A stretch of 50,361 bases of DNA from Hyphomicrobiales bacterium (GTDB taxonomy: Bacteria; Pseudomonadota; Alphaproteobacteria; Rhizobiales; Beijerinckiaceae): the NCBI GenBank assembly GCA_028290705.1, contig JAQGJH010000028.1, positions 1 through 50,361 on the forward strand, read 5' to 3'. Positions 1-50,361 of this stretch are shown here, piece after piece (position 1 is the first letter of the stretch; every line of letters begins with the position of its first letter). The notes under the pieces are model-generated. The model had not been told where the DNA came from. It did not search any database and saw nothing but the letters and a program-made list of their open reading frames with translations. Both the position numbers and the translations under genes were made by a program.

Positions 1-879
1 GACTGGATCGACCTCAACGGCTATCTGCAACAGTTCGACCGCCAGACGAGCCGGATCGGCGCGAAAATCGTGCATGTCTCGCTCGACAGCCTGCTGCACA
101 ACGGCTGGAGCATGGATCATTTCGGCCTGCCGCCGGCCGATACGTTGGTGATGGCCGATCCCGACAGGTTCCTGAAACAGCTTCTTCCAGCGGTGGAAGC
201 CAGGATGCAGGGCCCGCGGAACGCGTGGCGGGCGCCAGCCCCGGTCGCTCCGCGCGGATATGGAGCAAATGCCGCCACCGAGCTCGTGCCTCACGACATC
301 GAAGTGGCACTCGCGGAAATCCGTGGCGACAAGGCCTTCACCATCGCGCACACGACCATCGGCTGGGCCGCGACGGACTACGCCTTCCGCGACCCGCTCG
401 ACTATCTCGGTCACGACGGCGGTGGCGGTCTCGCGGCCGGACCAGGCCTCACCATCGGGGCGGCGCTGGCCCTGAAGGACAGCGGCCGCACCGTCATCGG
501 CATCCTGGGCGACGGCGACTTCATGCAGGGCGCGACCGCGCTCTGGTCGGCGGCGCATTATCAACTGCCGGCGCTGTTCATCATTTCCAACAACCGGTCC
601 AACTTCAACGACGAGATCCATCAGGAGGCCGTCGCCAAAGTTCGCGAGCGGCCCGTCGACAACCGCTGGATCGGTCAACGCATCGACGATCCGGCGATCG
701 ATCTCGCGGGACTCGCGCGCGCTCAGGGCATCGAATCCGTCGGGCCTATCGGCAACGTGCCCGATCTGCTGGCGGCCATTCGGCAGGGTCTCGACGTCGT
801 GGCGTCCGGCAAGCCGTTCTTCATCGATGCCCGGGTCAAGCCCGGATACGCCAACATCATCGTCAGCCGCCACAGCTGA
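1..879 (+). CDS. TPP-dependent decarboxylase/acetolactate synthase-like enzyme, C-terminal part (5' end outside window)
   Basis: The frame is open from base 1, so the N-terminal pyrimidine-binding domain and its catalytic Glu lie outside the window. What is visible is the end of the middle domain and the whole TPP-binding domain. The diphosphate/Mg motif GDG (codons 170-172 of the visible part) is followed about 27 residues later by ISNN, the classic GDG-X(n)-NN signature of the acetolactate synthase, benzoylformate decarboxylase and oxalyl-CoA decarboxylase superfamily. Such cytosolic enzymes decarboxylate or ligate 2-oxo acids, but the exact reaction cannot be assigned. It ends 40 bp before a TctC gene on the same strand and so probably opens or belongs to the long operon that runs to the UbiD gene. 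A second, complete relative sits at 25530-27182 next to another TctCBA set. Confidence 0.85.
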   Translation, partial: DWIDLNGYLQQFDRQTSRIGAKIVHVSLDSLLHNGWSMDHFGLPPADTLVMADPDRFLKQLLPAVEARMQGPRNAWRAPAPVAPRGYGANAATELVPHDIEVALAEIRGDKAFTIAHTTIGWAATDYAFRDPLDYLGHDGGGGLAAGPGLTIGAALALKDSGRTVIGILGDGDFMQGATALWSAAHYQLPALFIISNNRSNFNDEIHQEAVAKVRERPVDNRWIGQRIDDPAIDLAGLARAQGIESVGPIGNVPDLLAAIRQGLDVVASGKPFFIDARVKPGYANIIVSRHS

Positions 880-919
880 CGCCGTCTCGATCGTGGCTTT
901 GGTAGAAAAGGGGATCACC

Positions 920-1882
920 ATGCGCAGGATGACAGCCATCATGGCACTTGCGGTCGCGCTCTGCGCATCCGCACAGGCTCAGGATTATCCGAACAAAGCC
1001 GTGCAGATCATCGTGCCGTCATCGCCGGGCGGCATCAGCGACACGGCCGCGCGCGTCGTCGCCGAAGGCCTGTCGAAACTGTGGGGCCAATCGGTCGTGA
1101 TCGAAAACCGTCCCGGTGGCGGCGGTTCGATCGGCACCGGCATCGCGCGCCGCGCCAAGCCGGACGGTTATACCTTGCTGGTCACCACCAACGGCGAGTT
1201 CGCCCTCAATCCGGTGATCTACCCGAACCTTCCATACGATCCCAACAAGGATTTCATTCCGCTGGCGATGGCGACCTACAACACCATCGCGGTCGTGGCC
1301 AATGCCGATGCGCCCTACAAGACCTTCGAGGACTTCATCAAGGCCGCGAAGGAAAAGCCCGGCAGCATTTCCTGGGCCTCGGCGGGCGCCGGCACCTGGA
1401 ATCATCTCGCGGGTGAACTGATGGCGTCGGAGACGGGCGTCAAGCTCATCCACGTGCCCTACAAGGGCGGCGGACCTGCTTCGACCGCAGTGGCGGGCGG
1501 GGACGTGCCCATTGGCCTGCTGTCGGTCTCGTCGGTGCTGCCGCACATCAAGTCCGGAAAGGTGAGGGTGCTCGCCGTCACCTCGAAGGAGCGGTCCGCG
1601 TTCGACAAGTCTTGGCCAGCCGTCGCCGAACTTGGCTACCCCAACGTCGATGCGATCAACTGGGTGGCCTTCTTCGGCCAGAACGGACTTCCGCCGGCGG
1701 TTGCCAAGAAGATCGAAGCAGACGTCAGGCAGGTTCTGACTCAGCCCGAAGTGCGTGAGCGGTTCCTCGCCATGGCGGTCGAGCCTTCGGGTCTGTCGTC
1801 CACGGATGTGCTCGCCAAGATCAAGAGCGACCGGGCGTCCGCCGAGCGGATCGCCAAGGAAGCCAACATTCGGGTCGAGTAA
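920..1882 (+). CDS. tctC: TctC-family periplasmic substrate-binding protein (tripartite tricarboxylate transporter)
   Basis: This 320-residue protein starts with a Sec signal peptide (about residues 1-20, cleavage after AQA). It continues with the family hallmarks YPNKAVQIIVPSSPGG near residue 25 and VVIENRPGGGGSIGT near residue 60. The ATG at 920 is chosen over upstream in-frame codons because AAAAGGGG lies at a proper ribosome-binding distance (906-913) and because it gives a clean signal peptide. TctC/Bug proteins bind carboxylates such as tricarboxylates, aromatic acids or nicotinate in the periplasm and deliver them to the TctB/TctA membrane pair. The next two genes encode that pair, so this is a complete transporter. 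Neighbouring decarboxylase and hydroxylase genes suggest an aromatic or heteroaromatic acid as ligand, which is inference. Confidence 0.93.
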   Translation: MRRMTAIMALAVALCASAQAQDYPNKAVQIIVPSSPGGISDTAARVVAEGLSKLWGQSVVIENRPGGGGSIGTGIARRAKPDGYTLLVTTNGEFALNPVIYPNLPYDPNKDFIPLAMATYNTIAVVANADAPYKTFEDFIKAAKEKPGSISWASAGAGTWNHLAGELMASETGVKLIHVPYKGGGPASTAVAGGDVPIGLLSVSSVLPHIKSGKVRVLAVTSKERSAFDKSWPAVAELGYPNVDAINWVAFFGQNGLPPAVAKKIEADVRQVLTQPEVRERFLAMAVEPSGLSSTDVLAKIKSDRASAERIAKEANIRVE

Positions 1883-1905
1883 AACGCGACAGGGGAGCCA
1901 CGGGC

Positions 1906-2355
1906 ATGTTGAATTTGCGACGAGACTTTCTCGCAGGAATCTTCTTTGTCGCCATCGGCCTCGGCTTCTTCGTCGTCTCACGCACCTACAATCTCGGCTC
2001 GGCCTCCCGCATGGGGCCGGGCTACTTCCCGATGCTGCTCGGCGGCGTGCTGATGGTCATCGGCGCGCTCGTCTCCCTGAAAAGCCTGCGCCAGACCTCC
2101 GACGCGGGCGAGAGCGTCCCGGTCGCGGTGAAAAGCGCCGCCATCATCATAGGATCGACGCTCCTGTTCGCACTCGCGCTCACCTATGCGGGCCTGGTGA
2201 TCGCCGTCATCGTGCTGGTGGTCGCGGCCTCGGCCGCGGTCGGTCGCCAATTCAAGTGGCAGACATTTGCGCTGGCGGCAGGCCTTGCGGCGTTCTCGGC
2301 GCTGCTCTTCGTCACGCTGCTCGGCCTGCCGGTTCCACTCTGGCCCAACATCTGA
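1906..2355 (+). CDS. tctB: TctB-family small membrane subunit
   Basis: The protein has 149 residues with four predicted hydrophobic helices. The short conserved motif SRMGPGYFP after the first helix is typical of TctB. It is the small integral membrane partner of TctA in the tripartite tricarboxylate transporter, working in the inner membrane with the TctC protein encoded just upstream. A good ribosome-binding site (AGGGGAG, 1891-1897) precedes the ATG. The gap to the tctC stop is 23 bp and to the tctA start 7 bp, so the three genes are one transcription unit. Confidence 0.92.
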   Translation: MLNLRRDFLAGIFFVAIGLGFFVVSRTYNLGSASRMGPGYFPMLLGGVLMVIGALVSLKSLRQTSDAGESVPVAVKSAAIIIGSTLLFALALTYAGLVIAVIVLVVAASAAVGRQFKWQTFALAAGLAAFSALLFVTLLGLPVPLWPNI

Positions 2356-2362
2356 GGCATTC

Positions 2363-3865
2363 GTGGACATTCTCAATCAACTTGCCTTCGGCCTCGGCGT
2401 CGCCGTCTCGCCGATCAATCTGCTTTATTGCTTCGTCGGCGTTCTCATCGGCACGCTCGTGGGCGTACTGCCGGGGCTGGGGCCGATCGCCACCATCTCG
2501 ATGCTGCTGCCCATCACCTTCACGCTGCCGGCCGACACGTCGATCATCATGCTGGCGGGCATCTACTACGGCGCGCAATATGGCGGCTCCACCACGTCCA
2601 TCCTGATCAACATTCCCGGCGAAGCTTCGAGCGTCGTCACGGCGCTCGACGGTCACGCCATGGCGCGGGCGGGCCGCGCCGGGCAGGCGCTCGGTATCGC
2701 CGCCATCGGGTCGTTCATTGCCGGATCAGTCGCGACGCTGGTCATCGCGCTCTTCGCTCCGATCCTGTCCGGCGTGGCGCTGAGTTTCCGTCCCGCCGAT
2801 TACTTCTCCCTCATGGTGTTCGGCCTTGTCGCCGCGGTGGTTCTCGCCAGCGGCTCCGTGCTCAAGGCGCTGGCCGCCATCGTTCTCGGCCTTCTACTCG
2901 GGCTGGTGGGCAGCGACGTCAATTCCGGCGCGCTGCGCTTCACCGGCGGCATGCCGGAACTGATGAACGGACTGGAGTTCGTCGTCATCGCCATGGGCCT
3001 CTTCGGCATCGCCGACGCCATCGCCAACGTGCAGGCGAAACATGCCTCGGATCTGACGACGTCCCGCATCGGCACGCTGCTGCCGCGCTGGAAGGAACTG
3101 CGCCACTGTCTGCCTGCGATCGGTCGCGGCACCGTCATCGGCAGCATTCTCGGCCTGTTGCCCGGCGGCGGAGCGCTGCTCTCCTCCTTCGCGGCCTATT
3201 CCATCGAGAAGAAAGTCGCGCGCCACCCGCGCACCTTCGGCGAGGGGGACATCCGTGGCGTCGCCTCACCCGAAGCCGCCAACAATGCGGGCGCCCAGAC
3301 CTCGTTCATTCCACTGCTCACGCTCGGCGTGCCGTCAAATCCCACCATGGCGCTCGTGCTGGGCGCACTCATGATCCAGGGCATCACGCCGGGACCGCAG
3401 GTCATGACGGAGCGGCCGGCGCTGTTCTGGGGTTTGATCGCCAGCATGTGGATCGGCAACGTCATGCTGGTCGTGCTCAACATTCCGCTGATCGGCCTCT
3501 GGGTGCGTCTGGTCACGGTGCCGTATCACTACCTCTATCCGGCCATTCTGGTGTTCTGTTGCGTCGGCGCCTACACGGTGAACAACAACCCCTTCGACAT
3601 CGTCGTCATGAGCCTCGCGGGTTTGCTGGGCTACGTGCTCATCCTGTTCCGCTGCGAGCCGGCGCCGCTCGTGCTGGGCTTCATTCTCGGGCCGTTGATG
3701 GAAGAGAACATGCGGCGTGCGTTGCTGATCTCGAAGGGCGACCCGAGCGTGTTCCTGACCCAGCCGATCAGCGCAGCCTTCCTGGTGGCGTCGCTGGGCG
3801 TCCTGTGTCTCATGGGTTTGTCGTCGTTCCGCCGGACGCGGGAGATCGCCATGCAGGATCCGTGA
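2363..3865 (+). CDS. tctA: TctA-family large membrane subunit
   Basis: This 500-residue permease has the usual TctA size and about 10-12 membrane segments. Family motifs are visible: VGVLPGLGPIATISMLLP near residue 35, GIYYGAQYGGSTTSILINIPGE near residue 65, and ASPEAANNAGAQTSFIPLLTLGVPS in the second half. The start is taken as GTG 2363, seven bases after the tctB stop, because longer in-frame starts would run deep into tctB and add a non-membrane tail. It is the channel-forming subunit that imports a carboxylate with a cation. It is clearly similar to the second TctA at 24032-25546, so the two modules probably arose by duplication or by separate acquisition of related transporters. Confidence 0.92.
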   Translation: MDILNQLAFGLGVAVSPINLLYCFVGVLIGTLVGVLPGLGPIATISMLLPITFTLPADTSIIMLAGIYYGAQYGGSTTSILINIPGEASSVVTALDGHAMARAGRAGQALGIAAIGSFIAGSVATLVIALFAPILSGVALSFRPADYFSLMVFGLVAAVVLASGSVLKALAAIVLGLLLGLVGSDVNSGALRFTGGMPELMNGLEFVVIAMGLFGIADAIANVQAKHASDLTTSRIGTLLPRWKELRHCLPAIGRGTVIGSILGLLPGGGALLSSFAAYSIEKKVARHPRTFGEGDIRGVASPEAANNAGAQTSFIPLLTLGVPSNPTMALVLGALMIQGITPGPQVMTERPALFWGLIASMWIGNVMLVVLNIPLIGLWVRLVTVPYHYLYPAILVFCCVGAYTVNNNPFDIVVMSLAGLLGYVLILFRCEPAPLVLGFILGPLMEENMRRALLISKGDPSVFLTQPISAAFLVASLGVLCLMGLSSFRRTREIAMQDP

Positions 3866-3974
3866 CACGGGTCGACGGCTTGACCGCGATCACATTTGAA
3901 ACGCGAGCGCTTTACGGATTGACGCGCCGGGGAAATACATACAGCATGTAGGTAATCGCACGGAGAGCCAAGCC
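3866..3974. promoter_or_regulatory. Intergenic region before the hydroxylase gene with two imperfect operators
   Basis: The 109-bp gap between tctA and the HpaB-type gene holds an 18-bp imperfect palindrome, TGAAACGC-GA-GCGCTTTA (3897-3914, 6 of 8 arm positions match), which resembles LacI-family operators. It also holds TACAT-N5-ATGTA (3936-3950). A TTGACG element at 3919-3924 could be a -35 box but no convincing -10 follows. The ribosome-binding site GGAG (3962-3965) serves the downstream ATG. This suggests that the hydroxylase genes can be transcribed separately from tctCBA. No regulator gene of the LacI family is visible in the window. Confidence 0.35.
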
Positions 3975-5522
3975 ATGTCAGCAGTCGCCGATCACCTGCA
4001 CGGCACGTTTTCATCCACGGCCGTCAAGCCAGCGGCGTCCGCCGCCCGACCCTCATCCGCCACCAAAGCCGCGACCTTGCGCACCGGAGCCGAATATCTC
4101 CGCTCGCTCGACGATGGCCGTGCCGTCTACGTCGATGGTGAACGCGTTCGCAACGTCACCACGCACCCGGCATTTGCCGAAGCCGCCAAGTCGGCCGCCA
4201 AGCTCTACGACATCGCCGCCGATCCGGCGAACCGCGAGCGCATGACCTACACGTCGCCGACGACTGGTGCGCCCGTGCTGCGCGCCTACCAGATTCCCCG
4301 CAGCCACGCCGATCTGCGCGACAAGCGTCTCGCCTGCGAAACCTGGTCGGAATCCACGTTCGGCCTCATGGGGCGGACGCCCGATCACGTCTCGGGCTTC
4401 TTTGCAGGCTTCGCCGCCGTTCCCGAGGTTTTCGCTGCCGGCGGCAAGCATTTCGCCGAGAACGTTGTCAACTTTTACGAATATGCCCGCGAAAACCACC
4501 TCTGGACGACCTACGCGATCGTCCCGCCCCAGATCGACAGAGCCAAGCCCGGCCACCTGCAGACGGATCCGACGCTCTATGCCGGCGTCGTCAAGGAGAC
4601 GGATGGCGGCATCTACGTGTCGGGCGCGCAGCAGCTCGCCACCGCCGGCGTCTTCTCGGATTATCTTTATCTGAGCTGCATCCATCCCCTGCAGCCCGGT
4701 GATGAGAATTACGCGATCGGCGTCGCGATGCCGATGAACGCCGAAGGCCTGCGGCTCTATCCCCGCCGCCCCTTCGCCCAGCACGTCACCAACAAGTTCG
4801 ATCATCCGCTCTCCAGCCGCTTCGACGAGTCGGATTGTTTCGTGGTGCTCGACAACGTCTTCATCCCCTGGGAGAAGGTGTTCATCTACCGCAACCTCGA
4901 AGTCTGCCGCGACCAGTGGTGGAAGACGCCCAGCCATTCCTACGGCAACCTTCAGGCGCAGGCGCGCTACGCCACAAAGCTGCGTTTCATGATCGGTCTT
5001 GCCAAGCGCATGAACGAACTCACGGGCAACGACGGCGTACCGGCCGTGCAGGTGCAGATGGGCGAACTCGCGGCGCTCGTCTCGACCGTCGAGACCATGC
5101 TGGAAGCGCAGGAAACCCGTGCGGTGATCGACGCCAACGGTGTGGTCTGGCCCGACAAGGCGGCGCTCTATGCCGTCATGGCGATGCAGTCTGAAAACAA
5201 CCCCCGGATGATCGAGATCATCCGCGAACTGACCGGCGCCGCCATGATCAGCATGCCGTCCTCCGTGAAGGATCTCGACAGCCCGGAAACCGCCGCCGAC
5301 ATGGCGCGCTACATGGCCTCGGGCAAGGCCGGCGCGCGCGAGCGCATCGCCTTGATGCGGATGGCCTGGGATTTCATCGGATCCGAGTTCGGCAATCGCC
5401 ATGCTCAATATGAGAAATTCTACGGCGGCGCGTCTTTCATCGTGAAGACCAACATGTATCGCAACTACGACTTCAAGCGCGCCACGAGCCTCGTCGATGC
5501 GGCTCTGGATTTGCCGGCCTGA
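3975..5522 (+). CDS. HpaB-type FADH2-dependent monooxygenase, large component
   Basis: The protein has 515 residues and matches the 4-hydroxyphenylacetate 3-hydroxylase/PvcC family in length and layout: an N-terminal helical domain, a beta domain, and a C-terminal four-helix bundle of acyl-CoA-dehydrogenase fold. Seen motifs include TGAEYLRSLDDGRAVYVDGE near residue 35, GLMGRTPDHV near residue 130 (substrate and flavin region), PQIDRAKP near residue 180 and a C-terminal FIGSEFGNRHAQYEKFYGG. Family members hydroxylate phenolic or heteroaromatic rings using reduced flavin supplied by a separate reductase. Here the flavin reductase gene follows 39 bp downstream, so the pair forms a two-component hydroxylase. 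A second, divergent copy lies at 42044-43528. The substrate is not known; the UbiD, TctCBA and TRAP genes nearby point to an aromatic or heteroaromatic acid. Confidence 0.9.
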   Translation: MSAVADHLHGTFSSTAVKPAASAARPSSATKAATLRTGAEYLRSLDDGRAVYVDGERVRNVTTHPAFAEAAKSAAKLYDIAADPANRERMTYTSPTTGAPVLRAYQIPRSHADLRDKRLACETWSESTFGLMGRTPDHVSGFFAGFAAVPEVFAAGGKHFAENVVNFYEYARENHLWTTYAIVPPQIDRAKPGHLQTDPTLYAGVVKETDGGIYVSGAQQLATAGVFSDYLYLSCIHPLQPGDENYAIGVAMPMNAEGLRLYPRRPFAQHVTNKFDHPLSSRFDESDCFVVLDNVFIPWEKVFIYRNLEVCRDQWWKTPSHSYGNLQAQARYATKLRFMIGLAKRMNELTGNDGVPAVQVQMGELAALVSTVETMLEAQETRAVIDANGVVWPDKAALYAVMAMQSENNPRMIEIIRELTGAAMISMPSSVKDLDSPETAADMARYMASGKAGARERIALMRMAWDFIGSEFGNRHAQYEKFYGGASFIVKTNMYRNYDFKRATSLVDAALDLPA

Positions 5523-5561
5523 TCCAGGCATCGTCACGGCAGAAGATCAGCGGGAGCCGCC

Positions 5562-6128
5562 ATGTCCAATCCATCGAAAGACGCGGCGGCGCCGGATCAG
5601 GGGCGGATGCTCCGCGATGTTCTCGGGCTCTTCCCGACAGGCGTCGCGGTCATCACCGCGGTCTCGCCTGAAGGAGAGAGGCTGGGCGCAACGGTCAGTT
5701 CCTTCAATTCCGTATCGCTGACCCCGCCGCTCATCCTGTTCAGCATGGCGAAAACGGCGAAATCCTTTCCGGCCTGGGAAGCGGTCGAGCAGTTCGCCGT
5801 CAACATCCTGAATGAAAACCAGAGCCGCATCTCGACGCAGTTCGCCCGTTCGCTGAGCGACAAGTGGGAGGGGCTCGATCCCGTCGCCGGCCGCGTCACC
5901 GGCATTCCGCTGATCCGCGACGCGCTCGCCTGGCTCGAATGCCGCACCTGGGCCCGCTATGAGGGCGGAGATCATCTCATCATCGTGGGCGAGGTGCTGG
6001 GCTTCGAGCGGCTGACCTCGGGTGCGGCGCGGCCGCTCGTCTTTTCCGCGAGCCGCTATGCGCGGCTGGCCACGGACGCTGAAATCGCGACGCCTCCGCA
6101 CGAGGGTCATCTGGTGCATGGATGGTGA
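5562..6128 (+). CDS. Flavin reductase-like protein (HpaC type)
   Basis: This 188-residue protein belongs to the flavin reductase-like FMN-binding split-barrel family. Typical features are FPTGVAVITA near residue 20, the SSFNSVSLTPPLILFSM stretch that lines the flavin pocket, and FAVNILNENQ. It uses NAD(P)H to reduce FAD or FMN, which diffuses to the HpaB-type hydroxylase encoded directly upstream. The start has a clear GGGAG ribosome-binding site at 5552-5556. The second hydroxylase at 42044-43528 has no reductase gene beside it, so this protein might serve both, which is inference. Confidence 0.9.
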   Translation: MSNPSKDAAAPDQGRMLRDVLGLFPTGVAVITAVSPEGERLGATVSSFNSVSLTPPLILFSMAKTAKSFPAWEAVEQFAVNILNENQSRISTQFARSLSDKWEGLDPVAGRVTGIPLIRDALAWLECRTWARYEGGDHLIIVGEVLGFERLTSGAARPLVFSASRYARLATDAEIATPPHEGHLVHGW

Positions 6129-6251
6129 AGCGGACGCGGCAGGGTCTCGGCTGGCTGGCGCGGGACTTGCTGGTTTGAAGAACTTCGCGGCGGACCCCGG
6201 GGCGGGCCGCCGGCGCAGAGGGTGACGAGTTACGCCAAAGGGGAAAAGACC

Positions 6252-7289
6252 ATGCAGGACGGTCGGAATCATCAAACGGGCGCTACGCGTCGCACGCTCA
6301 TTCGCGGCGCATCCGCCGCTGCCGGACTCGTGGCCATGCCCTGGGTCGCCCGGGGGCAGACGCCGATCGTCATGAAGATCGGCACTCCCACGCTGAACGA
6401 TTGCCAGCACGAATGGATGAAGATCTTCGCGGGTCTCGTCGAGGCCGGCAGCAAAGGCGCCATCAAGGCCGAACTCTATCCGGCCAGCCAGCTGGGCTCC
6501 GCCCCCCGCATGATCGAGGGCACGCAGTTCGGCACCGTGCAGGTGATCGTCATGCCGCCCGAATTCCTCAGCGGAGTCGACACGCGCTTCGAAGTGCTGG
6601 GCGCACCAGGCATGTTCAAGGATCTCGCGCACGCGCAACGCTGCCTGCAGGCGCCCGAGTTCAACAAGGCCTTCCTGTCGTCCGGCGAGAGCAAGGGCCT
6701 GAAAGGCATCGGCCTCTTCATCAACTCACAGATGGTCATCAATTGCCGCAGCAAGCTCGAGACCGCGGCCGACGTCACCAACAAGAAGATCCGCGTCCTG
6801 GGTTCTGCCATGCAGATCGAGCAGATCAAGCGACTCAAGGGAACGGGCATCCCGATGTCTCTCGGCGAAGTCATGCCTGCGCTGCAGCAGGGCACCATCG
6901 ACGGCGTGCTCGGCAGCACGCCTGTGATGACCGCACTGCGCTTCTACGACGCCGCCAAATACATCCTGGAAACCGAGCACGCCACCATCACGGTCGCGTC
7001 GCTGGCCAGCAAGCTCTGGCTCGACAAGCTGCCGAAGGACCTGCAGGCCGTCGTCGAGGAATCGGGCCAGAAGGCCAGCCGCGACGTCTATGCATGGGCG
7101 GACGCTTTCGATCAGAGCCAGAAAAAAGTCTGGCTCGAGAAGGGTGGCGAGATCATCAAGCTGCCGGCGGCCGCGCATGACGAACTGATGAAGCTCATGC
7201 GCCCGATCGGCGCGGAGGTCGCGGGACGCAAGCCGGCCGAAAAGGCGCTCTATGAGCTCCTCGCCAAAACCTCCGAGACCACGGTCTGA
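6252..7289 (+). CDS. dctP: TRAP transporter periplasmic substrate-binding protein, DctP family
   Basis: The 345-residue product has a twin-arginine-like export signal (RRTLIRGASAAAGLVAMPWVARG, about residues 15-37) followed by a DctP fold. The LGSAPRMIEGTQFGTVQV stretch and the DGVLGSTPVMTALRFYDAAKY region are typical of TRAP binding proteins. ATG 6252 is preceded by AAAGGGG at 6237-6243. It binds a carboxylate in the periplasm and hands it to the DctQM membrane complex encoded next. A 123-bp gap without a gene separates it from the flavin reductase gene. This is the second carboxylate importer of the module, next to TctCBA, so the operon may handle two related substrates. Confidence 0.92.
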   Translation: MQDGRNHQTGATRRTLIRGASAAAGLVAMPWVARGQTPIVMKIGTPTLNDCQHEWMKIFAGLVEAGSKGAIKAELYPASQLGSAPRMIEGTQFGTVQVIVMPPEFLSGVDTRFEVLGAPGMFKDLAHAQRCLQAPEFNKAFLSSGESKGLKGIGLFINSQMVINCRSKLETAADVTNKKIRVLGSAMQIEQIKRLKGTGIPMSLGEVMPALQQGTIDGVLGSTPVMTALRFYDAAKYILETEHATITVASLASKLWLDKLPKDLQAVVEESGQKASRDVYAWADAFDQSQKKVWLEKGGEIIKLPAAAHDELMKLMRPIGAEVAGRKPAEKALYELLAKTSETTV

Positions 7290-7846
7290 TGACCGGGGTC
7301 CTGTTGCAGCAAGCAACCGCGCCCCCCATCGGGTGGCGCGGCCAGATCGTGCGCATGGGCGACGCCGTGTCGCGCGTCTGCACGATCGTTGCCGCCGTGG
7401 CGCTCGGCATCATCGTCGCGATCAACGGCGCGAACGTCTTCGGCCGCTACTTTCTCTCCGCCCCGCTGAACTGGGCCGAGGAGGCAATGCTTTATCTCAT
7501 GGTCGTGACGGTCTTTGCCGGCGCCGCCTCCGTCACGTGGCGTCAGCAGCACATCAAGATCGACGCCATCGTGTCGCGCATGCCCGCCGGGGCGCAGGCG
7601 GCGGCCATTGCCGCCATGGCGCTCGTCACATTGGCGGTGCTGTCCATGGCGGTCTACGCCAGCTTCCTGGTGGTGGACATGCTGCGCGGCTTCGACCAGC
7701 GCAGTGAAGCGCTGGAGATCCCCATGTGGATCCCGCAATCCATCGTCACCATCGGGTTGTCGTTGACCGGGCTTCTTTTCCTGATGCGCAGCGTCTGTGC
7801 GATCGGCATGCCGCCCGCCGCCAGCGACGATGGAGCCGGTCGATGA
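7289..7846 (+). CDS. dctQ: TRAP transporter small membrane subunit, DctQ family
   Basis: The 185-residue product has four hydrophobic segments and the DctQ signature LNWAEEAMLYLMVVTVFAGAA around residue 55, where the Trp-Ala-Glu-Glu cluster is characteristic. Its ATG overlaps the last base of the dctP stop, and its own stop overlaps the dctM start as ATGA, so the three genes are translationally coupled. The protein joins DctM in the inner membrane and contacts the DctP binding protein. The first 25 residues are hydrophilic, somewhat longer than in many relatives. Confidence 0.9.
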   Translation: MTGVLLQQATAPPIGWRGQIVRMGDAVSRVCTIVAAVALGIIVAINGANVFGRYFLSAPLNWAEEAMLYLMVVTVFAGAASVTWRQQHIKIDAIVSRMPAGAQAAAIAAMALVTLAVLSMAVYASFLVVDMLRGFDQRSEALEIPMWIPQSIVTIGLSLTGLLFLMRSVCAIGMPPAASDDGAGR

Positions 7847-9120
7847 GTACGCTTGTCTTCGTCGGCTTGCCGATCACGCTCCTGATGCTCGGACTGCCGG
7901 TCTTTCTGGTCCTGATCGTCGCGGCGCTCGCCGGCATCCTGTTCATGGGCGGCATTCCGCTTCAGGCTGTGCACACCGCCATGTTCGGCAGCCTCGACAG
8001 CTTCGCGCTTCTGGCCGTTCCGTTGTTCATTCTGGCGGGCGACATCATGGCGCGCGGCGGCATTGCGCGCCGCCTGATCGAACTCGTGCTCACCGTCGTG
8101 GGCGGCGTCCGCGGCTCCCTTGCACTCGCGACGATCGGCGCGGCTTCGGCCTTCGGAGCCATGTCCGGGTCGAGCGTCGCCTGCGTCGCCGCCATTGGCA
8201 AGCTCACCCTTCCGGCGCTCGAGAAGAACGGCTACGGCCGCACCTTCGGCGTCAGTCTCATCACCGCCACGGGCGTGATCGACGTCATCATCCCGCCGTC
8301 GATCCCGATGATCATCTATGCGATCGCCGCGCAGCAATCCGTCACCACTTTGTTCCTCGCCGGCATCGTCCCGGGACTGATCGTCGCCGGGGCTTTGTCG
8401 CTCTACGTCGTGGTGCGCGCCCGCATCGAAATGATCCCCATCGGCGACCCGGCGCGCTGGCGCAACATCGCCGAGGCGCTACGCCATGGCATTTGGTCTC
8501 TGCTCGCCCCGGTCGTCATCCTGGGCGGCATTTACGGCGGCCTCTTCACGCCGACGGAAGCTGCCGGCATCGCCTGCATCTACGCCATTCTCATTTCCGT
8601 CTACGTGCACCGTGAGATCACCTGGTCTCAGGTCTGGGACATCATGCTCGACTCGTCGGTCCTGGTCGGACAGATCATGATCATCGTGGCGGCGGCGGGC
8701 GCGTACGCTTGGTTCATCACCACCAGCGGATTTGCGGCTCAACTCGTCTCGACCATCTCGTCACTGTCGCTCGAGACATGGCTGCTGTTGCTGGTCATCA
8801 ATCTGCTGCTGCTCGTCGTCGGCAGTATTCTCGAGCCTCCGGCCGCGATCCTGGTGCTGATGCCGCTGCTCGCGCCCATCACCCAGCAGGCCGGGATCGA
8901 TCCGATCCACTTCGGCCTCGTGGTCACGGTCAATCTGGCGATCGGCATGTTCCTTCCGCCGTTCGGTCTCAACCTCTTCGCCTCGCACGCTCTGTTCGGC
9001 ACGCCTCTGCCTACGCTCTATCGCGGCGTGCTGCCGTTCCTGCTGATCTACCTGGCCGTGCTCGTCCTGCTCACCTACGTGCCGGCCGTGACGCTGGCGC
9101 CCCTGTCCTGGTTCAAATGA
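7843..9120 (+). CDS. dctM: TRAP transporter large permease subunit, DctM family
   Basis: The 425-residue protein has the normal DctM length with about 12 membrane helices. It shows the family motifs FALLAVPLFILAGDIMARGGIARRL near residue 50, GAMSGSSVACVAAIGKLTLPAL near residue 105, and the SIPMIIYAIAAQQSVTTLFLAGIVPG stretch. The ATG at 7843 overlaps the dctQ stop by four bases. It is the sodium-coupled transport channel of the TRAP complex. The UbiD-family gene starts 42 bp downstream on the same strand, so uptake and decarboxylation are probably co-transcribed. Confidence 0.93.
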   Translation: MSTLVFVGLPITLLMLGLPVFLVLIVAALAGILFMGGIPLQAVHTAMFGSLDSFALLAVPLFILAGDIMARGGIARRLIELVLTVVGGVRGSLALATIGAASAFGAMSGSSVACVAAIGKLTLPALEKNGYGRTFGVSLITATGVIDVIIPPSIPMIIYAIAAQQSVTTLFLAGIVPGLIVAGALSLYVVVRARIEMIPIGDPARWRNIAEALRHGIWSLLAPVVILGGIYGGLFTPTEAAGIACIYAILISVYVHREITWSQVWDIMLDSSVLVGQIMIIVAAAGAYAWFITTSGFAAQLVSTISSLSLETWLLLLVINLLLLVVGSILEPPAAILVLMPLLAPITQQAGIDPIHFGLVVTVNLAIGMFLPPFGLNLFASHALFGTPLPTLYRGVLPFLLIYLAVLVLLTYVPAVTLAPLSWFK

Positions 9121-9162
9121 TCCCCGCGTGCGTGCGCCGCCGGGACGCTGTGGAGTGAAACG

Positions 9163-10590
9163 ATGACGGCCGTCTACGAGGATCTGCGGGACTTCATCGA
9201 GCAGGTTGACGCCATCGGCGCCCTGCGCCGCGTGCCCGGCGCCGATCCGCATCTCGAAATCGGCGCCGTCACCGAAGTCGCCGCCGGCATGCCCGACTGC
9301 CCGGCTTTGCTGTTCGACGACATCCCGGGCTTTCCGCGCGGATTCCGCATCTTCACCAACGCCACCGTGCAGGCGCGCCGCGCCGCCCTGGCGCTGGGCA
9401 TCGACACGAGCCTCACGCCCATCGAGGCCTTGAAAGTCTGGAAGCAGAAGCGCTCGAAGCTCGAGCCGATCGCGCCGGTCGCGGTGAAGCGTGCGGCATT
9501 CCTCGAAAACTCTCAGCAGGGCCGCGACGTCGATCTTTCGATCTTTCCGACGCCGCACTGGCATCGCAAGGACGGCGGTCCTTACATTGGGTCGGGCAGT
9601 CTCGTCATCATGCGCGATCCCGACACTGGCTGGGTCAATGCCTCGATCTATCGCGTGCAGGTCCACGCGAAGAACCGCGTCACCATCCAGTTCGATCACA
9701 TGGGCCGGCACGGCAACATGATCGCGCAGAAATACTGGGACCGCGGCCAATCCTGCCCGGTCGCGGTGGTCAACGGGGAAGATCCGGCGCTGTTCATCGC
9801 GGGCTTCGAATATCTGCCTGCCGGCGTGTCCGAATATGCGTTTGCGGGCGCCATCAAGGGCCGGGCCATCGAAATGTGCGACGGACTCGTCACCGGCCTG
9901 CCGCTGCCGGCGCGCGCCGAGATCATCCTCGAAGGACATCTCCTGCACCCGTCGGAAATGACCTTGCCGGAAGGACCCTTCGGCGAGTTCACCGGTTATT
10001 ACGCCGCCGACGCGCGACCCGCCCCGGTGATGGACGTCACGGCCGTGCATTATCGCAGCAACCCCGTTCTGCTGGGCTCGCCCCCGATGAAGCCGCCGCG
10101 GTTCCACTTCGGCCTGCCGTTCCGCGCCGCCAGCATCTGGGGCGATCTGGAAGCCGCGGGCGTCACCGACGTCATCGGCGCCTGGCAGCACGTCTCGCAA
10201 CTCATGACCGTCGTGTCGATCGAGCAGCGTTACGCGGGCCACGCCAAGCGCGCGGGCCTCATCGCCGCCGCCAACAGCTACATGGGCCGGCTGGTCGTGA
10301 TCGTCGACGAAGACGTCGACCCCTCGAATCTCGCCGACGTCATGTGGGCCGTGACGACGCGCGCCGAACCCTCGGAATCGGTGGACATCATCCGCGAAGC
10401 CTGGAGTTCCGCGCTCGATCCGCGCATTCCCCCGGAGGACAAGGCGCGTGGCACGACGTCTCACTCCAAGATGATCATCAACGCGTGCAAACCATTCGCC
10501 TGGCGCAAGGACTTTCCTCCGAGCTCAGCCCTGTCGATCGCGGAAGCGCGCGACATCGAGCGCAAATGGGGCGACGTGCTGAAGGGCTGA
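9163..10590 (+). CDS. UbiD-family decarboxylase (prenylated-FMN dependent), copy 1
   Basis: The 475-residue protein carries the UbiD catalytic set: Arg164 in NASIYRVQ and the Glu pair E270/E275 in EGPFGEFTGYY, equivalent to Arg173, Glu277 and Glu282 of Aspergillus Fdc1. The family reversibly decarboxylates aromatic, heteroaromatic or alpha,beta-unsaturated acids with prenylated FMN. The prenyltransferase UbiX that makes this cofactor is not encoded in the window. A GGAG ribosome-binding site lies at 9152-9155. As the last enzyme gene of the module after two carboxylate importers, it is the best candidate for the first or second catabolic step on the imported acid. It is only distantly similar to the second UbiD at 21079-22503, so the two probably have different substrates. 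Confidence 0.9.
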   Translation: MTAVYEDLRDFIEQVDAIGALRRVPGADPHLEIGAVTEVAAGMPDCPALLFDDIPGFPRGFRIFTNATVQARRAALALGIDTSLTPIEALKVWKQKRSKLEPIAPVAVKRAAFLENSQQGRDVDLSIFPTPHWHRKDGGPYIGSGSLVIMRDPDTGWVNASIYRVQVHAKNRVTIQFDHMGRHGNMIAQKYWDRGQSCPVAVVNGEDPALFIAGFEYLPAGVSEYAFAGAIKGRAIEMCDGLVTGLPLPARAEIILEGHLLHPSEMTLPEGPFGEFTGYYAADARPAPVMDVTAVHYRSNPVLLGSPPMKPPRFHFGLPFRAASIWGDLEAAGVTDVIGAWQHVSQLMTVVSIEQRYAGHAKRAGLIAAANSYMGRLVVIVDEDVDPSNLADVMWAVTTRAEPSESVDIIREAWSSALDPRIPPEDKARGTTSHSKMIINACKPFAWRKDFPPSSALSIAEARDIERKWGDVLKG

Positions 10591-10616
10591 TCCCGAACCC
10601 TCAAGCGATTCTTGAC

Positions 10617-10672
10617 TGCGGATTGAACCCAAGACCCCGCTTGGTCGTTGCTCTACCGGTCGACGTCCGGCC
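10617..10672 (-). other. Possible decayed tRNA fragment
   Basis: Read on the minus strand, this stretch carries GGTAGAGCAAC (like a tRNA D-arm) and, about 15 bases later, GGGTTCAATCC (like a T-arm), in the right order and close together. The first is preceded by a GGCCGG-like acceptor end. The anticodon arm is too short, the D-stem lacks its GCTC half, and the acceptor strands do not pair, so it cannot be a working tRNA. It could be a remnant left by an old integration or deletion event, or chance. Confidence 0.25.
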
Positions 10673-10688
10673 ATGGGAGAGAGTCTGC

Positions 10689-10775
10689 ATGTTGAAATTC
10701 CTCGGCGGCACCATTGGCGTGATCTTCCTCATCGGCCTTCTGGTCGTGATCGGAATCTTCGCCCTGATTTTCTAG
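10689..10775 (+). CDS. 28-residue single-helix membrane peptide (hypothetical)
   Basis: A short frame with a good ribosome-binding site (GGGAG, 10675-10679) encodes 28 residues. They begin MLKFLGG and continue as one uninterrupted hydrophobic helix (GVIFLIGLLVVIGIFALIF) with a Lys at the N-terminal side. That is the look of a real small inner-membrane protein rather than random GC-rich sequence. It follows the UbiD gene by 98 bp and ends three bases before the convergent GntR gene. No function can be assigned. Small proteins of this kind often modulate a transporter or kinase, which is only a possibility here. Confidence 0.5.
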   Translation: MLKFLGGTIGVIFLIGLLVVIGIFALIF

Positions 10776-10778
10776 GCG

Positions 10779-11450
10779 TCACGCGCTCTTCTCACGCGGA
10801 GGCTGCGTGCCCGAGAGTTGCTCGAATGCGTCTTCCACGAGATTGACGTGCCGCAGCATGGCCGCATGTGCCTGTGCGGCGTCGCCCCGCAAGATTGCCA
10901 GGAGCACGACCTCGTGCTCGGCATGCGACAGCGCCAGGCGGCCCGGCGCGCGAAACTGCGCGCGGCGGAACGGCGACAGCCTGCGGCGCAGGTTGGTGGC
11001 GATCTCCACCAGGGCGGAATTATGCGTGCCGGCATAGATCGCCGAGTGGAACGCCACGTTGGCTTCGGCGTAGCTGTCTTCGTTGCGTGCCCGCGCCATG
11101 TCGCCCATGCGCTCATGAAGCGCTTCAAGCCGCCGCCGTTCGATCGGCGACATGCCCAGCGCCGACAGCCGCGCGCAGGTCGCCTCGATCTCTCCCATGG
11201 CCACGAACAATTCGAACAGATGCTCGGACGTGATCTGCGTCACGGTCGCGCCGCGCCGGGGGCGCATGTCGATCAGGCCCGTGGTGGCGAGCAGCCGCAG
11301 CGCTTCACGAACCGGGGTGCGTGAAACGCCGTAACGGTCGGCCAGCCCCTGTTCGTCGAGGCGCGCGCCGGGAACGAACTCGCCCGACAGAATGGCGTCG
11401 GCGATCTCACCTGCAAGTCGTTCGGCGCGTGTCATGTCGTTTTCAGTCAC
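10779..11450 (-). CDS. GntR-family transcriptional regulator, FCD (FadR/VanR) subfamily
   Basis: The 223-residue protein has an N-terminal winged helix (about residues 8-75) with the GntR signature LADRYGVSRTPVREALRLLATTGLIDMRPRRGATV. A C-terminal FCD ligand-binding domain follows, with the metal-site elements NVAFHSAIYAGTHN near residue 127 and DAAQAHAAMLRHV near residue 190. FCD regulators are usually repressors released by small organic acids. The gene is divergent from the peptide-type ABC and Atz operon and convergent with module 1, so either could be its target. The divergent position favours the ABC operon. Candidate operators lie in 11524-11594. Confidence 0.93.
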   Translation of the reverse strand: MTENDMTRAERLAGEIADAILSGEFVPGARLDEQGLADRYGVSRTPVREALRLLATTGLIDMRPRRGATVTQITSEHLFELFVAMGEIEATCARLSALGMSPIERRRLEALHERMGDMARARNEDSYAEANVAFHSAIYAGTHNSALVEIATNLRRRLSPFRRAQFRAPGRLALSHAEHEVVLLAILRGDAAQAHAAMLRHVNLVEDAFEQLSGTQPPREKSA

Positions 11451-11523
11451 CGCGTTGCTTTCTCTCGGTATAGCGGCATTCGTGCTCCGCCTCGTGCCCT
11501 CTTGTTGAGCCGGCCACGCTTAA

Positions 11524-11594
11524 ATTTGGGCACACGAGACTGACATTTGGGCATGCGATCCATCAATATTGTATGCAACTCTTGTGCGATGCAA
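11524..11594. promoter_or_regulatory. Divergent control region: ATTTGGGCA direct repeats and TTGTATGCAA-type sites
   Basis: Between the GntR gene and the ABC operon are two exact copies of ATTTGGGCA (11524-11532 and 11545-11553), 21 bp apart or two helical turns. Then come TTGTATGCAA (11569-11578) and TTGTGCGATGCAA (11583-11595 region). The last two have TTG...CAA arms, which suits the small palindromes bound by FCD-type GntR dimers. The region lies directly upstream of the binding-protein gene, whose ATG is at 11610. Assignment to the adjacent GntR is inference. Confidence 0.4.
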
Positions 11595-11609
11595 GCGCGG
11601 GGGTGGGAT

Positions 11610-13235
11610 ATGGATCGTCGTGATTTTCTGAAAAAGGCCGGCGCGACTGCGGCCGCATCTGCAACCGGCGTTGCCGCTCCGGCGGTGTTCACGTCCGCCA
11701 GTGCGCAATCGCGGGCCGAGACGCTGCTGATCGTCTCGGAAAGCGGCCCCAACAATCTCGACATCCACGGCGTCGGCACCAACGTGCCGGGCTACGAAGT
11801 TTCGTGGAACTGCTACGACCGCCTCATCAGCCACGAGATGAAGACGGGCCCCAATGGCGTCGCCTATTACGACCGCGACAAGTTCAAGCCGGAACTCGCC
11901 GAGGACATGAACGTCGGCAAGGATTCGGCGACCTTCAAGTTGCGGCGGGACGCCAAGTTCCACGACGGCACGCCGGTCACGGCCCAGGACGTGAAGTGGT
12001 CTCTCGACCGCGCCGTCTCGGTCGGAGGTTTCCCGACCTTCCAGAAGAAGGCGGGCTCGCTCGAAAAGCCCGAGCAGTTCGTCGTCGTGGACGATCACAC
12101 GGTCCGGGTGGACTTCATCCGGCCCGACAGGCTCACGATCCCAGATCTCGCGGTCATCGTGCCCTGCATCGTCAACTCCGGTCTGGTGAAAAAGAATGCC
12201 GGGCCGAACGACCCGTGGGGCCTCGAATACACCAAGCAGAACACCGCAGGTTCAGGCGCCTACCGCTGCACCAAATGGACGCCCGGCACGGAAGTGGTGC
12301 TCGAGCGGAACAACGATTGGAAGGGCGGAGCGCAGCCAAAGATCCCGCGCATCATCTGGCGCATGGTCCCGTCAGCCGGCAATCGCCGAGCGCTTCTCGA
12401 GCGCGGCGACGCAGACATTTCCTACGATCTGCCCAGCAAGGATTTCGCTGAACTGAAGTCGAGTTCCAGGCTCAACATCGTGTCGACGCCCTATTCGAAC
12501 GGCATCCAGTACATCGGCATGAACGTCAAGAAGCCGCCGTTCGACAATCCGAAAGTCCGGCAGGCGGTCGCCCATGCGCTGCCCTACCAGAAGATCATGG
12601 ATGCGGTGCAGTTCGGTCTCTCGGAGCCCATGTTCGGCGCGCCCGCCGGGGCGGCCACCAAGGCCGAATGGCCGCAGCCGCACAAGTACAATACCGATCT
12701 GGCGAAAGCCCGCGCACTGCTGGCCGAGGCCGGCATGCCCAACGGTTTCGAGACCACCATTTCCTTCGATCTCGGTTTCGCGGGCGTCAACGAGCCGCTT
12801 TGCGTTCTCGTCCAGGAGAGCCTCGCGCTCATCGGCATCAAGGCGACGATCAACAAGGTGCCGGGCGCGAACTGGCGCACCGAGTTGAACAAGAAGGAAA
12901 TGCCGCTCTTCACCAACGTCTTCTCGGGCTGGCTGGACTATCCGGAATATTTCTACTTCTGGTGCTACGATGGCCAGAACTCCGTCTTCAACACGATGAG
13001 CTACCAGAATCCCGAGATGGATCGTCTGATCGCGGCGGCACGCACCTCGGCGGCGGCTGGCGAGATGGCCACCTACGAGCAGAGCGTCCGCGGCTTCGTC
13101 GACCTCGCCTACGCGGATGTGCCGCGCATTCCGCTGTTCCAGCCCTACGTCAACGTCGCGATGCAGAAGAACGTCGGTGGATACCAGTACTGGTTCCATC
13201 GCCGGCTCGATTACCGCGCCCTCACCAAGGCATGA
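11610..13235 (+). CDS. Peptide/opine-type ABC transporter substrate-binding protein (family 5)
   Basis: The 541-residue product starts MDRRDFLKKAG with a twin-arginine-type signal ending near ASAQS (about residue 32). It continues as an extracellular solute-binding protein of family 5 (DppA/OppA type), with the usual PELAEDMNVGKDSATFKLRRDAKFHDGTPVTAQDV block near residues 90-125. ATG 11610 is preferred to the ATG at 11547 because the longer form would put 21 unlikely residues before the signal. It captures the substrate for the permease and ATPase genes that follow. The same operon continues into AtzH-, AtzG-, AtzE- and AtzF-type genes, so the ligand may be a ureido or amide compound rather than a peptide, which is inference from context. 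Confidence 0.92.
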   Translation: MDRRDFLKKAGATAAASATGVAAPAVFTSASAQSRAETLLIVSESGPNNLDIHGVGTNVPGYEVSWNCYDRLISHEMKTGPNGVAYYDRDKFKPELAEDMNVGKDSATFKLRRDAKFHDGTPVTAQDVKWSLDRAVSVGGFPTFQKKAGSLEKPEQFVVVDDHTVRVDFIRPDRLTIPDLAVIVPCIVNSGLVKKNAGPNDPWGLEYTKQNTAGSGAYRCTKWTPGTEVVLERNNDWKGGAQPKIPRIIWRMVPSAGNRRALLERGDADISYDLPSKDFAELKSSSRLNIVSTPYSNGIQYIGMNVKKPPFDNPKVRQAVAHALPYQKIMDAVQFGLSEPMFGAPAGAATKAEWPQPHKYNTDLAKARALLAEAGMPNGFETTISFDLGFAGVNEPLCVLVQESLALIGIKATINKVPGANWRTELNKKEMPLFTNVFSGWLDYPEYFYFWCYDGQNSVFNTMSYQNPEMDRLIAAARTSAAAGEMATYEQSVRGFVDLAYADVPRIPLFQPYVNVAMQKNVGGYQYWFHRRLDYRALTKA

Positions 13236-13293
13236 AAACACGGGCGCGGGTTCGCCCGCGTCCGCCACGCCACTGCTGCCCGTGAGGTCTCCC

Positions 13294-14307
13294 GTGCTGA
13301 AAGTCTTTCTCGGCCGTCTGATGACCACCATTCCCGCGCTCATCGGCGTGGTCGCCGTCTCGTTTCTGCTGACGCGCGTTCTTCCGGGCGACACCGCCGC
13401 CTATTTCGCCGGCCCGGCCGCCACGCCGCAGGCGGTCGAGGAGGTGCGCAAGTCGCTCGGCCTCGACCGGCCGCTGCCCGAGCAATTCAGCCGCTACGTC
13501 GCCGATCTGTCGCGCGGCAATCTCGGCAATTCGCTGACGACGGGACAGCCGGTCCTCGAGGACCTGAAATCGCGCCTCCCGGCCTCGGCTGAACTGACTC
13601 TCTTCGGCCTCGTCCTGTCGCTGCTCGTCGCCATTCCACTCGGCATCACCGCAGCGGTGAAACAGGGTTCCTTCATCGATCATGCGTGCCGCGCCGTCGC
13701 GACCGCGGGCGTCTCGCTGCCGGTCTTCTTCACCGGCCTGCTCCTCGTCTATGTCTTCTACTTCATCCTGCAGATCTCGCCTGCGCCGCTGGGCCGCCTC
13801 GACGTCTTCGCCAGCGCGCCTCCGACCGTCACGGGCTTCTATCTGGTCGACTCGCTCATCGCGCGGGACATGCAGACCTTCAAGGCCACGCTGGCGCAAT
13901 TGCTTCTGCCCGGCATCACGCTGGCGATCTTTTCGCTGGCGCCCATCGCCCGCATCACGCGCGCGTCGATGCTGGCGGTCCTGTCGATGGAATTCATCCG
14001 CACCGCGCGCGCGTCCGGACTCGGCAAACGCACCATCATCATGACCTATGCGTTCCGCAACGCGATGCTGCCGGTCGTCACGACGCTCGGCATGGTGTTC
14101 TCGTTTCTGCTCGGCGCCAACGTGCTGGTCGAGAAAGTCTTCGCCTGGCCTGGCGTCGGCTCCTATGCGGTCGAGGCCTTGATCGCATCCGATTTCGCGC
14201 CCGTGCAGGGCTTCGTTCTCGCCATGGCGATTCTCTACATCGTCCTCAACCTGATCATCGACCTCTCGTATCGACTGATCGACCCGCGCATGGGAGCGAC
14301 CTCATGA
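13294..14307 (+). CDS. ABC transporter permease, DppB type
   Basis: The 337-residue protein has six predicted membrane segments, an N-terminal RLMTTIPALIGVVAVSFLLTRVLPGD region and the cytoplasmic EAA-type loop EFIRTARASGLGKRTIIMTYAFRNAMLPVV near residue 235, which docks on the ATPase. GTG 13294 is chosen because GAGG lies at a suitable distance upstream; another in-frame GTG at 13282 has no better signal. It forms the first half of the inner-membrane channel. Its stop overlaps the next permease start as ATGA. Confidence 0.92.
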   Translation: MLKVFLGRLMTTIPALIGVVAVSFLLTRVLPGDTAAYFAGPAATPQAVEEVRKSLGLDRPLPEQFSRYVADLSRGNLGNSLTTGQPVLEDLKSRLPASAELTLFGLVLSLLVAIPLGITAAVKQGSFIDHACRAVATAGVSLPVFFTGLLLVYVFYFILQISPAPLGRLDVFASAPPTVTGFYLVDSLIARDMQTFKATLAQLLLPGITLAIFSLAPIARITRASMLAVLSMEFIRTARASGLGKRTIIMTYAFRNAMLPVVTTLGMVFSFLLGANVLVEKVFAWPGVGSYAVEALIASDFAPVQGFVLAMAILYIVLNLIIDLSYRLIDPRMGATS

Positions 14308-15209
14308 CCGCCGCGCCGATCATCAAGGCTCCTCAGCGCCGCACATCCGCACGGTTCGCCGCGCTGTCGTCCAATCTCGCGCATGCGCGCTACGTCATCG
14401 GCGGCAACCCGGTCACGGGTTTCGCTTTCCTGCTGCTCTTCCTGCTGATCTTCTGCGCCCTCTTCGGGCCCTGGATCGTCCCCTACGATCCACTCGCCAG
14501 CGACACGTCCGCGACCCTGCAGGCGCCCTCCTGGAAGCACTGGTTCGGCACTGATCAACTGGGCCGCGACATCTTCTCGCGCGTCGTGGTCGCAACCCGG
14601 CTCGACATGACGATCGCCGTCACCTCGGTGGCGCTCGTCTTCGCGGTCGGCGGCCTGGCGGGCATCGCGTCGGGCTTTTTCGGCGGCTGGACGGACCGGA
14701 TCGTCGGCCGCATCGCCGACACCATCATGGCCTTCCCGCTTTTCGTTCTGGCCATGGGCATCGTGGCGGCGCTCGGCAACACCGTCACCAACATCGTCCT
14801 TGCCACCGCCATCATCAACTTCCCGCTCTACGTGCGCATTGCGCGCACGGAGGCCAGCGTGCGCCGCGAAGCCGGCTACGTCATGGCGGCGCGGCTCACC
14901 GGCAATTCGGACCTGCGCATCGCCCTGACGACAATCCTGCCCAACATCCTGCCGATCATGATGGTGCAGATGTCGCTGACCATGGGCTACGCCATCCTCA
15001 ATGCCGCCGGCCTGTCCTTCATCGGCCTCGGCGTACGCCCGCCGACGCCCGAATGGGGAATCATGGTGGCGGAGGGCGCTGGCTCCATCATCTCGGGTGA
15101 ATGGTGGATCGCGCTCTTCCCCGGTCTGGCGCTGATGCTCGCGGTCTTCTGCTTCAATCTCATCGGCGACGGATTGCGCGACATCGTCGATCCGCAACGG
15201 CGCACCTGA
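14304..15209 (+). CDS. ABC transporter permease, DppC type
   Basis: The 301-residue protein is the second channel subunit. It shows the DppC-type opening with a hydrophilic N-terminus, a first helix near residue 35, the periplasmic HWFGTDQLGRDIFSRVVVATR motif near residue 75, and the EAA loop YVRIARTEASVRREAGYVMAARLTGNS near residue 175. Its ATG overlaps the dppB-type stop by four bases, which means translational coupling. The ATPase gene starts 10 bp downstream. Confidence 0.92.
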   Translation: MTAAPIIKAPQRRTSARFAALSSNLAHARYVIGGNPVTGFAFLLLFLLIFCALFGPWIVPYDPLASDTSATLQAPSWKHWFGTDQLGRDIFSRVVVATRLDMTIAVTSVALVFAVGGLAGIASGFFGGWTDRIVGRIADTIMAFPLFVLAMGIVAALGNTVTNIVLATAIINFPLYVRIARTEASVRREAGYVMAARLTGNSDLRIALTTILPNILPIMMVQMSLTMGYAILNAAGLSFIGLGVRPPTPEWGIMVAEGAGSIISGEWWIALFPGLALMLAVFCFNLIGDGLRDIVDPQRRT

Positions 15210-15219
15210 GGAGACGATC

Positions 15220-16914
15220 ATGGCGTCTGCATCCTCTCTTCTCGACGTTCAGGGCCTGACGGTCGAGTTCGAAACGCGCCGCGGCGTGGTGCGCGCCGTG
15301 CGCAACATCGACATCAGCCTCGCCAAGGGAGAAACGCTCGGCATCGTCGGCGAGTCCGGCTCCGGCAAATCCGTCACCTCCTATGCGGTCATGCGTATTC
15401 TCGACCGCGCCGGAAAGATCGCCGCCGGTTCGATCCGCTTCGCCGGCATCGATCTGGACAAGGCCTCCGAAAGCGAAATGGTCGACCTGCGCGGCCGCGA
15501 AATGTCGATGATCTTCCAGAACCCGCGCGCCGCGCTCAACCCCATCCGGCGCGTCGGCCATCAGATCGAGGACGTGCTGCGCCAGCACGCCCAGGCGGGC
15601 TCGGGCGATGCGCGCGACAAGGCCGTGGATGCCTTGCGCCAGGTGAAGATCGCCCGCCCGGAGGAGCGCTACGACGCCTATCCGTTCGAGCTTTCGGGCG
15701 GCATGTGCCAGCGCATCGTCATCGCACTCGCGCTCGCCTGTCGCCCCAAGCTACTCATCGCCGACGAGCCGACGACCGGACTCGACGTCACGACCCAGAA
15801 GGCCGTGATGGAACTCATCGTCGAACTCACGCGCGAGCGCGGCATGTCGACCATCCTCATCACCCACGATCTCGGGCTGGCCGCGACCTATTGCGACCGC
15901 ATCGTCGTGATGGAGAAGGGCGCCATCGTCGAGACCGCGACGTCGGAGCAGATTTTCGCCCGCCCGGCGCACGATTACACGCGCAAGCTCATGCGCGCGA
16001 CGCCGAGGCCCGGCATCGGACTCCGCGATCTGCTGCCCGACGACGCGACCTCCACGCCCATTCCGCCCAACGCGCCCGGGGCGCCGCTCCTCACGGTCCG
16101 CGGTCTCGTAAAGGAATACGAGCGGCCCGGCGTCGGCGTGCTGGCGCGCGTTTTCGGCCGTCGCACCGATCCCGCGGTCCTTCCGTTCCGAGCCGTCGAT
16201 GGTCTGTCCTTCGAGGTCATGCGCGGCGAGAGCGTCGGTCTCGTGGGCGAATCGGGCTGCGGCAAGTCCACCACGTCGATGATGCTGATGCGGCTTCTCG
16301 ATCCGACGGAAGGCGAAATCATTTTCGATGGCGAGAACATCGGCGCGATCCCGGCCAGATCTTTCGCGGCGGATAAGTTGCGGCCCCGGATCCAGATGGT
16401 GTTCCAGGATCCGACCGACAGTCTCAATCCGCGCTACACGGCCTTTCGCGCCATCGCGGATCCGCTGCTGCGCTTCGGCGCGGCGTCGGGCGCCGACGAC
16501 CTGCGCACGCGTTGCGAAGAACTGGCCCGCACCGTCGGGCTGCCGGTCGATCTGCTCGACCGCTTTCCCCACCAGCTCTCGGGCGGCCAGAAGGCGCGCG
16601 TCGGCATCGCCCGCGCCATTGCGCTCAAGCCCGATCTGGTCGTGCTCGACGAGCCGACCGCCGCACTCGACGTGTCGGTGCAGGCCCTGGTGCTCAATCT
16701 CCTGGCCGACCTCAAGGCCACGCTCGGCATGAGCTACCTTTTCGTCAGCCACGATCTGCACGTGGTCCGGCTGATTTGCGACCGCGTCATCGTCATGAAA
16801 GGCGGTCGCATCGTCGAGCAGGGCTCCGCCGAAGATGTGCTCGACCGGCCGCAGGCCGACTACACGCGCGAACTCATCGCGGCTCTGCCGCATCCGCCTG
16901 CCGCAGCGGCCTGA
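15220..16914 (+). CDS. ABC transporter ATPase, two nucleotide-binding domains fused (DppD-DppF)
   Basis: The 564-residue protein holds two complete ATPase domains in one chain, instead of the separate DppD and DppF subunits. Domain 1 has Walker A GESGSGKS near residue 45, signature LSGGMCQR near 165 and Walker [13 protein letters not shown] near 180. Domain 2 has Walker A GESGCGKS near residue 345, signature LSGGQKAR near 455 and Walker [13 protein letters not shown] near 475. Both domains keep the oligopeptide-type C-terminal extension. It energises the import of whatever the family 5 binding protein captures. An AtzH-type gene follows 16 bp downstream, linking transport and catabolism in one operon. 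Confidence 0.94.
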
Positions 16915-16930
16915 CCCCGGAGGCGACCGC

Positions 16931-17311
16931 ATGGACATGGACCTGCCCGAGATCAAGGCCGAGGTCGAAGCCGCATTCGCGGCCTACGAAGTCGCACTCG
17001 TCACCAACGACGTGCCGACGCTCGAGGCCCTGTTCCACGACGATCCCCGCACCATCCGTTATGGTGGCGGCGAGAACCTTTACGGAATGGACGAGATCAG
17101 GGCCTTTCGTCAGGCCCGCTCGCCCGTCGGCCTCGCCCGCACGTTGTCGCGCACGGTGATCACCACCTACGGACGCGAGGTCGCCACCGCCTCGACGTTG
17201 TTCGAGCGCGAGAGCGCGCACGGGAAAATCGGCCGGCAGATGCAGACGTGGGTGCGTTTTCCGCAGGGCTGGCGCGTCGTCGCCGCGCACGTGAGCCTCA
17301 TCGATGCCTGA
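16931..17311 (+). CDS. atzH: AtzH/HpxZ-like protein (SnoaL/NTF2-type fold)
   Basis: The 126-residue protein belongs to the AtzH-like/DUF3225 family, known as HpxZ in oxalurate clusters and AtzH in cyanuric acid clusters. Seen features are IKAEVEAAFAAYEVALVTNDVPTLEALFHDDP at the start, IRYGGGENLYGMDEIRAFRQAR in the middle and WRVVAAHVSLID at the end, all typical. As I recall, AtzH has been described as a 1,3-dicarboxyurea decarboxylase that yields allophanate. That fits its place before the AtzG, AtzE and AtzF genes. It overlaps the next gene by eight bases. The choice between an Atz-like and Hpx-like role depends on the real substrate. Confidence 0.82.
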   Translation: MDMDLPEIKAEVEAAFAAYEVALVTNDVPTLEALFHDDPRTIRYGGGENLYGMDEIRAFRQARSPVGLARTLSRTVITTYGREVATASTLFERESAHGKIGRQMQTWVRFPQGWRVVAAHVSLIDA

Positions 17312-17522
17312 TCGAGCGCCCAAGGACTTCGATGCGGAACGCCTGCTCGATGCGGTGGCTCCCGCGCTCGGCATTGCCATCGCGGATGCGCACCGGCCGG
17401 GCGTGGCGGCTTTTCTGAAGGTCGCGGCCGCCATGGCCGACATCGTCTTCGCCGCGCCGGTGCCTCCCGCCCACATGGATCTCGCGGGCGTGTTCCGCCC
17501 GGGCCGAGAGCAGGCGCCATGA
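17304..17522 (+). CDS. atzG: AtzG/HpxX-like small subunit (GatC-like)
   Basis: This 72-residue protein matches the DUF4089/AtzG type: a short helical bundle (DAERLLDAVAPALGIAIADAHRPGVAAFLKVAAAMADIV) and a C-terminal extended tail (MDLAGVFRPGRE). AtzG is a relative of the GatC subunit of the amidotransferase GatCAB and forms a complex with the amidase AtzE, which is unstable without it. Its stop overlaps the amidase start by four bases and it overlaps the AtzH gene by eight, so the three are translated together. It has no catalytic residues of its own. Confidence 0.82.
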   Translation: MPDRAPKDFDAERLLDAVAPALGIAIADAHRPGVAAFLKVAAAMADIVFAAPVPPAHMDLAGVFRPGREQAP

Positions 17523-18904
17523 TCGACCCGTACGAGCCCGCGCATCTCACGGCGGCGCGCGTGCGCGGCGGCGAAGTGTCGGCGCTCGAAATCACCCGCG
17601 CCACTCTGCGGCGCATCCAGGACAAGAACCCGTCCCTCAACGCCTACACGGACGTCACCTCGGCACGCGCGGAAGCTGCGGCGATGGCGATCGATCGACG
17701 CCGCTGCGCCGGGGAAACCCTGGGTCCGCTGGCAGGCGTCCCCTTCGCCGCCAAGAACCTGTTCGACATCGAGGGGTTGCCGACGCGCGCAGGCTCGCGG
17801 ATCAATCGCGAGCATGCGCCGGCGCCGCGCGACGCCCTCCTGATCGAGCGCATGTGCGCGGCCGACGCCGTCCTGCTGGGTGGGCTGAACATGGGCGAAT
17901 ACGCCTATGATTTCACCGGCGAGAACGCGCATGACGGCCATTGCCGCAACCCGCACGATCTCGCGCGTATGTCGGGCGGTTCGTCGTCAGGCTGCGGGGC
18001 CGCGACCGCGGCTGGGCTCGCGCCTTTGTCGCTCGGGTCCGACACCAATGGATCGATCCGCGTGCCCGCATCCTTCTGCGGCTTGTTCGGCCTGAAGCCG
18101 ACCTATGGTCGGTTGCCACGCACGCGCAGCTTTCCCTTTTGCGACAGCCTCGATCACCTGGGTCCGCTGGCGCGCCACGTGCGCGATCTCGCGCTCGCCT
18201 ACGATGTTCTCCAGGGCCATGATCCGCACGATCCCGCCTGCGCGCCCCGGCCCGTCGAGCCCGTCACGCCGCATCTCGACCGCGGCCTTGCGGGTCTCAG
18301 GATCGGCCTGGCCGGCGGCTATTTCGACACCGCAGGCATGCCCGAAGCGCGAGACGCCGTCGAGCGCGTGGCCCGCGCGCTCGGCGCATCGGACATCGCG
18401 CCCATGGTCGGCGCGCTGGAAGGCCGTGCCGCCGCATTCCTGATCACCAACGCGGAAAGCTCGGCCTTTCACCTCGAGCGCCTGCGCACCCGCGCGCATG
18501 ATTTCGATCCCGACACGCGCGATCGTTTTCTCGCCGGAGCGCTCCTGCCGGCCGCCTGGCTGGTGCAGGCGCAACGCGTCCGCCGCTGGTTCCATGACGA
18601 AATGCTGCGGCAGTTCGACAGCCTCGATCTGATCGTCGCGCCGGCGACGCCCTGCGTGGCCCCGATGACGGGCGAGAAGATTTTGCGGTTTCGTGGCGAG
18701 GATCTTCCGCTGCGGCCCAACATCGGCGTCTTCACACAACCGATCTCGTGCATCGGCCTGCCGGTCGCCTGTGTGCCGGTTCTCACCGGCGCGCTTCCCA
18801 TCGGCGTGCAGATCATCGCCGCGCCCTGGCGCGAGGACCTCTGCCTGCGCGCCGCCCACATGCTCGAAGCCATGGGCGTCGCGGGCGCGCTGCCACCCAG
18901 TTGA
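17519..18904 (+). CDS. atzE: AtzE/HpxY-type amidase (1-carboxybiuret hydrolase-like)
   Basis: The 461-residue amidase-signature enzyme has the full Ser-cisSer-Lys triad: Lys79 (PFAAKN), Ser155 (MSGGSSSG) and Ser179 (SDTNGSIRVP), with the usual 24-residue spacing between the serines. AtzE deaminates 1-carboxybiuret, the product of cyanuric acid ring opening, to 1,3-dicarboxyurea. HpxY acts in the oxalurate branch of purine breakdown. The overlap with the AtzG gene and the following AtzF gene favour a route ending in allophanate. No cyanuric acid hydrolase (AtzD) or barbiturase is visible, so the ring-opening step must lie outside the window or the substrate is taken up already open. Confidence 0.85.
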   Translation: MIDPYEPAHLTAARVRGGEVSALEITRATLRRIQDKNPSLNAYTDVTSARAEAAAMAIDRRRCAGETLGPLAGVPFAAKNLFDIEGLPTRAGSRINREHAPAPRDALLIERMCAADAVLLGGLNMGEYAYDFTGENAHDGHCRNPHDLARMSGGSSSGCGAATAAGLAPLSLGSDTNGSIRVPASFCGLFGLKPTYGRLPRTRSFPFCDSLDHLGPLARHVRDLALAYDVLQGHDPHDPACAPRPVEPVTPHLDRGLAGLRIGLAGGYFDTAGMPEARDAVERVARALGASDIAPMVGALEGRAAAFLITNAESSAFHLERLRTRAHDFDPDTRDRFLAGALLPAAWLVQAQRVRRWFHDEMLRQFDSLDLIVAPATPCVAPMTGEKILRFRGEDLPLRPNIGVFTQPISCIGLPVACVPVLTGALPIGVQIIAAPWREDLCLRAAHMLEAMGVAGALPPS

Positions 18905-18959
18905 ACCCCATATTGTCGGCCCCGCTCTGCCGCTGGGCTCCAATCCTCGAAGGTCGAAC

Positions 18960-20771
18960 ATGAAACTGCCGCTCGCTCTCGACATCTCGACCCTCCGGCA
19001 AGGCTATGCCGACGGCGCTTTCACGCCGCTCGACGTGATCGAGGCGGTGCTGGCTCGCTGCGCCCAATGGCCCGACCGCGCCGTGTGGATCAGCCGCGTG
19101 CCCGACCAGGATCTCATGGCTCAGGCGCACGAGCTGATGCGGCGCGGCGCTCCCCCGCCGGACATGCCGCTCTGGGGCATTCCCTTCGCCGCGAAAGACA
19201 ACATCGATTGCGCCGGCCTCCCGACGACGGCCGCATGCCCGGCCTTCTCCTACATGCCGCGAGAAAACGCCCACGCGGTGGCGCGTCTGATCGCTGCGGG
19301 CGCCTTGCTGGTGGGCAAGACCAACCTGGATCAGTTCGCCACCGGCCTCAACGGCACGCGCTCGCCTTATGGCGCGCCGCGGTCTGTCTTCGACGAGCGT
19401 TACGTGTCCGGCGGCTCCTCGTCGGGGTCCGCCGTCGCGACGGCCGCCGGTCTCGTGTCCTTCGCGCTGGGCACCGACACGGCGGGATCTGGCCGCGTGC
19501 CCGCGGCCTTCAACAATCTCGTGGGCCTCAAGCCGACGCCGGGCTTCGTCTCCACGCAGGGACTCGTGCCGGCTTGTCGCAGCCTCGATTGCATCAGCGT
19601 CCTGGCCTCGACCGTGGGGGACGCGAAGCGCGTGTTCGAGACGATGCGGGGCTTCGATCCAGCGGACGATTACTCTCGCCCGGCGTCCCCCAGAAACCTG
19701 CCGAGCGAAGGCATCCGCTTCGGCGTGCTGGGAGAAGCCGAGCGCGAATTTTTCGGCGACAACGACACCGCGGCGCTTTACGACGCCGCCATTGCGCGCC
19801 TCGAATCACTGGGCGGCGAAAAGATCGAGATCGATTACGCGCCCTTCCGCGAGACCGCGCACTTGCTCTACGGCGGACCATGGGTGGCCGAGCGCCTCGC
19901 GGCGGTCGAGGCCTTCGCGGTTTCGCACGCGGGCGAGATCGACCCCGCGGTGCGCGGCATTCTGGAAAGCGCACGCGAAAAGACCGCGGTGGAGGCGTTT
20001 CGCGGTCAATATGAACTCGCGCATCTCCGCCGAAGCGCCGAGCGGGAATGGGCTAAAATCGACATCATGCTGCTGCCCACCGCCCCGACCATCTACACGG
20101 TCGAGGCCATGCGGGCCGACCCCATCGTGCTCAATTCGAATCTCGGCCGCTACACCAATTTCGTCAATCTGCTCGATTGCTGCGCGCTCGCCATTCCAGC
20201 GGGCTTTCGGCCCGATGGCTTGCCGGGCGGCGTGACGCTGATCGCGCCGGCATTCTGCGACGACGCGCTCGCTGCATGGGCCGATCGTCTTCATCGCGCC
20301 TGTCCCACAGGCCTGGGGATCGATCGTGCGGCCGCGCTGCCGGACTCGGGTCGCGTGGCGCCGCCGCCGTCAGGTGACATCGAGATCGCCGTGGTGGGGG
20401 CGCATCTCTCGGGCATGCCGCTGAACCACCAGCTCACCTCCACGGGCGGCAGGCTGGTGCGCGCATGCCGTACGGCGAAAGACTACCGCCTCTTCGTTCT
20501 GCCCGACACGTCGCCCGCGAAACCCGGGATGGTGCGCGCGCCGGGCTCGAAAGGCCCGGGCCTCTCGGTCGAAGTCTGGGCCTTGCCACGCGCCGCGTTC
20601 GGCGACTTCGTGGACGCCATTCCGGCCCCGCTCGGCATCGGCAAGATCTCGCTCGAGGACGGCTCGTCGGTCAGCGGCTTTCTGTGCGAATCTCACGCTG
20701 TCGAGGGCGCGCGCGAAATCACGCATCTCGGCGGCTGGCGCGCCTACATGGCGGAGTTGCAGACCTCGTGA
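18960..20771 (+). CDS. atzF: Allophanate hydrolase
   Basis: The 603-residue protein has the two-domain layout and length of AtzF. The N-terminal amidase domain (about 1-450) carries the triad Lys79 (PFAAKDN), Ser153 (VSGGSSSG) and Ser177 (TDTAGSGRVP). The C-terminal domain (about 480-603) contains VVGAHLSGMPLNHQL and GIGKISLEDGSSVSGFLCE, the part shown in related enzymes to help turn allophanate fully into ammonia and CO2. ATG 18960 is chosen because upstream in-frame codons would run into the AtzE gene. It ends the transport-plus-ureide operon. No urea carboxylase gene is present, so allophanate most likely comes from the AtzE/AtzH branch rather than from urea. Confidence 0.93.
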   Translation: MKLPLALDISTLRQGYADGAFTPLDVIEAVLARCAQWPDRAVWISRVPDQDLMAQAHELMRRGAPPPDMPLWGIPFAAKDNIDCAGLPTTAACPAFSYMPRENAHAVARLIAAGALLVGKTNLDQFATGLNGTRSPYGAPRSVFDERYVSGGSSSGSAVATAAGLVSFALGTDTAGSGRVPAAFNNLVGLKPTPGFVSTQGLVPACRSLDCISVLASTVGDAKRVFETMRGFDPADDYSRPASPRNLPSEGIRFGVLGEAEREFFGDNDTAALYDAAIARLESLGGEKIEIDYAPFRETAHLLYGGPWVAERLAAVEAFAVSHAGEIDPAVRGILESAREKTAVEAFRGQYELAHLRRSAEREWAKIDIMLLPTAPTIYTVEAMRADPIVLNSNLGRYTNFVNLLDCCALAIPAGFRPDGLPGGVTLIAPAFCDDALAAWADRLHRACPTGLGIDRAAALPDSGRVAPPPSGDIEIAVVGAHLSGMPLNHQLTSTGGRLVRACRTAKDYRLFVLPDTSPAKPGMVRAPGSKGPGLSVEVWALPRAAFGDFVDAIPAPLGIGKISLEDGSSVSGFLCESHAVEGAREITHLGGWRAYMAELQTS

Positions 20772-21078
20772 TGCGCTGGACACCCAGTTTTACCTTTGTT
20801 ACAAAGCTAATGCGAGACGCGGTCCGGCAACGGCCCCGATTGCATTGTCTTGTCCTCAGCCAAGTATTGTGGCGAGCCGCAAAGCATCTCGGCTGAATTC
20901 TGGTCAGTATCGCTTGATATTCGACCGACGTTTTCGCGATCTCATCCTTGACGCATTCTCCTTTCTGCGTAGGCTCCTGATGAAATATTTCAGGGATGCG
21001 AGAGGGTTGAATGTTGTGGACTGAGCCTTTGCCCGCCCGGCGCCTCGTCGAGACTTCCACGCGTCGGAACTTCGCGCC
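20772..21078. promoter_or_regulatory. 307-bp control region before module 2
   Basis: No convincing gene is seen here; short frames on either strand lack coding character. The region is less GC-rich than its surroundings. It carries the MarR-type operator with an overlapping promoter (20777-20808, listed separately), a second possible promoter TTGACG-N16-TAGGCT (20948-20975) and a perfect 12-bp palindrome TGAAATATTTCA (20981-20992). The long leader between operator and start codon (about 270 bp) leaves room for further control. Confidence 0.5.
20777..20808 (+). promoter_or_regulatory. Promoter with MarR-type operator (copy 1)
   Basis: TTACCTTTGTTACAAAGCT (20790-20808) contains the perfect palindrome CTTTGT-T-ACAAAG (20794-20806). 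It differs from the site at 43605-43623 at one base, the palindrome centre. A -35-like TGGACA (20777-20782) is followed after exactly 17 bp by TACAAA (20800-20805) inside the palindrome, so a bound repressor would block the promoter. Transcription would run toward the UbiD and TctCBA genes. Confidence 0.6.
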
Positions 21079-22503
21079 GTGACCGGTCCCTCGCGTTTGC
21101 TGACCAACGACGTCCTCGACACCCGCTTCCGCTCCGCGCTCGCGCGTCTCGCGGGGGATGGGCGACTCGACACATGTACGCGTGAGATCGATCCTGATCT
21201 CGAACTCGCCTCAGTCATGAAAGCGCTGGACGGCGGCCCGGCGCTGCTGTTCCCCAAGGTGCGGGGTCACGCCGGCGCCGTGGTCGGCAATCTGCTGAGT
21301 TGCCAGGCCAATTGCGAATCCGCTTTCGGCGCGGACTTCCGCGCCATCCGGGGCTTCGTCGAGCGCGCCATCGACAATCCGCTGCCGCCGCGCCTCGTCG
21401 CCTCCGCGCCCGCGCAGGAGATCGTGCTGCGGGAGTTCGACATCCGCGATATCTTGCCGGCGTTGCGTCACGCGCCAGCTGACGCGGGCCGCTTCGTCAC
21501 GGCCGGAATCCTGATCGTCCGCGATCCCGAAACCGGCGTTTACAACGCCTCCTATCATCGTCTGCAACTGCACGGCCCCGATCGGCTCGGTGTGAAGCTT
21601 GATTTCGGTCGGCACCTGCGTCTCGCTTATGAGCGCGCCAAGGCACGCGGCGAAAACCTGCCCGTCGCGGTCGTGCTCGGCGCCGACCTAGCGCTGCATT
21701 TCACGGCCGCCACCATGGGCTCGCAAATGCCCGAGGGCGCGGACGAAATGGCCGTCGCGGGCGGACTTTCCGGCGCCGCCCTGCCGGTCGTCGAGGCGAT
21801 CACGCAGCCGCTCCTGGTTCCGGCCGAATCCGAATTCATCATGGAGGGCGAAATCCTCACGAGCGAGGATGCGCAGGAAGGACCGTTCGGCGAATTCATC
21901 GGGTTCATGGCGCCCGCCGCGCCCGCGCCCGTCCTGAAACTCTCGGCGGTGACGCATCGCCGCGATCCGATCTACCCGGCCATCAACGGCTACGGCCGAG
22001 AGACGATCATGCTGCGCAAATACGTGCTGGAGGCGAGCCTCCTCAAAGTGTTGCGCTCCGCCATCCCGATCGTGGTCGATGCCGAGATGACGGCCGGCGG
22101 CTTGCATCGCTTCCACGCCATCGTGCAGGTAAAGAAGCAGATGACGCAGCACGAAGGCCTGCAGCGCAACGCGATACTCGCCTCCTTCGGCGCGCTCAAG
22201 GATCTCGATTACGTCGTCGTGGTGGATGACGACATCGACATCCGTGATCCGCTGGACGTCGAATATGCGCTCGCGACCCGGATGGAAGCATCGCGCGACC
22301 TCATCGTCATCCCGGGTGCGCGCGGGCACGAGTACGTGCGCGCCGGCAACAATGGCATCCGCGCCAAGCTCGGCATCGACGCAACCGTGCCGTTCGAGGA
22401 GAAGCACCGCTTCGCCCGCGTCGCCTTCGCTCCGGTCGAGCGCGAAGCCGGCCTGTTCACATCCGATCCCGCAGCCGCCGAGGCTGCTCTGGGACTCACC
22501 TGA
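21079..22503 (+). CDS. UbiD-family decarboxylase, copy 2
   Basis: The 474-residue protein keeps the UbiD catalytic residues: Arg161 (NASYHRLQ) and the Glu pair E267/E272 (EGPFGEFIGF). Its central KLDFGRHLRLAYERAKARGENLPVAVVLGADLALHF block and the C-terminal DYVVVVDDDIDIRD block are typical of the family. GTG 21079 is the first usable start after an in-frame stop at 21022; no strong ribosome-binding site precedes it. The protein needs prenylated FMN from a UbiX enzyme encoded elsewhere. It heads module 2, about 30 bp before a TctC gene, so it probably acts on the acid imported by TctCBA. It is clearly different from the UbiD at 9163-10590. Confidence 0.88.
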   Translation: MTGPSRLLTNDVLDTRFRSALARLAGDGRLDTCTREIDPDLELASVMKALDGGPALLFPKVRGHAGAVVGNLLSCQANCESAFGADFRAIRGFVERAIDNPLPPRLVASAPAQEIVLREFDIRDILPALRHAPADAGRFVTAGILIVRDPETGVYNASYHRLQLHGPDRLGVKLDFGRHLRLAYERAKARGENLPVAVVLGADLALHFTAATMGSQMPEGADEMAVAGGLSGAALPVVEAITQPLLVPAESEFIMEGEILTSEDAQEGPFGEFIGFMAPAAPAPVLKLSAVTHRRDPIYPAINGYGRETIMLRKYVLEASLLKVLRSAIPIVVDAEMTAGGLHRFHAIVQVKKQMTQHEGLQRNAILASFGALKDLDYVVVVDDDIDIRDPLDVEYALATRMEASRDLIVIPGARGHEYVRAGNNGIRAKLGIDATVPFEEKHRFARVAFAPVEREAGLFTSDPAAAEAALGLT

Positions 22504-22532
22504 GACTGTTTCGGAACGAGGGAGACTGCGAG

Positions 22533-23501
22533 ATGAAAGTGGCATTGGGAGTTTTGGCGGGACTGTCCATTCTCGCCAGTACGGGCCTCGCGTCCGCACA
22601 GGCCGATTGGCCCCGCAAGCCCGTTACCCTGGTGGTCCCCTACGCCCCCGGCGGCTACACGGATTCGGTCGGCCGCATTACCGCGCGTTATCTCGAAAAG
22701 GCTCTCGGGGTCAGCGTCGTGGTCGAGAACCGCGCCGGCGCGGGTGGCATCATCGGCACCGCCTACGTGGCCAAGGCCGCACCCGATGGTTACACGCTCT
22801 GCGTCTGCAGCGTCGGCGCAACTTCGGTCGCGCCCGTCGCGCAAAAGACCGATTACGATCCGATGAAGGATCTGCTGCCGATCAGCATCGTCAGCACCAT
22901 TCCCCAGACCGTCATCGTCGGCAAGTCGCTGCCGATCAGCAACATGACGGAACTCATCGCCTATGCGAAAGCCAATCCCGGCAAGCTCAATTACGGGTCG
23001 AGCGGCGCCGGCGGCCTGATGCACTATTCAGTCGCGCTGTTCCAGGTGCGCACCGGCACCCGGATGACGCACGTGCCCTTCAAGGGCGGCGCTCCCGCGA
23101 CTGCCGCCGTGGTGTCGGGCGAGGTGCAATTGTCATTCACCAACATGACCGACGCGCTGCCCCAGATGGAGGCCGACACCGTTCGCGCCATCGCGGTCAC
23201 GTCGGTCGAGCGCAGCCCCTTCGCGCCCAATCTTCCAACCGTCGCCGAGGCCGCCAAACTCGAGAACTACAGCGCCGAGTCCTGGAACGGCATCATCGCG
23301 CCGGCCGGCACGCCCGAACCAGTGGTGAAGAAGATCTCGGATGCGCTCGCCAAAATGGTCGACGATGCGGACGCCAAGAAGGCCATGGCCACCGCCGGCG
23401 CGACCGGCGTGTTCACCACGCCGGCGGAGTTCAAGAAGCGCATCGGCGATGAACTCGCCCAGTGGGCCATCCTGGTGAAGGAAATGAAGGGCGGCAAGTA
23501 A
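22533..23501 (+). CDS. tctC: TctC-family periplasmic substrate-binding protein, copy 2
   Basis: The 322-residue protein has a Sec signal (residues 1-23, ending ASAQA). Family motifs follow: WPRKPVTLVVPYAPGGYTDSVGR near residue 25, VVVENRAGAGGIIGT near 62 and LNYGSSGAGGLMHYS near 150. GAGGGAG (22519-22525) lies seven bases before the ATG. It is the periplasmic binding protein of the second tripartite transporter; tctB follows after 84 bp and tctA after that. Sequence differs enough from the first TctC (920-1882) to expect a different ligand. Confidence 0.92.
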   Translation: MKVALGVLAGLSILASTGLASAQADWPRKPVTLVVPYAPGGYTDSVGRITARYLEKALGVSVVVENRAGAGGIIGTAYVAKAAPDGYTLCVCSVGATSVAPVAQKTDYDPMKDLLPISIVSTIPQTVIVGKSLPISNMTELIAYAKANPGKLNYGSSGAGGLMHYSVALFQVRTGTRMTHVPFKGGAPATAAVVSGEVQLSFTNMTDALPQMEADTVRAIAVTSVERSPFAPNLPTVAEAAKLENYSAESWNGIIAPAGTPEPVVKKISDALAKMVDDADAKKAMATAGATGVFTTPAEFKKRIGDELAQWAILVKEMKGGK

Positions 23502-23585
23502 GCCGGCAATCAGTCGCGATCCGCGCCGGGCCGACACGCCGGCGCGGATGTTTGCGCGAGCCAAACAGGCGATGGGGGATCTTGA

Positions 23586-24035
23586 ATGAACGGGGCCTTC
23601 TGGCGCGGCAACATCGACTTTTATTGCGGGCTTTTGCTGCTCTCGATCTCCGCACTTGCCATCTGGACGGTATCTGAACTCGATTTCGGCACCGCCCAGG
23701 AGATGGGCCCTGCCTATTTCCCGCTCGTGGTCGCGGGACTTCTGGGAGCCATGAGCCTGTTCATGATCGTCAAGGGCCTGCTCACCCGCGGTGAAGCGGT
23801 CGGACACATCGAAGTCAGGCCGCTGTTCTTCATCCTGGCGTCCTTCCTGGCCTTCGGACTTCTCGTCCAGCCCGCCGGCCTGATCATCGCGATCGTCACG
23901 CAGGTGGCGCTCGCCCATTTCGCCTCGCCCGATACGCGGGTGATCGAGTCGATCCTCTTCGCGCTGGGCCTCGCGGTCTTTTCCGCGGTCGTCTTCGTCC
24001 ATCTCCTCGGCATTCCCGTGAGTCTTTTTCCATGA
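23586..24035 (+). CDS. tctB: TctB-family small membrane subunit, copy 2
   Basis: The 149-residue protein has four hydrophobic segments and the TctB motif FGTAQEMGPAYFPLVVAGLLG near residue 35, matching SRMGPGYFP in the first copy. It pairs with TctA in the inner membrane. Its stop overlaps the tctA start by four bases, so the two are translationally coupled. Confidence 0.92.
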   Translation: MNGAFWRGNIDFYCGLLLLSISALAIWTVSELDFGTAQEMGPAYFPLVVAGLLGAMSLFMIVKGLLTRGEAVGHIEVRPLFFILASFLAFGLLVQPAGLIIAIVTQVALAHFASPDTRVIESILFALGLAVFSAVVFVHLLGIPVSLFP

Positions 24036-25546
24036 TGGACGTTCTCGGACTTCTCGCCCACGGCTTCACCGTCGCGGGCACGCCCCAGAACCTGTTTTAC
24101 TGTCTGGTCGGAGCGCTGTGCGGCACGCTCATCGGCGTGCTTCCGGGCCTCGGTCCCGTGGCGACCATTTCGCTGCTGCTGCCCGCCACCTATGCGCTCG
24201 ATCCGACCGGCGCGATCATCATGCTGGCGGGCATCTATTACGGCGCTCAATACGGCGGCTCCACCACCGCCATCCTGATGAACATCCCGGGCGAGTCGAC
24301 ATCAGTCGTGACAGCGCTGGACGGTCATCGCATGGCCCAGCAGGGCAGGGCCGGCGAGGCTCTGGCGATCGCCGCCATCGGGTCGTTCTTCGCCGGCTGC
24401 GTCGGCTCGCTCGTCATCGCGCTCGCGGGGCCGCCTCTGGCGGGCATCGCCCAGAAATTCGAATCTCCCGATTATTTCTCGCTCATGCTGCTCGGCCTCG
24501 TCTCGGCCGTGGTTCTGGCCAACGGCTCGGTGTTTCGCGCCATCGCGATGATCCTGCTGGGCCTGCTTCTAGGTCTCGTCGGATCGGACATCAATTCGGG
24601 CCTGACCCGCATGACGTTCGGGTTTCTGCAATTGTCCGACGGCGTCAATTTCGTCGCCATCGCGATGGGCCTGTTCGGCGTGGCGGAAGTCGTCAGCAAT
24701 CTCGAGACACGCGGCGAAAAGAAAGGCCAGATCGCCCGCATCGGCTCGCTCTGGCCTTCGATGAAGACTTTGCTGGCGACCAAATGGGCGGTGATGCGCG
24801 GCACACTCATGGGCATTGCCTTCGGCATTCTGCCGGGCGGCGGCGCAACCGTCGCGTCGTTTTCCGCCTATGCATTGGAGAAGAAGATCGCGCGCGATCC
24901 CTCGCGCTTCGGCAATGGTGCGGCGGAGGGCGTGGCCGCCCCGGAAGCCGCCAACAACGCCGCCGCCCAGACCTCGTTCGTTCCCCTGCTGACGCTCGGC
25001 ATCCCGACCAGCGCCACCATGGCGCTGATGATCGGCGCGCTGACGTTGCACGGCATCGCGCCCGGCCCGATGGTGCTGACGCGCCAGCCCGATCTGTTCT
25101 GGGGCCTGATCGCCAGCATGTTCATCGGCAACCTGATGCTCGTCGTCATCAACCTGCCGATGATCGGGCTGTGGGTGAAGCTGCTGAACATCCCCTACCG
25201 CATGCTCTTCCTCGTCATCCTGGTGATCAGCGGCATCGGCGTCTATTCGGTCAACAACTCGGTTTTCGACGTCTATCTCACGCTCGCCTTCGGCCTGCTG
25301 GGCTACATCCTGCGCAAGCTCGACGCGGAGCCGGCGCCGCTGCTGATGGGCTTCGTCCTGGGTCCGCCCATGGAGGAAAACATCCGTCGCAGCCTCATCA
25401 TCTCGCAGGGCGATTTCATGGTTTTCTTGCAGCGTCCGATCAGCCTGACGCTGCTGCTGGCCGCCGCCGCCCTGTTGATTTCAGTCGCGCTGCCGTTCAT
25501 CCGCAAGCGCCGTGTGGAAGTGTTCAAAGATGAATCCGCAATCTGA
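24032..25546 (+). CDS. tctA: TctA-family large membrane subunit, copy 2
   Basis: The 504-residue permease shows TctA motifs in order: GVLPGLGPVATISLLLP near residue 38, GIYYGAQYGGSTTAILMNIPGE near 68, ILPGGGATVASFSAYALEKK near 275 and APEAANNAAAQTSFVPLLTLGIPT near 300. It is strongly similar along its whole length to the first TctA. The 3' end overlaps the TPP enzyme gene by 17 bases, in a different frame, which binds transport and catabolism together in translation. Confidence 0.93.
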   Translation: MMDVLGLLAHGFTVAGTPQNLFYCLVGALCGTLIGVLPGLGPVATISLLLPATYALDPTGAIIMLAGIYYGAQYGGSTTAILMNIPGESTSVVTALDGHRMAQQGRAGEALAIAAIGSFFAGCVGSLVIALAGPPLAGIAQKFESPDYFSLMLLGLVSAVVLANGSVFRAIAMILLGLLLGLVGSDINSGLTRMTFGFLQLSDGVNFVAIAMGLFGVAEVVSNLETRGEKKGQIARIGSLWPSMKTLLATKWAVMRGTLMGIAFGILPGGGATVASFSAYALEKKIARDPSRFGNGAAEGVAAPEAANNAAAQTSFVPLLTLGIPTSATMALMIGALTLHGIAPGPMVLTRQPDLFWGLIASMFIGNLMLVVINLPMIGLWVKLLNIPYRMLFLVILVISGIGVYSVNNSVFDVYLTLAFGLLGYILRKLDAEPAPLLMGFVLGPPMEENIRRSLIISQGDFMVFLQRPISLTLLLAAAALLISVALPFIRKRRVEVFKDESAI

Positions 25547-27182
25547 AAAACTCCGTAATGGCGGCCAGATTCTGGTCGCGGCCCTGCGGGTCAATGGAAC
25601 CGACACGGTCTTCGGCGTGCCGGGTGAAAGCGCGCTGCCGATCTTCGATGCGTTTCTCGACGAAACGCCGGCGCTGCGATTCATCGTCTGTCGGCACGAA
25701 GCCAACGCGGCCCATATGGCCGAGGCCGACGCCAAGCTCACCGGCCGCCCGGGAATCTGCATGGCGAGCCGCGGCCCCGGCGCGATGCATGCCGCCATCG
25801 GCGTCCACACCGCCTGGCAGAACTCGACGCCCATGATCCTCATAGTCGGGCAGGCCCCGCGCGTCCACCTCGGTCGCGAAGCCTTCCAGGAGATGGATCT
25901 CGTCAAGGCCTTCGCGGGCTCGACCAAATGGGCGGCGGAAATCGGACATCCCGATCAGATCCCCGAATATGTCGCCCGCGCCTACCAGATCGCCATGCAC
26001 GGGCGGCCCGGCCCGGTGATGCTCTCGATTCCCGAAGACGTGCTCGCCGCCACCAGTGCGGTCGGGGACGCGGAGCCGTTCAAGATCCTCACGCCCGCGC
26101 CGACGGCGCACGACATGGCGCAATTGCACGACCTGCTGCAGGCGGCCCAGCGTCCGTTGATGATCGTCGGAGGAGGCGGCTGGACCGCGCATGACGTCGC
26201 CGGCCTGGCGAAGTTCGCGCAGCAGAACGGGCTGCCGGTGGTGGCGGGGTTCCGTTGCCAGGATCTGCTCGACAATCGCGATCCGCATTACATCGGGGAC
26301 ATGAGCCTCGGCGGCAGCCGTCCGCTGGCGGCGCGCCTCGCACAAGCCGACTTTCTGCTCGTCGTGGGCGATCGGCTCGGCGAGGTGACGACGCGCGCCT
26401 ACACGTCGGTGCGTTGCCCCGATCCCGCACAGGTGCTGGTCCACGTCCATCCAGGATCCGACGAACTCGGCCGCGTCTACAATGCGCATCTGCCGATCAA
26501 CGCCACGGTCGGGACATTCGTGGACGCACTGCAGCGGCTCGCGCCCGTCGAATCTTCGCGCTGGTCGTCTTGGCTGGCCGAAGGACGCGCCGCCTATGTC
26601 GAATTCCAGAAGCCCAAGCAGAACGCGCCGGCGCTCGATCTCGGCCGCGCCATCCTGCACCTGCGCGATGTGCTGCCCGACGACGCCATCGTGGCCAATG
26701 GCGCGGGCAACTGCAACATCTGGCTGCACCGCTATTTCAGCTATCGCCAGCATGGCACACAGGTTGCGCCCCAATCGGGCGCCATGGGCTACGGACTGTC
26801 GGCCGCGATTGCCGCCAAGCTCCGTCATCCCGACCGAACCGTCGTGGGTTTCGCCGGCGACGGCTGCTTCATGATGGCGTCGCCCGATTTCGCCACGGCC
26901 GTGCATTACGGATTGAAGCTCATGGTGCTCGTCGCCAACAACGCCATGTATGGTTCGATCCGCATGCATCAGGAACGTCAGTTTCCGGGCCGGCCGAGCG
27001 GCACGTCGCTCACCAACCCTGATTTCGTCCAGCTGGCGCAATCCTACGGAGCGCATGGCGAACGCGTCGAAAGCGACGCCGAGTTTCCCGCCGCACTCGA
27101 GCGGGCGCTCGCCGCCGAAGGTCCGGCGATCCTGGAACTGCGGCTCGATCCCAACCAGCTCACACCGGATCTGTCACTCTGA
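25530..27182 (+). CDS. TPP-dependent acetolactate synthase-like enzyme (full length)
   Basis: The 550-residue protein has all three domains of the family. The N-terminal domain carries the TPP-activating Glu57 in CRHEANAAHMAEADAK. A middle domain covers about residues 190-320. The C-terminal domain has the diphosphate motif AGDG (Asp444) followed by VLVANN. ATG 25530 is chosen because GGAAG lies 5' of it and the upstream start would add only six residues inside tctA. It may be a 2-oxo acid decarboxylase, a carboligase or an oxalyl-CoA decarboxylase-type lyase; substrate residues cannot be judged by eye. The same combination with TctCBA occurs at 1-3865. The gene ends two bases before the stop of the convergent M42 peptidase gene. 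Confidence 0.9.
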   Translation: MNPQSEKLRNGGQILVAALRVNGTDTVFGVPGESALPIFDAFLDETPALRFIVCRHEANAAHMAEADAKLTGRPGICMASRGPGAMHAAIGVHTAWQNSTPMILIVGQAPRVHLGREAFQEMDLVKAFAGSTKWAAEIGHPDQIPEYVARAYQIAMHGRPGPVMLSIPEDVLAATSAVGDAEPFKILTPAPTAHDMAQLHDLLQAAQRPLMIVGGGGWTAHDVAGLAKFAQQNGLPVVAGFRCQDLLDNRDPHYIGDMSLGGSRPLAARLAQADFLLVVGDRLGEVTTRAYTSVRCPDPAQVLVHVHPGSDELGRVYNAHLPINATVGTFVDALQRLAPVESSRWSSWLAEGRAAYVEFQKPKQNAPALDLGRAILHLRDVLPDDAIVANGAGNCNIWLHRYFSYRQHGTQVAPQSGAMGYGLSAAIAAKLRHPDRTVVGFAGDGCFMMASPDFATAVHYGLKLMVLVANNAMYGSIRMHQERQFPGRPSGTSLTNPDFVQLAQSYGAHGERVESDAEFPAALERALAAEGPAILELRLDPNQLTPDLSL

Positions 27183-27184
27183 TC

Positions 27185-28333
27185 CTAGGTCTCGGTCGAC
27201 GGATCGAAGGATGCTTCCTTGGGGATCGGCTGCAGCGGAAACCCCTTGGTTCCGGGCGCTTCTTCGGCGGCGTCACGGCGGAACTCGATGGGGCTGAGCC
27301 CATAGGCGGTCAGGAGTTCGGCGACCGATCGCAACGCGTGCATGTGGATGCGTTCATAGCCATGCGAGGCGTCGACCCCGAAGGTCACGAGCGCATTGCG
27401 AATGTCGTGCCCGGCCACGATGGCGGAGGCGGCGTCGGAGCGATAAAAGCGGAACACGTCCTTCTGGTACTGGATGTCTTCGTCGCGGCAGAGTCGCACC
27501 AGCGCGCTCGTCAGATGATAATCGAATGGTCCCGTCTGATCCGCCATCGCGATGGTGACGCCGAATTCGTCAGAGTTCTGCCCGGGTCCGGTCGTGCCGT
27601 TGTCGACCGCCACCACGGACGCTACCTCGTCGGTCAGCGCCGATGAAGCTCCGACGCCGATTTCTTCCGCGATCGTGAAGATGAAATGCAGGTCGACCGG
27701 CGGCGTCTCGCCATGTTCGATCAGCGCCCTGAGGGCCGCCAGCATCAACGCGACCCCGGCCTTGTTGTCGAGATGACGCGAGACGATGTAGCCGTTCTTG
27801 AGATATTCGGGCTGTGGGTCGATCGCCACCGTATCGCCGACCTCCACGCCGAGGCGCTGCAGATCCTGGCAATTGCGCACCCGCGCGTCGACACGAAGCT
27901 CGACGTGATCCCAGCCGACCGGAAGCGTGTCCACCTCCGTGTTGAAGATGTGGCCCGAAGCCTTGAGCGGCAGGATCGTGCCGCGCACCGATGCCTTCTC
28001 GGTAAAAATCGTGACGCGCGCCCCCTCGGCGAAACGCGCCGACCAATTGCCGATCGGCACGAGTTCGAGCCGTCCGTTGGGCTTGAGCAGCTTCACCTGC
28101 GCGCCCAGCGTGTCGAGATGCGAGACGATCGCGCGGGCAGGGCGGTTGTGCCGGCCCGGCAGCACGACGCGCACCGCGCCGCGCCGCGTCAGCGTCGGCG
28201 TCAGGCCGATCCGCTCGAGCTCCGCGCAGACCGAGCGGACGATCGTGTCGGTAAAGCCGGTGGGACTTGGAATTTCAAGCATGCCTGCGAGCTGGCTCAA
28301 CAGGTAGTCGGTGTCGATCTTCAGCCGCGCCAT
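27185..28333 (-). CDS. M42-family metallopeptidase of the NAGGN osmoprotectant system
   Basis: The 382-residue protein has the M42 aminopeptidase metal-site elements: SHLDTLGAQ near residue 71, RHLDNKAGVAL near 190, AEEIG near 222, VAVDNGT near 244 and the late HGYERIH near 330. It is the peptidase regularly found as the last gene of N-acetylglutaminylglutamine amide (NAGGN) operons. A role in turnover or trimming of the dipeptide is likely but not proven. It follows the synthetase gene by 24 bp on the minus strand. Confidence 0.9.
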   Translation of the reverse strand: MARLKIDTDYLLSQLAGMLEIPSPTGFTDTIVRSVCAELERIGLTPTLTRRGAVRVVLPGRHNRPARAIVSHLDTLGAQVKLLKPNGRLELVPIGNWSARFAEGARVTIFTEKASVRGTILPLKASGHIFNTEVDTLPVGWDHVELRVDARVRNCQDLQRLGVEVGDTVAIDPQPEYLKNGYIVSRHLDNKAGVALMLAALRALIEHGETPPVDLHFIFTIAEEIGVGASSALTDEVASVVAVDNGTTGPGQNSDEFGVTIAMADQTGPFDYHLTSALVRLCRDEDIQYQKDVFRFYRSDAASAIVAGHDIRNALVTFGVDASHGYERIHMHALRSVAELLTAYGLSPIEFRRDAAEEAPGTKGFPLQPIPKEASFDPSTET

Positions 28334-28357
28334 GTCGTCAATACCCCGGTGTTTCGA

Positions 28358-30052
28358 TCAAGCGCCGGGCAGCGCCGCGGCGCGCGCGGAGGCCGGCATG
28401 GAATTTGGAAACAGCAGGTCGACGAACCGCTCCGCCGTTGGCTGTGGCGCGTGATTGGCGAGGCCCGGACGCTCGTTGGCTTCGATGAAGACATAGTCCG
28501 GACTGCGCGGCGAGGGAACGATGAAATCGATGCCCACCACCGGAATGTCGATGGCGCGCGCCGCCAGGATCGCGGCCTTGACGAGCTGGTGATGCACCTC
28601 GTCGGTGACGTCGTGGATCGTCCCGCCCGTGTGCAGGTTCGCGGTGTTGCGCACCTGCACGTCCAGACCATCGGCAGGCACGTCGTCGGGCGCGAAGCCA
28701 GCCTCCGCGAGGCATCGAATCGCCTCCGCGTCCAGCGGAATGGTCGATTCGCCGCCGGTCGCGGCGGCGCGTCTGCGGCTCTGCACCCTGATCAGATCCC
28801 GCAGTGTCGAGCGTCCATCGCCGATCACGCGCGCAGGCCGTCGGATGGCGGCCGCCACGAGCTTGAAGTCGATGATCACGAGTCGCAGATCCTCGCCCTC
28901 TGCCCGGCGCTCCACCAGCACGCGATCGCAATAACGCCGCGCGGTTTCGATCGCGGCGTCGACCTCATCGAGCGTCTTCAACCCGACCGCAATACCGCGG
29001 CCCTGCTCGCCACGTGCCGGTTTGACAACGACGCTTCCGTGCTGCGCCAGAAAGGCCGCGACCGCGTCGCGGTCATCCGCGTCGATCTGTTCGGGAGTCA
29101 GGACTCCCGCCGCCTCGACGATGCGCCGCGTCACCGACTTGTCGTCGCAGATGCTCATGGCGACGCCGCTCGTGAGCTCACTGAGCGACTCGCGGCAATG
29201 GATCGAGCGTCCTCCAAGCGACAGACGAAAGAAGCCGCCTTCAGCATCCGTCACCCGCACGTCGATGCCGCGCCGTCGCGCCTCGTCGACGATGATGCCC
29301 GCATAGGGATTGAGCGCGGCCTCGGGCGCCGGCCCGGTGAACAATCTCTCGTTGATCGAATTCTTCCGCTTCAGCGTGAAATAGGGAACGCGCGCGAAGC
29401 CGAGCTTTTCATAAAGCGAGATCGCCTGCTCGTTGTCGTGCAGGACGGTCAAGTCCGTGTAGGTCGCGCCTCGCGCACCCAGATGCTCGATGGCGCTGCG
29501 CACCAGCGACTCGCCGAGTCCGGGCCAGCGCGCCTGCGGATCGACCACCAGGCACCAGAACGAAGATCCGTGGTCCCCCGCGCCCAGGGCGGCTTCATGG
29601 TCGATGGCCATCACCGACCCGAGCACGACCCCGGTGCTCTCTTCCTCGGCGACGAAGATGCGGATGCCGCTGCTCTCGTAGTCGGTCTGCAGGAAGTCGG
29701 GTCGGATCGGCACCATGCGCCGCGCCGCATAGATGCGATTGACGCTGTCGACGTCCTCGGGAATCTCGATGGGTCGAATGCGAAAGCCCTGCATGCCGCG
29801 AAGAGAGGGCGCGTAGGCGGCATGTTCCAGCCGGAACGTGTGCGACGGGTCGAGGAACAACTCGTGCGGCGCCATGGCCAGCAGCACATGTGGATCGGAC
29901 ACGTAGATGGCGACATCGCGCCCGTCCGGCGCTTCGCTGCGCATGTCGTCGGCCAGCACGGATGGATCCTCGAAGGTCTGGCCGAACAGCAGGCGGCCCC
30001 ACCCGCAATCGATGGATGCGTTCAGCGCGGTCTGGCTCCTTGCGTTCGCCAT
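28358..30052 (-). CDS. ngg: N-acetylglutaminylglutamine synthetase (GNAT plus ATP-grasp)
   Basis: The 564-residue fusion has a GNAT acetyltransferase domain (about residues 100-260; LVVDPQARWPGLGESLVRSAIEHLGARG and NEQAISLYEKLGFARV are visible). An ATP-grasp ligase domain follows (about 320-555; VVKPARGEQGRGIAVGL, VLVERRAEGEDLRLVII and EANERPGLANH). It makes N-acetylglutaminylglutamine from glutamine, acetyl-CoA and ATP in the cytosol. The amidotransferase gene ends three bases upstream, so the two are co-translated. Together they build the osmolyte NAGGN. Confidence 0.93.
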   Translation of the reverse strand: MANARSQTALNASIDCGWGRLLFGQTFEDPSVLADDMRSEAPDGRDVAIYVSDPHVLLAMAPHELFLDPSHTFRLEHAAYAPSLRGMQGFRIRPIEIPEDVDSVNRIYAARRMVPIRPDFLQTDYESSGIRIFVAEEESTGVVLGSVMAIDHEAALGAGDHGSSFWCLVVDPQARWPGLGESLVRSAIEHLGARGATYTDLTVLHDNEQAISLYEKLGFARVPYFTLKRKNSINERLFTGPAPEAALNPYAGIIVDEARRRGIDVRVTDAEGGFFRLSLGGRSIHCRESLSELTSGVAMSICDDKSVTRRIVEAAGVLTPEQIDADDRDAVAAFLAQHGSVVVKPARGEQGRGIAVGLKTLDEVDAAIETARRYCDRVLVERRAEGEDLRLVIIDFKLVAAAIRRPARVIGDGRSTLRDLIRVQSRRRAAATGGESTIPLDAEAIRCLAEAGFAPDDVPADGLDVQVRNTANLHTGGTIHDVTDEVHHQLVKAAILAARAIDIPVVGIDFIVPSPRSPDYVFIEANERPGLANHAPQPTAERFVDLLFPNSMPASARAAALPGA

Positions 30053-30055
30053 GGC

Positions 30056-31831
30056 TCAGATCCCGTGCTTCTGGAGCCAGAGTTCGAGCAGCGCCACCTG
30101 CCAGAGCTCGGAGCCGCGCAAGGGTGTGATGGCGTCTCGCGGACGGGCATAGAGGCTGTCGAGATAATCCTGCCGGAACAATCCGCGATCGCGTGCAGCC
30201 CGGTTCGACAGGGCGTCGCGCACGAAATCCAGTCTCGGTCCGTCGATGTATTTGAGGCCCGGAACCGGGAAGTACCCCTTTTCGCGGTCGATCACGTCAT
30301 GAGGGATCACCTTGCGGGCGGCCTCCTTCAAAATGCCTTTCCCGCCATGCGCCAGTTTGTGACGCGCCGGAATACGCGCGGCAAACTCGCCGACCTGATG
30401 GTCGAGGAATGGCACGCGGGCTTCGAGCCCGCACGACATCGTCATGTTGTCGACCCGCTTCACAGGGTCGTCGACCAGCATCACCGTGCTGTCGAGCCGC
30501 AGCGCCTTGTCGACCGGGTCGCTCGCGCCCGGCAGATCGAAATGGGCTTGCACGTAGGCGCGCACCTCGTCGTCCTGCACGTGCCAGGCGGGCGACAGAT
30601 GAGCGGCGAGTCGCGCGTGATCCCTGTCGAGGAAGGCGCGCGTGTAGTCGCCCACCGGGTCTTGCGAGCCCGCCATCGGCGGATACCAGTGGTAACCCGC
30701 GAACACTTCGTCGGCCCCCTGGCCCGAGAGCACGACCTTGACGTGTTTCGAGACCTCGCGCGAGAGGAGATAGAACGCGACATTGTCATACGAGACCATC
30801 GGCTCCGACATGGCCGCGATGGCGCCCGGAAGCGCGTCGATCATCTCGCGTTCCGGCACGAAGATCTTGTGGTGGTGCGTCCCGTAATGCCTGGCGATGA
30901 GGTCGGAGTAACGGAACTCGTCACCTTTCTCGCCATGCGCTTCCTCGAATCCGATCGAGAAGGTCTGCAGATCCTTCTGCCCGCGGTCCGCCAGCAGCCC
31001 GACCAGCAGGCTGGAATCCAGTCCACCCGACAGCAGCACGCCGACCGGAACGTCCGCCACCATGCGGCGCTCCACGGCCGCATGCAGCTCCTCCAGCAGC
31101 ATGTCGCGCCATTCCGCTTCGCTGCGGCGCTCGTCTTCCGCGCTGCGATCGAAACTCATGCGCCAATAGGTGCGCTCCGTGAACGTCCCGTCCGACTCGA
31201 TCACTCGGATGGTGGCGGGCGGCAGTTTGCGCACGCCTTTCAAAATTGTGCGCGGCGGCGGCACGATGGCGTGCAGGCTCATGTAGAATTGCAGCCCCAC
31301 GGGGTCGATCGCCGTGTCCACCCGACCGGTGGCGACCAGCGCCGGCAGCGACGAGGCGAACAGCAACGCGCCGTCTGTTTCGGCGAGGTAGAGCGGCTTG
31401 ATCCCGAAGCGGTCGCGCGCCAGCACCACACGTCCGCTGTCGCGCTCGTGGATCGCGAAGGCGAACATGCCGTTGAACCGTTGCACGCATTCGGGTCCCC
31501 AGGCGTGATAGGCCTTGAGGATCACCTCGGTGTCGCCGCCGGAGAAAAAGCGGTAGCCGCGCTGTTCGAGGTTGGCGCGAAGCTCTTTGTAATTGTAGAT
31601 GCAGCCGTTGAACGCGATGCTCAGGCCGAGATCGGCGTCGACCATGGGCTGCTCGGCCTTGGCCGAAAGGTCGATGATGCTCAGGCGCCGGTGGCCGAGC
31701 GTGACACGCCCGCGCGAAACCAGACCGTTTCCGTCCGGTCCGCGGGGGGCCAGCGCCTCTGACATCTTCTCCACGGCGGCGGCGCCCGCCGCCTTACCGT
31801 CGAAACGGATCTCGCCGCAAATCCCGCACAT
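30056..31831 (-). CDS. asnO: N-acetylglutaminylglutamine amidotransferase (AsnB-like)
   Basis: The 591-residue protein starts MCGICGE, so Cys2 is the glutaminase nucleophile. It has the class II glutamine amidotransferase domain (about 1-210) and an asparagine-synthetase domain with the ATP-pyrophosphatase loop LSGGLDSS near residue 270 and SGQGADEVFAGYHWYP near 370. It converts N-acetylglutaminylglutamine to its C-terminal amide, the compatible solute NAGGN, used under osmotic stress. It is the first gene of the asnO-ngg-peptidase operon. It starts 92 bp after the stop of the SDR gene, which may be co-transcribed. Confidence 0.93.
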   Translation of the reverse strand: MCGICGEIRFDGKAAGAAAVEKMSEALAPRGPDGNGLVSRGRVTLGHRRLSIIDLSAKAEQPMVDADLGLSIAFNGCIYNYKELRANLEQRGYRFFSGGDTEVILKAYHAWGPECVQRFNGMFAFAIHERDSGRVVLARDRFGIKPLYLAETDGALLFASSLPALVATGRVDTAIDPVGLQFYMSLHAIVPPPRTILKGVRKLPPATIRVIESDGTFTERTYWRMSFDRSAEDERRSEAEWRDMLLEELHAAVERRMVADVPVGVLLSGGLDSSLLVGLLADRGQKDLQTFSIGFEEAHGEKGDEFRYSDLIARHYGTHHHKIFVPEREMIDALPGAIAAMSEPMVSYDNVAFYLLSREVSKHVKVVLSGQGADEVFAGYHWYPPMAGSQDPVGDYTRAFLDRDHARLAAHLSPAWHVQDDEVRAYVQAHFDLPGASDPVDKALRLDSTVMLVDDPVKRVDNMTMSCGLEARVPFLDHQVGEFAARIPARHKLAHGGKGILKEAARKVIPHDVIDREKGYFPVPGLKYIDGPRLDFVRDALSNRAARDRGLFRQDYLDSLYARPRDAITPLRGSELWQVALLELWLQKHGI

Positions 31832-31923
31832 GCAAAATCCTTCGCTGCCTTGGAATGAGCGAGGTTAAAGCTTGAGCGCCAGTTCGGTTCCAAAAAACCC
31901 GAGGCTCGGATCGAAGACCGGAC

Positions 31924-32781
31924 TCAGATGATCGGCTTGCCCCCCGTCACCGCCACGGTCGCGCCCGAAACGTAGCTCGCCTCGCGCGACGCCAGCATGA
32001 CGTAGACAGTTGCGAGTTCGGCCGGTTGGCCGGGGCGCTTCATCGGCACCTGCGAGCCGAACGACTTGACCTTCTCGGCCGGCATCGTCGAGGGGATGAG
32101 CGGCGTCCAGATCGGCCCGGGCGCGACGCAATTCACCCGGATCTCCTTCTCGGCGACCAGTTGCGCGAGGCCGCCGGTGAAATTCTGGATCGCCCCCTTG
32201 GTCGTGGCGTAGGCCAGCAGTTGCGGGCTGGGCGTATCGGCGTTGACCGAACTCGTGTTGATGATCGACGATCCGGGCTTCATGTGCGGGATTGCGGCCT
32301 TGCACAGGTAGAACATGGCGTGAATGTTGGTCCGGAACGTGACGTCCCACTCCTCGTCGGAAATCTCCTCCACGTCGGAGAAGCTCGCCTGATGGGCGGC
32401 GTTGTTGACGAGAATGTCGATGCCGCCGAACTCCTCGATGCAGCGTGCGACGATCGCCCGGCAATGCGCCGCATCCTGGATGTCGCCGCCCATGAGCACC
32501 GCCTTCCGGCCCGCCTCCTCGATCAGGCGCTGCGTCTCGCGCGCGTCCGCATCCTCGCTGAGATAGCTCACCAGCACGTCGGCGCCCTCGCGCGCATAGG
32601 CCAGCGCGACGGCGCGACCGATGCCGCTGTCGCCACCCGTGATCACCGCCTTCATCCCTACGAGTCGGCCGGATCCCCGATAGCTCGTCTCACCGTGATC
32701 GGGCTGGGGATTCATCATCCGGGTCTCGCCCGGCATCGGCTGCTTCTGATCCGGAAACGGAGGCTTGGGATAGGACGTCAT
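31924..32781 (-). CDS. SDR-family oxidoreductase (stress-type, YhdF/YdaD-like)
   Basis: The 285-residue protein has the N-terminal Pro-rich leader typical of this SDR subgroup (YPKPPFPDQKQPMPG). It then has the cofactor motif GGDSGIGRA near residue 50 and NNAAHQ near 125, with the catalytic Ser in NTSSVN and YATTK (Tyr and Lys). GAGGAT lies just upstream of the start. Close relatives are general-stress glucose- or aldehyde-type dehydrogenases of unclear substrate. Being directly upstream of the NAGGN operon on the same strand suggests a shared osmotic or general-stress control, which is inference. Confidence 0.88.
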   Translation of the reverse strand: MTSYPKPPFPDQKQPMPGETRMMNPQPDHGETSYRGSGRLVGMKAVITGGDSGIGRAVALAYAREGADVLVSYLSEDADARETQRLIEEAGRKAVLMGGDIQDAAHCRAIVARCIEEFGGIDILVNNAAHQASFSDVEEISDEEWDVTFRTNIHAMFYLCKAAIPHMKPGSSIINTSSVNADTPSPQLLAYATTKGAIQNFTGGLAQLVAEKEIRVNCVAPGPIWTPLIPSTMPAEKVKSFGSQVPMKRPGQPAELATVYVMLASREASYVSGATVAVTGGKPII

Positions 32782-32940
32782 GGGAGATCCTCATGGACGA
32801 AAGGACGCGTGCGCGCCCGACAGACACCCCAACGCGCAACTCCCAAACTGTTTCAGCGCGAGCGGGCAAACTCTTTGCCGGTCTTGCGCCGCGAGACGTG
32901 ACGTGGCTTTCGTCAGCGCCTGCGCTAGAAGGGCGGGGTC

Positions 32941-33741
32941 ATGTCCCGGAGTTTGCGAATGGCGTCTTCGAACACCGCCCCGGCGAAAGCCTTTCCGCCC
33001 GGCACGGCCGCGGCCGTCCGCCGGTCGTTGCAGATCTATCGGCGGGATCGCGCGCGCGAGCCGCTGCTCGACGCCTGGTATGCGCAATTCGTGTCGCCAG
33101 GCGCGCTCGTCTTCGACATCGGGGCGCATGCGGGCGACCGCACTGCCTGCTTCGCGCGCCTTGGCGCGCGCGTCGTCGCGGCGGAACCGCAGCCGGCCTT
33201 TGCGCGATTGCTGCGTTTCCTGCACCGCGCGGATGCGCACGTCACGATCGAGCCGGTGGCGGTGGGGGCCCGCGAGGGATCCATCGCCCTCAACCTGAAC
33301 GTCGACAACCCGACGGTCAGCACGGTCTCGCCCGATTTCATCGCCGCCGCCCGTGGCGTCCGGGGTTGGGAGACGCAGACCTGGGCCCGGACGATCGACG
33401 TGCCGGTCTCGACGCTCGATGCGCTGGTCGCCCGGCATGGCCAGCCGTCCTTTGTGAAGCTCGATGTCGAGGGCTGGGAGTACGAGGCTCTTCGAGGCCT
33501 GTCGCGGATGCCTGCGGTCCTGTCATTCGAGTTCACCACCATCCAGAAAGACGTCGCGCTCGCCTGCCTGCAACGCCTGGCGTCGCTCGGCGCGACCCGC
33601 TTCCGGGCCTCGCTCGGAGAAAGCCTCGCCTTTGTCGAACATCAGCAGGGAAGCCTCGATCTAAACGGCATGGCGAGCTGGCTGGAAGCCCTGCCGCTCG
33701 CCGCCAATTCCGGCGATGTCTACGCCTACGCAGAAGGTTAG
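32941..33741 (+). CDS. FkbM-family methyltransferase
   Basis: The 266-residue protein shows the SAM-binding motif LVFDIGAHAGDRTACFARLGARVVAAEPQ near residue 55 and the FkbM hallmark FVKLDVEGWEYEALRGL near residue 175. Such enzymes O-methylate sugars, polyketides or other small molecules; no partner genes for glycan or natural-product synthesis are nearby, so the substrate is open. The upstream 159 bp is a divergent gap toward the SDR gene with no clear regulatory motif that I can see. Confidence 0.85.
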   Translation: MSRSLRMASSNTAPAKAFPPGTAAAVRRSLQIYRRDRAREPLLDAWYAQFVSPGALVFDIGAHAGDRTACFARLGARVVAAEPQPAFARLLRFLHRADAHVTIEPVAVGAREGSIALNLNVDNPTVSTVSPDFIAAARGVRGWETQTWARTIDVPVSTLDALVARHGQPSFVKLDVEGWEYEALRGLSRMPAVLSFEFTTIQKDVALACLQRLASLGATRFRASLGESLAFVEHQQGSLDLNGMASWLEALPLAANSGDVYAYAEG

Positions 33742-33781
33742 CCGTCCCAGGAGGCCCGTGGACAAGCCGTCCGGGAAGGAC

Positions 33782-33807
33782 TATTCAGTAAGCCAATCCG
33801 CTGAATA
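33782..33807. promoter_or_regulatory. Inverted repeat upstream of the nickel importer
   Basis: TATTCAG (33782-33788) and CTGAATA (33801-33807) form perfect 7-bp arms around a 12-bp spacer, 35 bp before the first gene of the nickel operon. Size and position resemble a metal-regulator operator such as NikR, but the arm sequence is not the Escherichia coli GTATGA type. No nikR gene is in the window. Confidence 0.5.
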
Positions 33808-33841
33808 ATTCATAACGGCTCCGCCCGGGAGGCAATCAGAC

Positions 33842-34612
33842 ATGTTCGGACGTCACTTGGCGCTGGCCGTCGTAGGCGCGTGGGGACTCTCCTTCTCACC
33901 GGCCTCGGCGCATTTCCAGCAGATCCTTCCGTCCGAGGACGTTCTGGTGAATGGCGGCGCGGTTTCGGTCGACATGCTCTTCACGCACCCGATGGAACGC
34001 GGCCCCGAAATGGAGATGAAGCGGCCGAAGCGCTTCGGCGCCATGCTGGGCGGCAAGCCCGTCGACATGCTGGCGCGCCTCACGGCCGCCGGGAAGGGCT
34101 GGCAGGCCAAAGCCGAACTGAAGGAGCCGGGAGCCGCGGTGTTCTTCGTCGAGCCCGAGCCTTATTGGGAGCCGGCGGAAGGCAAATACATCGTCCACTA
34201 TTCCAAAGTCGTGGTCGACGGCTTCGCCTCGGGCGAGGGCTGGGACCAGAGCGTCGGCTTCCCGGTCGAGATCGAACCCCTGGTGCGGCCGACCGGCCTG
34301 TGGACGGGAAATCTGTTCCGCGGGATCGTCAAGCGCGACGGCAAGCCGGTGCCTTTCGCCGAGATCGAGGTCGAGTTCGTCAATGACGGCTCGGTCAAGC
34401 CGCCCAACGACGCGTTCATCACACAGGTCATCAAGGCCGATGCCGCTGGCGTCTTCGCCTATGCGATGCCGCGCAGCGGCTGGTGGGGCTTTGCGGCCCT
34501 GGTCGAAGGCGACAAGCCGATGAAAAGTCCCGACGGCAAGGACGTGCCGGTCGAACTCGGCGGCCTGATCTGGGTCAAGACGACGTCCATGGATGGCGCG
34601 CCCGCGCGCTGA
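33842..34612 (+). CDS. nikK: NikK-like periplasmic protein (DUF4198)
   Basis: The 256-residue protein has a signal peptide ending SPASA and then the mature start HFQQILPSEDVL. This is a DUF4198 protein with a histidine exposed at or near its mature N-terminus, as in NikK. Such proteins are extra components of nickel/cobalt energy-coupling-factor importers. They act in the periplasm, probably in metal capture. The four following genes encode NikM, NikL, NikQ and NikO types, giving a complete NikKMLQO system. The acidic patch MERGPEMEMKRPKRFG near residue 52 is also typical. Confidence 0.85.
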   Translation: MFGRHLALAVVGAWGLSFSPASAHFQQILPSEDVLVNGGAVSVDMLFTHPMERGPEMEMKRPKRFGAMLGGKPVDMLARLTAAGKGWQAKAELKEPGAAVFFVEPEPYWEPAEGKYIVHYSKVVVDGFASGEGWDQSVGFPVEIEPLVRPTGLWTGNLFRGIVKRDGKPVPFAEIEVEFVNDGSVKPPNDAFITQVIKADAAGVFAYAMPRSGWWGFAALVEGDKPMKSPDGKDVPVELGGLIWVKTTSMDGAPAR

Positions 34613-34642
34613 GTCAGAGTTGGTGGAGTGAGGAGGCGCAGT

Positions 34643-35260
34643 TTGGCCCATATTCCCGATGGCGTTCTGTCAGGCCCGGTTCTGGTGGCCGGCGGCGTTC
34701 TGGCGGCGGGCGGCATTGCGCTCGCGCTGCGTCGCCTCGACGAAGAGGAAATCCCCCGCACCGCCATCCTGTCGGCGGCCTTCTTCGCCGTGTCGCTGTT
34801 CGCCGTTCCGGTCGGCCCCTCCAGCGTCCACCTTCTGCTCGGCGGCCTTATGGGGCTCATCCTCGGCAGCGCGATCTTCCCGGCGATCTTCGTCGCCCTG
34901 CTGTTGCAGAGCGTCATGTTCGGTTTCGGCGGCCTGACCAGCCTCGGCGTCAACACCTTCAACATCGCGCTCCCGGGTGCGTTGGTCGGCATGCTGCTCG
35001 CGCCCGCCATCGCCCGCGCCAGCGCGTCCCGCGCGGCCGTGCTGGCGGGGATCGGCAGTGCGCTCGCGGTCGCCGGCACCGGAACGCTCGTGGCCGTGTC
35101 TCTGGCCTTGTCGTCGAACGACTACGCCGCATCCGCCAAGGTGATGATCGCCACCTACCTTCCCCTGATGTGCATCGAGGGCCTGGTGGCGGGTTTCTGC
35201 GTGTCCTTCGTCAAGAAAGTGAAGCCGGAACTGCTGGCTCCCGTTCCGGCAGGAGCCTGA
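34643..35260 (+). CDS. nikM: Nickel ECF transporter substrate-specific subunit (NikM/CbiM type), TTG start
   Basis: The 205-residue membrane protein begins MAHIPDGVLSGPV. TTG 34643 is chosen over GTG 34628 because AGGAGG (34631-34636) sits six bases before the TTG but downstream of the GTG. In this family the extreme N-terminus with an early His is the metal site, so five extra residues (RRRSL) would destroy it. After Met removal the chain would start Ala-His. The second metal ligand is His63 in PSSVHLLLGG. About six membrane helices follow. It binds nickel (or cobalt) and is driven by the NikQ/NikO pair. Confidence 0.88.
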   Translation: MAHIPDGVLSGPVLVAGGVLAAGGIALALRRLDEEEIPRTAILSAAFFAVSLFAVPVGPSSVHLLLGGLMGLILGSAIFPAIFVALLLQSVMFGFGGLTSLGVNTFNIALPGALVGMLLAPAIARASASRAAVLAGIGSALAVAGTGTLVAVSLALSSNDYAASAKVMIATYLPLMCIEGLVAGFCVSFVKKVKPELLAPVPAGA

Positions 35261-35261
35261 C

Positions 35262-35852
35262 ATGCGCGGCTGCGGGTTGGTCGGCTGTCTGCTCGCGTGC
35301 CTGGCCTTCAGCGCGCCCGCCAGCGCGCATCGCCTGCGCCTCTTCGCCACCGTGGATGAAGGCGCACTCGCCGGCTACGCCTTTTTCGTGGGCGGCGGTC
35401 GCGCCCAGGGGGCCGAGATCGTCGTCACCTCGTCTCCCGGCGCCGAACCCACGCGGTTGCTCACGGACCAGGAGGGACGCTTTTCCTGGAAGCCGCCCGC
35501 ACCCGCGACCTACCACGTCGTCGTCTCGACCGGCGACGGCCACGTCAGCGAAGCCACGGTGGAGCGCTCGCGCTTCGGTGGCGACGAACCGGTCGCGGCA
35601 TCGACACAGCCCGCCGTGTCCCCGACCGCGCCGCCACGTCCCGACGAAACGGCGCTCGCCCGGCTCGTCGAGCAGAAAGTCGATGCCGCCGTCGCGCGTC
35701 AGTTGCGGCCGCTGCTCGAAGCCTACGGGGCCGCCGAAGCCCGGCTGCGCTTCAACGACATCATGGGCGGCATCGGGATGATCGTCGGCCTCGCGGGAAT
35801 CGCGCTCTGGGGCGCGTCCCGACGTCGTCGAAACTCCGGCGCGTCCTCGTGA
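35262..35852 (+). CDS. nikL: NikL-like accessory protein
   Basis: The 196-residue protein has a signal peptide ending PASAHRLRLFA, again giving a mature start with an early His. A small beta-sandwich domain follows (about 25-110; GGGRAQGAEIVVTSS and TDQEGRFSWKPPAPATYHVVV resemble carboxypeptidase-regulatory folds). Then come a linker, a coiled segment (VEQKVDAAVARQLRPLLEAYGAAEARLRFND) and a C-terminal membrane helix. This is the layout of NikL, an essential extra component of some nickel ECF importers. It overlaps the next gene by four bases. Confidence 0.82.
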   Translation: MRGCGLVGCLLACLAFSAPASAHRLRLFATVDEGALAGYAFFVGGGRAQGAEIVVTSSPGAEPTRLLTDQEGRFSWKPPAPATYHVVVSTGDGHVSEATVERSRFGGDEPVAASTQPAVSPTAPPRPDETALARLVEQKVDAAVARQLRPLLEAYGAAEARLRFNDIMGGIGMIVGLAGIALWGASRRRRNSGASS

Positions 35853-36600
35853 GCCTCGCGGCGAGCGGCGCTCGCATCGTCGCTCCGTTCGAGGCGCTCG
35901 ACGCGCGCACGCGGCTCGTGGCGGCGCTGTCTCTCGTTCTCGTCACCGTGTCGATGCGCAGTCTCTCCGGGCAGGTCGCCGCCCTGCTGCTGGCGCTCGT
36001 CATGTTGCGTCTGTCGGGGCTGTCGCTCGCCCAGACGTCGCGCCGGCTCCTTCACGTCGAAGGATTCATGATCGCGCTGCTGGTCCTGCTGCCGCTCACC
36101 GTGCCGGGACCGGCGCTGTTGTCGTTCGGCCCCTTCAGCATGTCTCAGCCGGGCGTCGCACGCGCCGTGTCGATCATCCTCTCGGTCAACGCCGCCGTTC
36201 TTTCAACCCTTTCGCTCCTGCACACGCTCGAGCCCGTTCGGCTCGGCCGCGCCCTGGCGTCGCTCGGCCTCCCGTCGCGGCTGGTTCACCTGATGATGTT
36301 TCTCGTCCGTTACCAGTCGCTGCTGCGCGACGAGGCGACCCGTCTGGTCGAAGCCATGCGGGCGCGTGGCTTCGCCGGACGCCTGCGCATGCACACGTGG
36401 CGAACCTATGGTAACCTCGTGGGCATGCTGCTCGTGCGCTCCGTCGAACGTGCCGAGCGTGTCGACGAAGCCATGCGCTGCCGCGGCTTTTCCGGACGCT
36501 TTCCGATGCGCGCCAACCGGCCGCTGACCCGCGCCGATTGGCGCTTCGGATGCGCGCTCGCGGCGGTGCTCGCAGCGCTCGTGGGTTTGGATCGCTTTTC

Positions 36601-36604
<4 letters not shown>
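35849..36604 (+). CDS. nikQ: ECF transporter transmembrane coupling subunit (NikQ/CbiQ)
   Basis: The 251-residue membrane protein starts at GTG 35849. It contains the two Ala-Arg-Gly type coupling motifs of the EcfT/CbiQ family, EAMRARGF near residue 170 and EAMRCRGF near residue 207, which dock on the ATPase. It transmits ATP-driven movement to the metal-binding NikM. Start and stop overlap the flanking genes by four bases, so the operon is tightly coupled. Confidence 0.9.
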
Positions 36605-37329
<725 letters not shown>

Positions 37330-37455
37330 GCCGGGCCGCTTCGACGACTTGCTGATGGCGGCCGATCCTTCATGTGCTAGCCTTTCAGGCAGACCCGCCG
37401 GGCCGTGCCGCGCGCAGGAGCGTCCCGCCGCAAATCTCAGCTTGATCCCTGCGAA

Positions 37456-37478
37456 GATAGCTATACGATTTAGCTATC
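37456..37478. promoter_or_regulatory. Inverted repeat upstream of the Liv-type operon
   Basis: GATAGCTA (37456-37463) and TAGCTATC (37471-37478) are perfect 8-bp arms around TACGATT. The site lies in the 227-bp gap between nikO and livH, which otherwise shows nothing clear. Its position about 80 bp before the livH start suits an operator or activator site. TAGCTATA is also found in the HpaB/marR control region (43632-43639). Confidence 0.5.
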
Positions 37479-37556
37479 GACTTGTCTTATCGGCCCTGTG
37501 CCGGGTGGCTGGGCGTACCCCGTGATTTCTTCCATCCGCAGGATTGGCGGCTGCAC

Positions 37557-38429
37557 ATGGTTTCGCAACAGATCGTCAACGGCCTCATGCTCGGCTCGAT
37601 CTACATGCTGGTGGCGGTGGCTTTCACGCTCGCCATCGGGGTCCTGAACTTCCTCAATTTCTCGATTCCCGGCCTCTTCATGCTGGGCGGCATGGCGGCA
37701 TACGGCGGCGTCAAGATGGGGCTGCATTGGTCGCTCGCCTTCGCGGGCGCGCTGGCGCTCGCGGGCCTCGTATCGCTCGCGGTCGAGCGGCTGGCCTATC
37801 GTCCGATGCGGGGCGGCGATCCCGAAGTGCCGCTGGTCTCGTCGCTTGGATTTCTGGTGCTGCTCGAGAACCTGATGCTGATCCGCTTCGGCTCCGACCA
37901 GCAGGCTTTTCCGGCGCTCCTGGCTGACACGAACCTGCGCGTCGGCGGACTCGTCATCGGCATGGCGCAACTTGCGTCGCTGGCGCTCTCCATCGCGCTC
38001 GTCATCTGGCTGTCGTGGTTTCTCTCCGCCACGAACACGGGACGCCGCGTTCGCACGGTGGCGGAGAGCGGCGAGACGGCGGTGCTGCTCGGTATCGACA
38101 TGTCGTCGCTCGTGCCCCGGCTCTTCATCGGCAGCGCGCTTCTCGCCGCGACCGCCGGCATTCTCTTCGCGGTCAATTACCAGCAGGTCTCGCCTTTCAT
38201 GGGTGAGGGCGTCGGCTTCAAGGGCGTGGCCGCCATGATCGTCGGCGGCATGGGCTCGATCTGGGGCGCGGTTCTGGGCGGCCTGCTGATCGGCATGGTC
38301 GAAGTCCTGTCGATCTCGCTCATCGGCTCCAATGTGGTGAACATCACCGTCTACGGTTTGCTGCTGCTGATCCTCATCCTGCGTCCCCAGGGCCTGATGG
38401 GTCGCCCGCCGAGCCGGGAGAAACTGTAA
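37557..38429 (+). CDS. livH: Branched-chain-amino-acid-type ABC permease LivH
   Basis: The 290-residue protein starts MVSQQIVNGLMLGSIYMLVAVAFTLAIGVLNFLNFSIPGLFMLGG, a textbook LivH opening, with about eight membrane helices and the conserved GKGVAAMIVGGMGSIWGAVLGGLLIGMVE-like segment near residue 220. ATG 37557 is preferred to an upstream start that would add 25 unlike residues. It forms one half of the channel of a HAAT-type importer. In catabolic contexts these systems also import aromatic acids, and the neighbouring hydroxylase and MarR genes make that possible here. Confidence 0.92.
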   Translation: MVSQQIVNGLMLGSIYMLVAVAFTLAIGVLNFLNFSIPGLFMLGGMAAYGGVKMGLHWSLAFAGALALAGLVSLAVERLAYRPMRGGDPEVPLVSSLGFLVLLENLMLIRFGSDQQAFPALLADTNLRVGGLVIGMAQLASLALSIALVIWLSWFLSATNTGRRVRTVAESGETAVLLGIDMSSLVPRLFIGSALLAATAGILFAVNYQQVSPFMGEGVGFKGVAAMIVGGMGSIWGAVLGGLLIGMVEVLSISLIGSNVVNITVYGLLLLILILRPQGLMGRPPSREKL

Positions 38430-39271
38430 TGAGCGGTTATCTGACGGGCGTTCTCGTCACGCTCTCCTTCAACGTCATCGCGGCCTATGCGGTTTATCTG
38501 CCGATGGCCGCCGGGCAGCTCAATCTCGGCATCGCGGGCTTCATGGCGATCGGCGCCTACCTGGGTGCGTTCCTCACCAACGAACTGTCCTGGCCGATCT
38601 GGGCTGCCGTGCCGGTCAGCGCCGGGCTCGCGGGCACCGTCGGTCTTCTGATCGGCCTGCCTGTCCTGCGCACGCACGGCATCTATCTCGCCATGGCGAC
38701 CTTCGCGCTCGGCCAGGTGATCTCCGCCACCTTCCTCAATCTCGAGGTTGTGGGCGGCGCGGCCGGTTACCCGGTCGCCGCCTATGCGCCGCCCGCCGTG
38801 GTCTTCGCCGCCGCCGCGGGCGTGTTTCTGTTCATGGTGCTGCTGTCCACCACGCGCTTTGCGCTTTACCTCACGGCCGTGAAGAGCGACGCCACGGTGG
38901 CGGATCTGCTCGGCATTTCCGTGCGCGGCATCCAGGTTGCGGCCTTCACGCTCGGCGCCGTGGTGGCGGGCTTTGGCGGCGCACTCTACGGGCATCACTA
39001 CAGCTTCATCGAGGCGCAGCATTTCAACGTCATGCTGAGCGTCTTCCCGGTGCTTTACGTGCTGTTCGGCGGCACCCAGACGGTGCTTGGGCCGCTCGTC
39101 GGCGCGCTGTTCTTCACGCTCGCGCCCGAATGGCTGCGCGCCAGCGCCGAATGGCGTTACGCGCTGTTCGCCATGTTCATCATCCTGTTCATGGCGGCGC
39201 GGCCGCAGGGCCTCGTCACCACGTCGATGTTCAGGCTGTTAGGCCGTCGCAAGGCGCAGGCGCCCGCATGA
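38429..39271 (+). CDS. livM: Branched-chain-amino-acid-type ABC permease LivM
   Basis: The 280-residue permease has the LivM features QLNLGIAGFMAIGAYLGAFLTNE near residue 30, RTHGIYLAMATFALGQVI near residue 80 and the cytoplasmic AVKSDATVADLLGISVRGIQVAAFTLGA docking region near residue 150. Its ATG overlaps the livH stop by one base and its stop overlaps livG by four. It is the second channel half. Confidence 0.92.
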   Translation: MSGYLTGVLVTLSFNVIAAYAVYLPMAAGQLNLGIAGFMAIGAYLGAFLTNELSWPIWAAVPVSAGLAGTVGLLIGLPVLRTHGIYLAMATFALGQVISATFLNLEVVGGAAGYPVAAYAPPAVVFAAAAGVFLFMVLLSTTRFALYLTAVKSDATVADLLGISVRGIQVAAFTLGAVVAGFGGALYGHHYSFIEAQHFNVMLSVFPVLYVLFGGTQTVLGPLVGALFFTLAPEWLRASAEWRYALFAMFIILFMAARPQGLVTTSMFRLLGRRKAQAPA

Positions 39272-40029
39272 GCGCCGCCCTTTCCATCACGAGTCTGTCG
39301 AAAGCTTTCGCGGGCGTGCGCGCCATCGACGATCTCAGCTTCGAGGTGCCGGAAGGCAAGGCCGTGGCGCTGATCGGCCCGAACGGCGCCGGCAAGACGA
39401 CGGTGTTCAACCTCGTCAGCGGCGTCTACCCGGTCGACCAGGGCGTCATTCTGGTCAAGGGCGTCGACGTGACGAACATGCCGTCGCGCAAGCGCATCTC
39501 CACGGGCGTTGCGCGCAGCTTCCAGAACATCCGGCTGATGGCCCACCTCAGCGTGCTGGAAAATCTGCTCGTCGGGCAGCACGTGCGCAACGCGTCCCTC
39601 TGGTCCCTGCTCACGCCCTATCGGCTCGCGCCGAACCATCGCTGGAAGCGCGAGGCCCTGAAGGCCTTGGCGGAAAGCGGGCTCGATGGCTATGCGTACG
39701 ACACCGTCGGGGCATTGCCTTATGGCGTGCGCAAGCGGATCGATCTCGTGCGCGCCACGCTGGCGGGGGCCAGCGTCCTCATGCTGGACGAGCCAGCCGC
39801 CGGACTCAACCCGACTGAAACCAACGCCCTGCGGGAGGATCTCCGCGCCCTCAAGTCGCGCGGCCTGACGCTGCTGGTGGTCGAGCATGACATGCAATTT
39901 GTCGAGTCGGTCTGCGAAAACGTCGTGGTGCTGAACTTCGGCCAAAAGATCGCCGAGGGGCCGCTGTCCGTGGTCCGGCAGGACCGTCTCGTGCGCGAGG
40001 CCTATCTGGGCGCGGAAGAGGAGACCTGA
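39268..40029 (+). CDS. livG: Branched-chain-amino-acid-type ABC ATPase LivG
   Basis: The 253-residue ATPase has Walker A GPNGAGKTTVFNLVSG near residue 35, the LivG-specific GVARSFQNIRLMAHLSVLENLLVG near 80, and Walker B VLMLDEPAAGLNPTE near 170. The signature LPYGVRKRIDL replaces the usual LSGGQ, as is normal for LivG. ATG 39268 overlaps livM by four bases. It pairs with LivF to drive import. Confidence 0.93.
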   Translation: MSAALSITSLSKAFAGVRAIDDLSFEVPEGKAVALIGPNGAGKTTVFNLVSGVYPVDQGVILVKGVDVTNMPSRKRISTGVARSFQNIRLMAHLSVLENLLVGQHVRNASLWSLLTPYRLAPNHRWKREALKALAESGLDGYAYDTVGALPYGVRKRIDLVRATLAGASVLMLDEPAAGLNPTETNALREDLRALKSRGLTLLVVEHDMQFVESVCENVVVLNFGQKIAEGPLSVVRQDRLVREAYLGAEEET

Positions 40030-40033
40030 CGCG

Positions 40034-40765
<732 letters not shown>

Positions 40766-40795
40766 GAACATGTCTCTTCAACGTGGAGTGTGCAG

Positions 40796-41965
40796 ATGAA
40801 CAAGCTTCCTCTTTACAGCGTCGCCATCCTGGCCGGCGCCCTGTCGACCCAGGGCGCGAGCGCGCAGGAATTGCTGCTTGGGTACATGATGGCCAAGAGC
40901 GGCCCCTACGTCAGCCTTGCCAACACCAACGAGCTTGCGGTCGACCTCGCGGTCGAGGAGATCAACAACAAGGGCGGCGTCGGCGGCCGCAAGATCAAGG
41001 TCGTGAAGTTCGATACGGCCGGCGATCCCAAGCAGGCCACGACGGCGCTCCGCCGCTTCGCCAGCGACGACGCCGTGCTGGGCGTCATCGGGCCGTTCTC
41101 ATCCTCGGAAGTGCGCACCACCTTCCCGGTCGGCGAGCGTGAAGGGCTTGCCCAGATGTCGATGGCCTCTTCCGCCCCGGGACTGACCAAGGGCTTCACC
41201 TACGGCTATCGCAACACCACGGACGAGGGCCTGGTGATCGACCAGGTGCTGGCGGCCCTCAAGGCCAAGAACCTGCCGGCCGCCAACGGCGTCGCGGCCT
41301 TCGCGACCGACGACGTCGTGTCGAAGTCGATCGGCTCCACCGTCGTGCCCGCGATGTTCAAGAAACATTCGATCAATCTCAAGGGCTCGGTCGACTTCCA
41401 GTACGCGGCCTTCGATCTGTCGCCGCAGGTGGCGCAGATCAAGCAGATGGCGCCCGACATCATCGGCCTCGGCTCGCCGCCCGAAGGCGCCGTCAACCTC
41501 GCCCGGGAATTGAAGCGCCAGAACGTCACGACCCGGGTCATCGGCGGCACCACCATCGCCGATCCCGAACTGCCGAAGCGCATGGCGGGCGCGGGCGAGA
41601 TGCTCACCATCGGCACGACCTTCTTTCCCGAGGTGAACGACAAGACCCGCGCTTTCACGGCGGAATTCGCCAAGCGCGCCAAGGCGGCGGGCTTCGAGCG
41701 CACCGATCCCAACCAGTTCGACGCCTCGGTCTACGACATCGTCTATCTCTACGCCGAAGCCATGAAGACCGGCGCGGTGACGGGCGACAAGGCGAAGCTC
41801 GCGGCCGAGCGTACGACCGTCCGCGACGAACTCGCCAAGATCAAGAATCTCGAACTGCTCGAAGGCGCCATCTCCTTCACGGGCGGCGACGCGGTGAAGC
41901 CGGTCTATGTGCTGGAAGTGAAGGGCGGCAAGTGGACGCTGCTCGACACCCGCATGCCGAACTGA
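40796..41965 (+). CDS. livK: Liv-type periplasmic substrate-binding protein
   Basis: The 389-residue protein has a Sec signal (residues 1-23, ending GASAQ). A type I periplasmic binding fold follows: SGPYVSLANTNELAVDLAVEEINNKGGVGGRKIKVVKFDTAGDP near residue 35, and VLGVIGPFSSSEVRTTFPVGE near residue 95. ATG 40796 is preferred to GTG 40790 because GTGGAG lies seven bases before it. It is the substrate receptor of the LivHMGF importer; ligand residues cannot be judged. It is the last gene before a strong terminator. Confidence 0.92.
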   Translation: MNKLPLYSVAILAGALSTQGASAQELLLGYMMAKSGPYVSLANTNELAVDLAVEEINNKGGVGGRKIKVVKFDTAGDPKQATTALRRFASDDAVLGVIGPFSSSEVRTTFPVGEREGLAQMSMASSAPGLTKGFTYGYRNTTDEGLVIDQVLAALKAKNLPAANGVAAFATDDVVSKSIGSTVVPAMFKKHSINLKGSVDFQYAAFDLSPQVAQIKQMAPDIIGLGSPPEGAVNLARELKRQNVTTRVIGGTTIADPELPKRMAGAGEMLTIGTTFFPEVNDKTRAFTAEFAKRAKAAGFERTDPNQFDASVYDIVYLYAEAMKTGAVTGDKAKLAAERTTVRDELAKIKNLELLEGAISFTGGDAVKPVYVLEVKGGKWTLLDTRMPN

Positions 41966-41985
41966 CCCGGCGAAGAGATCAAATG

Positions 41986-42018
41986 AAAAGGGCCGGCTCG
42001 CGAGAGCCGGCCCTTTTT
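41986..42018. terminator. Strong bidirectional rho-independent terminator
   Basis: GGGCCGGCTC (41990-41999) pairs perfectly with GAGCCGGCCC (42004-42013) around a GCGA tetraloop. AAAA before and TTTTT after the stem provide the U-tract on either strand. It separates the Liv operon (+) from the convergent HpaB-type gene (-) and should end both. Confidence 0.92.
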
Positions 42019-42043
42019 GCTGTGCCCGACGACGGGCCGTGAC

Positions 42044-43528
42044 TCACTCGGCCGCCTGCGCGACTCCCGGGCCGATCTCGTCCGCCAGACTATAGCCCGA
42101 CATCATCCGCTCCAGCAGCGCATCTGCCTGCGCCCAGTCGTAAGTGCGGAACGAATGGTTCTTCACCACGAAGCTGGCCCCCGCGTAGAACATTTCGTAC
42201 TGCGCATGCCGCGAGGCGAATTCGGAGCCGACGGCGTCCCACGCCAGCTTGAAGAACTTGACGCGCTCTTCGGCGCTTCCAGCGGGCGACTGCTGCGTCT
42301 TGCCGATGAGGCGCGCGATCTCGGGGTTTTCGAAGTCATGCACCGACGACGGCAGCATGATCATGCCGCCGCCTGCCAGATCGCGCAGCGTGTTGATCAC
42401 CTTGCCGTACAGCTGCTGCGCCAGCGTCTGGGCGGCGTAGAGCGTGTGACGGTCGGGAACGAAATAGGGCCCATAATGGCTGCCTTTCGCCTCCATGGCG
42501 ACGATGAACGCATCCACCATCGCGGCCTCGGCGGCGAGCTGTCCAAGCGTTTCCTTCACCTGCGGGAAACCGGTCGTGCCGTTCACCTTGGTGATGCGAT
42601 GCGCGATACCCAGAAGGAACTTCAGTTTCACCGACAGGCGGATCTGCGCCTGATAGTTCTGGTAGACATGCGCGGGCGTGCCGGAAAACTGCTTCATTGT
42701 CATGTCGATGTTGTCGACGATGAACACCCGGTCCCACGGCACTTTCACGTCGTCGAAATACAGCACCGCGTCGTTCTCGTCGAAGCGGCTCGCCATCGGA
42801 TTGTCGAAGACCGACGGCGCCGACGCCTCGTAGGATTTGCGCGACAGGATCTTCAGGCCCTTCGCATTCATCGGGATGGCGAAGGAAATCGCGTATTTCT
42901 CGTCGCCCGGCTGCAACGGCTGGATGCAGGTGACGAAGACTTCGTTGGCCATGATGCCGCCGGTGGCGAGCATTTTCGCGCCCCGCACCGTGATGCCCTC
43001 GGCGTCGCGATCGACGACGCCCGCCGAAAGAAACGGATCCTGCTGCTGCGACGCCGTCTTCGAGCGGTCGGCCTGCGGATTGATGATCACATAGGTGAGA
43101 TAGAGATCGTTGTCGCGCGCATACCGATAGTAATCCGCCAGCGCCTTGGCGCGATCCTTGTCGTAGGCCTCGAACACGTCGAGCCCCATGTACATGCCCG
43201 AAATGCAGGACGCCACATGGTCGGGCGCGCGGCCGAGAAAACCGGCGTGCAATTCAGTCCAGGCCTCGAGTCCGCGACGGCGCGTCTTGAGGTCCTCGTA
43301 GCTCTTGGGCAATTGCCAGATCCGATTGGCGGTCGTTCCCGTATCGGTCTGGAACGTCATCAACTCGCGATTTTCGGGCAAGGAATGGAAGTCGAACATA
43401 CGACCGACGGATGCGATCGCGCCCGCATAAGCGGGATGAGTGGTGGCGTCGTCCACCAGCTTGCCGTCGAGGAAGATCTGTCGGCCATCCTTCAGGCTGG
43501 CGATATGCTGCTGGCCATTCTTGATCAT
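42044..43528 (-). CDS. HpaB-type FADH2-dependent monooxygenase, copy 2
   Basis: The 494-residue protein belongs to the 4-hydroxyphenylacetate 3-hydroxylase family: DGRQIFLDGKLVDD near residue 16, GFLGRAPDHVAS near 100, PQADRSKTASQQQDPFLS near 155 and the C-terminal AVGSEFASRHAQYEMFYAGAS. The start is ATG 43528, preceded by GGAGGA at 43541-43536, rather than ATG 43597, which has no such site and would add a basic stretch. No flavin reductase gene is adjacent, so it needs reduced flavin from elsewhere, perhaps the reductase at 5562-6128. The divergent MarR gene and the palindromic operator in between indicate substrate-inducible expression. It is only moderately similar to the first copy. Confidence 0.9.
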   Translation of the reverse strand: MIKNGQQHIASLKDGRQIFLDGKLVDDATTHPAYAGAIASVGRMFDFHSLPENRELMTFQTDTGTTANRIWQLPKSYEDLKTRRRGLEAWTELHAGFLGRAPDHVASCISGMYMGLDVFEAYDKDRAKALADYYRYARDNDLYLTYVIINPQADRSKTASQQQDPFLSAGVVDRDAEGITVRGAKMLATGGIMANEVFVTCIQPLQPGDEKYAISFAIPMNAKGLKILSRKSYEASAPSVFDNPMASRFDENDAVLYFDDVKVPWDRVFIVDNIDMTMKQFSGTPAHVYQNYQAQIRLSVKLKFLLGIAHRITKVNGTTGFPQVKETLGQLAAEAAMVDAFIVAMEAKGSHYGPYFVPDRHTLYAAQTLAQQLYGKVINTLRDLAGGGMIMLPSSVHDFENPEIARLIGKTQQSPAGSAEERVKFFKLAWDAVGSEFASRHAQYEMFYAGASFVVKNHSFRTYDWAQADALLERMMSGYSLADEIGPGVAQAAE

Positions 43529-43604
43529 GAGCTTGTCCTCCGGCGATGTCGGGACGCGGCGTCGTCTGACGTTCGAGCGGGATGACGCAGCTGCCATGCC
43601 GCAA

Positions 43605-43648
43605 TTACCTTTGTAACAAAGCTTATTAAGCTAGCTATAAGCTGTCAA
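43605..43648. promoter_or_regulatory. Divergent promoter region with MarR-type operator (copy 2) and a second palindrome
   Basis: TTACCTTTGTAACAAAGCT (43605-43623) contains the palindrome CTTTGT-A-ACAAAG (43609-43621). Directly overlapping it is another perfect palindrome, AGCTTA-T-TAAGCT (43620-43632). On the minus strand TTGACA (43648-43643) is followed after 17 bp by TAAGCT (43625-43620), a plausible promoter for the HpaB-type gene with its -10 at the operator edge. On the plus strand TTGTAA (43611-43616) and CTATAA (43635-43640) could serve marR. A bound repressor would cover both. This is the sister of the site at 20790-20808. Confidence 0.65.
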
Positions 43649-43738
43649 GACTCTTGCGACGGATCTGTGATGACAATAGTTAGGGTGATGGGCTTCGTAA
43701 GGCCAGAGGCGGGCCGTCCGGGCGCCAGGGAGTGAAGG

Positions 43739-44479
43739 GTGGCTTTTGGTCAAAAGAACAAGCGCACGCCCTCGTCGGCGTCTGCCGCGACCGTCGCGCC
43801 CAAGGCACTTGCGCACTCGCCCAAGGCCCTCGCGCACGCGCCCAAGGCGCACCCGCCCAAGCCCGTGGCTTCCGGTCTCCGCGCTTCGAAGGCCGCACCT
43901 CGTTCCTCGCAGCGTCCTCCCCTGCCGCTCTCGGTCTCGCGCGATGCCCTGCTGGTCGAGGGCTCGGATCGCGAATTCCGCGAACTCGTTCACGACATGC
44001 TGGCGTTTTCGGCCTCCATCCAGGAGGTCCGGAACCGCCTCGGGCAGGCCATCGGCCTGTCGGGCACGCAATACACGATCCTGATGGCCATCGCCCGGCT
44101 TGCGGGCCGAACCCCGGACCTCGGCGTCAATCAACTCGCCGACCAATTGCACTGGAGCGGCGCCTTCGTGACCATTGAGGTCAACAAGCTCGTGGCATCC
44201 GGTCTCGTCGCCAAGGTGGCCAATCCGGACGACCGGCGCCGCGTGGTCCTGTCGGTCACGGCGGCAGCGCGCGACAGGCTCGAGAAGCTGCAGCGCATCC
44301 AGTCTCCGGCCAACGACACGTTGTTCGAAGGCATCGATGCCGACGAATTCCGCGCCCTCTGCAAGATCATGAAGAAGCTTGCGGGCACCGGCGACCGCAC
44401 GCTCAGCCTCATCGACTATCTGGCTCCGCACGGCGTTCTGGAAGACGAGCCTTCCAGCCGCACGGGTCTGGCAGGCTGA
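43739..44479 (+). CDS. MarR-family transcriptional regulator with a basic, repeat-containing N-terminal tail
   Basis: The protein has 246 residues. Residues from about 85 to 225 form a MarR winged-helix domain: RLGQAIGLSGTQYTILMAIARLAG, LADQLHWSGAFVTIEVNKLVASGLVAKVANPDDRRRVVLSVTAAARDRL. MarR proteins are dimeric repressors released by aromatic ligands. The first 60 residues are unusual: low-complexity, Lys/Ala/Pro/His-rich, with a seven-residue repeat PKALAHS-PKALAHA-PKAHP (43799-43855). GTG 43739 has AGGGAG (43727-43732) six bases before it, so the tail is probably real. The gene is divergent from the second HpaB-type gene, and the operator between them recurs upstream of module 2, suggesting both are targets. 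Confidence 0.92.
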   Translation: MAFGQKNKRTPSSASAATVAPKALAHSPKALAHAPKAHPPKPVASGLRASKAAPRSSQRPPLPLSVSRDALLVEGSDREFRELVHDMLAFSASIQEVRNRLGQAIGLSGTQYTILMAIARLAGRTPDLGVNQLADQLHWSGAFVTIEVNKLVASGLVAKVANPDDRRRVVLSVTAAARDRLEKLQRIQSPANDTLFEGIDADEFRALCKIMKKLAGTGDRTLSLIDYLAPHGVLEDEPSSRTGLAG

Positions 44480-44500
44480 CCCGCCTGGGCTGACTTGAGC

Positions 44501-44911
44501 TCAGTCCGGATAATTGAATTTCGGCGCCGACTTCAGCCGTTCGCGCGACGCATCGATCACCACCTTGTAGTCGTCGCCGTCGCGCCGCACCGCGACGCTC
44601 GCCGGATCGACGAGCACGTAGGACGTGCCCACCCCCAAAAATCCCCCGACGCTCAGGACGATGCCGGACACGAGGCGGCCGTCGTCAATGATGATGTCGG
44701 AGACTTCGCCGACGTCTTCGTTCTGATGGTTGCGCACCGGCGCGCCGATGAGGTCGTCGGAATTGATGCTGCCCGCCCGCATGGTGACGAAGCGCAGCGG
44801 CGCCGGCGCCTTCGACCCGATGGTCATGCCGCCCGTCGAGGGCGTGGAAGTCTGGGCGGACGCCGGGACGATCGACAACGCCGCAGCGCAGATCAGGATC
44901 GCTGTTTTCAT
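44501..44911 (-). CDS. Periplasmic PRC-barrel domain protein
   Basis: The 136-residue protein has a signal peptide (MKTAILICAAALSIVPASAQ) and a PRC-barrel domain (about 50-120): IGAPVRNHQNEDVGEVSDIIIDDGRLVSGIVLSVGGFLGVG followed by YVLVDPASVAVRRDGDDYKVVID. GGGGAGG precedes the ATG. PRC-barrel proteins of this size are common in Hyphomicrobiales and are thought to help keep the cell envelope in order; the exact role is unknown. It is convergent with marR, with 21 bp between the stops. Confidence 0.88.
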   Translation of the reverse strand: MKTAILICAAALSIVPASAQTSTPSTGGMTIGSKAPAPLRFVTMRAGSINSDDLIGAPVRNHQNEDVGEVSDIIIDDGRLVSGIVLSVGGFLGVGTSYVLVDPASVAVRRDGDDYKVVIDASRERLKSAPKFNYPD

Positions 44912-44994
44912 GATGGCCTCCCCTTGCCGCCGTCCGGATCGGACGCGCTGACAACCAGAGATCCGGAGGGCGGTTCCGCCCGCGACGCGAAGCT

Positions 44995-45618
44995 TCAGTG
45001 CGCCGTCACGGCGTCCATGGCGTCGCGCGCGGCGGCCCGCGCCTTGCGGCGTTCCCGCTCCGCGACGACCGGGGCATAGACGCTGTCGACCAGCGCCATG
45101 GCGCGCAGCAGGCGGAAGCGGGTCACGTCCTGCGCCGGATCCTCGTGCTTGAACACGATCGGCACGAGGCGCTTGTGGGGTCCCAGCGCCTCGACGTCGT
45201 TGTGCTGCAGGGACTCGCGATACAGATGCAGCATTTCGCACCCGGTCACGACGTCGTTGTAGGTCGCCAGCACGTCCGCAAAGGCCATGTCGAACGTCCG
45301 CCCGAAAAAGAAGCAGAACCGCTGCCGCTCATCGAGGAGGTTCTGGAAGAATCCCGAGTGCGCTTCGACACGCGCCTGCAATTGCTCGAAGAAATCTTCG
45401 TCGCGCTGCTCGTGGGGAGCGCCGCTCACACGCAGCAGATCGAAGATCTCGTTCGCGAGCACGAAGTCTCGGGCGACGCGCTCGGCGATCCGCGCCCGGA
45501 TCGTGGTGGTCAGGTAGCGCTTGGCCGCCAGGAACAGAACGGTCAAGGCGAGCAAGGCCAGGCCGATGCTCGCGCCCGCCCAGAAATCGCGGCTGGCATA
45601 AAATGCGTCTCGAACCAT
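44995..45618 (-). CDS. Membrane-anchored protein of unknown function
   Basis: The 207-residue product has one N-terminal membrane helix (FWAGASIGLALLALTVLFLAAKR, about residues 12-34) followed by a mostly helical, charged soluble domain. I do not recognise a named family. ATG 45618 is chosen because a GGGGGG tract lies five bases upstream; a GTG at 45636 is the alternative. The next gene on the strand, the PRC-barrel protein, starts 83 bp further, so they may share a transcript. Confidence 0.7.
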   Translation of the reverse strand: MVRDAFYASRDFWAGASIGLALLALTVLFLAAKRYLTTTIRARIAERVARDFVLANEIFDLLRVSGAPHEQRDEDFFEQLQARVEAHSGFFQNLLDERQRFCFFFGRTFDMAFADVLATYNDVVTGCEMLHLYRESLQHNDVEALGPHKRLVPIVFKHEDPAQDVTRFRLLRAMALVDSVYAPVVAERERRKARAAARDAMDAVTAH

Positions 45619-45655
45619 TTCGCCCCCCGGCGGCACTCGACTGAACAGACGAACT

Positions 45656-45676
45656 CACATGTGATCATGGTGATCA
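45656..45676. repeat. Clustered short palindromes in a divergent promoter gap
   Basis: CACATGTG (45656-45663) overlaps TGATCA (45662-45667), and a second TGATCA (45671-45676) follows nine bases from the first. They lie in the 174-bp AT-richer gap between the membrane-anchored protein gene (-) and the DUF427 gene (+). They could be a regulator site; nothing else is clear in this gap. Confidence 0.35.
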
Positions 45677-45792
45677 GAACTTGTTGAATTAAGGTTAAGG
45701 CTGCGCTGTCCGGTCATTAACCCGGCAGCCGATCGCCGGCTCGCGCATTGTCATGCAACGCGACCCGCGCGCCGACTCAAAGGACGGAAACG

Positions 45793-46188
45793 ATGAAACA
45801 GCCAGGGGCCGACCATCCGATCGACATCGAGCCTGCGGAAGACTGGGTGCGGGTTTTGTGGGGCCAGCACCAGATCGCCAGCACGGGCCGCGCGCTGCTG
45901 CTGCGCGAGGCCTCTTATCCGGCGGTCATCTACGTCCCCCGTGAGGATGCCCGGATGGAGATGTTCGAGCCCAGCACCCGCCGGACGACCTGCCCGTACA
46001 AGGGAGAAGCAGGATATTTCTCGCTGGTCGGCCCGGATGGGCAACGTGACGACAATGCCGTCTGGACCTACGAGACGCCGCACCCGGCGGTCGCGGCCAT
46101 CGCTGGCCATCTCGCGTTCTACGCCGACAAGGTCGTGATATTGGTGGAGCCGCCGGCCGAGGACGTTGCCCCCGAGCCGCCGGAATAG
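45793..46188 (+). CDS. DUF427-family protein
   Basis: The 131-residue protein matches DUF427: VLWGQHQIASTGRALLLREASYPAVIYVPREDARMEMFEPSTRRTTCPYKGEAGYFSL, then WTYETPHPAVAAIAGHLAFYADKV. The Thr-Cys-Pro-Tyr-Lys-Gly motif is the conserved core. ATG 45793 has AAAGGA upstream and replaces an earlier, unlike start. Family members are small beta-proteins of unknown function, widespread in alphaproteobacteria and actinobacteria. The tail is acidic and Pro-rich. Confidence 0.88.
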   Translation: MKQPGADHPIDIEPAEDWVRVLWGQHQIASTGRALLLREASYPAVIYVPREDARMEMFEPSTRRTTCPYKGEAGYFSLVGPDGQRDDNAVWTYETPHPAVAAIAGHLAFYADKVVILVEPPAEDVAPEPPE

Positions 46189-46274
46189 CGCCGCCTCGAC
46201 ATGCGCCGCGCCGCGCGATAGACCCGCGCGGCCGCCCGCAGTCCTCACGCCCGCGCGGGCCAATGGAGCGACGC

Positions 46275-47216
46275 ATGACGAGTCCCCAGATCCCCGATCC
46301 CGCAAAGGTCGCGGCCGAACTCGTCACGCCGCGCGATTTCATGCGCCACGCCATCAGCCAGTTCCGCGCGCACGATCTCGTCTTCGGGCATGGCACCACG
46401 GACGCGCTGGACGAAGCCGCCTTCATCATCCTGGAGGCCCTGCACCTGCCGATCGACAAGCTGGAGCCGTTCCTCGACGCCCGCCTGCTCCCGCAGGAAC
46501 GCCAGCGCCTGGCCCAGCTGGTGGCCGAGCGCGTCACGACGCGCAAGCCCGCGTCCTATCTGCTGAAGCGCGCTTACGTCGGCGGCGTGCCCTTCTACGT
46601 CGACGAGCGTGTGATCGTGCCACGCTCCTACATCGGCGAACTGCTGCGCACCGGCCTGTTCTCGACCGAAGAGGGCCCGATCCTGATCGAGCCCGAGGAC
46701 GTCACCATGGCGCTGGACCTCTGCACGGGGTCGGGGTGCCTCGCCATTCTGGCGGCCCAGGCCTTCCCCAACGCCCATGTGGACGCGGTCGACCTCTCGC
46801 CCGACGCCCTCGAAGTGGCGAAGATCAACGTGGCCGAGAGCGGCATGGGTGACCGCCTGAGGCTCTATCAGGGCGACCTGTTCGGGCCGCTCGCCGGCAA
46901 GCGCTACGACGTCATCATCACCAACCCTCCCTATGTCGACGCCGAGGTCATGGACGCGCTGCCGGCCGAGTACCGCCACGAACCCGTCATGGCTCTGGCG
47001 GGCGGACCGGACGGGCTCGACATCGTCCGCCGCATCCTCGCCGAGGCCGGCCGTCACCTGACCGAATCCGGCGGCCTGCTGTGCGAGATGGGCGAGGGCC
47101 GCGAGATCCTGGAGGCCGAATATCCCGATCTGCCGTTCCTCTGGCTCGACACCCACGAAAGCGCCGGCGAGGTCTTTTGGCTGGATGCGGCCGCCCTGCG
47201 CAGTGAGACAAGCTGA
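46275..47216 (+). CDS. prmB: 50S ribosomal protein L3 glutamine methyltransferase
   Basis: The 313-residue enzyme has an N-terminal helical domain (about 1-110) and a SAM-dependent domain with [39 protein letters not shown] near residue 145 and the catalytic NPPYVD near residue 217, which flips the target glutamine. The two-part [23 protein letters not shown] stretch separates PrmB from its relative PrmC. It methylates a glutamine of ribosomal protein L3. ATG 46275 is favoured over ATG 46263 because GGAG (46265-46268) lies six bases before it. An 86-bp GC-rich gap with a short palindrome (46249-46260) precedes it. Confidence 0.9.
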
Positions 47217-47226
47217 CGCGACAGCA

Positions 47227-47246
47227 ATATAAAGATATCTTTATAT
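47227..47246. promoter_or_regulatory. 20-bp perfect palindrome before ahcY (SahR-type operator candidate)
   Basis: ATATAAAGAT (47227-47236) is followed directly by its reverse complement ATCTTTATAT (47237-47246). SahR, an ArsR-type regulator that senses S-adenosylhomocysteine in proteobacteria, binds palindromes of this kind before methionine-cycle genes; the match is from memory of the motif. It lies just upstream of the ahcY promoter. Confidence 0.65.
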
Positions 47247-47251
47247 CTCTA

Positions 47252-47280
47252 TTGCCGCTTCCGGCGCCACCTGCTATAGA
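47252..47280 (+). promoter_or_regulatory. Promoter of ahcY
   Basis: TTGCCG (47252-47257) and TATAGA (47275-47280) are separated by 17 bp, a fair sigma-70-type promoter. The start codon of ahcY is 29 bp further. The 20-bp palindrome at 47227-47246 ends five bases before the -35 box, so a bound regulator would hinder RNA polymerase. Confidence 0.55.
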
Positions 47281-47308
47281 GCCGCCACACGCGAAAGAGG
47301 CAGGATAC

Positions 47309-48715
47309 ATGACCGCTCACTTCAACGATTACGTCGTCGCCGACATCAAGCTCGCCGAATGGGGCCGCAAGGAAATCGCCATTGCCGAGACCGAAATGCC
47401 CGGCCTCATGGCGACCCGCGCCGAATATGGCGCCAGCCAGCCGCTGAAGGGCGCCCGCATCGCCGGTTCGCTGCACATGACCATCCAGACCGCCGTGCTG
47501 ATCGAGACCCTGCAGGCTCTCGGCGCCGACATCCGCTGGGCGTCGTGCAATATCTATTCGACGCAGGACCAGGCCGCCGCGGCCATTGCCGCCAAGGGCA
47601 CGCCGGTCTTCGCCATCAAGGGCGAGAGCCTCGAAGACTACTGGGATTACACGCACCGGATCTTCGAATGGGCCGATGGCGGCACCCCGAACATGATCCT
47701 GGATGACGGCGGCGACGCCACCATGCTGATCCACCTGGGCATGCGCGCCGAGAAGGGCGACGTGGCCTTCCTCGACAAGCCCGGCAACGAGGAAGAGGAA
47801 ATCCTCTTCGCGGCGATCAAGAAGCGCCTCAAGTCCAATCCCGGCTGGTACACGCGCAACGGCCAGGCCATCAAGGGCGTCTCGGAAGAGACCACCACGG
47901 GCGTGCATCGTCTCTACAACATGGAGAAGGACGGCTCGCTGCTGTGGCCGGCCATCAACGTCAACGACTCGGTCACCAAGTCGAAGTTCGACAATCTCTA
48001 CGGCTGCAAGGAATCGCTGGTCGACGGCATCCGTCGCGGCACCGACGTCATGATGGCCGGCAAGGTCGCCATGGTGGCGGGCTTCGGCGACGTCGGCAAG
48101 GGTTCGGCCGCCTCGCTCAAGAACGCGGGTTGCCGCGTCATGGTCTCGGAAGTCGACCCGATCTGCGCCCTGCAGGCCGCGATGGAAGGCTATGAAGTCA
48201 CCACCATGGAGGACGCAGCCAAGCGCGCCGACATTTTCGTCACCGCCACGGGCAACGTCGACGTCATCACGGTCGACCACATGCGCGAGATGAAGGACCG
48301 GGCGATCGTCTGCAACATCGGCCATTTCGATTCGGAGATTCAGGTCGCCGGCCTGAAGAACTTCAAATGGTCGAACGTGAAGCCGCAGGTCGACGAGATC
48401 GAGTTTCCGTCGGGCCGCCGCATCATCCTTCTCTCGGAAGGCCGCCTGGTGAATCTCGGCAACGCGACGGGACATCCGTCCTTCGTCATGTCGGCATCCT
48501 TCACCAACCAGACGCTCGCCCAGATCGAGCTCTGGACCAAGCAGGGCCAGTACGAGAAAAAGGTCTACACGCTGCCCAAGCACCTCGACGAAAAGGTCGC
48601 GGCGCTGCATCTCGACAAGATCGGCGTGAAGCTCACCAAGCTCACCAAGGAGCAGTCCACCTATCTCGGCCTGCCCGAGCAGGGACCGTTCAAGCCTGAG
48701 CACTATCGCTATTGA
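47309..48715 (+). CDS. ahcY: S-adenosylhomocysteine hydrolase
   Basis: The 468-residue protein is the long bacterial type with the extra loop around residues 150-190. It has [16 protein letters not shown] near residue 52, the NAD-binding [17 protein letters not shown] near 256, and ends with the C-terminal [10 protein letters not shown] typical of the family. It splits S-adenosylhomocysteine into adenosine and homocysteine, clearing the inhibitor left by methyltransferases, and uses bound NAD. The start is the conserved [23 protein letters not shown]. It is followed by a hairpin terminator. Confidence 0.97.
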
Positions 48716-48745
48716 GCAACACGCCTGATTAAAACGCACGATCCG

Positions 48746-48773
48746 CGCCCCCGCCTGACACGCGGGGGCGTTT
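48746..48773 (+). terminator. Rho-independent terminator after ahcY
   Basis: CGCCCCCGC (48746-48754) pairs with GCGGGGGCG (48762-48770) around a 7-base loop and is followed by TTT. The stem is strong and the U-tract short. It should separate ahcY from the following PAS-domain gene. Confidence 0.8.
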
Positions 48774-48875
48774 GCGTTCCGTTAACCACTTTCAGACAGC
48801 AGCCCCCACCAGATAAAGTGACCTGATTCGAGAGACGACTCCGGTCGTTTGGGCGGACGGAGGGGCAGGCTGGGA

Positions 48876-50361
48876 ATGGGAAGGCGAAACCGTTGGCGGC
48901 ACGCGGCACGCGCATGCACCGCGCTACGGCCTATCCCGATCGTGCTGATGGCGTCGACCTCACCGTCGTACGTTCTGGCCGACCCGGCTCAGGCCGACAT
49001 GGCCAACATGGTCTTCGCCGATCCGCAGGGCGTGATGGGCATTTCCGTCGCGGTCGCGCTCGGAGTCTTCGCCACGGTGGCGACGCTTCTGCATCTCGCG
49101 GGGCGCAAGGCCTGGGGCGAGCGCGAAGCCGAACTGACCGCCGAACTCTCGGACGTTCGTGCGAAACTCGATCGCGCGCAGGTGTTCCTGGCGGCTGAAA
49201 CCCAGATCGTCATCGCCTGGGGTTCGCCCGATGCGGAGCCCGAGATCGAGGGCGACGTCGCGCTCCTGGCCGATGCGCCGATCGCGCGCCGCGTGCTGGG
49301 GTTCGGATCGTGGCTGACGCCACAGGCAGCCCAGCAACTCGAAGGCATGGTCGAGCGACTTCGCCTGCGGGGCGAGGCTTTTCGCATGCCGCTGCAGAGC
49401 GTCAGCGGCCGTCATCTGGAAGCCGAGGGCCGCGCCGTCAGTGGCCGGGCCGTCATGCGCATTCGCGACGTGTCGGGAGATCGGCTCGAACTCACGCGTC
49501 TGCGCGACCGCCACGCCGCGGTCGCCATGCAGCTCGAATCTTTTCACGCCATGCTGGATGCCGCGCCCGGTCCCGCGTGGCTGCGCGATCATGAAGGCCG
49601 TCTCGTCTGGATCAACACCGCATATCTCCGCGCCACCGAGGCGCAGGGACGCGAAGACGCGCTCGTGAAGCAGACCGAATTGCTGGATCTGTCCGCACGC
49701 GATGAAGCGCTGCGTGCGCGTCAGGGCGATCAGGTGTGGTGCGCGCGCGTGCCGGCCGTAGTGGCGGGCCAGCGACACATGCTTGAAGTCGTCGACCTGC
49801 CGGCGCCGGGCGGTTCGGTCGGATTCGCCACCGACGTGTCGGAACTGGAAGAAATGCGCGCCGATCTGGGCCGCCAGATGGACGCGCATGCGCGCACGCT
49901 CGACCAATTGTCGACCGCGGTCGCGATCTTCGATCGCCATCGCAAGCTCGTGTTCCACAATGCCGCCTATCGGCAGCTCTGGTCCCTTGATGCCGCATTC
50001 CTGCATCAGTTTCCCTTCGACGGCGAGATCCTCGATCGCCTGCGCGCCGAAGGACGTCTTCCCGAGCAGGCCGATTTCCGCAGCTGGAAGGCGGGCCTCA
50101 TGGCCGCTTACCAGTCGGTCGAGACGAGCGAACACGTCTGGTATCTGCCCGACGGGCGCACGCTGCGCACCGTCGTTAATCCGAACCCGCAGGGCGGCGT
50201 CACCTACCTGTTCGACGACGTCACCGAACGCTTCCATCTCGAGTCGCGCTACAACGCGCTCATTCGCGTGCAGGGCGAAACGCTCGACTCGCTGAAGGAA
50301 GGTGTGGCGGTGTTTGGCACCGACGGGCGCCTGAAGCTCTACAATCCGGCTTTCGCGTCAC
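48876..50361 (+). CDS. PAS-domain signalling protein, likely histidine kinase (3' end outside window)
   Basis: The frame is open from ATG 48876 to the end of the window (495 codons). The N-terminus has two hydrophobic segments, the second a clear membrane helix (VMGISVAVALGVFATVATLLHLAG, about residues 54-77). Three PAS-like units follow: FHAMLDAAPGPAWLRDHEGRLVWINTAYLRAT near residue 220, LDQLSTAVAIFDRHRKLVFHNAAYRQLW near 345, and LDSLKEGVAVFGTDGRLKLYNPAFA at the edge. A kinase domain would come next outside the window. In several Hyphomicrobiales a DivL-like PAS histidine kinase follows ahcY, so this is a likely DivL relative, but the kinase part must be seen to confirm. Confidence 0.8.
   Translation, partial: MGRRNRWRHAARACTALRPIPIVLMASTSPSYVLADPAQADMANMVFADPQGVMGISVAVALGVFATVATLLHLAGRKAWGEREAELTAELSDVRAKLDRAQVFLAAETQIVIAWGSPDAEPEIEGDVALLADAPIARRVLGFGSWLTPQAAQQLEGMVERLRLRGEAFRMPLQSVSGRHLEAEGRAVSGRAVMRIRDVSGDRLELTRLRDRHAAVAMQLESFHAMLDAAPGPAWLRDHEGRLVWINTAYLRATEAQGREDALVKQTELLDLSARDEALRARQGDQVWCARVPAVVAGQRHMLEVVDLPAPGGSVGFATDVSELEEMRADLGRQMDAHARTLDQLSTAVAIFDRHRKLVFHNAAYRQLWSLDAAFLHQFPFDGEILDRLRAEGRLPEQADFRSWKAGLMAAYQSVETSEHVWYLPDGRTLRTVVNPNPQGGVTYLFDDVTERFHLESRYNALIRVQGETLDSLKEGVAVFGTDGRLKLYNPAFAS

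What the first reader, a model, noticed from the sequence alone, without database searches (positions are those of the whole stretch)
20790..43623. The same 19-bp palindromic operator 23 kb apart: a MarR regulon linking two catabolic loci
TTACCTTTGTTACAAAGCT (20790-20808) and TTACCTTTGTAACAAAGCT (43605-43623) differ only at the palindrome centre. The first lies before the UbiD-TctCBA-TPP module, the second between a MarR gene and a divergent HpaB-type hydroxylase. Both overlap plausible -10 boxes. I infer that one MarR protein controls hydroxylation, uptake and decarboxylation of one substrate class from two distant sites. I know of no described regulon with this composition.
Basis: partly seen in the sequence, partly recalled or inferred. 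Interest (0 to 1): 0.75.

Follow-up and report, generated by a model that had tools for sequence, protein, structure and literature searches.

The report
MarR regulon for aromatic-acid catabolism
One regulatory protein appears to control, through the same short DNA sign placed at three separate promoters, the genes a bacterium would need to take up, hydroxylate and decarboxylate a still unknown aromatic acid.

Summary
The two 19-bp palindromes are exactly where stated, differ only at the centre, and the core CTTTGTWACAAAG occurs nowhere else in the held 3.02-Mb (74% complete) genome. The inference of one MarR regulon is well supported by comparison. In 20 of 26 relatives' loci the operator lies within 300 bp upstream of marR. 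Strongest link: the four sampled genomes (three genera) with a UbiD at 66-70% identity all carry it within about 2.5 kb of this MarR. In one, separate operators precede a ubiX-like gene with ubiD, marR/tctC, and hpaCB. In the window the module is split; the shared operator remains as the link. Most likely mechanism: repression at the -10 box, relieved by a pathway ligand; that and the substrate are inferred. MarR control of aromatic catabolism is a known kind; none of ten paper searches listed this regulon.

The parts
20790..20810 (.). operator 1, TTACCTTTGTTACAAAGCTAA, before ubiD-tctCBA-TPP (18 nt after the upstream gene's stop codon, 268 nt before the ubiD GTG)
   Evidence: top hit (33.7) of a matrix trained on relatives only
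43605..43625 (.). operator 2, TTACCTTTGTAACAAAGCTTA, between hpaB (-) and marR (+), on the likely -10 box of hpaB
   Evidence: matrix score 28.7
43618..43638 (.). second, overlapping operator-like palindrome AAAGCTTATTAAGCTAGCTAT in the hpaB promoter spacer
   Evidence: matrix score 21.6
   Evidence: matrix score 21.9; identical in L039; sites before livH in 5 of 6 loci examined
43739..44479 (+). marR, 246 aa; MarR domain at about residues 106-168, Ala/Pro/Lys-rich N-terminal tail
   Evidence: Pfam MarR_2 1.3e-11; clade alignment
42044..43528 (-). hpaB-type flavin-dependent monooxygenase, oxygenase component (ORF runs to 43597; ATG at 43528 inferred from the homology start at residue 24 and a GGAGG before it)
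   Evidence: Pfam HpaB_N 2e-91, HpaB 6.9e-59; PDB relatives 2yyg, 4oo2
21079..22503 (+). ubiD, UbiD-family decarboxylase
   Evidence: Pfam UbiD/UbiD_C/UbiD_N; nearest PDB 6h6v (named PtHmfF in PMC8988006)
22533..23501 (+). tctC, periplasmic receptor
   Evidence: Pfam TctC 5.3e-63; PDB relatives include Bug27, BugD and a terephthalate-binding protein
23586..24035 (+). tctB
   Evidence: Pfam TctB 4.6e-15
24032..25546 (+). tctA
   Evidence: Pfam TctA 4.7e-158
25512..27182 (+). TPP-dependent enzyme (PRK08199 subfamily)
   Evidence: Pfam; NF006052 758 bits (cut-off 539)
37557..41965 (+). livH-livM-livG-livF-substrate-binding protein (livH start inferred; ORF listed from 37482)
   Evidence: Pfam; orthologous liv genes near hpaB/marR in L038, L039, L057, L060, L125, L126, L134
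5562..6128 (+). flavin reductase, candidate trans partner of HpaB (43% to the reductase beside hpaB in L057); the other Flavin_Reduct match found in the genome is on contig C59

Best explanation
The MarR protein of 43739-44479 is a local repressor. As a dimer it binds the 21-bp palindrome WTAGCTTTGTNACAAAGCTAW at three promoters: hpaB (and probably its own), the liv ABC operon, and ubiD-tctCBA-TPP. At hpaB the operator lies on the -10 box behind a conserved TTGAC -35, so binding would exclude RNA polymerase. A substrate or intermediate of the pathway releases it, and uptake (Tct, Liv), UbiD decarboxylation and HpaB hydroxylation of one aromatic or heteroaromatic acid class come on together. 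In other families these genes form one compact cluster around the same marR; here the cluster is split and the shared operator keeps it one regulon. Shown: the sites, their rarity, their conservation and the gene linkage. Inferred: binding, repression, the ligand and the substrate.
For: 2 exact core sites in the held genome, both here. Matrix from 22 relatives' sites: window hits 33.7, 28.7, 21.9, 21.6, next 0.5; no hit at 21.6 or above in 5 Mb of first-order Markov sequence. 20 of 26 relatives' loci have a site within 300 bp upstream of marR, scored with the locus's own sites left out. 4 of 4 genomes with UbiD at 66-70% have this MarR beside it. L123: sites before ubiX-like/ubiD (10394), between marR and tctC (11074) and before hpaCB (17763). 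L124: hpaB-hpaC, operator, marR-ubiD-tctCBA-TPP. L149 and L150: a weaker site (15.7) just upstream of ubiD. liv site in 5 of 6 loci. Plasmids: the 9 records with HpaB above 60% are 9 of the 10 with this MarR; in 5 of 6 fetched a site scoring above 20 lies at hpaC or in its divergent promoter. TTGAC (as GTCAA on the marR strand) 8-23 nt beyond the operator in 13 of 13 loci checked. SGAFVTIEV, probably the recognition helix, is exact in 8 of 11 clade members, its S, A, F, T, E in all 11. The one MarR paralogue found in the genome (34%, C67) has no such site in the 3 kb around it.
Against: No binding or expression data. L058 (MarR paralogue beside another UbiD) and L138 have no site; L156 has no site before livH; plasmid locus L144 has only a weak one (13.5). 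At ubiD the operator is 268 nt from the start codon, its -35/-10 is weak, and another promoter-like pair (TTGACG-16-TAGGCT, 20948-20975, by eye) lies nearer the gene. The promoter scanner listed none of the three promoters. The held genome is 74% complete, so 'only two' is a lower bound. 14 more distant UbiD copies (35-41%) show neither this MarR within about 1.5 kb nor a site above 10.9, so the link holds for this UbiD subfamily only. Two of the four UbiD genomes are of one genus, and their contigs (about 7 kb) are too short to show hpaB.
Confidence: 0.82

Rival explanations
1. MarR controls hpaB, itself and liv, but operator 1 is a relic. After the cluster broke up, ubiD-tctCBA-TPP is driven by the nearer promoter-like pair at 20948-20975 and is only partly controlled, or not at all.
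For: 268-nt gap to ubiD; no ubiX-like gene between site and ubiD as there is in L123; a second promoter-like pair by eye.
Against: Operator 1 is the best-scoring site of the whole window (33.7) and 18/19 identical to operator 2 with unrelated flanks, which suggests it is kept by selection; sites precede ubiD or the ubiX-like gene in L123, L149, L150.
Confidence: 0.12
2. Another regulator (a MarR paralogue, or one on the missing quarter of the genome) reads the sites.
For: Genome 74% complete; G155 carries further MarR paralogues, one with a similar perfect site 83 bp upstream of it (C3:98836).
Against: The operator is found at this marR or its hpaC across families and on plasmids of Alpha- and Betaproteobacteria; the one paralogue found in the held genome has no such site nearby.
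Confidence: 0.04
3. Chance resemblance or a dispersed repeat element.
For: The loose pattern WTAGCTN9AGCTAW with 1 mismatch is expected about 4.6 times in such a genome by composition; its backwards control matched 10 times.
Against: Exact core 2 observed against about 0.01 expected; all three loose matches lie in this 50-kb window; flanks unrelated; conserved in relatives.
Confidence: 0.01

Closest known systems
HpaR (MarR repressor of the 4-hydroxyphenylacetate hpa-meta operon; start of the abstract of PMC7180172 seen in the listing)
   Same: MarR-family repressor tied to aromatic catabolism that includes an HpaB-type hydroxylase (the last point recalled)
   Different: NCBIfam HpaR model gives 21 bits against a cut-off of 121; the gene set here has UbiD, Tct, TPP enzyme and Liv. 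The hpaB here falls below both HpaB equivalog cut-offs (343/480 and 292/885)
MarR repressors of aromatic-acid and auxin catabolism: BadR, CouR, PicR, IacR (recalled, not tested)
   Same: Local MarR, palindromic operator over the promoter, ligand-released repression (recalled)
   Different: Different genes and, as far as recalled, different operators; no member was compared here
HmfF, 2,5-furandicarboxylate decarboxylase (PtHmfF, PDB 6h6v)
   Same: Closest solved relative of the window UbiD by sequence (300 bits)
   Different: The HmfF histidine said to be key for furan specificity (H297 in PMC7976604, passages read) aligns by my reading to Thr309 here, so furandicarboxylate is not a safe guess
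Flavin reductase-HpaB-cupin-amidase-DUF2848-Liv-MarR clusters on plasmids (Roseateles sp. XES5, labelled UNVERIFIED_ORG; Caballeronia sp. NK8; Thioclava sp. GXIMD2076)
   Same: Same HpaB (67-73%), MarR (37-45%) and operator
   Different: No UbiD-Tct-TPP module among the annotated genes of the stretches shown; the records shown name no substrate

Membership tests
MarR-family transcriptional regulator | winged helix-turn-helix MarR domain | tested here: met
   PF12802 44.9 bits (cut-off 27), PF01047 27.5 (24.6)
MarR-family transcriptional regulator | palindromic operator of about 20 bp near its own gene | tested here: met
   43605-43625; 20 of 26 relatives' loci within 300 bp upstream of marR
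MarR-family transcriptional regulator | dimeric, ligand-released DNA binding | not testable with these tools
   needs protein work
HpaR | passes the HpaR equivalog model | tested here: not met
   TIGR02337 21.1 bits, cut-off 121.2
4-hydroxyphenylacetate 3-monooxygenase HpaB (equivalog) | passes TIGR02309 or TIGR02310 cut-off | tested here: not met
   343.2 of 480.2 and 291.7 of 885.2 bits; it is HpaB-type by Pfam
UbiD decarboxylase | the three UbiD Pfam domains | tested here: met
   PF01977, PF20696, PF20695; TIGR00148 313 bits (cut-off 244.85)
HmfF | furan-specificity histidine | tested here: not met
   Thr309 at the aligned place by my reading of the pairwise alignment; residue named in PMC7976604
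Tripartite tricarboxylate transporter (TctCBA) | TctC, TctB, TctA adjacent on one strand | tested here: met

The most novel reading that the evidence does not exclude
A conserved, undescribed MarR clade with its own operator (ATAGCTTTGTNACAAAGCTAT), spread over Alpha- and Betaproteobacteria, governs an undescribed route for an aromatic or N-heteroaromatic acid. The core is HpaBC, cupin, amidase, DUF2848 and Liv uptake; one branch adds UbiD, Tct uptake and a TPP enzyme. In this genome the cluster has come apart and selection on the operator alone holds it together.
Probability: 0.55. Interest if true: 0.6.

Novelty: new member of a known kind. Interest (0 to 1): 0.46.

Why it matters
It gives a regulator, an operator and a target list that can be tested with one purified protein and three short DNA probes. 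It also joins an HpaB-type hydroxylase and a UbiD decarboxylase, both of unknown substrate, into one pathway: whatever ligand releases the MarR is probably the substrate or a close intermediate. It is a clear case of a regulon whose shared operator outlasts gene clustering.

Tried and rejected
Chance or repeat element: rejected. 4-Hydroxyphenylacetate as substrate and HpaR identity: not supported, models below cut-off. Furandicarboxylate through HmfF: closest solved UbiD, but the key His is not kept. Five other genomes of the 199 sampled in the family hold the exact core pattern. One (G052) has it upstream of a MarR relative (46%); in the other four (G012, G029, G030, G085) the outer arms fit poorly (12-14 of 18 positions), and I did not follow their genes. 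Two further loose matches in the own genome (C86:36040, C70:71325) score 13.2 and 12.9, well below the window sites; their genes were not identified. UbiX was sought in the own genome with the L123 protein and not found; with a 74% complete genome and no positive control this shows nothing. Ten paper searches listed no description of this regulon or operator; one search showed 10 of 1,274 papers. Of the papers only passages of PMC8988006 and PMC7976604 were read; the rest were seen as listings with the start of abstracts. The library lacks most subscription journals.

Limits of the counts. The matrix uses 22 sites that I picked; I left out weaker or second sites (for example those of L062, L128, L130-L133, the liv sites of L060 and L039, L123:11074, L129:9323). 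For each relative's locus its own sites were removed before scoring; the full set was used. Of the six loci not counted among the 20: L065 and L129 have the site at hpaC, L128 and L131 have it 747 and 816 bp upstream, L058 and L138 have none. The 26 loci are those fetched with a close MarR. Dropped before that count: L040 (Variovorax, 34%), L011-L017 (26-36%; best site 10-12 of 18, so no operator there), and 12 of the 30 genomes listed that I did not fetch. In 24 relatives' loci (472 kb) 42 windows score 15 or more; I did not sort all of them into promoters and coding. Six of the nine plasmid records with HpaB above 60% were fetched; L144-L146 have no gene table and were read by tblastn only. 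The MarR search scored 13 of 23 candidates in the own genome. Promoter boxes were read by eye except the GTCAA count.
Full report
OBSERVATION. Both palindromes are present as described. The core CTTTGTWACAAAG occurs at exactly two places in the held genome, both in this window, and its backwards control at none; composition predicts about 0.01. The sites extend to 21 bp (TTACCTTTGTTACAAAGCTAA and TTACCTTTGTAACAAAGCTTA). Their flanks are unrelated (12/40 and 10/40), so the likeness is not a copied segment.

GENES. Operator 1 lies 18 nt after the stop of an amidase/allophanate-hydrolase-type gene (18693-20771) and before ubiD, tctC, tctB, tctA and a TPP enzyme, which overlap or lie less than 100 nt apart. 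Operator 2 lies between hpaB (-) and marR (+). The hpaB ORF is listed to 43597, but homology to most relatives begins at about residue 24 and a GGAGG precedes an ATG at 43528, so the real leader is probably about 75 nt.

A THIRD SITE. Scanning with the arms of relatives' sites gave ATAGCTATACGATTTAGCTAT at 37457-37477, just before the liv ABC operon. WTAGCTN9AGCTAW with up to one mismatch has three matches in the held genome, all in this window: 20790, 37457 and 43618, the last overlapping operator 2. That loose pattern would be met about 4.6 times by chance, and its backwards control has 10 matches, so it is the clustering, not the count, that matters. The liv site is identical in L039. A site precedes livH in 5 of 6 loci examined, L156 being the exception.

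THE MATRIX. A symmetric weight matrix from 22 relatives' sites, window excluded, gives the window hits 20790 (33.7), 43605 (28.7), 37457 (21.9), 43618 (21.6), and then 0.5. In 100 first-order Markov sequences of 50 kb the highest score was 13.8. Two other loose matches in the genome score 13.2 and 12.9. The one MarR paralogue found in the genome (contig C67, 34%) has no such site in the 3 kb around it.

MarR AND OPERATOR TRAVEL TOGETHER. In 20 of 26 relatives' loci a site scoring 18 or more lies within 300 bp upstream of marR, with the locus's own sites left out of the matrix. Two more loci (L065, L129) have it at hpaC, two (L128, L131) at about 750-820 bp, and two (L058, L138) have none. Seven more distant MarR loci (26-36%) have no good site, so the operator marks this clade. 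In plasmids the MarR is found in 10 records; 9 of these are the 9 records with HpaB above 60%. Six were fetched, and in 5 a site above 20 lies at hpaC or in its divergent promoter, for example AAAGCTATGTAACAAAGCTAA in Caballeronia sp. NK8, a betaproteobacterium. The segment SGAFVTIEV, probably the recognition helix, is exact in 8 of 11 aligned clade members, and its S, A, F, T and E are in all 11.

UbiD BELONGS TO THE SAME SYSTEM. Close UbiD relatives (66-70%) are rare: in the order sample 2 genomes besides the own one among 397, in the class sample 2 besides the own one among 385. These four genomes are of three genera, and in all four the MarR relative is beside it, 0.2 to 2.5 kb away. L124 reads amidase, hpaB, hpaC, operator, marR, ubiD, tctC, tctB, tctA, TPP. 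L123 has three operators: before a ubiX-like flavoprotein gene and ubiD, between marR and tctC, and before hpaC-hpaB. L149 and L150 are short contigs without hpaB and have a weaker site (15.7) just upstream of ubiD. Fourteen more distant UbiD copies (35-41%) in loci of about 4 kb have neither this MarR nor a site above 10.9. So the window's two distant loci correspond to what is one cluster in L123 and L124. In G155 of the same genus a MarR paralogue (60%) lies beside a TctC, GMC oxidoreductase, weak TctC-like and UbiD run of genes, with a different UbiD (28%) and no site found.

MECHANISM (inferred). In 13 of 13 loci checked, GTCAA (TTGAC towards hpa) lies 8-23 nt beyond the operator; in the window TTGACA, 17 nt, TAAGCT places the -10 inside operator 2 (by eye). 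This is the geometry of a repressor that blocks polymerase. The scanner, which demands 4 of 6 in each hexamer and 9 of 12 in all, lists no promoter at any of the three places. At liv, TTGATC, 16 nt, TACGAT again puts the -10 in the operator. At ubiD the pair TGGACA, 17 nt, TACAAA is weaker, and another pair lies at 20948-20975, so control of ubiD could be partial.

SUBSTRATE. Unknown. The UbiD is nearest to PtHmfF among solved structures, but the furan-specificity His is Thr here by my reading. HpaB is below the HpaB equivalog cut-offs. The solved relatives of TctC include Bug proteins and a terephthalate-binding protein. I expect an aromatic or heteroaromatic acid.

VERDICT. Observation confirmed; interpretation supported and extended by a third promoter. 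A MarR repressor of aromatic catabolism is a known kind; this clade, operator and gene set were not listed in the ten paper searches made.

Noticed in passing
window 70-11450: A second, parallel module: TPP-enzyme C-terminal part, TctC, TctA (with a TctB-like frame between), HpaB-type oxygenase (41% to the first), flavin reductase, DctP/DctM transporter, UbiD (30%) and a GntR/FCD regulator. A like enzyme set appears under another regulator in one window.
   Followed up: partly
window 3935-3955: Palindrome-like ATACATACAGCATGTAGGTAA just before the second hpaB; low MarR-matrix score (-1.2), possibly the operator of the GntR regulator.
   Followed up: no
window 43739-43900: MarR has an N-terminal tail of about 60 residues rich in Ala, Pro and Lys with repeats (KALAHSPKALAHAPKAHPPK) not seen in the ten relatives aligned.
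   Followed up: no
L059:10075-10095: Operator-like TTAGCTTTCAAACAAAGCAAA before a FAD-binding monooxygenase-type gene and a TctC gene in G155 of the same genus: a further possible target of the same MarR clade.
   Followed up: partly
L141-L143: Conserved cluster flavin reductase-HpaB-cupin/DUF4437-amidase-DUF2848-Liv-MarR on plasmids of Alpha- and Betaproteobacteria, apparently a catabolic route of unknown substrate.
   Followed up: partly
window 28358-31831: Asparagine-synthase-type gene beside a GNAT/ATP-grasp fusion gene, both on the minus strand, with no visible tie to the regulon.
   Followed up: no
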